Assembly: GCF_963675165.1 (NCBI RefSeq)
Contig: NC_087377.1
Span: forward strand, 13,140,198 to 13,204,197
Source: Halichondria panicea
Taxonomy: Eukaryota > Porifera > Demospongiae > Suberitida > Halichondriidae
DNA length: 64,000 nt
Direction: 5' to 3'
The notes beneath the pieces were generated by a model that was not told the DNA's origin, did not search any database, and saw nothing but the letters and a program-made list of their open reading frames with translations. The position numbers and the translations under genes were made by a program. This document shows, one piece after another, positions 1 to 64,000 of the stretch (positions within the stretch are counted from its first letter, which is position 1; the number at the start of each line of letters is the position of its first letter).

Positions 1-388
1 ATGTGTGGCCTTTAAAAGCTGCACTCTGGTCAACTAAGCTGCTTAGCAAGCATGTAGACTATTGTAGAGCTTGTGTCCACTTGTGAAGTGCCTGTGTACA
101 CAAATGGCTTGCTGCTTCCTCTTCGAAAATATTCTATGGCTACCAAGATAGTCCAGAGGGTCTACCAATGGATACTACTCAGTCCTACGTACTGTATAGC
201 TTGTTTTAAACCTTTTTTTTAAGTGTCCTAATTGAACAGCTCAGCAGAACATCAAATTAGGATAATCGCATTCATGATACTATCCAATCTGCCACAGAAT
301 CCAATATCATGCAACATTCACAAGTTGATAGCACGCTCCCTCCCAGATTGTTGTTGTAAAAATTACAACATTTTGACCGGTAAAGGAT
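1..388. repeat. dispersed repeat, copy 1 of 3
   Basis: This stretch matches 4573-4963 almost base for base and is found again, more diverged, at 53767-54065. All three share the run from 'tgtggcctttaaaagctgc' to 'acaacattttgacc'. Copies 1 and 2 part just after 'gaccggtaaagg'. Copies 1 and 2 lie in direct orientation on either side of the piggyBac gene. No coding sequence is visible. It may be a fragment of a larger mobile element or a local duplication. Confidence 0.8.
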
Positions 389-546
389 AATCTTTACAAC
401 AATGGGTATGGATCGTCGCCCACTGGGTTGTTTTTCATGACTGACACTTGTAGCTTAGTAATATTTCATGTTTAGTTGCAAAATAATGACAGAAAAACAC
501 TTGAAAATGACATGTACACAATTAATATTTATTAGCACGTTCACAC

Positions 547-2179
547 CTAGTCTAGTTTACTACATCTATGTCCAATAATAGCATGTTCATGGCAGATCCT
601 GATGGTACAGTTTGGGCAAGCCATTGCTGTGTGCTTTTGCTCCTTGCTGGGTATCCTGTCTTGCACACATATTTGACATCTACCTCTGCTCAGTCCCACT
701 CTGCTGACACTCACACGGATGTCCTGTGAGGGAGGATTACCAAGGTTGAGACCAGACACACCTCTAGCACATGTACGTGACATACTCAACAGACTACCAA
801 TCACTTCCAAACGAAACCCTTTCAAACACTTAGGCTTTTCACCTACCCTCACACAATTGTGCTTGTACAGAATATACCCATTATTAACAGTAATATCCAC
901 AAAATGAAACAAGATCCTGAACCAATACCGGCGACACTTTCTATCATATCCATACGTCTTCCTCATACGCCCTGTATTGTCAACCCCTCCCATGTACAAG
1001 TTATAGGCAGGGAGACAAGGGGGAACACTCTGTGCGCATAGAGTACCATCTGCCTGCAATCTGAACACAGCGTCTGGCATTGTCTCAGGAAATACATTAG
1101 TAGCAAAACACACCACCTTACGGTCATTGAACACAAAGTAACAGATGTCATCCACAGTCTTAGATACATATTCACCTTTATGAGGTACCACACCCTTTAG
1201 ATCTGAGGGGAAACCAGCGGCTGACTTTGTCATTGTACCCACTACGAATACGTCATGCTTACGTAAGTATACAATCAACGGACCAGATGTATAAAAGTTG
1301 TCCATGTAGACCACATGATTCATTGTAAGAAAAGGCTCAACTAATTGCTTCACTACCCTCATCAGAAGTCCCTTCTCTGACACCTTTGTCCCGGAAGAAC
1401 CGGTGAGCCTACCACTATACACATCAAACGTACATAGATACCCACAACAAGAACAAGAGCAGCACCACACCTTGAAACCTAGCTTTACAGGCTTTCTGGG
1501 CATATGAATTTTACCCCATTTTCTACCCTTGTACTTAATCATCATTTCATCTACGGAAAGCTCTTGGCTAGGATGATATTTGGCCAAGTGGTTTGTACTG
1601 AGCGTTTCCGAAACTGTATGTATCTTGCTTGTTATCTTTCTGCTATCAACTATGCACGTATTGTCGTTACAATGGAGATAGCGCCGCAAGGATTTAAATC
1701 TATTGAAAGGCATGGTGTCCTTAACAGCCTGTACTCCTAAGAGCCGATCTGTGGACCAGTAGTCAGTATACTCGGGGAGCCTATGAATACCCATCTCCAG
1801 TATTATGCCAATAAATACCCAGATCTCGTCTCTATGAGTACCCTTCCAACTTTTAGCTCCACACTGTGTGGCATACAGGTTTGTTTGCTCGGCTATGTGC
1901 TCACACAAGCTATCTGGCCACAATAGTTTCACAAAGTCTATGAACGCAGTGTTACAGGGGTCAACTTTATCTGCAGCACCAACTACACCCTTGAACTCGG
2001 GATATTTCCCAGTGGACTTAGCTTTTCGTAATCCATCCTGCCCTGCCAGCTTCCTTCGTTTCGGAGTTGGAGCCATACCATCCACCAGCTTGTCTCTTCC
2101 TCCTCCTCCTCCTCCTCCGTCTTCTGTGTCCTCGTCGTCACTCGCGTCTACATGACAGAAAGAAATAGCAACTGTCAAG

Positions 2180-2215
<36 letters not shown>

Positions 2216-3142
2216 CGCGAAACGGGAGGAGCCTAATACACCACAGGGACTATGAATATCATTATAGGAGCCCTCCGACCACATAATAGTGCTATGAATA
2301 TCATTAAGTGCTGGGGGGTGGGCAGTACAGTACAGTACAGTACAGCAGAGGAAAAGGCTCTTCCACATATAAAGCAGTGTGGGAGGAGCCTAATTAACCA
2401 CAGGACAACTATGAATACCATTATGGGAGCGCTCCAACCACATAATAGCGCTATGAATATCATTAAGTGCTGGGGGGGCAGCACAGCACAGTACAGTACA
2501 GCAGAGGAAAAGGCTCGTCCACTTCGGTGGGAGGAGTCTAATTAACCACAATAAACTATGAATACCATTATGGGGGGGCGCTCTGAACACATAATAGTGC
2601 TATGAATATCATTAAGTGCTGGGGGGGAAGTACAGTACAGCACAGCAGAGGAAAAAAGGCACAAGAAAAAAGTCTCGTCCACATCGAAGGCCGCTCCCAC
2701 AGAGTCTAATAAACCACAAGGACTATGAATATAATTATAGGAGAGCTTAGGAGCACTATTAATGGCTGGGGGTACAGTACAGTACAGTACGGAGCAGAGG
2801 AAAAGGCTGCAATAAACCACACGAACCTTAATTAAGGACTACGAATACCATTAGGCAAGTAAGCAAAAAAGCGACCGTAGATAACGACAGTGTGTTAGGT
2901 ACACACTTCAGTAGGCAGCATGTGGTAATAGGCAGCATGTGGTAATGACTTTTCTACAGTCAAAATTAATGGTACAATGACCCAAACCAGTTACCTGAAA
3001 TATCTGTCTCAAAACAGTCATCACTGCAGTCATCCTGGTCTTCCTCGTCCTCCTCAAGCTCGCTGCAGTCATCCTGGTCCTCCTCAAGCTCGCTGACATA
3101 GTTTCCCAGACCCATTAGTGTGATTCTTGAATGCTCCATCAT
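547..3142 (-). CDS. piggyBac-type transposase, two exons
   Basis: This is a DDE transposase of the piggyBac (DDE_Tnp_1_7) family, which cuts and pastes DNA at TTAA sites. I model exon 1 as 3142-2995, starting MMEHSRITLMG, with an acidic Glu/Asp-rich head and donor 'gtaact'. Exon 2 is 2147-547, after acceptor 'atgtag'. Both junctions are phase 1 and join to about 582 residues, a normal length for the family. Numbered from an unspliced reading that starts at 2208, the catalytic aspartates are D220 (SVDEMM), D303 (YMDNFY) and D410 (GGVD). The extra Asp three residues after the third, common in active piggyBac enzymes, is Gly here. The C-terminus is a Cys/His-rich zinc-binding domain (CQIC, CPNC, ICHEHAIIGHRC). 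A poly-Gly run lies near the N-terminus. No stop or frameshift is seen. I could not find convincing terminal repeats, so either an active element or a domesticated gene is possible. Confidence 0.85.
2176..2211. repeat. (CA)n microsatellite
   Basis: An uninterrupted CA dinucleotide run lies just upstream of the piggyBac second exon, inside its proposed intron. Read on the minus strand it gives an artificial Met-Cys-Val repeat, so the transposase is better started in the upstream acidic exon. Confidence 0.9.
2222..2830. repeat. tandem repeat of four ~140-165 bp units
   Basis: Four imperfect units each begin near 'gggaggagcctaat' (about 2225, 2391, 2529 and 2693). Each runs through 'gaatatcattaagtgctggg', a (tacag)n tract and 'cagaggaaaaggc'. 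The array fills most of the proposed piggyBac intron and lacks its own coding sequence. Confidence 0.8.
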
Positions 3143-3202
3143 CTAAAAATAACCCTTTACCGCGTACCGTTCAGCCGCACACAATCTGGAAAATCTGGAA
3201 CC

Positions 3203-4398
3203 ATAGATACTATAAATTACATGGATATGAAACGCCTCCGTAAACGGACGTTTGGGCTGGGATGATGATTGCCTCGGATGTAACGGTCTAGTATACGAAT
3301 TTTTCCAAATAAAAATGGCTACTGAAAGTGTGTCTCTAGTTGTTCCAGCTCTGAGAGCGTTTCAGATGACTTTTGAAAATTTCTGACTGAGAATGATGAT
3401 GATGGAGGCTTGACAATAACAAGAATAACTTTACATGTGCATTCTGGGATTTAATATAGCACAAAATTATTATTATTTAATAACAAAAACTATGTGTCTA
3501 GATAGATTGGAAATGAATGAATCATGATAATGCTTGGCTATAATAGCTGATGTGGAGTAGAGGCTTTGACATAGACATGTGGACGTCACATTCTCGTGTC
3601 ATTCTTTCGCCAGTCAATGAATGGTTCCTTCTTCTCGCAAGGCATTGTCTGAGGTGTAGTCTGGCTGCAAAACATAAGCAAACAGTCAAGTATGACATTG
3701 TAACAACTATAATAATTATACGAACGAAAAATAATTCTGTAGCTATAATTTCATAATCGAAAAATAATAAATAATCAACAACAATTCATTGAGAGCGTGA
3801 ATTTTTAGTACATTTGAACTTGCTTTTTAGCCAAACTAAGACATGTGCATTAATAAAGCTTAGTGGACCCGGTGAACATGCCCTTACTCTACGCAATAAA
3901 ACTTAGTACAGACATTCAACAAATGTGGTTCAAGAAATCAACTGACACAAAGAAGGACACTTGAAAACACCTTCAACTGTTTGTAACCAGATAGTTAAAG
4001 CATACACAAGGTCAGAAGTAAGTGGACCCAGTACCTATACCTACTGGCTAACTACTACACAAAAAATAAACACAGTAATTCTTTTCAAACAGCAGATCAA
4101 CTAACAAAAAGTTATTAAAAGAGTGAATATAGCCATTTTTAGCTCCACAAATCAGCTACAACGCTCTAACTGGAACAATCATAACTAAAACTTACTTTAC
4201 AGACCTAGTTAAAGCCAATCATAGTGGTATCACTTCAGTTTTCAATCGTAGACTCTTGTGACAACAGATTCTTTGCTTGCCAGTAGCTCTTCATTTTCTG
4301 GTAGCTGTGAGACAATCCTCCTCCCAGCAAAACTCCGGATACTATCTGGAATCACTGTAATCTAGAGGCGTTTCATATCCATGTAATTTATAGTATCT
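3203..4398. repeat. inverted repeat pair flanking ~1.1 kb of non-coding DNA
   Basis: A ~35-base sequence at 3203-3238, containing 'ttacatggatatgaaacgcc', recurs in reverse complement at 4369-4398. The DNA between is AT-rich with no credible gene. The pair could be the ends of a non-autonomous DNA transposon, but I found no clear target duplication. Confidence 0.5.
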
Positions 4399-4572
4399 AT
4401 GCTGGAACAGTTCCATCACTTTAGTTTGCATCTGAGCCCAACCCACCAAATTAGCTTGATGTTATCTCCGCCCCAAATGAAGTGGCTAATGGCTTGTAGA
4501 GATGGGCGTGGGTCAATGGCTGTGCACAAACTAACCATCGATTTTATGCCTTGCTGCTGCCTCGATGGAAGT

Positions 4573-4963
4573 ATGTGTGGCCTTTAAAAGCTGCACTCTG
4601 GTCAACTAAGCTGCTTAGCAAGCATGTAGACTATTGTAGAGCTTGTGTCCACTTGTGAAGTGCCTGTGTACACAAATGGCTTGCTGCTTCCTCTTCGAAA
4701 ATATTCTATTGCTACCAAGATAGTCCAGAGGGTCTACCAATGGATACTACTCAGTCCTAGATTTACATGCTGTATAGCTTGTTTTAAACCTTTTTTTTTT
4801 TTAAGTGTCCTAATTGAACAGCTCAGCAGACATCAAAGGATAATCGCATTCATGATACTATCCAATCTCCACAGAATCCAATATCATGCAACATTCACAA
4901 GTTGATAGCACGCTCCCTCCCAGATTGTTGTTGTAAAAATTACAACATTTTGACCGGTAAAGG
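4573..4963. repeat. dispersed repeat, copy 2 of 3
   Basis: This is a direct repeat of 1-388 with small indels, ending about 160 bases before the first exon of receptor A. The sequence after the shared 'gaccggtaaagg' differs from copy 1. Confidence 0.8.
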
Positions 4964-5029
4964 TACAGGAAATTCACAGGGCGATCATAATTCGAAAGTG
5001 CCAAGTCAGCATATTGAAACCATTCTTTT

Positions 5030-5120
5030 TTTGTGCAGACCTTCGATCTAAATAATATAGAGAGAGAGTAGCGAATGGTTTTTGTGCAGACCTAATATAT
5101 AGAGAGAGAGAGTAGCAGAG
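5030..5120 (+). promoter_or_regulatory. duplicated GA-rich motif upstream of receptor A
   Basis: The module 'tttgtgcagacc' followed by 'atatagagagagagtagc' occurs twice (about 5031-5072 and 5080-5116), ending a few bases before the ATG at 5121. Its position suggests the 5' untranslated region or core promoter of receptor A. No TATA box or initiator can be assigned with confidence. Confidence 0.3.
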
Positions 5121-8100
5121 ATGAATGCAAGATCATCAGATCTACAGATTGCTGTCACTCTAGCGTTGCTTATTTTAAGTTGGTCATGCCGAGGGGAAGG
5201 TAGGTAGATGTAAATAAGAAATTATTAAACAATGTTACACAAAGCAGCTTATTTGACAATAACCCCCACTGTGGCTTGTCCTGATGACACTGTCACCTTC
5301 ACCTGCACTCTGCCTGGTAGCTTTATACGATGGGGAATCACTCCACTGCAAGGGGCCCGGTTCAGCATATCTTTACTTTCTAACAATGATGATGTCACAA
5401 ACGGTATTCCAGCATTCCGTGGTGTTCGCAAAGACACGAGTGAAGATAATGTCACTGCCACTCTCACTTCACCGTCTGAGGCCTCCATTGTGGAGGGTTT
5501 TATGGTGGAGTGTCTTGGGGCTAGCTCACAAGAAGGTCCTCTTCCCATTACTGTTGCTGGTGAGTGGTTGATGAATGAGAATGACAGAGTTTAGGCGTTG
5601 CCTGGTTTCCGTGAAACGAATAATACAGTGCATGCAGTGTATGATGTGCCAGGGTTTTGTACAGGGGGGAAGGGGAGATATCCCCCCCTAGATCCAATTT
5701 CTCCCCCCCCCCCCTAAAATGTGCATTCATGTACATGTACTAGTTGTATGACTGAGTGTCCATAGCTGGCAATTTTACATACTAACAGGGTAGCAAAATT
5801 TTCTGGTTACTTTTGTTACTTCCCCCCTCTACTTCAAAATCCTGTATGACACCCTGTATAATGCACACACACACACACACAGATCCACCCTCCCCTCCCT
5901 TGAGTCCAAGAGTCTCCTTCACTCTAAACCAACCCAGCTACTCTAATACTACCCTGGAGTGGGGCCCTCCCTCCTCTACTGGCAGTGTGTCTGTCAACTA
6001 TGTCGTTACTATCTCCCCAACACCTTTCTCTGGGTCACCAGTCACCGTGGAGGCCATCTCGGCACAGATAACTGTCTCCTACAACACTCTCTACAATGTG
6101 ACTATCAGAGCTGACAACTGTGCAGGAATGAGCCAAGAGAGTTTAATTATGGATCTAAGTCAGTCATGATTTATATAGCTAATACTATATAATTCCTCCT
6201 CCTTAATGCAGTTGTGTGCCCCACACCGTCTACTGCTGCTGATGTGACTATCACCAACACACCTCCTGTCACTATTGGTGGATCCATGCTCACCTTCACT
6301 TGCAGAGACAGTGAAGTGATAACCTCAACCTGTGGCAGTAGTGGGTGGTCTCCTGACCCTGGGACCTTCGACTGCAGCAGTCCAGTTACAGGTATATATA
6401 TCATACATAACAGATTGAATGTGTACATGTTTCTATGGTGACCTTATTAGATCCCTCGATCACCTGTGACTCTCCAACAGTACCGTACAATGGCACTGTG
6501 GACATCAATGGTGTGGAAACACCACCCTTCTCACTGGGTTCACAGGTCATCTATCGCTGTGATGAGGGACTGTTCCCCCCTGATGTGAGGACCAGCATGC
6601 ACATGCACTGATGTGGGGGGTAGGGGAGAGTGGGTGGAGAATCCTAGGAGCTTGGTGTGCAGAGTGAGTCCAGGTAATACAGTACAGTGACAGAACAAGG
6701 TCAACCATTAAATTGTCAATCCTTCTTTCAGTCAACTGCTCTCTTCCTGCTGAGCCATCCAACGGAACTATAGTGAACTATGAGAGGTTGAATGAGACAG
6801 TGTCAGAGGGAACAGTGCTGACTTACCAGTGTGACAATGGATTCTCATTGACTGAACCCATCACCATCACTTGCACTAATGCTGGAGTCTGGAGTATTGA
6901 ACCTGAGGCAATCATGTGTGTGCCACCAACTGAAGGTGAGAGTAATGAACCCGAGGCACATAGCAACCACGGGAGTTATGGTAATCCCTTGATTTGTTTG
7001 TCTGCATGTGTATTTAAAGTCTGCTCACCTGGCTGCCATAATTATATACTATAGCGCCTTCTTTTACAGCACGAATAGCCTCAACACAACATATTATTAT
7101 AATTAGTGGGAGCAGATTTAATTTTGTGGCAAGCGAGCAAAAACAGTTATAGTTTATAAGACGGTATACAATATTATGTAGCTAAACATGATATATGCCT
7201 TTAATTTGAGGCACGCCATTACACATGCATGCGATTGTGCACTTATGCACTATACATGCAGCCATGTGCATGCATGGAGCCTTATTTCACGGGAAGACTT
7301 CCTAACTTGCTGGCGTTATTATTATACTGTGAGCCTATACTCCGGTCCCACGCATATATAATGTGTTAGGTGTGTCCTATACATGTATACTTGTAACACT
7401 CCAGGCCTCGATCTTTGCTAGCTCTGCTGTAATTAATCCTAATGGTCCGGGACTCTCAGTGCATGTCAGATGCCACTAGGGTTTATTTCAGTGTGGCTTA
7501 GCAGGTTATAATTATTTCACCTGCTTAAAATGTTCTGTCACCTTAGCTTGGAGCATGTTCTCACAGCTCAACAACTGTAAGGCAATGGCGTTCCCTATCA
7601 AAGACACCATCTGCTGGCTATGGGATTTTTGACAACAAGTAGGAACTAATGAAACAGAAGTTCGTCTATATAATTATCACCCCCTCCTCAACTATAACCT
7701 CAATCCCAGGCAGCACTTCCTTTCTTCAATGGAAGGCTTGTGGCTACCTGGCCCTCAACTTAGTGCATGTAACAACAATTAATTAATGACTGTACATTAT
7801 TAGTCACAATACTATACTACATTGTATAGATCTACTATGAGCAGTAAGGCAATTACATACATGTATGTACATGTAGCACACAGGCTGGCTTACAAAGCAA
7901 TCTTCTTAACGACAACCAGGTAGATGAAGAGTATGACAACTATAGCTCGTACATTATTATACCGGTATAATACAACATCGCTTGCTCCAGGGTTTGCAGC
8001 AACATTGCATGAAGTTACCACAAGTCAACCATTTTGTCTGGAAAACGTTAAAGTAACATTTTTCTGGGGGGACGCAAGCAAGCATCCTATATGCTAGCTT

Positions 8101-8925
8101 CGTGTCAACCACATGTCACCTACATGCTTGGGAAAATCTGAAATAAATCCTGATTTGGACTTCTTTGCCGACTTTACTTTGATCCTATAGTGAATTATAT
8201 AGTCCCATGCATGAAGTGCATGTCTGACCATGTACACCACCATCTATCTACGTGCACGTGTCAAGTGGCACCACGACCGTTTCAAAACTTTTGTCATAAG
8301 GCCATGCAAAGTAGTTCTCAGGCCCTCGCGCTTGGAAATTGGCAGCTTTACAATATCACGTGACCTCAAATTAAAGGAAAAGAAAAGGATAAATTTGTAT
8401 GGCTTTTTGGTCATGAAATAATTATGACTAAAATTAATTAGTAAAAATTATGCACTTCCGCTTATTGAGGAAGTTAGGGGTGTGTTTCAATTAAAATTGT
8501 ATGAATATCATTATCATTAAATGCCTCAATCCGCTTGCTATTTTAGCCTGAGAAACTACAAATTGACTTTGCATGGCCTAAGTGTATTATACTAGTAGGG
8601 TATATACGAATCTGATTGTGCTCTATATAATAATTATTATGCCAATAATTACTGCCAATCCTTCACAGCTGCCACCCTATCAACTGGTGCAACTCTTGCC
8701 ATCGGTGTTACTACTACTTTCGTTGCGTCTACTATCCTTGGATTTCTCGCTGGACTCCTAGTGATGTATTCGTTCACGCGTAAGAAGGCAGTGTACTACA
8801 CAAGAAAAACAGCATTATCTGTTGTACAACCCACGAAACCAGTTGGTCCTGTTTATGAAGAGGTGTCACCCAAAGAGGAGATTGAACTGAACACTAACCA
8901 GGCGTATGGACCATTAGGACTGTGA
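5121..8925 (+). CDS. receptor A: Ig-FN3-Sushi x3-TM with two-tyrosine tail (one frameshift)
   Basis: This is a predicted type I membrane receptor in seven exons: 5121-5199 (signal peptide), 5245-5559 (Ig-like: Cys, then IRW, then VEC), 5883-6158 (FN3), 6212-6391 (Sushi, ends GWSPDPGTFDC), 6451-6673 (Sushi), 6732-6935 (Sushi) and 8669-8925 (membrane helix and tail). All junctions fit GT-AG and all are phase 1. The tail has juxtamembrane RKKAVY, then GPVYEEV and NTNQAYGPL. Exon 5 is 223 bases, one more than a multiple of three. An extra 'atgc' near 6596-6603 shifts the frame into a stop before the last two Sushi cysteines. Without it the product would be about 509 residues, so this is a damaged allele, an assembly error or a young pseudogene. 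The last intron is 1.7 kb, others are short. AATAAA lies at 9058-9063. Ligand and partners are unknown. Confidence 0.8.
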
Positions 8926-9057
8926 ATTTTGTGCTACTAACTTTTGCACTAACTATCATCATGCATACAATTTAAGTTTTCTAGCCAGTATTATAAGTGT
9001 TTCACCTGTTATAGACCGCTAAACATTATTTTCAATAGTAATGACATAATCTTTGTT

Positions 9058-9063
9058 AATAAA
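9058..9063 (+). promoter_or_regulatory. candidate polyadenylation signal of receptor A
   Basis: A canonical AATAAA lies 133 bases past the receptor A stop codon, before an ATGCATGC-rich stretch. It is the nearest canonical signal on the plus strand. Confidence 0.45.
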
Positions 9064-9239
9064 AGATGTATATATACATGTATACATGCATGCATGCATG
9101 CACAACATTGAGAGAAGCTACAGTTACTGTTCTGTCAAACTGTCCAGATACCTGCAGTTAATAATAAAGGAAGTGCATTACATCTGCCATATGAAGTTAT
9201 AGAAAGTATAATTAGCAAAAAAATTTATTGTGCACATGT

Positions 9240-9731
9240 GTAAATTATTATGGTTTGTTTATAAGAGACATTTCATGTCAAGTCACCACAAACAAAATAA
9301 TGTGCACCCCTTCAGATGAATCAGCCGCACCTCTCAGAGAGGAATTACGTCTGAGTACTCTCTACGTAATGTCATGTCACAATGGAATGTATTACAAGAC
9401 AAAACCATAAAACCATGATTATTATAACAGTGCCACATCCGCTATCTCTGTTTAGCCACAACATTTGCTTGCTGCTCAACCGCACGTAAATTATTATGGT
9501 TTGTTTATAAGAGACATTTCATGTCAAGTCACCACAAACAAAATAATGTGCACCCCTTCAGATGAATCAGCCGCACCTCTCAGAGAGGAATTACGTCTGA
9601 GTACTCTCTACGTAATGTCATGTCACAATGGAATGTATTACAAGACAAAACCATAAAACCATGATTATTATAACAGTGCCACATCCGCTATCTCTGTTTA
9701 GCCACAACATTTGCTTGCTGCTCAACCGCAC
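9240..9731. repeat. perfect tandem duplication of 246 bp
   Basis: The block 9240-9485 is repeated head to tail as 9486-9731 with essentially no differences, from 'gtaaattattatggtttg' to 'gctgctcaaccgcac'. Each copy holds the same short open frame, but nothing about it looks coding. The lack of divergence implies a recent duplication or an assembly artefact. Confidence 0.9.
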
Positions 9732-9937
9732 GTAAAGTTTCATTATTTGCTGCCTCCTATTCAAGTCATCTGATACTTAATGTGAGCAATCTCATTGGTC
9801 ACGTAGGAATTCCATCGTGGCCATAAACTCGTAAGAGTGCTCTTTAGGAGGGCGACTGATTCATGAGACAAATGTTGTATAACCCTATAATAATATGTCA
9901 TATGGAACGTTTGAAACAACTAATTGAAAGGTATACT

Positions 9938-10130
9938 GTATAGCGGATAATTTTCGTTGGTGCAATTTTCATACTAACTACCTATTTGTATTCGTACAGG
10001 TCAGGATGGTGACGTTGAATATAATATGAACAATTTCTCAGTTTTAATTTTTGTAGCCACTGATACGAAAATTTCCACCATACGAAAATAACTATAAGGT
10101 AATTGGCAGAAATTATGCTCTATAGCATAT
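9938..10130. mobile_element. relic of palindromic 'TATAGCGGATAATTTTCG' miniature element
   Basis: The edges read 'tatactgtatagcggataattttcg' in two pieces and later 'gaaaatttccaccatacgaaaataac'. The same core recurs at about 51592-51778, 54588-54960, 58917-59080 and 59255-59435, and a better preserved relative sits at 35222-35446. It is probably a Tc1/mariner-type MITE. No coding sequence is present. Confidence 0.5.
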
Positions 10131-10377
10131 AGGTGGCCGGGTCACCAACATTTTAGTGAATTTTGAAGCACTCGTAAATAAAAAGCCATAATTATGATAC
10201 ATGGGGCTAAGGTATTAGTATGTATGCCAAGTTTCGTTGAAATCTGAGGGGGTGCTCATTTTTTGTGTTGACTAAATTGAGGAATGTCCCATAAACAAAG
10301 TTAGACTACATTACATCATCTGTAATTGATCTGATTGGCTAAAAACAGTAGATTACATGGAAGCATAATCTACAAGA

Positions 10378-10470
10378 AGGTACTTATTCTACAGGAAATG
10401 GGCGCATATTCTACAGGAAGTGGACACATATTCTACAGGAAATGGACGCATATTCTACAGGAAGTGACAA
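10378..10470. repeat. short tandem repeat, ~26 bp unit x4
   Basis: Four head-to-tail units of the type 'catattctacaggaaatgg' or 'catattctacaggaagtgg' occur in an otherwise featureless AT-rich region. Confidence 0.75.
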
Positions 10471-11410
10471 ATAATTTGCAGGAAGTTCTCAAAAGTTGAA
10501 ATGAAATTTTTAGTGAAAGTGACAAGAAGATGACAAAAACATTATAAAACACAGAATGCAATAGTTTGTTCAGTCAACAGTCCATTCTTTCCATGTCCAC
10601 TGTTGCTTTGTATTGCTTTTTCCAGTTGGGCATGGGCAAGGGGGGCCAGGAAGCATCAAAAACACTTTAGCAGTCGCTTGACATTTTCTATTGAGTTTTT
10701 TAAGGTTCCATGCCGGTCCAGTCTGCTCTATACCCCCTCCACTCCACCACAGAGCTTCATTCTTCTTCTTGTAGTGTTGCAGTCAGTTCTAGCATAGTTC
10801 TAGGTTCTTTTTACTTGTCTGTTCTTTCCAGTATCTTCAAGAAGCGTTTCACAAGCTTTACTAAGTTTTTTCATTGTTTTGAAGCCGTCTTCTTATCTTT
10901 TTCTGTCAACTGGTGTCTCTCACAGCTCTCCAGCTCGTCCAGCTCGCACAAATTCAATTTCTGTTGCTACGCACCAAACCTGGCTTTTTATAACCACGCC
11001 TCGCGCATGCGCAATGAAGTCCAAGTTAGATAGACCACACCCACTCGTAGAATATGCGTCTTAGTAACCACCTTGGTTACGGTTAGATTCCCTCGGCTTT
11101 GCGCCTCGGGCTAACCGCAACCGCGGAGGTTACATAGACGCATATTCTACTCTTAGATGTAGTCTATCCTATACTAAGTACTTTAAGTGACACAAATTCA
11201 CACAATGTACATGGTATAAAGTGGAGGTTTAGCCCAAGCTGAGTGGGTTTGGCTGTGAGTTAGCTTAAGGGTCATACTGAATGACACAATAAACATACAT
11301 GGTACAGTAACAATCGTCCTGTATAAGGAAAGTTGGACTTGAGCCTATGTCATGCCATACAGTGCTATCATATACATAGAGACAGAAGCTAGACATTACG
11401 TAATGACTCA

Positions 11411-11950
11411 CGTCGGATTATGTTATTCTATTCTCCCCAGCAGCTGACAGAGTGAAGTGAGACAGACCACTCCAGCAGACTGCACCAGGGCATTGTCACT
11501 GCTCTGTGAGGGAGTAAATGGAGTATCTCTACATTATCAAATAATAGGAAACAAGGACACATTTAATTTATACCACATGTACAAAATTAAGTACCCTTAT
11601 CACACACATCTTTGTACATGATTAGTACACCTAATTTACAACATACCTTTATCCCATACCCCACTACACCCTCAATCACACAGCATATCCACACACATCA
11701 CACACCCTCACACACCATTCTTCTCCCACGGCTCTCCCGGCTTGTGATAGTGTGAGTCCACACATCGATCCTCCCCTTCTCATTTTGGGGCCAGTAAACC
11801 ACATGAGAACATCTGCTGATCGGGTCGTCATAGATACGAGGCACCACCCAAATACAGCCAGTCCAGAATCAATACCAGAGGGACTGAGGAAGGGGGAGGA
11901 AGAACTTAATTTGCTTCTTATACCGTACAGTGGGAAATTTTCGTGAGGTG
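11411..11950 (-). pseudogene. HEAT-like protein, decayed exons
   Basis: The minus strand carries pieces of an unidentified helical-repeat protein that recurs across this window. Exon 11503-11411 follows a 'cctcacag' acceptor, ends at a 'gtgagt' donor and reads SSDNALVQSAGVVCLTSL, an amphipathic helix pair. It meets a stop near its end because of a small deletion. A second piece (about 11900-11690) matches the 'PSGIDSGLAVF' exon also found at 52.6, 55.8 and 57.0 kb. I do not recognise the parent gene. HEAT-like is an inference from helix periodicity only. Confidence 0.45.
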
Positions 11951-12014
11951 CGTTTCGAGGGCACGAATAGAATACGTGAAAATTAAATCTGGGATAAACT
12001 CCCAGCACTGGTAT

Positions 12015-12350
12015 TCACATGCAAAGCTATGTGAGTGTGGTTTCCTGGCATTGAAACGCGATTATTAGAACCCACGGACATTTATGTTGAGGGCTCTGGA
12101 GCTAAATAGCGAACATTTCCCACTATATACGGTAGCTTAAAACACGATTATCATTAAAGCATATCCGCACACAATCTTTCAAACAGCTGTTTAGGTAGTA
12201 ACACAGTGGAAAGTTATGATAATCGTGTTTTCAGCTACCGTATATAGCGGGAAATGTTCGCTATTTAGCTCCAGAGCCCTCAACATAAATGTTCGTGGGT
12301 TCTTCATTTCAATGCCAGGAAACCACACTCACATACTTCGCATGTGACCA
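12015..12350. repeat. palindromic element, ~110-135 bp arms
   Basis: The left arm (about 12015-12150) and right arm (about 12212-12350) are reverse complements, from 'gtgagtgtggtttcctgg' through 'gagggctctggagctaaat' to 'gataatcgtgtttt'. A partial third copy of the arm follows at 12531-12640. No coding sequence. It is likely a foldback-type miniature transposon disturbed by rearrangement. Confidence 0.7.
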
Positions 12351-13347
12351 CTACATTCTTTGTCTTATCTCCATATTGTACTTCACTTGTACAATGCTAT
12401 AAAGTTTCTCTGTCTCTTTCTTTAACTTTGTAAGCTGCTGCTTGGCAATCAATACTGTTGTACATTGAGCTTTATTTTCCACTGTGTTACTACCTGAACA
12501 GCTGTCTGAAAGATTGTGTGCGGATGTGCTTTAATCATTTATGCTGAGGGCTCTGGAGCTAAATAGCGAACATTTCCCACTATATACGGTAGCTGAAGAG
12601 CTGTTTGAAAGATTGTGTGCAGATGTGCTTTAATGTTAATGATAATCGTGTGTAAAGCTCAATGTACAACAGTATTGATTGCCAAGCAGCAGCAAAGAAA
12701 GAGACAGAGAAACTTTATAGCATTGTACATAAGACAAAGAATGTAGTGGTCACCCACATCGGTAACCACTACATTCCTTGTTCATTTTGTTCATTCAGAT
12801 CACTACGTTGCAACTTAGTGATCTGTACAGAACACAAAGGATTCTGAAGGTGAGATACTCCATACTAGTTAAACTGTAACAGGATTGCAAAATACAACCA
12901 CAGCCAGCTATAGGTCCCATAATACAGTGCAGCTATAGTATCTTCAGAGGTTCCTTAATGGGTCTTTCATACTTGTAGTGTTGTTTTCACATGGTCAGAA
13001 GCAGAGGTATACGAGGCCAGCTGTGTGTTGACCTCGATAAAAAACCGCTCATGGTATCGAGCGTTGATGCAAAATTGAGTTATAATGATACTACTAATGA
13101 CTGCCCGTACCTTACCACATACATGCTTGTACAGGAACAGCAAGTGACCTCTAAACAACGAATAACGTTAAAATTTGTACATTATTCATTGTTTAGTAGA
13201 GGTCATTTGCTATACTGCATTGTTACAAGCTTTATATAAAACTAGGAATTGTAACATTGGTGCATGTGATACACTGACCGTTTTCATGTAATATGCTATA
13301 GTAGGCAGAGGCTAGTTTAATTATAGTCTACTAACTGGTAAATAGAG

Positions 13348-15913
13348 ATGACATTAAAGCTCATTAGTGTTCTTCTGATTTGCTTTCTGGCTGGCTTCAG
13401 CACTGGTAAGACTGACTATTCAATTATAGATGCCCTTACATTGCTGCATGTTTCGTAAAGCCCAATATTCAGTGAGTGTGGAGAGACCATGTCCAATGGA
13501 AACAGTCACTTTCACCTGCACTGCTGCTGGAAATGCCTTGAGATGGGTACTGTCAGATGTTACTGACATCGATATCCTCTCCATCTCTGATATCAACGTA
13601 CCCATTGTTGTATCAGGTTACACTGTGACACTGATCGCATTCAATGACACTACATTAACATCTACTCTGTCAAGAACAGCAGAGAATGGGATCACTGTGT
13701 TCTGTGTGGACCCACTGCCTATTTTAACCAATATAGGATCTTCAACGATCCGATTGGTTGGTGAGTTGCAATAAGTTCCTCGTCCGTTATCTCACAATAA
13801 GTTATATAGATCCACCAGGGCCACCTTCCACCATAAGACACTCCACTCTGAGCAGCTCAGCAGATGCAGTCAGTGTATCTGTACAGTGGGACCCTCCAAC
13901 TGAGATTGATGGTAGAGATGACCTCACCTACACAGTGACCATCTCACCTCTGGCCCAGCTCTCTGCTACTGTCCCAGGGGCGTAGCTACCATTGTTTCCT
14001 GGTTGCCCAGAAACCCCCCCAGGAGCTGCTGAGAAAATTGGGCAGGGCTCCCTATAATTGAAATCATGCAGCCCTGCCCATCTTTTCACATGTGGCTGCA
14101 AATCAATAATCAGAGCAGCATCGTGAAGCGTTTCAATTTGGCTTTTTTGTCTCAGCTAGTTAGTCTCAGCTAGTTAGCTACCTCAAACAAAGAAGACCAA
14201 GACTTAAGTTCTAGATCTAGTATCAATCCTGAATGCTCCAGTATTCTCAGACTCAGCTCTAAGCACAACTTTATTCAGGAAGTGTACAAGTTTAGAACAA
14301 TCTCAGCCACATGAAACCTCTCAGGTAAATGACATTTAATTATTGCTCAGCTAGACTAGCAATACACAATTGGCACCTGCATGCCTAGTATGTTACGTCT
14401 ATAGCTAGCTAGCTTCTCACAAACATGTAAAAAAGTCATGAACAATAGTCAATAACAGTAGGTGTGCCCCAATCAAGAGGGTGTGGTACTGGAAGTGGGC
14501 GTGGTCACAAAAATTTCGCGGCGCTATCGCGCCGCTGATTTTTCTGCAGAAACCCCTGTCTCAAAAGTCTGGCTACGCCCCTGTGTCCTCACATCCACCT
14601 CTGCTACTGTGACTGCTCAATACAATGTAGACTACACTGTCAGTGTTGTGGCTACTAACTGTGCTGGGAACAGTACAACAGCTGAGTACAACTTTAGGAT
14701 CGGTGAATCAACATCGTCTTTAAACATATAGCACACTGACTCCCTCTTGTGCAGGTGGCTGTCCTGTGTTGTTAATCAACCTCATGAATGGAGCGTTTGG
14801 ACCAGTCTCCAGCAGATTGCCAGGATCCATAGTAACCATCCAGTGTGACGATGGATATATATCTGCTGTTACTAGGGTGACATGTGAGGGTACACTGATG
14901 TGGAGTCCAGACCCTGAGGCTATTGAGTGTACATCACTAACCACACCTACTCCCACCACTCGTGAGTTAAGCTCGGCTGTATAACTGATTATGGATAATT
15001 TATGTTAATTTTATTAGCCCCTCCAATGGACTGCACGGCTCCACTATTCTCACCACAGAATGGCACCATCAGTGATCATTCGGTACCAGCTATTCCTGGT
15101 AGGCAAGTGGCTTTTCAGTGTGAAAATGGACTGTTCCCTGAGGGAATAATGACTGCCACCTGTCTAGCTACAGGAGAGTGGGACAAAAATCCGGGGGAGA
15201 TTATCTGCAGATATGAGTCTAGTAAGTCAAAGTTTGAACTACTAAAACTTCAAATGAGCATAATCATATCCTTGTACACCCAGTTTCCTGTCTTCTGCCT
15301 GGCCCTCTACTTAATGGAGCATTACTCAGCACCAACTGTCAGAACACTAACCTAGTTGAGGGCTCAGTCATTACTTTCCAGTGTGATCCTGGGTTCTCAC
15401 TGGTGGGTGCAGAGACTGCCACTTGTAACAACTCCGGTCTCTGGGATCCTAACCCGGCTCGATTGGAGTGTGTATCTAGAAGTACGTTGCACAAACACCA
15501 AGTATATAGTAGCAAACTAGCTGTGTAAGAACCTTTTATGATTATGACTAGCCATAAAGGCAATAGTTTACTCTTGTGATGCACGCCCTCCCATTGTCTA
15601 TTTGAACTCTCTATACTGATGGTTTTCGTTCCTCCTCCCCTGCACAGTTCAATCACCCATCCTATTTACCGGAGAGATTCTTTCTATCAGTGTGGTTGTC
15701 ACGGCAGTTGCTTTCATAGTCATAGGATTCCTCGCTGGACTCCTAGTGATGCACCTTTGCTCTCGTAAGAAGGCAGTGTACTTCCCAGCAACTAAAGGAC
15801 AAGCTAACGTAAGACCCACTGCACAGCCAGCTGGTCCTATTTATGAAGAGGTGTCACCCAAAGAGGAGATTGAACTAAACACTAACCAAGCATATGGACC
15901 ATTAGGACTGTGA
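13348..15913 (+). pseudogene. receptor B: Ig-FN3-Sushi x3-TM, FN3 exon split by a transposon
   Basis: This is the same receptor plan as A. Exons are 13348-13405 (signal peptide MTLKLISVLLICFLAG), 13461-13760 (Ig-like: FTC, LRW, VFC), 13810-14702 (FN3, interrupted), 14755-14961, 15018-15221 and 15284-15481 (three Sushi), and 15648-15913 (helix and tail with YEEV and NQAYGPL). A 609-base element at 13975-14583, with TGTCC duplicated at both sides, sits inside the FN3 exon and brings an in-frame stop. Leaving out the element and one TGTCC copy gives 279 bases, exactly the FN3 exon length of receptor C, and about 503 residues overall. I see no other lesion. The insertion is therefore the only disabling event, perhaps recent or polymorphic. 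I found no plausible splice pair that would remove the insert. Confidence 0.85.
13975..14583. mobile_element. CAGKGGCG-family miniature transposon inside receptor B FN3 exon
   Basis: The left end CAGGGGCGTAGC and right end GCTACGCCCCTG are perfect inverted repeats. TGTCC is duplicated at 13970-13974 and 14584-14588. The interior includes 'gggcgtggtcacaaaaattt', shared with the copy at 36450-37112. No transposase is present, so it is non-autonomous. The 5-base target duplication does not by itself settle the superfamily. Confidence 0.9.
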
Positions 15914-16213
15914 AGATTACTAGTGGGTAACATTCTCGCAGGCAAAATGATCGGGTATTATAGTATAATTATTATAGTGTGTTTATATAGCAATTTTTTC
16001 CAGAAAAACATTTGCAATGTGAAAAGTTATAACTATGATTATAGCTATGTATATATACATGACTTACGCTAACAACTCAAAGCCTAGGAAGACTGCATAT
16101 CCTGTCAATGCTGGGGAAATATCAAAAAGCGTGGAAACAAGAAAGTGGGCAAGAGCATAACGACAATTCTTACAAAATTACATTACAAAATAAAGATTTG
16201 AAAATATTTGTTC

Positions 16214-16366
16214 ATGCATAAGAAGAATGTATACTTCCCGGAAGCTGAAAAACAAGCTAATGCAGGACCTCCTGCACCAACCAGTTGGTCCTATTTATGA
16301 GGAGGTGTCACCCAAAGAGGAGATTGAACTGAACACTAACCAGGCGTATGGACCAGTAGCACTGTG
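16214..16366 (+). pseudogene. orphan receptor tail exon, frameshifted
   Basis: A stray copy of the receptor family's last exon lies 300 bases past receptor B. It begins within the end of the membrane helix (FMHKKNVYFPEAEKQAN) and carries the YEEV and NQAYGP motifs, but a small indel near 'gcaccaaccag' puts the two halves in different frames. It resembles the tail of receptor C more than B (HKKNVY in place of RKKAVY). No ectodomain exon lies directly upstream. It is likely left over from unequal crossing over. Confidence 0.75.
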
Positions 16367-16541
16367 AAACTTCTAGTACTTTCATCAACAGTTAATGTAC
16401 TTACTTGTACATGACATGTAAACAATTAAAAAATAATATAGCACGTGCTGCATCTGTTCATTATCAACAACTTGGAACAATGTAAACAGAGTTGTTGGCG
16501 TAAATTCATGTAGCTACATATAATTGTAGTCAAAGACTCAC

Positions 16542-16653
16542 ATTGGATTGTGTTGTTCTATTCTTCCTCTGAGGATCATTCTCCCCAGCAGCTGACATAG
16601 TGAGGTGAGACAGTCCACTCCAGCATATATTGCACCAGGACATTGTCACTGTT
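16542..16653 (-). pseudogene. HEAT-like protein, single decayed exon
   Basis: This is a minus-strand paralogue of 11411-11503 with the same acceptor and 'gtgagt' donor. A small indel shifts the frame after about nine codons. It lies between receptor B and receptor C without neighbouring exons, so it is probably a duplicated fragment. Confidence 0.4.
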
Positions 16654-16799
16654 CTGAGGGTGGAGTACAGTATAGTAAGTGGAGTACAAGGATCTCACTA
16701 TAACTATTGAAATAGCTTAAATGTAGGGAAGAAAAGAAGTTTGTGCGAACAGATGATATGCTATGAAAGATTCTGAAGAGACTACAATAGCCTTCAACG

Positions 16800-17005
16800 T
16801 GAGTTAAACTATAGCCATAACTCGAGAAAGGAGCTTTAGTTTGCTAATCCACGAATCAAATCCAAGAGAACGTTGCTAGAAGCCTATAGAAGCTGTTAGT
16901 TTTCGTCGCATTGCAACCGTTGAGCAGTTACAGCTGGAACAGACACACACACACACAGTCAGCTTTACCGTATCCCTCGTGCGGCTACGCCTCGAGGCAT
17001 AATAA
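16800..17005. mobile_element. ATGCCTCGGTG-family element, fragment
   Basis: The sequence 'ataactcgagaaaggagc' to 'cgcctcgaggcataataa' matches one half of the element at 33133-33642 in reverse orientation. The other end is missing. It is non-coding. Confidence 0.5.
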
Positions 17006-17458
17006 ACATCATTCAACCAATAATTATGCACATTCTGTACTATAATTATAGGGTAGGTAGATTTAGTAATAGGTGTCTTATAATAAATATATAGGTGTCG
17101 TACTAAGAGAGAGGATGAACATTAGGCTAGGCTTAACCGATTATGCTAATTTTTTTAATTTAGGGGGAAATATTTGGGTTCTATAATAAAAGGCCTATAA
17201 GATGCATATAGTGTGTACACTGTATAATTACACTGTATAATTATGGTAATGTTGGTGTGTGTACACAAAAATGAGCTGTTTAGACACTTTCATGGACTGC
17301 TAATGAGACAGTGGTTGAAAAATAATAGGTTGAAACTTGTTTAAAAGAAGCTATGAATAAGTTATCATAAATGTTCTATCATAAAGGAAGTAAACAAGGC
17401 GGTTGTGTATAGTCAGCAACCACATTGAAACCTTTTAACCATCAAGAAATAATTCAAG

Positions 17459-19697
17459 ATGTCACTAATAGCAGGGGCGTTTCTAGAGATTGAAGCAGGA
17501 GGGTGCTTAAAAGTACAGAAAAAAAATGGAGCCGCGCGCGATTTTACGCCCCCGCATTTATTGCGGAGTATCTTTCATACATCCAGCTCCTCCCCATGCA
17601 GCCTTGCAGCAAAAAAGTACAGCACACTGCCCAAGAAAAGAGCGGCTCCTACTATTCTCCTCTAGAGCTTCTCTCTTCCATTCTAGTTCTGTTACTATGT
17701 TACTAGACAAAGCATCTAGCTACAATAATTTTTCTGTGTATCTTCTTGTAAATGACAATAATTATAATGTATAATGTTGTAGTTTGTAGCCCAGAGTAAT
17801 CTATAGTACCGGTACTATAGCTCATACTTCCCTGCTAAATACACTCAAATGGGATCTAATACATGCATAGCGTGATAATAAGACATAATTATGAGTCAGT
17901 CATCTTGTAGGATCTCCATGCACTATTCTTCTGGGGTACATCCTAGCAAACTGGTCAATCATAATGGGGATGTCCAGTCATTCTAGTGTTAGTCATTGCT
18001 TCTCAGTATCTCTCAGAGGAGCAAGAGGTGACTGGGATAGTGCAGAGGATCTATTATGCATGCAATTAGCATTACATAACAACATTGGAATGGCAATACT
18101 GATTGCACATGCTCAATTGGGCGTGGTCATGACTTGTAATCGTTGTGTCAATGAGATAGAGTTAGCTAGCTAGCTACTGAGTGATACGATTAGTTTCATG
18201 GTTGTCTGGGAGGACAGGGGGGTGCTCAAGCCCCCAAAGCCCCCCATTGTACACGCCACTGAATAGAGATAAAGCGTATTAGAGTTTTTTTGATTTTCTT
18301 TCTGGCTGGCTTCAGCACTGGTAAGACTGACTATTAAATTATAGATTTTCTTACATTGCTGCATGTTTCATAAAGCCCAATATTCAGTGAGTGTGGAGAG
18401 ACCATGTCCAATGGAAACAGTCACTTTCACTTGCACTGCTCCTGGAGATTCCTTGAAATGGGAACCGTCAGATGCAGCTCGCACAATCGCTGTCCGCTCC
18501 ACCTCTGGCCTCAATGTATAGCCAATGTTGTATCAGGTTACACTGTGACACTGATTGCATTCAATGAAACTACACTAACATCTACTCTGTCAAGAACAGC
18601 AGAGAATGGGATCACTGTGTCCTGTATGGGGTTTGTGCCTACTCTAACTACCATAGGATCTTCAACGATCTGGTTGGTTGGTGAGTTGCATGCAGTTAAT
18701 ATCGTGTCTATCGTCTGTATACACTAAATTACATGCATAGATTCACCAGGACCACCCTCCACCATCAGACACTCCATTCTAAATAACTCAGCAGATGAAG
18801 TCAGTGTATCTGTACAGTGGGACCCTCCTACTGAGACTGGTGGTAGAGATGACCTCACCTACACAGTGACTGTCTCACCTCCGGCCCAGCTCTCTGCTAC
18901 TGTCCTCACATCCACCTCTGTTACTGTGACTGCTCAATACAATGTAGACTACACTGTCAGTGTTGTGGCTACCAACTGTGCTGGGAACAGTACAACAGCT
19001 GAGTACAACTTTAGGATCGGTGAATCAACATCGTCTTTAAACATACAGCACACTGACTCCCTCTTGTGCAGGTGGCTGTCCTGTGTTGTTAATCAACCTC
19101 ATGAATGGAGCGTTTGGACCAGTCTCCAGCAGATTATCAGGATCCACAGTAACCATCCAGTGTGATGTTGGGTATGTATCTGCTGTTACAATGGTGACAT
19201 GTGAGAGTACACTAATGTGGAGTCATGACCCCGAGGCTATTGAGTGTATATCACTAACCACACCTACTACCACAACTCGTGAGTTAAGCTCTTGGCTGTA
19301 CAGTTATGGATACAATTGTTAATGAATTGTATTACACATGCAGCCCCTCCAATAAACTGCACAGCTCCACTATCCCCACCACTGGAACCACCTACAGCTG
19401 CTCCTTGTAATTGTAATTGTAATTGCGCCAGCCTATGTGATGGGGGTCGATTTGATACAGCTGTCTCCATCAGCGTGGTTGTCATGGCAATTCTATTCAC
19501 GATAATAGGATTATTTATGGGACTCTTAATAATGTATTTATTTGTTCATGCATAAAAAGAATGTGTACTCCCCAGCAGCTAAAGGACAAGCTAATGTAGG
19601 ACCCACTACACCAGTTGGTCCTGTTTATGAGGAAGTGTCACCAAAAGAGGAGATGGAACTGAATACTAACCAGGCGTACGGACCAGTAGGACTATGA
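17459..19697 (+). pseudogene. receptor C: heavily damaged Ig-FN3-Sushi-TM paralogue
   Basis: Exon 1 (17459-18320) is cut after 13 bases by a 790-base transposon. Without it and one AATAG copy the exon is 67 bases, the same length as in receptor D, and encodes a signal peptide starting MSLI. Exon 2 (18376-18680, Ig-like) has an in-frame TAG and a 2-base excess. Exon 3 (18741-19019, FN3) and exon 4 (19072-19278, Sushi) are intact. Exon 5 (19344-19697) fuses the start of a second Sushi exon (PINCTAPLSPP) directly to the membrane exon through a Cys-Asn repeat, and an extra four bases before the tail breaks the frame. The tail still carries YEEV and NQAYGP. With at least four lesions this cannot make the family product. 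Confidence 0.85.
17472..18261. mobile_element. CAGKGGCG-family element inside receptor C signal-peptide exon
   Basis: The left end CAGGGGCGTTTC and right end ACACGCCACTG form imperfect inverted repeats (CAGKGGCG). AATAG is duplicated at 17467-17471 and 18262-18266. No transposase is present. Downstream the receptor exon resumes as 'agataaagcg', so the family's ATG is now 800 bases away. Confidence 0.85.
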
Positions 19698-20290
19698 AAC
19701 TTATGGTAATTTTCATCAACAGTTAATGTACATGTAAACAATTATAGGACTACATCCGTTCAACTATACTTAAGTAAACAATAACGTTGTTCATTAAAAA
19801 GCCACTACACATGTTTTGTATGAAGTTATATAACTAGAGCACTAAAGTGCAAACCCTCGGCTGGTGACATGATTATAAAGAACCCAAATAAAAAGTATGC
19901 AGTGCATGTAGTAATGTATGACTGGGCTGTCTATCACAGCAACCCAGGAGACTGGAGGCTTCTATAGAAACCGTGATAAAAGCACCTTAAAAGACAATCT
20001 CAACTAAAACAGCCAATATGTAGTCTAACGTCTAATATGCATACACATACAAAGGAATCCTGAATGACACTATATATGATTTGAAAGTTGTCTTATAGGC
20101 TTTGAGTTGTTGGCCTAAGTCATAATAATAATCACTAAAGTAACTTCATAGACTTATAGAGAGCATAATTATAGGGTCACCAGAGGACGTCCGACATGCG
20201 TGCATGAATAATTATAAGCGCTAGTGTTTTTTTTGGCCTGGACGTTATCAAGCAAGGACATTAATGCACTGAACTTATAATAGTGATTTG
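19698..20290. other. no gene seen
   Basis: AT-rich intergenic DNA between receptor C and the minus-strand HEAT-like fragments. I see no exon or element that I can support. Confidence 0.5.
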
Positions 20291-20319
20291 TGCACACATG
20301 TCGATGACACAATGAGATC

Positions 20320-21050
20320 CATTTATCACCAGTTTGAGTAGTGTCTCCAGGAGGTTGAGGTGTTGAGGGTAGTGTTTGTGTCGTAGTGTCTCAGCACAGA
20401 GGGGGAGGAGGGAGGATACTCGGTCACCACACCCGCACTCACACCACTCAGCTCTACAAGCAGGAGAATGAAACTGGAGGGGGAGCACAAGATTAGAACT
20501 GCTAGCTATTACGCACAACTCTGCAATTCCTCTATTTACATCCACAACACCTTCAAAGCTCACTTGAGGATTCTCTTTTGTGTACACTGGCCCACATTTA
20601 TCTGCCACATAATCTACAAAGCACATGTTCCCTTATCACAAACACCTTTGTACACATAAGCTAGCATACCTTTATCCCATACTCCATACATTCATGGAAA
20701 CACTCTACCGTATATAGCGGGTAATTTACAGGGGTCAAACATTTGTACTTTGTCAGTTCGTCGGATGAATTTTCATGGCTCTAGGATATTGTAAGTCTAC
20801 TTGCACAGACACATCAACATCACAGATAGATCTGCTAACAAATATTTGTGCTACAGAAATATCATGGATTTGGCTAGCTTGTCCACATTTGTGTTCCAAG
20901 CACGAAAACTCACACATTTTGTGGATGTGCTCCTCTACCACCTGTATCCCCTGGTCTGTGTGACCACCCTCCAGGTCTCCTGAGAGTAGAGCCTCACACC
21001 CTCAGCCACATAGTACCTGAGGGGGAGGGAGAGACAGTGAAATACAGTGG
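20320..21050 (-). pseudogene. HEAT-like protein, two or more exons
   Basis: On the minus strand, about 20430-20329 reads DRVSSLLPLCAETLRHKH, an amphipathic helical segment. About 21016-20900 reads YYVAEGVRLYSQETWRVV after a 'ccctcag' acceptor, followed by a tract that meets a stop. The intact counterpart of the second exon is at 34070-34230. I cannot name the parent protein. The region is duplicated at 34-35.7 kb and some exons at 52 kb. Confidence 0.45.
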
Positions 21051-22256
21051 GTACAATAAACAAAGGACCCTCAGAAAAAAGTAAAACTTAGGTAAAAATT
21101 TCCTATGCAAAGTATAATCTGAGCGAAGCAAGCCTCTAATCAGGTTCATTTTAGTGGTGGTAGTGGACAACGACGGCAAACACATTCATAGAACTAGTGG
21201 CCTATAAATTGATAACGGTTTGACTTCGGATGTGTTAGTGATTGTACTAAAGACCTTTAGCTCAGGTCTACAGCTCAGAAGGTATTTTTCAAGCATTCTT
21301 GTCATAATTATAAGCTACATAATAAATCTTAAATTGAGATTCGTGACATTTAGATGATTACCACACACAATCCTATTGTGACACACCGCACTGGAGTGTA
21401 TCCGTAGTTAAAATCTGCAAGGACAACCTCTCTACCATGTATAAAGTGGTAACCTACAGAATAAACATAATAAGTAATAAAGTTGTAAATGGTAAGTATC
21501 TGTCAACCAATATGCACATTCTGTACTAGGGTGAGTAGATTTGGTAAAGATTTCAGAACGAATAAGCATGCAATAATCACTCTGATCCCACTCTACAATA
21601 AACATTAAGTGAGATAAGAATTAATGGTTGTAGCTTTGATGGAGGGTCATAACCTACTACCAATATTTGATTATTACCAATGGCTGGTAGCAAATGTCAC
21701 TGTGTGTAGGTGTGGTTGTATTTCCTCTGTGGGGTGGTATGTGGACATACGCAACTGGAAGGGATCGAGAAGAGTTACGATAGAAAATAATATGTCTCAT
21801 GCTTGATAAGGGGAACTTCTAGGTCTTTTGTATATTGGTGTATTCAAAGAAATACGATAGATATCTATACCAAAGTACAATGTATGTTAGAATGAATGGC
21901 TTGTCTACAGTCTCACCTTATATACTCATTACCACTAACATGCCATGCAATCATAGATAAAAGGAAGAAAGGGATTGGAAAAGGAAGAGGTACAATCCTT
22001 GTTTCCCCGCAGTTTAATCGAGGCTGTATTCTACACGAAGAATAATTAATTGCAAGACCAGAACCAGTCAGTATAGATAGTGTGAGGGCGAGTAGTGTTG
22101 TTAGAGGTGTTGTATTGATGTTATATAGAGGACCTTTGGATGCAAGTCAAAGTAAAACCCCAAATCCCAAAATAACTATGTTTTGTGTCTTGGGTGAGAT
22201 CCAGGGCCGGGGCCTTGCCAGCCAATCTTAAAATTATTGCCTAATAAGTAGGAAAG

Positions 22257-22628
22257 CAGTGGCGGATCTAGGATTCTTGAAAGGGGGGTTCCAGGGCTCT
22301 GAGCTGGTCAAGGACTGCTAGTTCGTCACTTCTTTGAAACAGTGAGCATGCGCATTAACACACTGAATTTTTTCCTAAAAAAAGGTCATGACTTTTCATA
22401 AGCAATCTGCATGCACTACGCTGGAGAGTTTTTAGCCTTCATAGTCACTAAAACTGCACAGACAAGTTTCGCAGGACTAACAAGGACTAAAGGTATTAAA
22501 GTGAGAAGTGCATGTGAAAGCTAGTAAGAAAGGAACAATTTGCTAACTAGTTGCTTGAGCCTCCCACTCATTTCTTTCTCAAAGGGGGTTCAATTGAACC
22601 CAAAGAACCCCCTCTGGATCCGCCACTG
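22257..22628. mobile_element. CAGKGGCG-family miniature transposon
   Basis: The ends CAGTGGCGGATC and GATCCGCCACTG are perfect inverted repeats, with GAAAG duplicated at 22252-22256 and 22629-22633. The truncated copy in receptor F (44396-44662) matches this element in reverse orientation. It is non-coding. Confidence 0.9.
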
Positions 22629-22834
22629 GAAAGGAGATGTAGTGCTAATAATTGATGCAAAGTATTTATACCACACTTACGTCACCACTAATTGATCTCA
22701 TTGGTCAACAGCTGCAGGATATATAGAATATTAGCATACAGCCCCAGGCATGCATAGTTTTCAACAAGATGGCTAAGCTATATGGGCGTGGTTTAGATAC
22801 ATTTTATCCAAGAAGAGCTTGCAACTCCAGTAAG

Positions 22835-23030
22835 GAGGGAGAAAGGGTGTATATAGTGAGAGATAGTGGGGTAAAGGGGGGTAGAGTGAAGGAGAAAGGG
22901 TGTATATATATAGTGAGAGATAGTGAGGGAGAGGGGGGTAGAGTGAAGGAGAAAGGGTGTATATAATTATATATAGTGAGAGATAGTGAGGGAGAGGGGA
23001 GTAGAGTGAAGGAGAAAGGGTGTATATAAT
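22835..23030. repeat. minisatellite, ~55 bp unit (left block)
   Basis: Units contain 'gtgagagatagtgaggg', 'gagaggggggtagagtgaag' and 'gagaaagggtgtatata'. The same array resumes at 25800-26215 on the far side of the LINE, so the LINE landed within it. The minus strand is open in all three frames and gives artificial Ser-Leu-Tyr-Pro repeats. Confidence 0.9.
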
Positions 23031-25799
23031 TATTATTATTATTATTATTATTATTAAGACTTTACAGCCTGTAACGTGAATGATATAAAAACAAGTGATT
23101 GTTGTAGCAAAGACTATAGCTGACAGACTGTGCCGCATTGAGCAACACAGCTGGATAATTTAATGTGAAGTACATGTGAAGCTAGCTATAATTACGTGTG
23201 TAGCATCTGTTGCATGGGCACATTAAGTGGTAGGTACATGGGATGTCAGAGACAAAGTTTTGTTTGAAGTGCTCCCAGAAGTAATGGTGGAGTGTATTCT
23301 TTGTTGAAGTTAGTGGTGCGCTGATATCCATCAGCATAGTGGGCATCAAGTTCCATAACCTTGTGATACGATTGAGGTAGAAGTGTCTGCTTGCGCTGTA
23401 GTGATTGGCTTGTACAGTGAGTTTGTTGTTGCAACTGAAGCGGGTGCGACCAGTAACGAATTTGATGTGATCTCTTATGTTGAAGTTGTCCGAGGGTTCC
23501 TTTAGTGACTTTACTAGAAACATTATGTCCTGTATTTCAAACCAGTACATTAGAGGTAGTAGCTTCAAATCGGACAGCCTCGATCTGTATGAGCTTGAGT
23601 AATCATTGAGTATGAATTTGGTGGCTCTCCTCTGGATTCTTTCTAGTTTTTGAATGTCCTTGATCAAATTTGGTCTCCAGACTTGGGAGCAGTAGGTGAC
23701 CTGGGATCTAACTAGGGTTATATATAACGATTTTTTTGTGCTGGTTTCTGATTTCATTGAAATCGTCCGTCGGATGAGGTTAAGAGCTCGGTAGGCCTTA
23801 GACGATATGAGGTTATAATGCAGTGACCAGGAGAGGTTGTTGGCTATGCACAAGCCTAGGTCTTTTTCTTTTGTAGCAAAGTTAAGGTGAGAATTGTGGA
23901 TTGAGTAGAGTGTATTAGGGTTGTCTTCGTGCCAGCTAGGATGAGTTATGCGCAGCACATTACATTTTCCTTCATTGAGTTGCATGTTCCAAGTAGTGCA
24001 CCAGGATGACAACTGGTTGATGTCTGTTTGTAATTCCAATTGGTCTTCCGTAGAAGTGATGCACTTTACTAGCTTTGTGTCGTCCGCAAATAGAAATGGA
24101 TTGGCAGATGAGATGCACTCCGGTAATTGATAAAAATAATAAATAACAGTGGGCCTAGGATGCTTCCTTGCGGAACTCCTGACATAACTGGTAAGTAGTT
24201 GGATGGAGTATTAATAACACTTGTGAAGTGTATCCTGTCATGTAGGTACGATTTAAACCACAGCCAAAGAGGGCCTGTGATGCCTGTCTTCCAAAGCTTT
24301 AGCAACAGCTCATTGTGTGGGACCATGTCGAAAGCTTTCTTAAAATCTAGGTAGATGACATCTGTAGGTTTTCGGTTTTCTATGTTGTCAAAAACTTGGG
24401 AAAAGAATAGGATTAATTGAGAAAGACATGATCGGTTTCTTAGGAACCCGAATTGTTGGCATGTTATCTTTGGTCTCACGAATGTAATAATTTTCTTGTA
24501 GATGATAGTTTCAAAGACTTTGGATATAATTGGGAGAAGAGAGATGGGCCGAAAGTTTTCTACAAGATGGGGGTCGCCCTTCTTTGGGATTGGGCAGATT
24601 TTGTGGACCTTCCAGTGGGGTGGGAAAGTATGTGAAGATAGGCTAGAATTGAAAATGTGTGTGACTGATCTTGTGAGAGCGGTAGCACAGCATTTGAGGG
24701 TTGACGCATTTATATTATCGTGGCCTGGTGACTTTGTTGTGTCTAGTGAGGTGAGGGTTTCGTACACCTCAGACTCTTCTATAGAGATAGAGCTCAGTTG
24801 ATAAGTGGGGGAGGGCATTTTGTCCCATGGAGGAAGTGTATAGTCACTTCTTGTGAATGTCGAGTTAAAGTATTTGTTGAAAATTTCAGCAATCTGTCCA
24901 GTCTCTGTGATGATGGAGCCGTTGTGGATTATTGTTCTAGTTTGTGGACTTTTCTTACTTAGGTCGCGCAGATGACGGAATAGTTTACTTGGGTTGAACT
25001 TAAAGCATACTGCCAACGATTTTTCGTACTCAGATTTGGCAGTTGTCATTAGTTCCTGGAGATGAGTAGACAAGTTAGATAGCCTTAGGGATGTACTCTC
25101 AGTGGGTTTGGATTTGTTTCTGCGTGTAAGCGTTTTGCAGCGATTGATAGTATGTCTCATTTCTGTGGTATACCATTTTGGGCTTTTTGACTTCTGAGAG
25201 TTAAATTTGGGCACAAATATTTCCTGTGCTCTTGAGATGATTTTTTCTAGATGGACTGAACAGGCAGGCTTGGGTTGGCAGATAAAAAACTCAGACATGG
25301 AATTAAAATTTGCTTTTTTAAAGTTGTAGTTGCTGGCCGGTTTGTCTTTAGAGAGTAGTTTTGGTGTTTTTAAGCCATCTAGTGAGAACGTGATAAGGAA
25401 GTGATCAGACATAGGTGAACAATTAGACGAGTCAATGTGCAGGTTGAGTATCCTGTCTGGTGAATTCGTGCATACTACGTCCAGTATGTTTCCTTTTGTG
25501 TGTGTTGGAGATGCAATCAGTTGGAGAAAGTTCTGAGCGAAAAGTGAGTTACAAATAGAAACCGAGAGTGGAGTTTTTCCAGACAAAGATGACCAATCTA
25601 CATCTGGGCAGTTTAGGTCGCCCACCAAGATGGTGTTGTGGTTTGGAAGAGACGATATGGCGTTTGCCACTTCTAAAGAAAAATGTGCTGGTGGTATGTA
25701 GATACATGCCAGGGTTGTTTTGGGAGAAACAAGCAGTTCAATTACAATTAGTTCCAGAGATTCGTGCCTGCAGATTAGTTGAGAGGGTATATCTTCGGA
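23031..25799 (-). mobile_element. LINE retrotransposon, 5'-truncated, one frameshift
   Basis: This is a non-LTR retrotransposon copy. The minus strand begins inside the AP-endonuclease domain (VGDLNCPDVDW, then SDHFLI) and continues into reverse transcriptase (FRPISLLPIISKVFE, QFGFLRNRSC, DVIYLDFKKAFDMVPH, GVPQGSILGPLLF). Near 24120-24131 four bases are missing just before the catalytic FADDTKL motif, which shifts the frame; the rest continues from about 24100 to 23182 and ends with a typical LINE C-terminal region (QRRATKF, LNRITRLWNLMP). A (TAA)n tail at 23031-23056 follows. The combination of endonuclease and A/T microsatellite tail suggests a CR1/L2/Jockey-related clade. The N-terminal endonuclease half and any first frame are absent, so this copy is dead. 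Confidence 0.9.
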
Positions 25800-26215
25800 T
25801 ATAATTATATATAGTGAGAGATAGTGAGGGAGAGGGGGGTAGAGTGAAGGAGAAAGGGTGTATATATATAGTGAGAGATAGTGAGGGAGAGGGGGGTAGA
25901 GTGAAGGAGAAAGGGTGTATATATGGTGAAAGATAGTGGGGGAGAGGGGGATAGAGTGAAGGAGGAAGGGTGTATATATGGTGAAAGATAGTGGGGGAGA
26001 GGGGGGTAGAGTGAAGGAGGAAGGGTGTATATATGGTGAAAGATAGTGGGGGAGAGGGGGGTAGAGTGAAGGAGAAAAGGTGTATATATATAGTGAGAGA
26101 TAGTGAGGGAGAGGGGGGTAGAGTGAAGGAGAAAGGGTGTATATATGGTGAAAGATAGTGGGGGAGAGGGGGGTAGAGTGAAGGAGAAAGGGTGTATATA
26201 GTGAGAGATAGTGTT
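25800..26215. repeat. minisatellite, ~55 bp unit (right block)
   Basis: About seven units of the array described at 22835-23030, some carrying 'atggtgaaagatagtggggg' variants. It lies directly upstream of the LINE 5' truncation point. Confidence 0.9.
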
Positions 26216-26812
26216 GACATGCATATTGTAATGTGTATATGAATGTACACATGTAGATTGTCATAGTAATTGTGACACAGATAACACCCCATAAGATTCA
26301 TCACCTTAATAAATACTAATCGTGAAATCGTTGATGGTGCCAGTATGAGCACACACACACCCTTGACAAGTATTCACGATCAAGTGAATGAATAAAGGAG
26401 TTGCATACATGCATGTACATACTTAAGACACTATTGACTCAATTCAACGACAACGTATTGGAAACCTCGAGCTCGTCAATTATAAATAGATACACATTTA
26501 AGTGTATGAGACAACACATTTTAAAATCAGCAAAGCGCTAGTATATCAGTAGTTTACAGATTATTGTCAGAGACTTCAATACTGCAACACGGAAAATAGC
26601 TCATTACACACACGTACCTTTTCTCATCGTATCCATGATATTTCGATACACACCCTCACCCTTAATTCCACTCTTGTCTAATATAAAACCCTATTGCATG
26701 TAAAAAAATCTATACCATCATCAGCTGCTGCATCAGAAAGAGTTATATATTTACCCTTTTAGTTTCTAATAAACGTTAGATTTGGGATAATATTCAAGAT
26801 GCTTATACCGTA

Positions 26813-27002
26813 TTACTAGAATGGTTTGCGAGTATCGAACTTTGATCAGCTCCCAAAAATACAATTGCAAAACCTAAATTAGTACTGGTAATTACACACA
26901 TGCAATCATTGCATATGCCAGAACGCAGTAGCTAGTCAATTTTTCTGCTGATTCGGCTCATTTGCAAAGGTTTTTGACTAGTAAAATATTCTAGTAATAC
27001 GA
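26813..27002. mobile_element. miniature element with 'CCGTATTACTAGAAT' ends
   Basis: The left end 'taccgtattactagaatggt' and right end 'aatattctagtaatacgat' are inverted repeats flanked by TA. A related copy is at 57308-57535. It is probably a Tc1/mariner-type MITE. No coding sequence. Confidence 0.6.
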
Positions 27003-27301
27003 TAATCACATATTAAATGTTCATGAGCACAATTAATTAGAAAGGCAGCTAGGCATGCTGGAATAACCATGAGCGCGCACGCATGCATACATCAAATAAT
27101 AGAATGGGTAAATTTTTAGCAAAGGTCAGCCACCAGATGTGTTGTATCTTGTATATCAACAAAAATTATTATAACTGTCTACATGTATGAGATACAAAAA
27201 CAGGAAGTGTAATTAAAAAAGCTATGAAAGTATATATTAAAACAAGGAGGTTGTCTAGCTAGTCAGTAATCACATTGACATGCATCAAGAAATAATTCAA
27301 G

Positions 27302-29611
27302 ATGACATTACATATATATTGGCTCATAGGAGTTCTCTTGATTTGCTTTCTGGCTGGCCTCAGCACTGGTAAGACTAACTATAGATTTCCTTACATTGAA
27401 CACTGCATGTTTTGCAAAGCCCAATATTCAGTGAGTATGGAGAGACCATGTCCAATGGAAACAGTCGCTTTTACCTGCACTGCTCCTGGAGAGGTTTTGA
27501 GATGGGAATCAAATGTAGCTCGTACAATCACTGTCTGCTCCACCTCCTCTGATCTCAATGTACCCATTGTTGTATCAGGTTACACTGTGACACTGATTGC
27601 AGTTGATAATGCTACATTAACATCTACTCTGTCAAGAACAGCAGAGAATGGGATCACTGTGTCCTGTGTGGGGTTTATGCCTGTAAGCACTATAGGATCT
27701 TCAATGATCCGATTGGTTGGTGAGTTCCAGTTAATTAGTGTCTCGTCCATAATTGTAGTAATTTATTGTTAGATCCACCAGGACCACCTTCCACCATCAG
27801 AGTGAGACACTCCACTTTGAGCATCTTAGCCAATAAAGTCAGCGTAACTATTGGTTGGGACCCTCCTACTGAGACTGGTGGTAGAGATGACCTCACCTAC
27901 ACAGTGACCGTCTCACTTCCGGCCCAACTCTCTACTACTGTCCTCACATCCACCTCTGTCACTCTGATTACCCAATACAATGTGGACTACACTGTCAGTG
28001 TTGTAGCTACCAACTGTGCTGGGAACAGTACGACCGCTGAGTACAGTTTTAGGATTGGTGAGTATTATTATTTTGGACACAGTGTAAACTCCTTCTCAGG
28101 CAATTGTCCTGTGTTGACCAACCCCATAAATGGAGCCTTGGGACCAGTCTCCAGCAGATTGCCAGGATCCACAGTAACCATCCAGTGTGATGCTGGGTAT
28201 GTGTCTGCTGTTACAATGGTGACATGTGAGGGTACATTGATGTGGAGTCCTGACCCTGAGGCTATTGAATGTGCAGCACTAACTACTCCCACAACTCGTG
28301 AGTTTAAGCTCTTGGTTATATATTTACCCCGTGTGTGCACAGCGAGCAGCAAGGGTAGAGTGATTGGTGCATGTGTGTGTGTCGGTTTGTGTATGTGTGT
28401 GGACACAAAAATGAGCTGTTAGAGTGAACTAGACACTTTCGTTGTTGAGCTCTTATCTTGGTGTAGAGGGATTCTATAGACAGGACAGGTTAGACAAATT
28501 AGCTAGAGACAGGCTCCTAGCTATAGGCAATAACAACTAGTTACAGACAAATTGACTTCACAGTGTAGCTTAACCAAATTCTTAGATTGAGAAGCAAAAC
28601 ATCAACTGACAATACAGGAAAAATGAGAGGGTAAAGCAAAGTGAGGCAAAAAGGGTAAACCTTAAATACGTGGAGCGAGGCCCCAGAGGCTCGCACAACA
28701 ACAAAGGGAGCATTAACAATGAGAATTGTTATAGATGATATCAACATCAACATCAAATCATGGTTAAGGTAATGGTTCTAATAAAATTAATAGTAAAGTG
28801 CATTGAGCATGAATATTCGTAGACTGCTTCAACTGTTAATGAGGCAGTGGTTGAAAAATAATAGTTGTAGGTGATCTTCGAAGGTGACAAAAAACACTGT
28901 TTTATAATCGATACAATCGTTGCTTTATAGATTTACGATCATTCCTCATAATGTTAAGGTCGTTACGATAAAAATTTTGTATCCGTTTTGCTGCTGCATG
29001 TGCGATGAAGCTCAACGCACAGGGTGAATGCTCTACTGAGCATCAAATAAATACTTCTAACTGTATGTTATTTACACAGCTCCTCCAATGAACTGCAAGG
29101 CTCCACTATCCCCACCAAGGAATGGCACCATCAGTGATCATTCAGTACCAGCTCTTTCCGGTACGCAAGTGACCTTTCAGTGTGACGATGAGCTGTTCCC
29201 TGAGGGAATAATGACTGCTACCTGTCTAGCTACAGGAGAGTGGGACAAAAACCCACTCTGCAGAGGCAAGTGTATTCATTACTTGAATTAAGTAGTCATG
29301 CTTCTATACCTTGAACCACCTATACAGCTGTTTCTTACAATTGTGCCAGCCTATCTGATGGGAGTCGATTTGATGCAGCTGTCTCCATCAGTGTGGTTAT
29401 CACGGCAGTTCTATTCAACGTCATTGGATTGTTGATGGGACTCTTGATAATGTATTTGTTCATGCGTAAGAAGGCAGTGTACTCCCCTAGAGCCAAAGAG
29501 GAAGTTAACGTAAGACCCACTGTACCAGCTGGTCCTGTTTATGAGGAGGTGTCACCCAAAGAGGAGATTGAACTCAACACTAATCAGGCGTATGGACCAT
29601 TAGGACTGTGA
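27302..29611 (+). CDS. receptor D: intact Ig-FN3-Sushi x2-TM receptor with two-tyrosine tail
   Basis: This is the only undamaged member of the family: 439 residues from six exons, 27302-27368, 27420-27719, 27773-28057, 28100-28297, 29080-29265 and 29328-29611. Residues 1-22 are the signal peptide, 23-122 the Ig-like domain (FTC, LRW, VSC), 123-217 FN3 (GWDPPTETGGRDDLTYTV; NCAGNSTTAEY), 218-283 and 284-345 two Sushi domains, about 364-391 the membrane helix (then RKK), and 392-439 the tail. Tail tyrosines are Y417 (YEEV) and Y434 (YGPL), 13 residues between the motifs, plus Y397 close to the membrane. Intron 5 uses a GC donor (gcaagt). Intron 1 is 51 bases, open and in frame, so retention would add 17 residues. 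The ectodomain has several N-x-S/T sites. A cell-surface recognition role is inferred from architecture; ligand and partners are unknown. Confidence 0.88.
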
Positions 29612-29659
29612 AACTTTTGCATACTCATGATTATAATGAATTAATGTATAATTATGAAA

Positions 29660-29790
29660 GCACCGCGGGTGCTGATGCCTCAATGGATGTATCAAAGCTA
29701 CAAAACATAAAGCTACTAGCTATATAATTATTGCTAATACACACATGATATAATGATGAATTAATTTTGCTGCATGCAGGCTAAACATAA
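29660..29790. mobile_element. ATGCCTCGGTG-family element, fragment
   Basis: The sequence 'gcaccgcgggtgctgatgcc' and following bases match the 5' part of the copy at 36203-37456. Only one end is present. Confidence 0.5.
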
Positions 29791-30485
29791 CCGTCCTTTT
29801 TTCACCATAGAACAAAAACATAATTTTATTGTGACGCTTATATTAGAGTGGTATATAGGCTATATTCAGACACAATGGATGTTCAGACATTCATTCTAAG
29901 AAAACAAGCAGTGAAAAAACATTTTCTTTTGCACCATCTGATCAAGCATGTGTTACTATGAATGTATGCAAAAAAGAATTGATAAATATCAACTAGGTAC
30001 TAAGTCTTCAAGAGCTGAAAATGTGCTAGTGTCTGCATGATAAACGGTAAGAACAGACAAAAAAATCGATCACCATGGAGACACACCCTACCGTTTCTTC
30101 TGAAGGGGGATATGCTGAGAGTCACATAGTAATTATGTAAGGACAATAACTAAACAATAAAACACCCAAAGTTAGAGTTGCAAAACACTTGTATGTCCGT
30201 CCATGCAGCAATTATTTCTCGTGTATCAATTATCAGATCGACAGCAATGGGGTCAAAGGTCAAACGTTATATTGGCATCCCATGTGTAACTGAGGGCAAG
30301 GGTCAAAGGTTATTTGGTAATTGTACATGGGGTGTCAAAAGCCTTTGACCTTTGACCCCATTGCTGTCTGATCATTGATACGCAAGTAACTCAGCGGAAA
30401 TAATTGCTGCATGGACATACTAAGCGTTTTGCAACTCTAACTTTGGGGGTTTTATTGTTTAGTTATTGTCCTTACATAATTACTA

Positions 30486-30690
30486 CCTTAAGGTGACATA
30501 TTTTCACAGGTAGATTTGTTTGCGTTTTTACAGTTTTGTACATTTTGCGGTATAATTTTTTGCGAAATGTCGATCTGGATACATTAAACAAGAGGGCGGC
30601 CAATTATTTGCGACTACTAATTTTTGCGATTTTACTCTCATTCGCAGAAATAGCAGAAATTAATACACGCGAAAATATGTCACCTTAAGG
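30486..30690. mobile_element. Tc1/mariner-type MITE, nested
   Basis: The ends are CCTTAAGGTGACATATTTTC and its inverse, bounded by TA on both sides. The uninterrupted opposite arm of the host palindrome shows a single TA at this spot, which confirms a clean TA target duplication. 205 bases, non-coding. Confidence 0.9.
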
Positions 30691-30875
30691 TATGTAACTC
30701 TCAGCATATCCCCCTACAGAAAAAGCGGTAGGTTGTGTCTGGTGATCGATTTTTTTGTTTGTTCTTACCGTTTATCAGACACTAGCACATTTTCAGCTCT
30801 TAAAGATTTAGTATAGTTGATATTTACAATTCTTTTTTGCATATACATTCATAGTAACACATGCTTGATCAGATG

Positions 30876-31976
30876 TAGCCTCGATCCCAGGCCGAGTTTT
30901 CGCTTTTATAACGGTTAGGCGAACAACTGGGCCTGGTACTAGTTGTCTGCGCATGCGTCAGTCGTTCGTCAGATTCTGACGAATGGATATTCTCGTTCAC
31001 TTTCGTGACATTTATATTCGTGTACTATCGTGTACTAGAAGTCAGTTCCCGTTTTATCATTATTGGAATCGATTGGAATGGCTCTTAGCTGAAGCTTCTC
31101 TCTTCTCTGAAGCTTATTCTGAAGACTGAACAACAAGGGAAGAGGTATAAAGCTTTGTCAAGCTTGTTAAGGTCAGATATTTTTGTGTGGGCCCTATGGA
31201 TGGCTATGCTATCAAGTCTTGTTCATGTTTGGCAAGATCTACCGGTACGTAGGTAGACTATATATAGTTTCATCATTAATATGGTGGATCAAGTGAAGAG
31301 TGTGAGCTAGAGAACTTGGTGCTGCCATCATCAGCTCGTCGACAATGACACTATAACCGAGAAATTTAATATGTATAGATCTACACGTATTTAAAATGTC
31401 TACTTCTCTGTACAGGAGCAATGGCTAATATCCAGCTATCCCAACAGTGCTCCTCTTGGCTATACTAACGGACGAGACTGGACAGTTTGAGGTAAGGGTT
31501 TAACCGTCTTTGGTTTCTTTTAATATTGTCCTATACTCACAGACACAGGACTGGAGTATGACCTGCTCATTCGAGCGTTGCTGGGTAGCTCAGAGACATC
31601 AAGAGAATCTACGTTTTCTCAAGCAATGAGTTACGAGTTGGGGCCTAGAATCAGAGAAGTCCAGCAGCCTGCTAAATCTTTTTGAAACGTAATTTGAAGG
31701 CATTCAATCAGCTTGAAGTTGCCCTGGGTCACTGTAATTGTGCTGCAGCACAACTGGCAACTCCCCAGGCCTTTGTGAAGCAGCTCCCTATGTGCATCTT
31801 TTGTGTACTCACTCTGTGCATTTTCTGTGTACAAATTTCTATTATTGATTTATTAAATATTTTTGCCGACCACAAATATACAATGAAAATTTGACGCATG
31901 CGCAGACAACTAGTACCAGGCCCAGTTGTTCGCCTAACCGTTATAAAAGCGAAAACTCGGCCTGGGATCGAGGCTA
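30876..31976. mobile_element. Mutator-like MITE with 9-bp target duplication, nested
   Basis: The terminal inverted repeats are about 85 bases and begin TAGCCTCGATCCCAGGCC. GATCAGATG is duplicated at 30867-30875 and 31977-31985, and the opposite arm of the host palindrome shows the empty site. Long terminal repeats plus a 9-base duplication point to the Mutator (MULE) superfamily. The interior has no credible transposase. Related ends are seen at about 54083-54150 and 63439. Confidence 0.88.
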
Positions 31977-32519
31977 GATCAGATGGTGCAAAAGAAAATG
32001 TTTTATCACTGCTTGTTTCCTTAGAATGAGTGTCTGAACATCCATTGTGTCTGAACATAGATGCCTAATTCTAGCGATAGAACGTAAAGTAATAGTAGCT
32101 GTTCCACAAGGTCAATTACACGTATAGCCTTGATTTTAGGCCACGTTATAAATTCCCCAGCAACAAATATTTCCAGAATTTACTCGGCGCTCAATTGGAG
32201 TAAAAAATTATTTGTTGGGCTTGGCGCTTCTTTTAGAGTGGTGCTGTGTAATTCATCACCTTATATAATGTTAATAGGTTGAAATTGGTGATGTATAGGA
32301 GTATGTATGCATGCATATATCCTGCCAAATATCTGCTGCATCCTGTGTATGTGTGCACGAGTGTATATTATAGTAAGAGAGAGTTGCATACATACTTGAT
32401 TGAGTACTATTGATTACAGATACATATATAAGTGCAGTGCAGTGCAGTATGCAGGGGGGGGCGGGGGTGAGTCAAAATGTCAGTTGTCTCCCATAAGTCC
32501 TATTTATTATATAGATGTC

Positions 32520-33010
32520 GTATATATGTAATACGAAATAGGTGTCCAATATATGAAAAAGGTGTACTATAGTATTAAAGAGGTGTCTTATATATGAAAT
32601 AGGTGTCCTTATATATGAAAAAGGTGTACTATAATATTAAAGAGGTGTCTTATATACGAAATAGGTGTCCTTATATATGAAAAAGGTGTACTATAGTATT
32701 AAAGAGGTGTCTTATATACGAAATAGGTGTCTTATATATGAAAAAGGTGTACTATAATATTAAAAAGGTGTCTTATATACGAAATAGGTGTCCTATATAT
32801 GAAAAAGGTGTACTATAGTATTAAAGAGGTGTCTTATATACGAAATATAGGTGTCCTATGTATGAAAAAGGTGTACTATAGTATTAAAAAGGTGTCTTAT
32901 ATACGAAATAGGTGTCCTATATATGAAAAAGGTGTACTATAATATTAAAGAGGCGTCTTATATACGAAATAGGTGTCCTTTAAAAGGTGTTTATATACTA
33001 AATACGTGTC
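32520..33010. repeat. tandem repeat, ~62 bp unit x7
   Basis: Each unit has three 'aggtgtc' or 'aggtgtact' pieces separated by 'ttatatacgaaat', 'ctatatatgaaaa' and 'atagtattaaag'. A short related string occurs at 17080-17110. No coding meaning is apparent. Confidence 0.85.
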
Positions 33011-33132
33011 CTATATATAGGTGGTGTCTTAAATATAAATGTGTGTGTGTGTGTACGTGTGTGTGTGGAGGGTTAGGATTAACTTGTTCTAAACTTTCTT
33101 TGCTATTCTCTTTTAGGGCAGTGAAGTTTATT

Positions 33133-33642
33133 ATGCCTCGGTGCGCATGCGCAAGCGAGGTATACAGTAGTGTTTTTGTGTGTCTGTGTGTCTGTGTGTG
33201 TATAGACTGCTACAGCTGCTCAAGGATGAATCAAGTGCAAGTAAGAGTTTCTATAGGCTTCTAGTCATGTTTTCTTGGATTTTAATTTGTGGATTTGCAA
33301 AATAATGCTTCGTTCTCGAGTTATGCTTAGTTTTGCTTACTTGGAATGCCATTGCAGCCTTTTCAGAAGAGTGCGTAGCAAAACTTGTTCACCGAGTGTT
33401 GCTACTCTACTTAGTAGTTAGCTCTGCACTAAAACGCTAGCTGTTGGTAGCTTCAAGGGTGAGAAGAGAGCTGCAAGGCTCTGCTGACGCAGCCATTAAT
33501 TTTAGACTCGATAGTTTTTAACAATAATCATGGTTGATCATTACCTACTCTTTGAGTTTCCGTTTCCCTTGTGATTCTGCCTGCATGTAATGCAAAAGCT
33601 ATTAATTTTATGTCATGTAGCTTTGGCACCTCACCGAGGCAT
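33133..33642. mobile_element. ATGCCTCGGTG-family miniature element, complete
   Basis: The ends ATGCCTCGGTG and CACCGAGGCAT are inverted repeats about 510 bases apart. The left end continues into 'cgcatgcgcaagcgagg'. The opposite-orientation copy at 36203-37456 confirms the borders; fragments lie at 16800, 29660, 45583 and 61430. It is non-coding. Confidence 0.75.
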
Positions 33643-34069
33643 CAGCACCCGCAGTGCTTTCACTATTAGAATATAAGGCAAACAGCATGTGAAAATTGCA
33701 AATTCTTATACATGTATGTAAAACGGTAGGTGGGTGTGGCTAAAACTACTACAGAAATAAACCATAGATAGTAGAGGAAGGGGATTGGAAAAGGGATCAC
33801 GTGAGCTTACGTTTGCAACGTAAGCCTCTGGACAGTCCGCATGTCAACCAATAGACACCTTGAGGTGTGATTTCACTGGTTTTGAGGTCAAGAGAAGGTT
33901 TGCAAATGAGAGAATTTTTTAATACTAGGTAAGTAATTGTATGAATAGCCCTAAAACTTGTCCTTTAGGTATGGCTAGGTACAAAATGAAACATTATTAC
34001 TACTGTGTGTGTGTGTGTGTGCATGCGTGCGTGAGTGATAAGGATCTCAACTAACAATTTGTGCTACAG

Positions 34070-34230
34070 AAATATCATGGATTTGGCTAGCTTGTCCATA
34101 TTTGTATTCTAAGCACGGAAACTCACCACTCAAGTCTTTGTGGATGTGCTGCTTGACCAGCTGCACTCCCCTGGTCACCCTCCAGGTCTCCTGAGAGTAC
34201 AGCCTCACATCCTCAGCCACATAGTACCTG
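34070..34230 (-). pseudogene. HEAT-like protein exon, open copy
   Basis: After a 'ccctcag' acceptor the minus strand reads YYVAEDVRLYSQETWRVT and continues GVQLVKQHIHKDLS to a 'gtgagt' donor, with no stop. This is the cleanest copy of an exon also found at 20.9-21.0 kb. The likely preceding exon is at 36105-35990. Whether the pair belongs to a live gene cannot be told here; I mark it as a fragment because no complete gene is visible. Confidence 0.45.
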
Positions 34231-35047
34231 AGGGGGAGGGAGAGATAGTGAAATACAGTGGAACAATAACAAAGGACCCTACAAATTTCCTATGCAAAAT
34301 AATTCCGAGCGAAGCAAGGCTCTAATCAGATTCATTTTAGTGGTGGTAGCTAGCTAGTGGACACATTCATTAGAACTATATAGTGGCTTAATTTGGTTGC
34401 TGCAGACAGTACGGTTAATTGACTTCAAAGTTAATTGGACTAGTTACAATCTGCAAGGACAATTAACCTCTCTACCGTGGTGAAAAACCTACTGTAAAGA
34501 ATACACGTAAAATGAAGTACAAATGGTATATGCATCAGTCAACAAACACAATCTGTACTAGGGTGGGTGGATTTGGTAAAGACTTCAGAATGGATAAGCA
34601 ACAATCACACTGAGCCCAAACAGACGGTAAAGACACACTCTACAATAAATATTAAGAAGTAAGGGTCGTAGCTTTGTTGGAGGGCCTACTACCATTATTT
34701 GATGAACATGATTATTACTGGTTGGCTGGTAGCAAGTGTCACTGTGGGTATAGGTGTGGTTGTCTCTCCTCCGTGGAAATACACAACTGGAAGGGATTCA
34801 GAGAATAAAATGTCTCATGCTTGATAAAGGGAACTTCCAGTATATTGGTGTATTCGAAGAAGTATGTACCAAAGTACATGTATGTTAGAATGAATGGCTT
34901 GTACACCGTCTCACTTTTAGTTTATACTCATTACCACTAATTAACATGCCAATCACTTCTAACATAGATAAAGGAAAGGGATTGGAAATGGAAGCGGTAC
35001 AATCCATGTTTCCCCGTGGTTTAATCGAGGCTGTTATTCTACATGCA

Positions 35048-35570
35048 GTGGCGTAGCCAGGATTTTGAATTTTGGATTGGGGAGGGCAGGGCTCAAATTG
35101 TTGAAGCATAGACGCTGAAGTTTATTCACTAAAAAAAGGTCATCACTTTTCCTCAGCAGTAAGCATGCGCATCAGATGGCCCTGCCCACATATCCATTAC
35201 ATGACATCATTCTAGTAACTACCGTATAGCGCGAAATTTTCGAGGGGCTTAATTTTCGTGAATTTCGTGGGTTAGCAATCCTACACGAAAATTAAGTCCA
35301 CGAAAATCGTTCTTTACCTGCTATAACGTGCAAGATTTAAAGGCGTGGCTTCCGGTAAGCAGTCATTCCGCGAACATTGTGCAACGAAATGCTTTTAGAG
35401 GCCATTCCACGAAATATAAGTTCCTCGAAAATTTCGCGCTATACGGTATGCATATAGTACTCAGAATAGATCGACAGATTACAGTTTCAAGCTAAGTTGA
35501 AGTTGATGGAGCACAAAAGGAGGGGGGCTCTAGCCCCGTCAGCCCCCCCTCTGCTGTATGGATGTTATAC
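35048..35570. mobile_element. CAGKGGCG-family element with one clear end
   Basis: The left end CAGTGGCGTAGCCAGG is clear; the interior 'ggtcatcacttttc' is shared with other family members. The right border lies in 'cagccccccctctgctg' and has lost its inverted repeat. Comparison with the duplicated region at 22.0-22.1 kb, which lacks it, shows it inserted after the segmental duplication. It is itself interrupted by 35222-35446. Confidence 0.65.
35222..35446. mobile_element. Tc1/mariner-type MITE, nested
   Basis: The perfect ends CCGTATAGCGCGAAATTTTC and inverse are flanked by TA at 35220-35221 and 35447-35448. It is the best preserved member of the 'tatagcg' family scattered through the window. 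225 bases, non-coding. Confidence 0.9.
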
Positions 35571-35989
35571 AGAGGACCTTTGGATGCAAGTCAGAGTAAA
35601 ACCCCAAATACCAATATAACTGTGTTTTGTGTCTTGGGTGAGATCCAGAGGGGGCAATTTTCTGCCAGCCAATCTTAATCCAGCTAAAGGAGATGTAGTA
35701 CTAATAAAACCTTCCTGATGCTGTTAATTAATGTAAGACGCAGCTTACCTCCCAATAACAGCACAAAGCACTGGTAAAGACTGTTTATACAATACCTGCC
35801 TGAATTCCTGAATGATCGTCTCTTAAGCAGAGTTTTAAGTCAACGCTATCGTTTCCACTAATTAAAAAGTGAAACACAGATGAGATCAAGGGCATTCTAA
35901 TCACAAGCATCAAGTCTATGTACGTTAGCACGTGATCCGCTTTTGTTTCCAATCCCTTTAATAATCTATGCTTCTAACAGTGACTGCAT

Positions 35990-36105
35990 ACTCACCAGCC
36001 TCACAAATAGTCAGGAGTTTCTGAGAGATCTCATTGAGATGATCCGTCAGCTCCAGCAACTCTTCATCCGTCAAGCAGCTGCATAGCCTCAAAGATCCAC
36101 TACAC
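35990..36105 (-). pseudogene. HEAT-like protein exon, open copy
   Basis: The minus strand reads LTDEELLELTDHLNEISQ and continues KLLTICEA to a 'gtgag' donor, an acidic amphipathic helix pair without a stop. A decayed copy is at about 52920-52800, and its 3' border also appears near 58760. It lies upstream, in minus-strand order, of the exon at 34070-34230. Confidence 0.45.
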
Positions 36106-36202
36106 AATAAACGTCAAGTGAGACTGAGAACTAGCTCTGATAAAGGGTCATGCATTATTTTGATGGACAGATTATGATAAAGGATCACAGTAAATAATGA
36201 AA

Positions 36203-37456
36203 GTACCGCGGGTGCTGATGCCTCGGTGGAGGTGCCAACGCTACATATAGTACATAACATAAAACTACTAATAGCTAGCTTTTATACACGTACACATTAT
36301 TAATTATAATTATCATGATGAATTTTGCTGCATGCAATCAACCAATAGTGGGTAATGATCAACCATGATTGTTGTTAAAAACGATCGATGCCAAAAGTTC
36401 AAGTCTAAAATGAATGGCTGCAAAGTCAGCAGAGCCTTGCAGCTCTCTGCAGGGGCGGATCCAGAGGTAGTTCGTTGGGTTCGTACGAACTACCCTTCCA
36501 GCTAGTATATATTAGCTAGCTAGCTAACTGTACTGTCGTGACAAAGTCGTACAAAGTACGTCCTCTCTGCTTAATAAAAGGGTGGGGCTGGTTCTCTTTG
36601 CATAATAAAAGGGTGGGGCTGGTTCTCTCTACATAACAAGAGGGTGGGGCTGGCTACTGCAGCCACATTGATTTGCACCGTGGTCAAGCGATTATTATAT
36701 CTAGCCATGAATCCTTGACTCCTGGTGTAAGAAGAGGAAAGTTTCAGGTAAGGGAGAGTGCATGACACTGCATATTGAATGACACTGCATACTTACATGT
36801 ATAATTGCTATAAAATCAATAATAATTATATTGATGGTCAAGTTCTACAAGTCTATATATAGCCAAGTCTCCTCTTCACCAGCCACCACCGGCTGTCTTT
36901 CCACTGGGGACCACTACTATCTCTCCTCCAGTCACAACTATCTCTCCTGTGTTTATAAATCATGAGGGAGAACATGAGGGTTAATTAGTGGGCGTGGTAC
37001 TTTAAAAGGGGCGTGGTCACAAAAATTTCGGCGCTGCGCACCGAGTGAGCTTTTTGCGCGGACAAGAATTACTATAAGAACCCCCCTTCCTTAAATCCTG
37101 GATCCGCCCCTGCTCTGCTCACTCTTGCAGCTACCAATAGCTAGCGTTCTAGTGCAGAGCTAACTACTAAGTAGAGTAGTAACACTCGGTGAACAAGTTT
37201 TGCTACAGACTCTTCTGAAAAGGCTGCAATAGCATTCCAAGTAAGCAAAACTAGGCATAACTCGAGAACGAAGCATTATTTTGCAAATCCACGAATTAAA
37301 ATCCAAGTAAACATGACTAGAAGCCTATAGAAACTCTTACTTGCACTTGATTCATCCTTGAGCAGCTGTAGTGGTCTACACACACAGACACACAGATACA
37401 CAGACACACAAACACACTACCGTATACCTCGCTTGCGCATGCGCACCGAGGCATAA
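36203..37456. mobile_element. ATGCCTCGGTG-family element, interrupted copy
   Basis: This is a reverse-orientation relative of 33133-33642 with ends 'gatgcctcggtgg' and 'gcgcaccgaggcataa'. It is split by the 663-base element at 36450-37112; without that the length is about 590 bases. Confidence 0.7.
36450..37112. mobile_element. CAGKGGCG-family miniature transposon, nested
   Basis: The ends CAGGGGCGGATCCAG and CTGGATCCGCCCCTG are inverted repeats, with CTCTG duplicated at 36445-36449 and 37113-37117. The uninterrupted relative at 33.1-33.6 kb confirms the empty site. The interior includes 'gggcgtggtcacaaaaattt' as in the receptor B insertion. Confidence 0.9.
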
Positions 37457-37511
37457 AAAGACCTAGCTTGCAGAGTTATTATTTGAGTATAGTCTACCAT
37501 CACTCCAGCAA

Positions 37512-37577
37512 GATGTTTAGTTAACACTCTACCAAATCAACTTCTCTAGTTGATTTGGTAAAGAGTGTTAACTAAAC
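37512..37577. repeat. near-perfect hairpin, ~27 bp stem
   Basis: The arm 'gtttagttaacactcta' plus 'ccaaatcaac' is followed after about seven bases by its reverse complement. Transcribed RNA would form a strong stem-loop. It could be a remnant of a foldback element or a small-RNA precursor; the sequence alone does not decide. Confidence 0.6.
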
Positions 37578-38422
37578 GTATGAAAAACAACATTGTTGAC
37601 AGTTGGATTTTAGTTTTTAGTTAACTAACATAATTATAGCAAAAACATATTCCACTCTATATTCATGCATGCACTGGTCTAGCTAACAAAGATCAATTAG
37701 ATCAATTAATCTAGCGTTACACAATAAACACCTAAAACCAATTTATTAGTAGCCGAGTGACCATGTCTCAGAATTACGCTGCTAATTAAGCTAATGACTA
37801 TTACCACAAGCGGAAAACCACACATGATAATGTTTGACTAATTCGTTAGAAAGGCGTATATACGAGCTGAAAATGCCTATAAGCTTACAGCCAGAGGTTA
37901 ATCCCATTAGCTAATTATTAACAGATTAACACAGGCCTTGAATATAGAAGTTCTAAGTTCTCTCGGATGAAATGTCTGGCTTAATTACGATACTATAGTC
38001 CTTTTCAAGGGCGTATGAAGAGAAGTAGGCATGCAACTACAATCTATCAAATTACAAATAGGAGGGGCGTGTGAACTAAAAATAGATTGCACGTGCCCTT
38101 ACTCCATAAAGCTAGCTAGCTAGCACTGTACTGTTGGGTAGAGTTGGCCACAAAGGTCAATAAGCGGAAGAGAAGGACCGATGCTAGACTAGAAGTAGCC
38201 ATTAATCAATTCTAAGCTCTTCAAACTAATTTTGCGGTAAATTTCTAGTATAACAGTGTTCACGCCCACTATCACGCCTATTTACGTGTGGGCGGTTGGT
38301 TAAATATAGTATATCCTGCTGACTCATCAGTTTTTTGACGACTACACAGTATACATTGCGAGTTGCATGCCCTCTTCTCTTCATACGCCCTTGTCATTAT
38401 ATTATCTGCATACACTATATAG

Positions 38423-38701
38423 ATCCACCGGGACCACCGTCCAACATAAGACACTCCATTCCGAGCAGCTCAGCCAATGAAGTTAGTGTGACTATTGGTT
38501 GGAATCCTCCTACTGAGACTGGTGGTAGAGATGACATTGCTTACATAGTGACCATCTCACCTCCGGCTCAGCTCTCTGCTACTGTCCTCACATCCACCTC
38601 TGTCACTGTGACTGCTCAATGCAATGTGGACTACACTGTCAGTATTGTGGCTACCAACTGTGCTGGGAACAGTACAAATGCTGAGTACAGGTTTACGATT
38701 G
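38423..38701 (+). pseudogene. orphan receptor-family FN3 exon
   Basis: This exon is 279 bases, phase 1 at both ends, and opens DPPGPPSNIRHSIPSSSAN, clearly the FN3 exon of the A-D family. It keeps acceptor 'ctatatag' and donor 'gtaagt' and is open throughout. No Ig exon lies upstream, and a LINE fragment lies 125 bases downstream. It is most likely a leftover of a lost receptor gene, though use as an alternative exon of the following Sushi locus is not excluded. Confidence 0.7.
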
Positions 38702-38825
38702 GTAAGTTGACAGCTTATTTATTTTTTGGAAGCGAACGCAATTCTGAGAAAAACGCCCATGGTCCGGGTTGTAGTCGACTAGAGGCTGTATGCTAAAGCT
38801 TATAAGAAACTATAGGACTGCGCAT

Positions 38826-39427
38826 GCATGCTCAAAAGAACTTTTTCATCATCGAATTCGGTTGATACTAAAAAGCAACTTTATATCTCTCTAGTTAAGT
38901 CTCAACTGCTATATAGCTCACCACAATGGAGGCCGATGCTCATTAAAGATATGCAGTCTCTTGAAAAAATACAGAGAAGAGCGACTAAGTTCATTCTGGG
39001 CCAAGGTCTATCTCTGCTAAGCTACAAGGCAAGACTCATCAAGCTGAATCTCCTCCCTCTCGTGTACTATCTAGAACTGGCAGACATAATGTTCTAGCTA
39101 CATAACATCTTACAAAAACAGAACTCCAAGATACGACACTCTGGACTATGTCACACAAACCACTGGCTACACCAGATCCTCGGACAATCATAGACTAAAT
39201 CACAAGTACTCAAGAACAAACACTCTCAGACATATTTACTACATTTGTCTAGAGTGCCAAGACTATGGAATAGCCTGCCACCAATGGAGATGAACCTCAC
39301 GAGCAGCACTCTCAAAGCCAAATTGAAGAATCACCTCTGGCAACACTTCCTCAGCAATTTCGACTCTGACGTTCCTTGCACCTTTCACTTTAAGTGCCCA
39401 TTTGTTGCATCATGCACTCACGCCTAA
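38826..39427 (+). mobile_element. LINE 3' fragment
   Basis: The plus strand reads QLYISLVKSQLLYSSPQWRP and then KIQRRATKFILG, with stops and shifts, ending in the C-terminal signature 'VPRLWNSLPP' and 'CTFHFKCPF'. This matches the last third of the LINE at 23031-25799. Only the region after the catalytic motifs remains. Confidence 0.8.
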
Positions 39428-39487
39428 TTATTAGTTTTGTTATGGTAACCTGTGTCTACAGGCTTGCCATCAACTGTACTAGGTCAG

Positions 39488-39724
39488 TGCTACCAAGAGC
39501 GCATAAAAGAGAGAGAGCATGTAACTTCGCATCTGCTACAGTACAGGCAGAATCCAAAACCACTACTATAAATAGAACAATTCTTGAAATTGCTCACTGC
39601 TGCATGTGCATGGAATGCAATCCCACGTGACCATAGTTCTATTTATAGTAGTGGTTTTGGAATCTGCCCATACTGTAGCAGACGGAAGTTACACGCTCTC
39701 TCTCTTTTATGCGCTCTTGGTGCT
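39488..39724. mobile_element. foldback element, ~90 bp arms
   Basis: The left arm 'gtgctaccaagagcgcataa' through 'ccactactataaatagaac' is matched by a reverse complement ending 'cgctcttggtgc'. The loop is about 60 bases. Non-coding MITE-like palindrome between the LINE fragment and the Sushi exons. Confidence 0.8.
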
Positions 39725-39949
39725 ACATATATACATGATTTATTTTGTCTTTAATGCTGTAAAATCATATTGAATTGAGTATCTAGAATCTTCTGAACAT
39801 GTCTGTACAAGGAGGAAATGAAGAATGTTACTTACTTACGGTACTTTATACTTTATATTTACTTACCGTATAGTGTGTATATTTCGAGGGTATAAATGTT
39901 CGCGGTTTTCGCTTGAGCAATGCAAGCTTACCATTAATGTTACGTTCAG

Positions 39950-42594
39950 TTGTGGATTGTGGCTCCCCTCCCTCCATTTTCAATGCATCTCCTGGAACAT
40001 CCACGCCTGGTACAACTCTCGGAGGGATGGTGACCTACACCTGTGACGCTGGGTATGAGGTCTCCACTGGAGTCACCACAGCAATGGCTACCTGTATGGC
40101 TAATGGGATGTGGGGACCTCTACCAACTTGTCAATGTATGTGAAGTTGTTACTGTCACTGATATAATACTTAATTGCATTAACTGTGTTCTCACTCACTC
40201 AGTTGTGGATTGTGGCTTCCCACCCACCATTGGAAATGGCTCTCCTGGAACACCCACCAGCACAACCTACCAAGGGACAGTGACCTACAACTGTGTCATT
40301 GGGTATGAGGTCTCCACTGGAGTCACCACAGCAATAGCTACCTGTATGGCTAATGGGATATGGGGACCTCTACCAGCGTGTTCACGTAAGTCATGGATTG
40401 GAGAAGTTTTCTCTATTTCCTGTCTACTTTATAGCTGTTGACTGTGGTGTCCTCACTTACCCCTCTAATGGAGCAGTGGACACTTCCTCTGGAACCACCT
40501 TCATGATGACTGCTACCTACTCTTGTAACACTGGATACAACATTGTTGAAGAGGCCACTAGGACTTGTGGGGCTACTGCATTGTGGACTCCAGAGGCCCC
40601 GACCTGTGCACGTGAGTAGCATGGATAACTGTGTACACTGTGTCCACTGTGTTCATATTTCACAGCTGTTGACTGTGGTCCTCACTGTGAATGCAACATT
40701 CTACTATTAATTTGTTGCAGTGCTTTGTCCGGACCTCACCATTCCAGCCAATGGAGGGATCACATACAACCCAACCATCATCCCTAGAACTGAGGGTACC
40801 ATGGCTACCTACACCTGTGACACTGGCTACCAGATGACTGGATTGACAGTGAGAATGTGTACTGTCACTGGATGGAGCAATGGAGAAGACCTTGTCTGCA
40901 CTGGTAAGTAGATTGATGCATTCGAGCTAACGTGAGACTTGGGGTAAACTCTCAGCCACCTGTTCTGACCTAGCCTCTCCAATGGAATAATCAGCCAAAC
41001 TCCTCAACTAGACTGATCCAACAACATACACAACTAACGACTTAAATGATTAATTTTCTTTGCAATTTATGAAACCTTCACATGCATGCATGCATGCATG
41101 GTCAGTCAATAATTGGTATTTCTTAGCAGTCAGATGCCCAGCGGGAACCTATCAAGAAGAGTTGTCAACTGGAGAGAGTGCTTGTGTGCCTTGTCCTGGA
41201 AACAGCTTCAGTATTGTTGAAGATAGTGTGGAGTGTATATGTTTCAGTGGCTATTACAAGACGGAATTGGAGGGACCAAATGTTCAATGTTCATGTAAGA
41301 TTCTTAGATAATAAATAATTGATTGTTTGGAAGTACAATTCATGCAGATTTATAATTATATATACGAATTGTATACAGTGTATATATGTGAAATATTTAC
41401 CAACATGACATGCTTGTTCATTGATGCCGTATATAGCTCCTCCGAACAACTGTAAGAGTTTGCAAGTAGTTACTGAGAGAACTCGAGGTAACACAATCAC
41501 TGTGCGTTGGGAGAGGCCTGAGATCACTGGGAGAAACGACCTGTACTACAACATATTCTACTCTGAGGATAACCAGACCTTCACTCAAGACAACAGCAGG
41601 CCGTATGTCAAACAAGATGCCCTGGTGGACTACTCAGTGTCTGGTCTGCGACCACTTACCACCTACACCATCCGAGTGATCCCTGAGAATGGAGTGAGTG
41701 ATCAGGAAGAGGGAGGGCAGAGCAAGACCTGTGAAATTGTGGCCAGGACTGAGGATACAAGTGAGTGGACTTGCATGACTGATACCATTCTGTAAGAAAT
41801 GTTTTAGTGTAGAGTTGTATGATAATTATATGCATATTGAACTCGATAAATAATTCCCCTTGCGAAATTATAGAAGAGGGCATCAATGAATGAAATTGTA
41901 CCACCCTGCCTCAGGGTCTAATTCCCCCTCCCTGGTGATTGGTTTCTGCATTGTTGTGGTTTGGACCACGCCCACAAGGTCGTATGGGAAGATCACTGGC
42001 TATGACGTCAGGTTTATTCCTCAAGGGTCTGGTTCAGATTTGGTGGTGTCTAAAGGAAGAAGAGAACTTTTCCATGCAGTTGGAGATACTGGGATAGTCA
42101 CTGACAACGTCATGGTGCAGGTATATTATCCACTATACATCAAAATTTATGGCAGTAAACCTCCAAGGACGAGGGTGAAGCCCCGAGGCCAAGGATGGTT
42201 TACGTTTGCCATAAATTCGAATGTAGTGGACAATAAGTGTTATAATTATACCCACTTGAATTAGAAGTATTTGCTACCTAAGCTACCTCATCTTGGATAC
42301 AACTAGCAAACAGTCTCAAAAACTATTGAAAACGAACAAAAAGCTTGTGCCTAGTTGCTATGATACAGACCCCAAGTGGGGAATAATCATTATTATATAA
42401 ATCTACAATTGCAATAAATTATAATGTTCAGGTGAGAGCAAAAACGTCAGCTGCAGAGGGGAGGTGGAGTGAGCTGGTGCCACTGGGTAAGTTTTATTGC
42501 GAAATGTAATGTCACACCTCACCTAGTATGACATAATTTATATTATACAGGTTGCAGGAATGCTGATGGTTTTGCTGGCCCTATCCATGAGTGA
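39950..42594 (+). CDS. partial receptor: Sushi x4, Eph-like Cys-rich, FN3 x2
   Basis: Phase-1 exons run 39950-40135, 40203-40385, 40435-40611 and 40721-40903 (four Sushi domains, e.g. VVDCGSPPS ... ANGMWGPLPTC), 41130-41294 (CPAGTYQEEL ... CVPCPGNSFS ... CICFSGYY, the Eph-receptor-type GCC2/GCC3 fold), 41437-41760 (FN3, ITVRWERPEITGRNDLYY), 41915-42120 and 42432-42486 (second FN3 in two exons), and 42551-42594, which ends in a stop at GPIHE. All junctions fit GT-AG. This order is the ectodomain plan of sponge Eph-like receptor kinases. No signal peptide, membrane helix or kinase was found; the product may be secreted, truncated, or continue by a splice I cannot see. A short dead Sushi start lies at 40664-40700. 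Confidence 0.75.
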
Positions 42595-43124
42595 ATCAGA
42601 CTTACAATTTACTGTTGTGAACTCATAATTATGATGACGCCCAATGATCAATACTTTACGCTATATGACCTTATTTAGAAAGTTCTGTATTTGTAGTGTT
42701 CTAGAAACTTCTTCTGTGTTTCTGTTTTGTATATATAAATAGTGCTGTCTCATTACTTCTGAAAACCTCTGTGAGTCTTACCTAGCTATACTAAACGAGG
42801 TATTAGATCCCCTGCCAACAGTAATCTATATAGGGTCAGTGTATGATAATAATACTGACTGTACTGTACTGTATACTCATGATTCATGTACTCTTGGATG
42901 TATATACATTCCCAATTCAGAGTGCAGGTGACTCAACTCTTGATATACCATATAGCGGATAATTTTCGTATGAACCACCAAGTTTAATATTTCTTCTTAT
43001 AGCTCAGAATAGTTATGTAGAAAACCTGTATTGCGCATAATTTTTGGATTAATACTCTAATTCCAGAAAATGTTTGAGGACTATACCAACATAATTCTCT
43101 GTAATGTGATCTCATCCTGTGCAG

Positions 43125-43522
43125 GTGAGTGAGCCATCGTTGCTGGCATCCATGGTCGCGAGGATGACGGTGCCTACTCTATCAGGTACGTGGTTTCGAT
43201 GATGACCAGGATAATGGCGAGGAGTTCACATACTCTGGGAGTGGAGGCCTTTTGGGCAACAGGAGGATGGCCAAACAGTCTACGAACCAGAAGTCATGAA
43301 CAAGTACATACACCATTAAATCAAATCGGTGGCCATAATTATTAAACTACAGTAAACTGTTATAATTTCAGTTGTATTATGATTTTTGAAAACTTAGAGC
43401 GAGCCCTTTCAAATGGCTCGAAATTATTTTTTTGCTAATTTACCAGAGTATTGTTGCAACCTCTCCCCTACAGGGCCCTTGCTTGTACGTGTGATTTCTC
43501 CCTCAATGACAAGACAGGGGCT
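43125..43522 (+). pseudogene. SRA (YDG) domain fragment, UHRF1-like
   Basis: The SRA domain of UHRF1 proteins binds hemimethylated CpG DNA in the nucleus. Here the plus strand reads GIHGREDDGAYSI, then after a frameshift DDDQDNGEEFTYSGSGG and LGNRRMAKQSTNQK to about 43303 with a 'gtacat' donor. A second piece from 43474 reads RALACTCDFSLNDKTGA. These match the order of the domain in the known family. The first block has at least one frameshift, and neither the ubiquitin-like, Tudor, PHD nor RING domains are present. It is a broken copy; a live paralogue is presumably elsewhere. Confidence 0.75.
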
Positions 43523-43850
43523 TTATATTACATTGACGTTGTAACGGATATATTGGAGTTATGCACTAGCCGAATTTCTTGTTTCTTCGCTTTTTCGCGC
43601 TTTTCTTTTCCTGGAAATCCTATAGCAACGTTCACATTGCAAACGTTTTTTAATTTTGATTCCCTTCATTAATTACAGTAGTACATTAATGTTTCTCTAG
43701 ATCTAGACTACACCCACAAATTTAACACAAGCAATTTAGTGGTGTTTGTGTTTTTAAAAATAATGTTATCTAGATTCTGCAATAGATCTAAAATGTAGTT
43801 ACTATTATTCAGTTGTTTACTGTTGCTGCAGGTAAGGACTTATGGGCCAC

Positions 43851-45370
43851 CAGTCACCGTGGAGACCACCTCCACACAGATAACCATATCCTACAAAACA
43901 TCCTACAATGTGACCATCAGAGCTGTCAACTGTGTTGGAATGAGTTAAGAACCTTCAATAATATTGAGTAAGCCTCATTGGGAATGTCATCATTGATTAT
44001 ATTTGGCTGCAATTTTATAGTCATAAAACATACATATACTCGTTTCCTTATCATATTTGCAGTTGTGTGTCCCACACCGTCTACTGCATGCTGCTGGTGT
44101 TACCATCACCAACACACCTCCTGTCACTATTGGTGGATCCATGCTCACCTTCACTTGCAGTGGAGACAATGGAGTGATAACCTCAACCTGTGGCAGTAAT
44201 GGGTGGTCTCCTGACCCTGGGAAATTTGACTGTGGCATTCCAGTTACAGGTGTCATACATGGCTATTAACTCTCTAAAAGGAATGTTAATCTCATGCATT
44301 AGATCCCCAGTCACCTGTGGTTCTCCTGCTGCACCGTAGAGAGGTAGTGTGGACATCAATGGTGAGACACTACCCTTCTCACTGGGTTCACAGGTCAGTG
44401 GCGGATCCAGAGGGGGTTCTTTGGGTTCAATTGACCTCCATTTGAGAAAGAAGTGAGTGGGAGGCTCAAGCAACTAGTTAGCAAGTTGTTCCTTTTCTTA
44501 CTAGCTTTCACGTGCACTTCTTACTTACCTTTAGTCCTTGCTAGTACGTCCTGCGAAGCTTTGTCTGTGCAGTTTCAGTAACTATGAAGGCTAAAAACTC
44601 TTCAGTATAGTGCATGCAGACTGCCTATGAAAAGTGATGACCTTGTTTTTAGGAAAAAATTCGGGGAGCTTGTTGTGCAGAGATAGGCCAGGTGAAACGT
44701 AGCTGTTTAGAGAAGATTGAAAAAGTTTACAAATGTATTACATACACCGCCTTTGTTCCACATTTCTCAATGGCAGGTTATTGGGTGCTCGTAATACAAA
44801 CATATCACTTTCTGACCGCGTCCATATAGCCAACTGCTCTCTTCCTCTTGAGCTGTGCAATGGTGCTACAGTGGACTATGAGAGGTGAATGAGACAGTGT
44901 TGGAGGGAACAGTGCTGACTTACCAGTGGGACAATGGACTCTCACTGACTGGACCTAACAACATCACTTGCACTAATGCTGGAGTCTGGAGCACTGATCC
45001 TGAGGCAATCATGTGTGTACTTGTGACTGAAGGTGATGAGCTTTGTAATTGTTTGCTATCCCAAGGTACATACTATCCCATCTCACATGCAGTTTCTACT
45101 GTTGCTCCTTTGTTCTCCACTTCTGCAACTGTCGCTATCAGTGTGGTCATCACTTTCATTGTCACTCTAATCATTGGATTCATTACTGGACTGTTGGTGA
45201 TGCATCTTTTCTTTCGTAAGAAAGCAGTGTACTTCCTGGCAAATGAAGGACAAGCTAACGCAGCGTCCACTGCACCAGTTGGTCCTGTTTATGAGGTGGT
45301 GTCACCCAAAGAGGACATTGAACTCAACACAAACCAGGCGTACGAACCATTAAAGTCGTTCACTCATTAA
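43851..45370 (+). pseudogene. receptor F: truncated FN3-Sushi x3-TM paralogue, transposon in a Sushi exon
   Basis: This is closest to receptor A. It begins in mid FN3 (to 43967, with a stop after GMS). Sushi exon 44063-44249 carries an extra four bases 'atgc'. Sushi exon 44303-44691 is interrupted at 44396 by a CAGKGGCG-family element that has replaced its middle; the exon end 'ggagcttgttgtgcag' is still recognisable. Sushi exon 44830-45032 lacks one base. The last exon (45093-45370) is open: membrane helix, FRKKAVY, then YEVV and NTNQAYEPL, with four to six extra residues after the usual end. No signal peptide or Ig exon is found. The final intron of 60 bases is also open and in frame. Confidence 0.85.
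44396..44662. mobile_element. CAGKGGCG-family element, truncated, inside receptor F Sushi exon
   Basis: Its clear left end CAGTGGCGGATCCAGAGG interrupts the sequence 'ttcacaggt' of the Sushi exon. It matches 22257-22628 in reverse orientation up to 'ttaggaaaaaattc', where it stops and exon sequence resumes. The far inverted repeat and the target duplication are gone, so a deletion followed insertion. Confidence 0.85.
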
Positions 45371-45582
45371 TTTTTAGTTAATTGCGATCATTTTGGCTTG
45401 TTTATAGACCTATAATTATATAGACTTGTATTCTAATACTATATAATCATAGATTGTCTCATGCAATGACATTTATATATCCCTATAATTATACAGGTTA
45501 TTTTTTGCTGTAAATTAAATGTGGTTTTTCTGACTTCCTCAATCAGACTGAAATAGTCTTTATGCCTATGATTAACAGTTAT

Positions 45583-45625
45583 TATGCCTCGGTGCGCATG
45601 CGCAAGCAAGGTTGCGTGTGTGTGG
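45583..45625. mobile_element. ATGCCTCGGTG-family end fragment
   Basis: The sequence 'ttattatgcctcggtgcgc' followed by 'atgcgcaagcaagg' is the left end of the element at 33133-33642. The remainder is not recognisable. Confidence 0.5.
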
Positions 45626-46013
45626 ACTGGTCTAACTGCAGGCGGGTCCGACCTAGAGCTGGTCTATACAGTATAGTGACAGCAAGCAAGCGTAAGCATG
45701 ATTGCAGAAAACGTACGGTTAGTTTGTAGCCAATGTAGCCAAGCATTCGTATATGGCTTTGTGGTAGGAGACAATAGCTAGGTTTCATGCAAACAGTTCG
45801 GCATTTGTGGCAAGAAATTGCATGGTTAGTTCCAAAGTTAGTGCATAATTATACTACAGGTGTGTATACTACAGGTGTGTGCAGAGGCAATATACATGTG
45901 TATTATTATTATTAAGTGTTCAGTTCAACGTCGTATATAATTCAACGTGGTAAATTAATATTCGGTTGTGTTGGTTGATGAAGAAAGTTCAAACCACAGT
46001 TAAGTGTAATGGC

Positions 46014-46285
46014 CCCTAGCGGGAACTCCTCAGTGTGGGGAAGGTGTGGGCCGGTCAGTGGCCAGTAAAGGAAACTCCAAGTGTATGTAAACCCCTCGTG
46101 TGGGGAAGATGTGGGCCGGTTAGTGGCCAGTAAAGGAAACTCCCAAGTGTATGGAAACCCCTCAGTGTGGGGAAGGTGTGGGCCGGTCAGTGGCCAGTAA
46201 AGGAAACTCCAAGTGTTGTAGACAGAGTCCCCTCAGGGTGGGAAGGCGGGGGCCGTTCAGTGGCCAGTGGAGGAAACGCTATAAG
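46014..46285. repeat. tandem repeat, ~63 bp unit x4
   Basis: Units contain 'gtgtggggaaggtgtgggcc', 'ggtcagtggccagtaaagg' and 'aaactccaagtgt'. The G-rich strand composition differs from the AT-rich surroundings and continues into the retrotransposon relic that follows. Confidence 0.85.
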
Positions 46286-46599
46286 TGTACGGAAGGTGAG
46301 GGGTCAGTCAGAACATGTCACATTGAACCCAAGTCCCACCGCGCCCCTAACCAATTTTCTCTGGCCGCCCAGTCCCCCCCCCCAAAAAAAAATAGTAGAG
46401 GACATTGAAAAAAAAAATGATAGGTACCATTGCCATGGTGAATAACCTATTGGACAGCAGGCCAGTGATGGAATGTGGAAGAAGAATAGTTAACCCGAAG
46501 TTCACCGGTCTAGGCCTATATACTCATTGTAGTGGCAGTAGGTTTATGGTTTCTGCGTGGGAAACCCGTTGTTATGGAAGGTCCCTATAATATTATAAT

Positions 46600-48860
46600 T
46601 AGAGTGTCATTGTGGCACAGTCATGCAGGTCAGTCAGTATGAATGAAGGGGAGGAGAAAAGTTCTGAATGTGCTTGTGTTGCCCAAAAACCAAATAGTAT
46701 AGACGTATCAGGCAATGGGTCCAGTGTTTCGCCGGATGTTAGGGCGTTTCCACATCCGGTGCCGTATATAAGCCACCTGATCCGGCCGATGACACTGAGA
46801 ATATCCCGGACAATCCACCAAAGGCCGACTGGAAATGGCGAGGGGGTGATACAAAGCCGGGGGTGGTGGCTTATCGTAGTGAAGGCCGGGGCCCACGAGT
46901 TTGGTATGGATAAGTCAGTGTGACAAATGCCATTTTGCTCACATATAGTTTGGCTCAGAATGTGCAAAGGGCGGATGAGATGGGTCAGGTCATGCCTGGT
47001 GGGTACCAAAAGGGCTCACCCAAACTGAGACAGATACTCATGTTTGTAGATAACCTGGATAATAGTGTAATGAGCGTCAAGTGTAAAAAAAAAAAAAAAT
47101 GTATACATGTAGACACGTATGCGGTGTGTGGTTATAGAATATCAACGACTGGGGTTGTCCGACCATCATATAAATGGCTATAACCGGGAGTTGTGACTCA
47201 GGTGAGACACATTTCCCACCCGAATAAGAAAGGAAATATACTTAAATTATATTAGGCTTTGTCCGCCCTCGGGTGAGACCAGTAGGGAGTGGGGAACATT
47301 AAGTTGTATCTTCACTCACTACCCTAATAAGATGGCAGTTTTAACTATAGGAATGTACCTTTGTACGGGGATCTTAGCTGTTTGGAAAAGGTTGGGTTGA
47401 GTGGTTACGAGCAATAGTGACTCCATTGGTGTGGAATCATTGAAAATCAATGTTGGAGGATCACCCTGAGAACTTACCATGAGGGGGATCTAAAACGGTT
47501 TTAGTTTTGTATGTTTCAGATCAGGTGTGTGTCCCTTCGGCCAGACGATGCAGCATCCAGTTAGTATTTGGAAAAGGAAGTGCAGAGGATTGCCATTTTA
47601 AAGTGAGCAGATTAGGGGTTTTTCCCAAGTTAGGGAGGTTGATTGTTGATATCTCTCGGATGGCAAGAGTGTTAATGACGGAATCGACCCGGAGTTGTGT
47701 TTGTTAATGTATATGGCCAAGTGGATGACGTTGTGAAAAGATTGTTGGATTAGGCCAACCTACAGGTTTGGTCCGGTGGTACACCCAGTGGATCAAAGGT
47801 TGTGGGCCATGGAATGAAACGGAAGAGTCTTTATGGACGCAGCATTGTCATTATTTTGGGGCTGAGATCGGCACCCAACACTGTGACCGAGTGTGGATGG
47901 TAAAGCGTCTGGGGGTTGCCACTGTCACTGGTCAAATAGTGTGTTAAATAGGGCTGGTGGCACCGCTTATTGAATATGTGTGGCACTATAATTATTGGGA
48001 TGAATTTATTGTGTGTGGAGCAGATAACTGTGCAATCAGTGGCTTACAGCTGAAAGACATTTGCAGACCTAGCAAAAGAGAAGTAGAAGGTCCCATTTAC
48101 ATTTCTGGGGTTCAAAATTAACTCTGTAGAGGAGCAAGTTCGACTGCCGATGGCAAAAGTAGGGTGTTGTTGGAAGAGTGAATGCAATGTAAAAAAAAAA
48201 ACCAAAAAAAAACCAAAAAACCAAAAAAAAAACCAGAGTTGCTGTCAATCGTTGGGAAGCTGCAGCACACAGCAACAGTAGTTTGGTCGGGATTGCTTGA
48301 CCAAAGTGCCGGTGTCAATAAGTATAAACCAATTGAATGCTGGAGCTCATTCAGAGTTTTGTGTGGTTGGAACGGTATAAAAATGTTGGCTCTCTAAGCA
48401 AGTTGGTCCCCACAACAGTTCTAGCTGACGTCCGAGGCCTCAGGCTGCAGGGGTTGTGTGGCATTTTACGAGGATGAATGGTGTCAACTGGCATATAGAG
48501 TATACTAAAGTAGAGGATAAAACATAACATGGCGATCAAGGAGTTCGTGCCAATTGTGGTGGCGGCGGTATTGGAGGGAAGGCACTGGGAAGAGCGATGG
48601 TAAATTGTCGATGAAATAACCAAGTGGTGGTAGCAGTCATCAAGAGTTGTGCGTGTAAAGACGCTTTTCTCATGCACCTATAATTATGGGCTTTTGTGGA
48701 CAATTTGTCACGAGATCGCTTATCTGATTTTCTCCAGGCACATCAGGAGGCTCAGCGTCTTCCTGTCAGTAGTACCGAGATGTTTGTCCGTAATGGTTAG
48801 CCAAGTTCTCCAGAAGAACCTACAGGGTTGGACAGAATAAGTATAGAGACTTATGTACAT
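46600..48860 (+). mobile_element. DIRS/Ngaro-like retrotransposon, decayed
   Basis: Several plus-strand segments in different frames fit the reverse transcriptase and RNase H of tyrosine-recombinase retrotransposons (DIRS/Ngaro group). At 47660-47880 they read VNDGIDPELCLL, then HPVDQRLWAMEWNGRVFMDA and GLRSAPN. At 48530-48600 they read AIKEFVPIVVAAVLEGRHW, and at 48690-48760 DNLSRDRLSDFLQAHQE. That order matches the family. Frameshifts and stops separate every block and the catalytic aspartate pair of the reverse transcriptase is not seen. I did not find a tyrosine recombinase. The tandem repeat at 46014-46285 may be related to its termini. The copy is dead. Confidence 0.65.
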
Positions 48861-50926
48861 TGTATGGTATTGTGAATGGGTGTCAAAGTAAATAATGTAT
48901 AATTATGTGGTACATGTATCTTACGGCTTATCCTATGGTGTGCACAATAAAAACATACCTGTCAGCAGACTGACATGATTTTGAGGACCCACTATAGACT
49001 GGCCAAGAGGCCGAAACTGCAACTGGTCTAAAAGAGAATACGCAGACTGGGAGTGTGTAGTAGCTCAAAGCGGGTCGGTTTAACAGTAAAATTTGCAAAA
49101 TGGTGAAAGCAGTTCGGGCAAATAGGGGAAACTGAATGAGCCAATTATGTTGTGCATGGGGATGCAGTGTACTGTGTTTTTGGAATCAGAGATTTGAAGA
49201 TAGGGCAATCAAGAAATGGTAGATAATACGTTCCAGGCTTACTGTATAGAACCCGGCACTAAGAGGGCAGCGATGTCATCAAGGTTGATAGAAGGAGGGA
49301 CTCTCATGATCATGCACTCTTCATGAATGGAGAGACACCATCTCACACTGGCAATGGCATAAGGTTTTATTATAAAGTATTCAGCATCACTGCATATTGT
49401 CATTGTTAACCATCACATCATATAATTAGTAAAACCAGTAGGTTTTACATAGGATTGGCAGTGGGTTTGCCTGTGTTTAGCAATATTTCAATTATTTTGA
49501 CTCATGTTCAAACTGTTCTATCTCTGCAGGGAAAGGCCACATCAAGAAACTGGCTGAACAGATAGTTTATTTAGCCTTTTCTCTCTTTGTATCTCTCATT
49601 TCATAATCCATAAACATTTTAATAAATGAATATTTTCATTTTAAAAATTGCACTATTTCGACGTTTCACCGCTCTTTGTCTGACCATAGATTGAAGAGTT
49701 AGAGGGATAGGAAACGGTTTGTATCTCGAGTAACATCCGCGCTACGCTGCGGTTTAATCGAGGCCATCATAACAATATCTATTTCTACACTCAGTGCATA
49801 ATAAACTACAAGTAACTGTGCTTAGTCCGTGCAACTCACTTATATTTCAAGGTCTATACCTATTGTAGTAGTCATAACCAGCACGCTTACACGTTATATG
49901 TTCCAATAGCTCTAAAATAGCCTTGGGAACATATAACTTTATTGGAAAGTCTCTTTTTACTGGGTGTGGTCAGACATTAGCAAGTACTACACGTGGCTCA
50001 TGGACTAGGCGTGTTTTAAGTTGCTGAAAGAGATTATGTCTCGAGGAAACACAGCTTTGGGAGTTACCCGGCAAAAATGTGCTTAATAGCCTCGTTCATA
50101 GGGCGTAGCGCGGATAATTTTCGAGGCTCCACTGCAGATTCAATGTAAAATCATCACGTGCACCACTCCGTTTCCTATCCCTCTAACTCTTCAATCTATG
50201 GTCTGACTGACTAAGTAAGTAAGTGAGTAAGTAAGTAAGTAAGTAAGTAAGTTTCTTGCCCAGCATTTACTCCAAGTACAGCCATCTCCAGGACATTCTG
50301 CACAGGGTTTCCAAACGACTACAACCTGGATTACAAAGCGCTTCTTCAGATTTGTGATTGCTTCCACGAGGCAGATGACCTCTCAGTCTCTATTTCTCTT
50401 ACCTAGACAATTCCGCCATCTTTAATGACTCAGCAATTGCGTTGTGGCCAATAATAATAGATAGGCGTGGCTAATAAACCGTGCGCCTAAAATCAGTGCA
50501 GCAGTGCTTTTCCAGAGCCTGAGGTGTTCCTTTTCTTCACACTGTTCAGCTCTAGCTCCCTTTCTCTGACAGGTATGCTATATGCACTGGCTAGATATCA
50601 TGCTCTTAAAATGGCTGTCATTTAATACTGATTCGCAAATTCAACATAATTATCAAGCAATAAATTATTACTCATTATACTATAATTATTAGTCCAGAGA
50701 TATTCTAGAAGATATCTGATTAGTCCTGTCTTCTCTTCTTGTACTGCCTCTTGACGTTCCACTTATGCATGTCATGATACGTAAACTGTACTGAAAAAGA
50801 AAGGGAATCCGACTAGAAAAACATTTGCAATGTGAAAAATTGCTAGGATTGGCCAGGGGAACCACAAAAAAGCGTGGGAACAAGAAATCAGACGAGAGCA
50901 TAACTCCAATCCGTTACAACGTCATG
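48861..50926. other. no gene seen
   Basis: AT-rich sequence holding a (TAAG)n microsatellite at 50211-50251 and a stretch (50815-50920) related to 16000-16180. It ends at the assembly gap. I see no exon I can support. Confidence 0.5.
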
Positions 50927-51126
50927 NNNNNNNNNNNNNNNNNNNNNNNNNNNNNNNNNNNNNNNNNNNNNNNNNNNNNNNNNNNNNNNNNNNNNNNNNN
51001 NNNNNNNNNNNNNNNNNNNNNNNNNNNNNNNNNNNNNNNNNNNNNNNNNNNNNNNNNNNNNNNNNNNNNNNNNNNNNNNNNNNNNNNNNNNNNNNNNNNN
51101 NNNNNNNNNNNNNNNNNNNNNNNNNN
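50927..51126. other. assembly gap (200 N)
   Basis: Exactly 200 unknown bases. A fixed-size run usually stands for a gap of unknown true length, so features on the two sides should not be assumed to be neighbours. Confidence 0.97.
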
Positions 51127-51591
51127 CCTAGTCTAGGATCACAGTAAAGAAGCCTGGAGTCTTAGAGAAGTATGGCTGTTGGAGTAGGATCCCCATGCAG
51201 AGTCAGCTAACAGAGAATCAACAAACCAGTCACAATTCTAGCTTTCTATTGTAGTGACCCTTTTCCACTGTTCCTGGTACAGGATCACTTCAGCTGTAAA
51301 TACGTAGGGTATCTCGAATAAAGGCCGCGTGCAGTTAGCTAGCTTCAACGCGCAAGTTCAAGCTTCTCGCTTTTATTCTACAACAAAACTGTAACATCAA
51401 AATCTGCCACTATTAACTTGTGTGTGGAGGCTATCCATGCTGTAGACACAGTGCTATGGCATCTAGGTGAGTAGACTCACATATTACAGACAAACAGACA
51501 AAGAAACCAACGTACTACTATGCCTATGGCCGCCCACGCGCGCCTCGGGTAATAAGTGGAGTATGCAGATCTACAATGTATATTATCAATA

Positions 51592-51778
51592 CCGTATAGC
51601 GGGTATATTTTGAGGGTATAAATTTTCGCGGATGTGCCTTTAGAAAATTTTCGTGGAATAGCGCCTTTTTTGCAGCATGCATAGAATATTAAATTCACGG
51701 TTATAAATGTTCGCCGGTTCATGCCTAATCTGCGACGAAAACCATGAACATTTTTATACCCTCGAAATAATTTATACC
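51592..51778. mobile_element. 'TATAGCGG' palindromic MITE
   Basis: The left end 'accgtatagcgggtatattt' and right end 'tttataccctcgaaat' are imperfect inverted repeats with internal 'aaatgttcgc' and 'aaattttcgc' blocks. It is related to 35222-35446. Confidence 0.6.
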
Positions 51779-51839
51779 AGTTTGAAATAGTTGTAGGAAA
51801 CAAGGACACAAAGGGTTTGGAGCATAATTATGGCTTCTA

Positions 51840-52940
51840 CACATTCCTAACAACTTACCAGGATAGAGTTCAGGAATAGATCGACGTGTCTCTTGAACAC
51901 TCTCTTACCCAGCGACTTGGCAAACACTGGCAACTGTGGACAGAGAGAGAGAAAGTGTTAGAGCAACATTGAACACATGCACTCAAGATACCGTATAGTC
52001 ACAACACATAATACAACACAAATACTGTACAAGCATTACATGTTCTGTGGAATGCACTTCTTACAGTGTCAACGAAGAACTGGTGTCTAAGAAATTTCAA
52101 CCCATACACTATCCCTAAAGAAACTGGAGAGCTACTTTCATATATCTTACTCATCTCACCAGTTTGAGCAGTGTCTCCAGGAGGTTGATGTGTTGAGGTA
52201 GTGTCTATGTTGTAGTGTCTCAGCACAGAGGGGGAGGAGGGAGGACACTCGGTCACCACACCCACTCACACCACTTAGCTCTCCAAGCACAATAATGAAA
52301 CTGGAGAGGGGGGTACAAAATTAGTAAAACTGCCTCAATTTACATCACACAACACATTCACAAGCTGTACTCAACCCTTGGATCCACTAGTACCACCACA
52401 TTTATACCACTTGCACATGTACAAAGTACCTTATCAAACACATCTTTGTACATGATCAGTACACCTAATCTACACAACATCAACATACCTTTATCCCATA
52501 CCCCACTACACCCTCAATCACACAGCATATCCACACACACACACACCCTCACTCTTCACTCTTCTCCCACAGCTCTCCCAGTGATAGTGTGAGTCCATAC
52601 ATCCTCCCCTCCTCATGCTGGGGACCAGTGAACCACACCGGTACATCTGCTGGTCTGGGTTGTCATGAATACGATGCACCACGCCAAATACAGCCGGTCC
52701 ATGATCAATATAAGAGGAGCTGAGGAATGGGGAGGAAGAACAGTAATTGAATAATAAATTGCTTCTAATCCCAAAACGTATACTGACTATAATTATACAT
52801 ATACTCAAGATCACCAGCCTCAGGAGTTCCTTTGCCATGCAGTTGATCCTATCTTACATGGTCTGCCAGCTCCTCTAGGTTAATTAATTGGTCTTCCAGA
52901 GTAATTAACTCTTCATCATCCATTAATAGTCAATCAAGCA
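51840..52940 (-). pseudogene. HEAT-like protein, cluster of decayed exons
   Basis: In minus-strand order the pieces are: an acidic exon around 52920-52800 (DDEELITLEDQL), the 'IDHGPAVFGVVHRIHDNPD' exon around 52720-52560, the 'DRVSSLLPLCAETL' exon ending at a 'gtgaga' donor at 52160 with a one-base deletion, and an exon around 51945-51860 reading LPVFAKSLGKRVFKRHVD to a 'gtaagt' donor. Together they give the best view of exon order in the unidentified parent gene. Indels in two of the four show that this copy is not functional. Confidence 0.5.
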
Positions 52941-53019
52941 AGCAAGCAGCTGCAATGAGACAAAACAGGTGGATAATGTCTTGCAATGACCATACAATAT
53001 ACTATTTTCATTTATCTAT

Positions 53020-53400
53020 GGTCCGTTCAACGAAGGGCAACCAAGTTTATCCTAGGAGACTACACCAGAACTACAGACTATACAAAATTCGCCTCACTAA
53101 ACTCAATATGCTCCCACTATATCTATGGTTTGAGCTCCAAGACATCGTGTTCTTAGTAAAGTGTCTTAAATAACCGCCAGACAATGTACAGAGCTGAGTA
53201 CACATCTATAGGTAAACTCAACCACCAGAGCTGCTTCCACTGGTAAGAAGTTCAACCACAAAAGGAGCAGAACCACCAAGGCTATTGTTACAATCGTAGA
53301 CTCGGCTCTATATATTGATCTAACATCGCCCCTAATACAGTGTATCAAAGGGAAACTACGAGCGTACTTATGGAACTACTTTGTGGTAACACTTGACCCT
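53020..53400 (+). mobile_element. LINE 3' fragment, decayed
   Basis: The plus strand reads QRRATKFILGDYTR and then, with shifts, KIRLTKLNMLPLYLWFELQD, matching the LINE at 23031-25799 just past the catalytic region. Several stops are present. Confidence 0.75.
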
Positions 53401-53766
53401 AGCTGGTGAAACTTGCTCATACCATTTAGTATGCCCCTGTGGAATAATTAGTATGTACATCTAGGTCAACAACTCCTTCAATGATTTAGTCTGTCAGCAG
53501 TAAACTTTTCCACAATGTCATGTGAAACTGCATGTATCACACTGTGCATAACTGCTGTAAAGCTCAAATAATAGTAATAATCCTTTCCCAGCGAACCTGG
53601 AAAAGTTCTGTCACTTTAGTTTGCATTTGTGGTTGAAAAGGTCAGCCCAACTCACCAAATTATCGCCGCCCCAATGAAGTGGCCATGGCTTAGAGATGGG
53701 CGCGGGTCAATGGTTGTGCACACTAACCAGTTGATTTTATGCCTTACTGCTGCCTCGACGGAAGCA

Positions 53767-54065
53767 TGTGTAGCCTTTAAAAGCTGCACTCGGTCAACTG
53801 AGCTGCTTAGCAAGCATGTCGACTTGTGAAGTGCCCGTGTACACAAATGGCTTGCTGCTTCGTCTTTATTCTAGTCAGGAAAGTCTACCAATGAGTCCTA
53901 TACAGGCTGTATAGCTGGTTTTTGAAGTGTCCTAAATGAATATAGCTCAGAAAAACTTCAAAGCATGCGCATTCATGACACTATATATATCCGCTACCAC
54001 AGAATCCAATATCAACATTGATACTTGTTGTTGTACAATTTACAACAATTTTGACCAGTAGAGAA
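53767..54065. repeat. dispersed repeat, copy 3 of 3
   Basis: A diverged and partly deleted copy of 1-388, from 'gcctttaaaagctgcactc' to 'caacaattttgaccagtag'. Unlike the first two copies it has lost several internal blocks. Confidence 0.7.
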
Positions 54066-54587
54066 GTAATACAGGGAACCTCTAGCCTCAACTCAGGTCT
54101 TTTGTATTGGTGTATTGCGGCCTGGAATCGAGGCTAGAGAACGTCAGTGACTGTAATAAAGAGGTGAGGCTTTGGGCTGGTCAATCTGGCTGTATGAAAA
54201 TGGGGACCGTGAATAAGCTAACTTCCATGCAGAGATTCCAATCTGGACAAAGTCCACATTATGCACAATGCATTATTGATTTATATAGTGGTCAAGACAA
54301 AGTGTGTTTATCGTAGATAGAACTTACTGTTCTTATTATAGTTTCCTTTCTCAACTTTTCGGTTCTTAGCTCCTTATAGTTTCGTTAGCACGGTCTCTCG
54401 TAATAGTACTAGTGTTTTGTTATTCTAGCTAGCAGCTAGCTTCCCTTCTGGCCACATTAATATTACATGTACAAAAGTGTCTTCGTTAATGATATTCATA
54501 ATCAATTAATGACATCTGTTAATCCGGAAATTTCATGTATTTAGATGGGGTCTGGTCCCGCTCTATTCAGATTAGCGAGGTTCTACT

Positions 54588-54960
54588 ATAGCGGGTGATT
54601 TTCGTGAGGTAAAAATGTCGTTCAACTCAAAAACGGTGATGTTTATTAGTAAAAATTTCGTTTGACTTCACTGCTTGCACTGCATTACATGCGTTCCGGT
54701 AAGCCACGCAAGGGGAAAAATTTCGTGGAGGTCAGTGTATTCTTGTAGCTTATGTAACAACTAGGGTTTCACAATGTTGTGTGGCCTCTATTAATCAGAT
54801 TATGGGATACACGTTAAAGTTTGGTTAAAAATTTGGTTTAAAACAATATTATACAAACTACCCATTTGTATTCGTACAGGTCAGGATGGTGACATTGAAC
54901 ATAAAATTTTCGTCCACTGATACGAAAACCGCTATATACTCACTATATACGGTAATCATG
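54588..54960. mobile_element. 'TATAGCGG' palindromic MITE, diverged
   Basis: It begins 'ctatagcgggtgattttcg' and ends 'gctatatactcactatatac', with internal 'ttttcgtccactgatacgaa'. It is related to 9938-10130 and 59255-59435, and carries the same neighbouring sequence as 10001-10280, which indicates a duplicated segment. Confidence 0.5.
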
Positions 54961-55389
54961 GCAGAAGTTATGCTCTATGAAGCATATGTAGGTGGAGTCA
55001 CCAACATTTTAGTGAATTTTGAAGGACTCGTAAATAAAAAGCCATAATTATGATACATGGCCATGGGGCTAAGGTGTTAGTATGTATGTTTCGTTAGAAA
55101 TCTGAGGGGGTGCTCATTTTTTGTGTTGACTAAAGTTAATTGAGGAATGTCCCATAAACAAAGTAAGTACTTTAAGTGACACAAATTCACACAATGTACA
55201 TGGTATACAATGGATTTTTAGTCAAGCTGAGTGTATGGGTTAATTTGGCTGCATGTGAGTTGAGGGTGACACTGAATGACACAATAAACATACGTGGGTA
55301 CAGTAACAATCGTCCTGTATAAGGAAAGTTAGACTTGAGCCTATGTCATGCCATACAGTGCTATCGATCATAATTATTATTACGCAAAG

Positions 55390-58300
55390 ACTCACATTAG
55401 TTCTATTCTCCCTCTGAGGATTATTCTCCCCAGCAGCTGACAGAGTGAAGTGAGACAGTCCACTCCAGTAGGATATACGTTAGCCTCAATTTACATCATA
55501 CGCTGTACTCAACACTTTGGACACTTGGATCCTTGTGTATCACTAGTGACCACCACATTTATACCACATGCACATCTACAAAAGTCCCTTATCACACACA
55601 TCTTTGTACATGATCAGTACACCTAATCTACACAACATACCTTTATCCCATACCCCACTACACCCTCAATCACATAGCACATCCACACACATCACACACC
55701 CTCACCCTTCACTCTTCTCCCACAGCTCTCCCAGCTTGTGATAGTGTGAGTCTATACATCCTCCCCTCCTCATTTTGGGGGCCAGTGAATCACAAGAGTA
55801 CATCTGCTGGTCTGGGTTGTCATGGACACGATGCACCACCTTAAATACACCCGGTCCAGGATCAATACCAGTGGAGCTGAGGAAGGAGGGGGAAGAACGA
55901 ATATAATTTGCTTCTTATCAAAGTGTATTGCACATCTTTTAAACAGCTGGTTCAGGTAGTAAAACAGTCGAAAGAGCTTTAAGCGCTCAATGTACAACAG
56001 TATTGATTACGAAGCAGCAGCTTACAAGGTTAGAGAAAGAGATAGAGAACTTTGAGTGCTGTAGAAGTGAAGTAAAGATAGAGATAATGTAGTGGTCACC
56101 CATGCATGGTACCGTATTACTAGAATATTTTCATCCACATACAATGAAAAGGTAATAATGAGCTGAGCAAATTTTACAATCTTGAAAACACACCTCAAAT
56201 TATCAGCACAGTCAGTCTGTACAGTGTCTCACCATAGGCCTTGGTAATACTGGTGAGAGCAGCAGCTGTCCCTTGTCTAACTGAGGGTATACTGTCCTCA
56301 ATGTTGGCAAAGAACAGTAGGAACAGTTCATCCAGCCACGGTCTGAGAGTAGGGGAACACCAACAGCCAGTCAGTCAGTACTCTATAATGAAGTACAGTA
56401 CAATTGATCGGAGCACAAAATTAAACAAATTTATGCCATCAAATAAAAGTTCCTGTTACGTTTGCGTTGCAGATTTTTATGGAGCCAGAAAAACGCAAAC
56501 TAAACGTGTATAATATATAGTTAATCACATCAGCACAATGTAACAGGATTGCAAAATAAAACCACATGCAGCCAGTTAGGTCCCATAATACGGTTTCTTA
56601 CTGGGTATGTATAGTGTAAATTGTTTTCGCGTTAGAATAATGAGTACGTCTTTTCTCCACATACAAAAACAATTATGAGCAAACAAGTAACAATCTTGAC
56701 AACATCAACAAATATATAGTAAATTATCAGTACAGACACTAATCACTTAGACACTTGGATCCTTGTGTATACCACATGCACATCTACAAAAGTAAGTGAC
56801 CCCTTATCACACACATGATCAGTACACCTAATCTACAACATCAACATACCTTTATCCCATACCCCACTACACCCTCAATCACATTAGCATATCCACACAC
56901 ATCACACACCCTCACTCTCTCCCACGGCTCTCCTGGCTTGTGAGAGTCCATACATCCTCCCCTCCTCATTTTGGGGGCCAGTGAACCACACGAGTACATC
57001 TGCTGGTCTGGGTTGTCATGGACACGATGCACCACCTTAAATACACCCGGTCCAGGATCAATACCAGTGGAGCTGAGGAAGGAGGGGGAAGAACGAATAT
57101 AATTTGCTTCTTATCAAAGTGTATTGCACATCTTTTAAACAGCTGGTTCAGGTAGTAAAACAGTCGAAAGAGCTTTAAGCGCTCAATGTACAACAGTATT
57201 GATTACGAAGCAGCAGCTTACAAGGTTAGAGAAAGAGATAGAGAACTTTGAGTGCTGTAGAAGTGAAGTAAAGATAGAGATAATGTATAGTGGTCACCCG
57301 TGCATGGTATCGTATTACTAGAATATTTTGCTGGTGAAAACCCTTTTGCGAATGAGCCAAATCAGCAGAAAATTTGACCCTAACTATTGCGTTCTGGCAA
57401 GGATCGTGTGTATTTATTTAGGTTTTGCGGATTTATTGTTGCGGATTGATCAACCATCGCAAAGTTCGCAAATGTTTGATGCATGCTTGCAAAACATTCT
57501 AGCATATAATACGGTAGTTAGTGGTCACCCACAACTTGATGATCTGTTACAGAACACAAAGGATTCGGAATTAAGGTGATACACTTTATACTAGCTAAAC
57601 TGCAACAGGTTTGCAAAATACAACCACAACCAGCTAGGTCCATAATACAGTATATTCAAAGGTTTTTTAAGGGGCCTTTATACTTGTAGTGTTGTTTTCA
57701 CACAGTCAGCTAGTGAAAAAAGAGCACGACTATTCTCCACATACAATGAAAAGGTAATAATGAGCTGAGCAAATTTTACAATCTTGAAAACACACTTCAA
57801 ATTATCAGCACAGTCTACAGTCTGTACAGTGTCTCACCACAGGCCTTGGTGACGCTGGTGAGAGCAGCAGCTGTCCCTTGTCTAACTGAGGGTATGCTGT
57901 CCTCAAGGTTGGCAAAGAACAGTAGGAACAGTTCATCCAGCCACAATCTGAGGAGAGTAGGGGAACACCAACAGCCAGCAGTCAGTACTCTATAATGAAG
58001 TACAGTACAATTGATCGGAGCACAAAATCAAACAATTTTATGCCCTCAAATAAAAGTTTCTGTTATATTTGCGTTGCATGTTTTTATGGAGCCAAAAAAA
58101 CGCAAACTGAACGGTAGCGTATTATTCATAAATGCACCGTAATTACGTATAATTATTGTCCTATGGAGAAATTGCTGAGGTAGCAATATTATTCTGTACG
58201 TAGCTATAGCTAGTAACTTTACTAGTGTGTGTCCAGGGGCACATGGGCACATGAAAAGCAATGGGGAGACTGCAGAATTAACTCAATACATTGTATATGC

Positions 58301-58760
58301 AAGGCTGGAAGAAGAGAAAGTTGGCAGTAACGAATGTTCTACTCAAACTATAACCTCCAAACAAAAGGAAAACCTCTCTATCATATCTAAACGATAATAA
58401 TTGTAGGTGTTTGTAAATGGTAAGCATCAGTCAATCAATAAACACAATCTGTACTAGGGTGGGTAGATTTGGTAAAGGCCTAAGAATAATAAGCAACAAT
58501 CACTCTGCATGATCCAAACAGACGGTAAAGACCCACTACACTAAAAACATTAAGTGAGACAACAATTAGGGTCGAACTGCATGCATGTGTGTGTATGGGG
58601 AGGGGTAGTAATAAGTCAATAAATGCATTAAAATGAAACAAAGGAAGATTCATGTTTGCCTGTTTACGTAAATGTTGTTAGAATGAATAGCTTGTATACA
58701 GTCCCACTTACTCATTACCACTAGATTTACCACATGCCAATCTAATGTAGTGACTGCATA
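55390..58760 (-). pseudogene. HEAT-like protein, tandemly duplicated exon block
   Basis: Minus-strand exons occur twice: the 'STGIDPGPGVFKVVHRVHD' exon at about 57090-56900 and again at 55890-55720, and the 'LWLDELFLLFFANLEDSIPS' exon at about 57955-57840 and again at 56345-56230. A truncated copy of the 'VDCLTSLCQLLGR' exon is at 55475-55390. The first and second blocks are nearly identical over 500 bases (55540-56110 and 56760-57310). The LWLDEL exon has classic HEAT-like features (paired helices, then VRQGTAAALTSV) and is open in the copy at 57.9 kb. No complete gene is seen and I cannot name the parent. Confidence 0.5.
57308..57535. mobile_element. miniature element with 'CGTATTACTAGAATATTTTG' ends
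   Basis: The left end 'cgtattactagaatattttg' and right end 'caaaacattctagcatataa' are imperfect inverted repeats with TA at the borders. It is related to 26813-27002 and lies inside the duplicated HEAT-like block. Confidence 0.65.
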
Positions 58761-58916
58761 CTCACCAGCCTTAGGAGTTCCTTTGCCAGTTGCTCCTCGT
58801 GATAGCCCCATGTATCATAATTATGGTTTCTTATTTACGAATCCTGCAAAATTCACTAAAATGTTGGTGACTCGGCCACCTACATTCTTCATAGAGCATA
58901 ATTTCTGCCAATTACC

Positions 58917-59435
58917 TTATAGTGGGTATATAGCAGGCTATTGTCGTATGGTGGAAATTTTCGTATCAGTGGTTACAAAATGAAATTATGTTCAACGTCA
59001 CCATCCTGACCTGTACGAATACAAATGGTAGTTTGTATGAACATTTGAACCAACAAAAATTATCCGCTATACAGTATACCAGTTGTTTCAAACCAAATTT
59101 TAACCAAATTTTAACATGTATCCCATAATCTGGCCACACAACATTGTGAAACCCTAGTTGTTACATAAGCTACAAGAATACACTCTGGAAACACTCTGAT
59201 CATAAGTTGTTTTTCTTTTACCATTACCTACATGTATATGCTTTATAGAGCATAATTTCTGCCAATAGCGGGTTATTTTCGCATGGTGGAAATGTTCGTA
59301 TCAGTGGTTACAAAATTAAAACTGCGAAATTGCTCATAATTATGTTCAACGTCACCATCCTGACCTGTACGAATACAAATGGGTAGTTTGTATGAAAAAT
59401 TTGCACCCACGAAAATTACCCGCTATACAGTACTA
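58917..59435. mobile_element. two adjacent 'TATAGCGG' MITE copies
   Basis: The segments at about 58917-59080 and 59255-59435 each run from 'tagtgggtatat' or 'tagcgggttattttcg' to 'attatccgctatacagta', with the shared core 'caccatcctgacctgtacg'. The repeated flanks ('cacacaacattgtgaaaccc') show a local duplication of about 340 bases. Confidence 0.65.
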
Positions 59436-59562
59436 GTTGTTTCAAACCAAATTTTTAAATGTGTATCCCATAATCTGATTTATAGAGGCCACACAACATT
59501 GTGAAACCCTAGCTGTTACATAAGCTACAAGAATACACTCTGGAAACACTTTGAGTATTAGT

Positions 59563-60120
59563 TAGACCATGTGTAGTAGGTTTCTTAGCTGGATAGTAAA
59601 CCTGAGGGAGTGTAGTGGCTGAGGCAAGCCTCTAATTGACGGAGGCGCAGCCAGGACAATTAGTGGCTTGCAGAAGCCACTAATCACTCCCAGGGTTACT
59701 ATCCAGCTAAGAAGCCATGGTCTATCTCGCTTAGAAAATGCATTTTTGTGGGTACTAGTTAGAGCCCTGCTAGCAGTTCACTAACTCAGATTAGAAAAAA
59801 TTTGCATATTCAAGCTTTGAAGTGGCCACTGCTAATGAGGTGTCTATCCAACTAAGAAACCTGCTAAGCAGGTCACTATCTGAGTTAGTGACCTGCTAGC
59901 AGGGCTCTAACTAGTACCCACAAAAATGCATTTTCTAAGTGAGATAGACCATGTGTAGTAGGTTTCTTAGCTGGATAGTAACCCTGGGAGTGATTAGTGG
60001 CTTCTGCAAGCCACTAATTGTCCTGGCTGCGCCTCCGTCAATTAGTGACTTGCCTCAGCCACTACACTCCCTCAGGTTTACTATCCAGCTAAGAAACCTA
60101 CTACACATGGTCTAACTAAT
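59563..60120. repeat. large palindrome with arms over 200 bp
   Basis: The left arm (about 59563-59790) and right arm (about 59890-60120) are near-perfect reverse complements: 'accatgtgtagtaggtttct' opens the left arm and returns inverted at the right edge, with 'ggcgcagccaggacaatt' in the middle. Each arm holds a smaller palindrome. More copies of the 'ttgcatattcaagctttgaa' block lie in the loop and just outside (60170-60210). No coding sequence. Confidence 0.85.
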
Positions 60121-60240
60121 ACTTAGTGACCTGCTAGCAGGTTTCTTAGTTGGATAGACACCTCATTAGCAGTGGCCACTTCAAAGCTTGAATATGCAAA
60201 TATTTTCTAATCATAATTAAGTAGTTTTCTTTAAAGAGGT

Positions 60241-62221
60241 GGCCTTACCTCAGAAGCATTAATAAATCTTATGTGTGTTTTAACAATTTAAGAATGATTG
60301 TCCAACCCAACTGTGCTGATAATTTGAGGTGTACTGTCAAGATTGAATTGTTTGCTCAGCTCATTCATTGTATGTGGAGAATAGTCGTGCTCTTTGTTCA
60401 CTAGCTGACGTGTGAAAACAACACTACAAGTATGAAAGCTCCATTAAGAAACCTTTGAAGATACTAGCTGCACTGACCACGCGAACAGTGGACAAAAAAG
60501 TGGTTGACTGTTTGTATACCTTAGCTGGGGTGAAAGGTGCTCCCATCCCAACAATTGATCATGGGCCATCTCTTTGATACTATACTCTTGCAGCAAATTT
60601 TTGCACAGATTCTAGTCGTTTGACCTGGATCTCATAGCAAGGGTCCCACAGAGTGGAACAGTATAGTCCAGAATAGGCAATACTAATGATTTGTATACAG
60701 CTGATTTAAAGCACACTAAATTAGTCTCGAGGCCAGACTCCTCCTTAGGCTAAATACAGGAATATTCCAATGATAGCTACAACATAGCCTGAAAACATTT
60801 AAACCCAGTTCTCCATACTCTGAATGGGTACATGCATGTAGTATTGTAATGTGTGTGTTCTCACTGATGTACTGGTGCATGCAGTGTATACTGTTTTGTA
60901 TTAAGAAAGGAGGAAATAAATCAACTTTTTCTCGTGAATGTCTTTCCCCCTCGGCCTCATAGGCCAAGGAATACACTTAAAGTGTTTACAGCAGAGTCTA
61001 ACAACACCTATAGTTGAAGTGTCTTAGAGAAACCTTATCACTGAAGATAAGCTAACCCCAACATACCACAAACAGACAATCGTTCTTCTTATAATAACTA
61101 TCCCATGAGAATGAACAACAACTGTTACAGGCATCATGCACTAGCAAACAACGTGTGTGTACAGTAACAGTTACACATGCATGCATGCATTTATAAACAA
61201 CCAGACTACTTCACTTCATAGTCAAACGTAACATGTCATATACTAACTGCATTCATAACAGGAACCATGTATTTGCCCACCTATAGAGACACATGCTACA
61301 GTACCAATTTATTATTATAAATTGCTCAATCTGGATAAGGACCTAATGTAGGGAACAATCATTATCTAGACAGCTGGCATTGTGTCAAGTGTGTTGATTG
61401 TCATGTGCTGAAAGCCTTGTTGTGTACGTGTACAAGCGAGGTATATGGTATAGTGTGTTTGTGTGTTTATCCAGTCTGTGTGTTTGTGTGTGTAGACTGC
61501 TACTGTAACAGCTGCTCAACGATAAATGAAGTGCAGTAAAAGTTTCTATAGGCTTCTAGTCTGTTCTTGGATGGCAGATTTGCAAAAATGCTTCGTTCTG
61601 TTAATAACTTAGCTATTCTAGTTAGCTCTGCACAACATTAACCTCAATCATGCAACTATACTAGACGATAAAAAAATAGCCGCTTATACTAATAGGATTG
61701 GCCATGCAAAGAATCATACAAGAAATTATATCGTCTGTCTGTCTCTCTATGTATTCTGAGTCTACTCACCTGGATACGATAGCACTGTGTTTATACCATG
61801 GATAGCCTCAATATAACAAGGTAGTAGTTTTAAATTTGATGTTAAAGCTTCGTTGTCGAATAAAAGCGAGCAAAAGCTAAGAAGCTAAAAAGCTCGAGCC
61901 TGCACGTTGGCCTAGATGTACACGTGGCTTTGACTCGAGGCTGTAGACTCACTAAACCTCAAATTAACGCCAAGGGTTTTCACTTCAGTGCTCTATAGTT
62001 ATGTTCAATTAACACCAGCAGACACTATCTGTTCCTTGGATAAGCATGCAGTGATCAAGTAAAAGTGATTTAAGACGTCGATCGATGTAATGTTAATGGA
62101 CAAGCCCTAACTAATAAACTTTCTTGATGTGTTCAACATGTAAGCTGAGTGATCGTGACTGAACTCCAGGGATAAACTAATACCATGCAAATACAGGTTA
62201 AAGTAATTTCATGTACAACAG
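60241..62221. other. no gene seen
   Basis: AT-rich DNA with a fragment of the ATGCCTCGGTG family at about 61430-61640 and, on the minus strand at 61820-61758, a short piece before a 'gtgagt' donor that resembles a plus-strand piece at 51415-51470. The two may be copies of one exon, but nothing else around them supports a gene. Confidence 0.45.
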
Positions 62222-62895
62222 TGCAGCTTGCAGCCTAGAGAGTAAAAAAACGCAAATTTGCTGGTATTGGTACATAAATGTAAATATCTCAAGAAATTTT
62301 GCTGAGATAAGGGAATACTCTAAAATATACTCAAAATTGTTTCCATGGAAACCAAAGGTGGTGTGTATGTGGTGGTTTATATAAGAGCTAAATGATCTAT
62401 AGTGGACAATCGCTTAGCGATGGAAAAGACCAACCGTTGTCGGCTAAGGTAAGGGAACTCTGGTACAACATTCCTGAATAGTTTATCTAACATATGCATG
62501 GTTTCGTAAAGTTTACATATGTACACAAACTGATTACTACTCAATTATCGAGTTTTTTGGGTGCCTTTTCGCTTAGCGATGGAAGTCAAGTAAATTTGTC
62601 GGCTAAGGTCTAATTGTTTTTGCACATTAATTTTTAATAAATTTTCTATCTTTTGATACAATAATTTGTCCAGAAATACTTTAGTTCCAGAGATATTTGA
62701 TTTTACACACATCTCTTTACGATCACCCTCATTTTCACCTAAAATGATTTTCCACTACAACAACTTTTGGGGAAATATTTTAGAATAATGTTGTAGCTTA
62801 TTCATTCACCTATAAAATGGTATCAGCACAATTTCTTAGAAATATTACAACTATTCACCCTATCGTGGTATTTTACTCTCTAGGCTGCAAGCACT
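62222..62895. mobile_element. non-autonomous transposon, ~675 bp
   Basis: The ends 'cttgcagcctagagagtaaa' and 'tactctctaggctgcaag' are inverted repeats. Inside, 'tcgcttagcgatggaa' followed by 'tgtcggctaagg' occurs twice (62410-62450 and 62569-62610). No transposase frame and no clear target duplication. Confidence 0.65.
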
Positions 62896-63246
62896 GTATT
62901 AACTACTAAAAACCCTACCACACACCTAGTGCTTGTTGTATTGATTAAAAGGGCGTGGAGGTGCCAGGGGTTTTCAAGTAGCTTACTAAAGCCCCGGTTA
63001 CACCACACCTAATCTGGATTGAATCCAATCTTCTAATTGCCTATTTTGCTACGAAAGAGAACTAGTCTATAGATCTAAGCCAGAATAGCTCACAGTTGAA
63101 AGACCAATTTGTTTTGCCCGGCTTGCCTACTAGCTAGCTAACTGCAGCAAGATCTGGAAGAGAAGGGGGTGCTCAGCTAGACAATCAGGTACACTTTGTG
63201 TACAATCTCAGATAGAAAAAGGGGGTGCTTGAGCACCATGAGCCCC

Positions 63247-63263
63247 CCCTGGCTACGCCCCTG
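63247..63263. mobile_element. CAGKGGCG-family right end
   Basis: The string 'cctggctacgcccctg' is the right terminal repeat of the family described at 13975-14583. The corresponding left end was not found nearby, so this is a solo end or a rearranged copy. Confidence 0.5.
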
Positions 63264-63438
63264 GGTCAATGTCCAGGAGCTTGAACACCGTGTTTGTAAA
63301 AGCCTATAAGTTGAACCAAAAAACTGCCGCATTAATTATCTGCCTCAACTAAACAGCACACATTCAATTCAGTAACACTGTAGAGGAAGCAATTAATGCT
63401 ATATACACTTTTAGTTTAAAACACTCAAGCCATAAATT

Positions 63439-63640
63439 AGCCTCGATCCCAGGCCGCACTTCATCAGGGAAGTGGGCCTGGTATCGACTGCTTGTACGTG
63501 CGCTAATCTCACCCTGGTATCTGCATTGCCATGGGGGCTTTGGATAACATCGTATATGCTCAGTAAAACAATGACGTCACAACGAACGGAAGTGGATTGA
63601 AGTAAGTAGATAGAAAGTTCCATTGAAGGTTTCTAGCCCC
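63439..63640. mobile_element. fragment related to the Mutator-like MITE
   Basis: It opens with 'tagcctcgatcccaggccg', the end of 30876-31976, followed by 'gggcctggtatcgactgc', but the rest diverges and no opposite end is seen before the window stops. Confidence 0.5.
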
Positions 63641-64000
63641 TCTGACAGTATTGTGATAGCTACCCTTAGCCTGCTATGTTAACAAAAGACTCACAGCCTG
63701 CAACACGCCCATTTAACAACTAATGGTGAAAGTCTACTATACTACTGCTACTGACTCTGATCAGAAAGAAAATAGCTGTACAACAAACCTACAGCTCTGT
63801 CTCTAGCTAGCTAGCTAGCTATAGCTCTGTGTATGACTTTTAATATTTTGTCAGGATTATTTTCTCTGATAAATTGGAAATTTTACGGGACCAATAATTG
63901 TGCGCATGCGCAAGCAGTCAGTAGCAAGCCTTCTCTTCTCTTCAGGGGAGGCCAGTGAAGGAGTCTAGCTATAGCTCTGGGGTATATATATGGAGCAAAT

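Follow-up and report, generated by a model that had tools for sequence, protein, structure and literature searches.

The window that we analyzed, a 64,000-nucleotide stretch of the genome of the sponge Halichondria panicea, contains between positions 5121 and 45370 five loci and two orphan exons of one gene family, all on the + strand, which we delineated by a profile search of the window (Table 1). The loci are ~72–90% identical to one another at the DNA level over aligned stretches, far above chance, and share an architecture in which exons for an Ig domain, an FN3 domain and one to three Sushi domains (one in C, two in D, three in A and B) precede an exon for the transmembrane (TM) segment and cytoplasmic tail. 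An earlier, sequence-only reading of this DNA had described the layout, the variation in Sushi number and a single intact copy among the five, and each of these descriptions held, with D being the sole intact copy under strict rules. Locus A carries a 4-base duplication near 6598 that shifts the frame of its second Sushi exon; a laxer gene predictor had presented it as complete by trimming exons around frameshifts, an assignment that we dropped. The FN3 exon of locus B is interrupted by a 609-base insert (13975–14583) with 12-base inverted ends and a 5-base target duplication, frameshifts in locus C spread the Ig exon over two frames and affect the tail exon too, and locus E is truncated and has no Ig exon. 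We excluded the exons at 39874–42261, which encode four Sushi domains, an Ephrin_rec_like domain and an FN3 domain and represent a different gene type.

Table 1. Family members in the window (positions counted from the first nucleotide of the window).
Feature	Position	Strand	Description
Locus A	5121–8925	+	Ig-FN3-Sushi x3-TM/tail; class A; broken
Locus A signal peptide	5121–5199	+	
Locus A Ig	5248–5559	+	
Locus A FN3	5883–6158	+	
Locus A Sushi x3	from 6212, 6451 and 6732	+	
Locus A TM/tail	8669–8925	+	
Locus B	13348–15913	+	Signal peptide, Ig, split FN3, Sushi x3, TM/tail; broken
Locus B Ig	13473–13760	+	
Locus B TM/tail	15648–15913	+	
Orphan tail exon	16202–16364	+	From profile search
Locus C	18390–19694	+	Ig-FN3-one Sushi-tail; pseudogene
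Locus C FN3	18741–19019	+	
Locus C Sushi	19072–19278	+	
Locus C tail	19533–19694	+	
Locus D	27302–29611	+	Ig-FN3-two Sushi-TM/tail; intact
Locus D exon 1	27302–27368	+	Signal peptide
Locus D exon 2	27420–27719	+	V-set-like Ig domain (predicted fold)
Locus D exon 3	27773–28057	+	FN3
Locus D exon 4	28100–28297	+	Sushi 1
Locus D exon 5	29080–29265	+	Sushi 2; GC donor (AG/GCAAGT)
Locus D exon 6	29328–29611	+	Stalk, TM, cytoplasmic tail with GPVYEEVSPKEEIELNTNQAYGPLGL
Orphan FN3 exon	38422–38700	+	From profile search
Locus E	43841–45370	+	Partial FN3, Sushi x2–3, TM/tail to 45370; pseudogene

The Ig-FN3-Sushi order proposed earlier was confirmed, but Pfam returned no match in a scan of the Ig exon and scored the FN3 domains of A and D slightly below its cut-off, and the Ig and FN3 assignments therefore rest on fold models. 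An AlphaFold2 model of the Ig domain of D had a pLDDT of 93, and its best structural matches were TCR V domains (VIA-align Z 11.2 over 92 residues, rmsd 2.4). Foldseek gave this model a best E-value of 3.7e-3 with a probability of 1.00 and no match at E ≤ 0.001, and the V-set reading is based on the Foldseek probability together with the VIA-align Z-scores. The model has the features of a V-set member of the immunoglobulin superfamily, namely a B–F disulphide, a core tryptophan and V-like strands C′ and C″, and residues C20, W29 and C83 of the D domain are at least 90% conserved among 67 sequences. The outer domain is, according to its modeled fold, a V-set-like Ig domain, and variation within it concentrates on the CC′–C″/FG region.

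The window sits in an array of ~3.7 Mb on the chromosome-size contig C1, where 149 of 150 scored tail matches fall between 11.25 and 14.93 Mb; a DNA pattern for the core of the tail matched the genome 215 times, compared with once for the reversed control. Counting paralogues, as the sequence-only reading had proposed, gave a merged catalogue on C1 with 206 entries for the Ig exon and at least 168 for the tail exon, or roughly 200 gene copies, many of them broken. FN3 and one to five Sushi domains lay between the Ig and TM/tail exons in every gene that we fetched (93/93). Under strict rules 53 of these copies were intact, 14 failed only for want of a found signal peptide and 26 were broken or partial; a first count of 59 intact copies was too lax, because the predictor had shortened exons flanking frameshifts. 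Transposons surround the loci. Among 98 regions compared, only seven pairs came to 97% identity across the greater part of the region; six gene pairs were at least 99.8% identical through their introns, and two pairs were 100% identical, introns included. Neighboring Ig exons were of the same class in 133 of 201 cases (shuffle mean 105.7, with none of 5000 shuffles reaching 133), and because tandem duplication suffices to account for these same-class neighbors, a paired gene arrangement like that of FF/FcoR is unsupported. We found two tail types at 50% identity, one of which occurred with class A Ig only, and no clear case of exons shuffled between the Ig and tail classes. The birth-and-death pattern suggested by the window thus gains strong support at genome scale from the number of tails in one array, the broken or partial copies and the near-identical pairs, and the diversity of the family is best read as germline, arising through tandem and block duplication, gain and loss of modules, and decay. 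This genome also contains silicatein-like genes, which lend indirect support to its sponge origin.

The tail motif is 26 residues long and includes two conserved tyrosines, in YEEV and YGPL/V; a stop codon follows it directly in most tails and some residues further on in a few. All 95 tails that we compared carried two tyrosines within their last 32 residues, 93 of them matched Yxx[VIL]...Yxx[VIL], an ITAM-like pair of core tyrosine motifs, and 91 had a tyrosine-to-tyrosine spacing of 17 (x13 between the motifs), although these genes were chosen by tail similarity, which biases the conservation somewhat upwards. The canonical ITAM is YxxL/I-x(6-12)-YxxL/I, from which the sponge tail departs in the valine at position +3 of its first motif and in the distance between its tyrosines.

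Tail pN/pS was 0.18 among 30 D-class genes and 0.20 among 14 A-class genes, compared with 0.63 and 0.66, respectively, for the Ig domain, which bears out the contrast drawn earlier between a conserved tail and a more variable ectodomain. Tail pS (0.21 in class D and 0.20 in class A) was comparable to that of the ectodomain, and because pN/pS is low at this ordinary pS, selection rather than gene conversion preserves the tail; homogenization is thereby ruled out as the source of its invariance. Among intact copies, purifying selection acts not only on the tail but also on the portion of the Ig domain that varies less. Pooled pN/pS was below 1 in every whole domain, and peaked at 1.24 (interval 0.67–2.88) for the class A juxtamembrane linker and at 0.87 (0.68–1.10) for the class D CC′–C″/FG segment, a segment picked post hoc after its variability had been seen. 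A per-site test, for which we used our own FUBAR-like script on a wider gene set that included some broken copies, and which recombination among paralogues may disturb, gave candidates with P > 0.9 at 3 of 95 Ig codons versus 5 of 92 FN3 codons in class D, and at 7 of 103 Ig codons, 1 of 91 FN3 codons and 6 of 85 codons of the TM/tail exon in class A. Neither the pooled pN/pS nor the per-site test found clear positive selection on the ectodomain. The per-domain comparison that the sequence-only reading had recommended therefore showed strong constraint on the tail, but evidence for diversifying selection on the ectodomain that is weak at best.

The same genome encodes a candidate signaling partner, L109, whose domain order of SH2, ankyrin, SH2 and kinase matches the SH2-ankyrin-SH2-tyrosine kinase order of Shark/HTK16. 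The Shark label rests on this domain order, and in a PDB sequence search with one L109 kinase exon the Syk-family kinases did not rank first; Shark itself is described in one account as combining Syk homology with ankyrin repeats (PMC10253181). The array genes are not receptor tyrosine kinases, in that their tail exon ends at or near the tail motif and no kinase match on C1 at 11.2–14.9 Mb was listed among the 129 of 1749 candidates that were scored. A gene at C6:2304800–2316500, however, has family-type Ig, FN3 and two Sushi exons and a TM-like stretch in the same order, followed by tyrosine kinase exons. Its ectodomain is homologous to the family at the profile level (E-values of 1e-12 for Ig, 3e-20 for FN3, and 4e-18 and 5e-14 for Sushi, using our own profiles and twelve reading frames), whereas its juxtamembrane part did not match the TM/tail profile of the family.

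A literature search found no description of an Ig-FN3-Sushi family with such a tail, and its closest analogues are best taken to be Hydractinia Alr and Botryllus FcoR. Alr proteins are not known to have Sushi domains or a single FN3 domain in such an order. Like the sponge family, they are single-pass IgSF receptors encoded together, among many pseudogenes, within a single large stretch of the genome, and they are described as comprising at least 41 loci (PMC11067881) with ITAM/ITIM-type tails (PMC12065747). The fester co-receptors (FcoR) and the fester family of the Botryllus schlosseri fuhc locus are similar in their type I proteins with V-type Ig and Sushi domains, their Yxx[I/L/V] tails and their tens of linked paralogues, as summarized in a 2025 review (PMC12065747). 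Compared by domain layout, the sponge genes nevertheless fall outside FcoR, because one FN3 domain takes the place of the two C2 Ig domains that FcoR is described as carrying without FN3. As described, moreover, festers have three TM segments whereas the sponge proteins are single-pass, FcoR tails vary (ITIM, hemITAM, core motif) whereas the sponge tail is nearly uniform, and 53 FcoR loci compare with at least 168 sponge tail exons. Sponge Ig-TIR and SRCR receptors are described as immune-type proteins that contain Ig, FN3 or Sushi domains (PMC6208332, PMC8242945), but a Pfam scan of ten exon frames of the window found no TIR or SRCR match.

We suggest that these genes probably constitute a large clustered family of single-pass receptors that recognize variable ligands, whether microbial, from symbionts or on another individual's cells, and that signal through paired tyrosines. 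The V-set-like Ig domain would bind ligand through its variable CC′–C″ region and FG loop, with the FN3 domain and the Sushi domains, whose number varies, serving as the stalk; Src-type kinases would phosphorylate the tyrosines in YEEV and YGPL/V, and the phosphorylated tail would recruit tandem-SH2 kinases of the Shark/Syk class. Because a fitting tandem-SH2 kinase is encoded in the same genome, this scheme offers a working prediction for signaling. The pattern looks like that expected of genes that recognize self, non-self or microbes, and from it we infer an immune or allorecognition role; roles in cell adhesion or development would be expected to come with much the same anatomy.

That the family is the histocompatibility locus of this sponge and determines whether individuals fuse or reject each other when they touch, the role of Alr in Hydractinia and of FF/FcoR in Botryllus, is a tenable reading though not a probable one. 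One large linked V-Ig array with tyrosine tails resembles Alr (PMC11067881) and FcoR (PMC12065747) as described there, and because the array contains near-identical and decaying copies, variation in gene content is likely; however, the divergence that we measured is between paralogues in one assembly rather than between alleles, and the main text of an Amphimedon allograft transcriptome study makes no mention of immunoglobulin, Sushi or fibronectin (PMC5450542). The receptors may instead recognize microbes or symbionts with the same signaling logic, a possibility that we also take seriously without expecting it: microbial patterns are reported to shift the expression of Ig-domain genes in two sponges, one of which also responds with its Sushi and FN3 genes (PMC6208332), and in Halichondria panicea to shift that of genes with Sushi and Ig domains (PMC8242945), but the responding genes, as presented in those papers, are not identified as the C1 array family. 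The ectodomain exons shared with the C6 kinase gene raise the alternative that the array is the kinase-less branch of a family of sponge receptor tyrosine kinases, acting as decoys, co-receptors or substrates in adhesion or development, which we consider unlikely given the failure of the C6 juxtamembrane part to match the family profile and a count of ~200 copies, many broken, that is atypical for developmental receptors. It is very improbable that the array is mostly relic DNA or assembly duplication with few working genes, as the 26 broken or partial copies, the two pairs identical through introns and the surrounding transposons might suggest, since 53 of 93 copies are strictly intact, purifying selection is seen among intact copies, and so few pairs reach even 97% identity.

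Our preferred reading remains a clustered receptor family with paired-tyrosine signaling. Sponges distinguish self from non-self. The 2025 review nonetheless calls invertebrate allorecognition mechanisms a 'complete mystery' and presents the proteins proposed for sponges, cnidarians and ascidians as lacking conservation (PMC12065747). A linked array of this size, in which V-type Ig and Sushi domains are combined with a conserved tail bearing tyrosines, is what a search for an allorecognition locus would aim at, and it makes the open question testable, through variation of the interval between individuals and its segregation with graft fate. It is conceivable, if doubtful, that this ~3.7 Mb germline array of ~200 V-Ig-FN3-Sushi copies, feeding through one nearly invariant paired-tyrosine tail to a Shark/Syk-type kinase, is the genetic basis of self/non-self recognition in sponges; if that holds, a scheme that joins a diversified V domain, a shared tyrosine tail and a kinase with tandem SH2 domains would date back to the base of the animal tree.

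The receptor array in this sponge genome is real and very large, with part of it decaying and part intact. All five Ig-FN3-Sushi loci (A to E) and both orphan exons of the sequence-only reading were found in the window, on the plus strand, and its count of one intact gene in five stands because A, B, C and E each carry a defect. The six exons of locus D join into a single open frame running from signal peptide through tail, the only intact receptor gene in the window; its five introns share the same phase, with four GT donors and one GC donor, and for exons 2 and 6 one of two possible in-frame starts was chosen in each case. Locus A, which the first predictor took for a complete gene, is ruled out as such, since a 4-base duplication disrupts the reading frame of the second Sushi exon. 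The exon for FN3 in locus B is interrupted by a DNA-transposon-like insert of 609 bases (13975-14583) with inverted ends of 12 bases (CAGGGGCGTAGC/GCTACGCCCCTG) and the five bases TGTCC repeated at both borders as a target duplication. Locus C is frameshifted in both Ig and tail, and locus E is without its Ig exon.

Features located in the window (window coordinates)
Feature	Position	Strand	Detail
Open frame of 561 residues	550-2232	-	PF13843 (DDE_Tnp_1_7), near-full model, E 3.4e-67, without inner stop
Non-LTR-type retrotransposon	23185-26297	-	One frame matches both reverse transcriptase and endonuclease
Locus D exon 1	27302-27368	+	
Locus D exon 2	27420-27719	+	
Locus D exon 3	27773-28057	+	
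Locus D exon 4	28100-28297	+	
Locus D exon 5	29080-29265	+	
Locus D exon 6	29328-29611	+	
Exons from another kind of gene, between D and E	39874-42261	+	Sushi, Ephrin_rec_like, FN3

The PF13843 match is of piggyBac type. In the retrotransposon an overlapping frame adds a weak reverse transcriptase match, and 55-base tandem repeats lie at 25806-26213, with similar ones at 22850-23028. The exons between D and E, a candidate Eph-receptor-like gene or fragment of one, hold two Sushi domains above the Pfam cut-off (four by our own profile), one Ephrin_rec_like slightly short of it and one FN3.

We searched the whole genome (131.5 Mb, 39 contigs) for relatives, and the copy counts for tail and Ig are lower bounds. 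With a first tail query, the best 150 of 306 candidates were scored, and 149 fell at 11.25-14.93 Mb of C1, the contig on which the window occupies 13140198-13204197; the remaining one, on contig C7, follows an FN3, a pair of Sushi and an Ig spread over two frames. A second query added 19 tail matches, giving at least 168 on C1 (137 plus, 31 minus). Two Ig queries gave at least 206 entries there, some of them fragments of one exon and four at 9.9-10.4 Mb, outside the tail interval; among the 202 above 11.2 Mb, neighbors lie a median of 7.0 kb apart. A DNA pattern of ten tail-core codons, allowing one mismatch, matched 215 times genome-wide versus once when reversed; the matches listed, part of the 215, were all on C1, and one exon can hold two.

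From 149 Ig-tail pairs less than 3.8 kb apart we analyzed 93 genes, picked by Ig and tail alone, and every one had FN3 and one to five Sushi in between (one in 17, two in 35, three in 37, four in 3 and five in 1). By a strict test 53 were intact, 14 lacked only a detected signal peptide and 26 were broken or partial; the Ig domains fell into six groups at 50% identity. When these 93 regions were compared together with the five from the window, six gene pairs were at least 99.8% identical, introns included (two at 100%), with members 0.23-1.43 Mb apart, and a seventh was 97.5% identical. Such near-identity points to recent block duplication; for the identical pairs, false duplication in the assembly is a possible alternative source.

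Sushi domains scored above the Pfam cut-off in all four family exons tested. For FN3 the cut-off is 25; the scores of locus D (18.9) and locus A (22.8) are slightly short, that of a relative on contig C6 is clearly above (32.6), and a family FN3 model resembles FN3 structures (pLDDT 79; Foldseek probability 1.00). The Ig exon had no Pfam match in any of three loci tested. The assignment to Ig in the earlier reading is nevertheless correct, given a structure model built from 67 copies (pLDDT 93), whose top Foldseek matches were mainly Ig domains of antibodies, TCR and MHC (probability up to 1.00; best E 3.7e-3, with nothing at E 0.001) and which VIA-align matched to a TCR V domain with Z 11.2 across 92 residues. 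As modeled, the domain appears V-set-like. Among Sushi (PF00084) candidates genome-wide, the best 150 of 4112 from a first look were scored and all exceeded the cut-off, many in other tandem blocks (contigs C2, C4, C9 and C15).

Among intact, non-identical genes of class D (30-31 genes) and class A (14), pN/pS was, respectively, 0.18 and 0.20 in the 26-residue tail, 0.45 and 0.45 in FN3, 0.56 and 0.54 in the first Sushi, and 0.63 and 0.66 in Ig. Because tail pS (0.208 and 0.199) is similar to that of the ectodomains, the uniformity of the tail reflects purifying selection. Variability of the class D Ig was concentrated in the CC' loop, C', C'-C''-D and FG; pooled with the short BC loop, these regions, picked post hoc once variability had been seen, averaged 1.18 bits versus 0.38 elsewhere, a value reached by 2 of 94 circular shifts. 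The matching segment had a pN/pS of 0.87 (0.68-1.10) versus 0.41 for the remaining Ig. Codons with P>0.9 for positive selection numbered 3/95 (Ig), 5/92 (FN3), 1/67 (Sushi) and 1/76 (TM/tail) in class D, and 7/103 (Ig), 1/91 (FN3) and 6/85 (TM/tail) in class A, so the case for selection at individual sites is thin.

Two tyrosines occurred in the last 32 residues of 95/95 tails, in a sample selected by tail similarity and thus biased toward conserved tails; 93 of the 95 had Yxx[VIL]...Yxx[VIL], and the tyrosines were 17 apart in 91. This spacing exceeds the loosest usual ITAM definition by one step, and V closes the first motif, for which reasons the tail is ITAM-like without being a strict ITAM. 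Contig C9 encodes an SH2-ankyrin-SH2-tyrosine kinase, an order that we take to be the Shark/HTK16 layout, and fly Shark reads an ITAM of Draper. According to a review, Shark/HTK16 resembles Syk, carries an ankyrin region and is confined to invertebrates (PMC10253181). Match positions alone suggest Src-type SH2-kinase layouts on C2. Near 0.66 Mb of that contig lie two of the three sites examined among four genome matches to a silicatein motif pattern; both place CGASYAFS inside a papain-type domain, which in one of them is preceded by an I29 propeptide. The serine replacing the catalytic cysteine is the silicatein mark and lends support to a siliceous sponge.

A gene at C6:2304800-2316500 (stretches L107 and L108) has the Ig-FN3-Sushi-Sushi order of the family and continues into a hydrophobic stretch and then exons coding for a tyrosine kinase; with twelve reading frames searched, the family profiles matched it at E 1.2e-12 (Ig), 2.9e-20 (FN3), and 4e-18 and 5e-14 (Sushi). 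Because this gene joins the same ectodomain order to a kinase, the cluster receptors may form, within an RTK family, the arm without a kinase. Downstream, near L108:4339, another possible Ig-type gene begins; Pfam gave no match in the single frame examined. Elsewhere, C10:1701723-1939391 is a tandem tyrosine-kinase array with at least 15 matches among those listed, 12 of the 15 without inner stop (open frames of 563-1091 aa), and C1:15549125-17363873 has at least 26 kinase-domain matches listed, with near-equal scores, another expanded family.

Literature on sponge Ig-FN3-Sushi families, allorecognition and multigene receptors yielded no title or abstract opening that describes this family, with preprints and most subscription papers outside the search, and the passages retrieved on sponge or invertebrate immunity do not mention it. 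The closest in kind are Botryllus FcoR, described as V-Ig, Sushi, two C2-Ig, TM and a Yxx[I/L/V] tail at 53 loci (PMC12065747), and Hydractinia Alr, with at least 41 loci (PMC11067881). The sponge family differs from both in size and in its nearly uniform tail, and has a single FN3 where FcoR has its C2-Ig pair. The array is best read as germline-diversified recognition receptors sharing one tyrosine tail, with a plausible role in self/non-self or microbe recognition.
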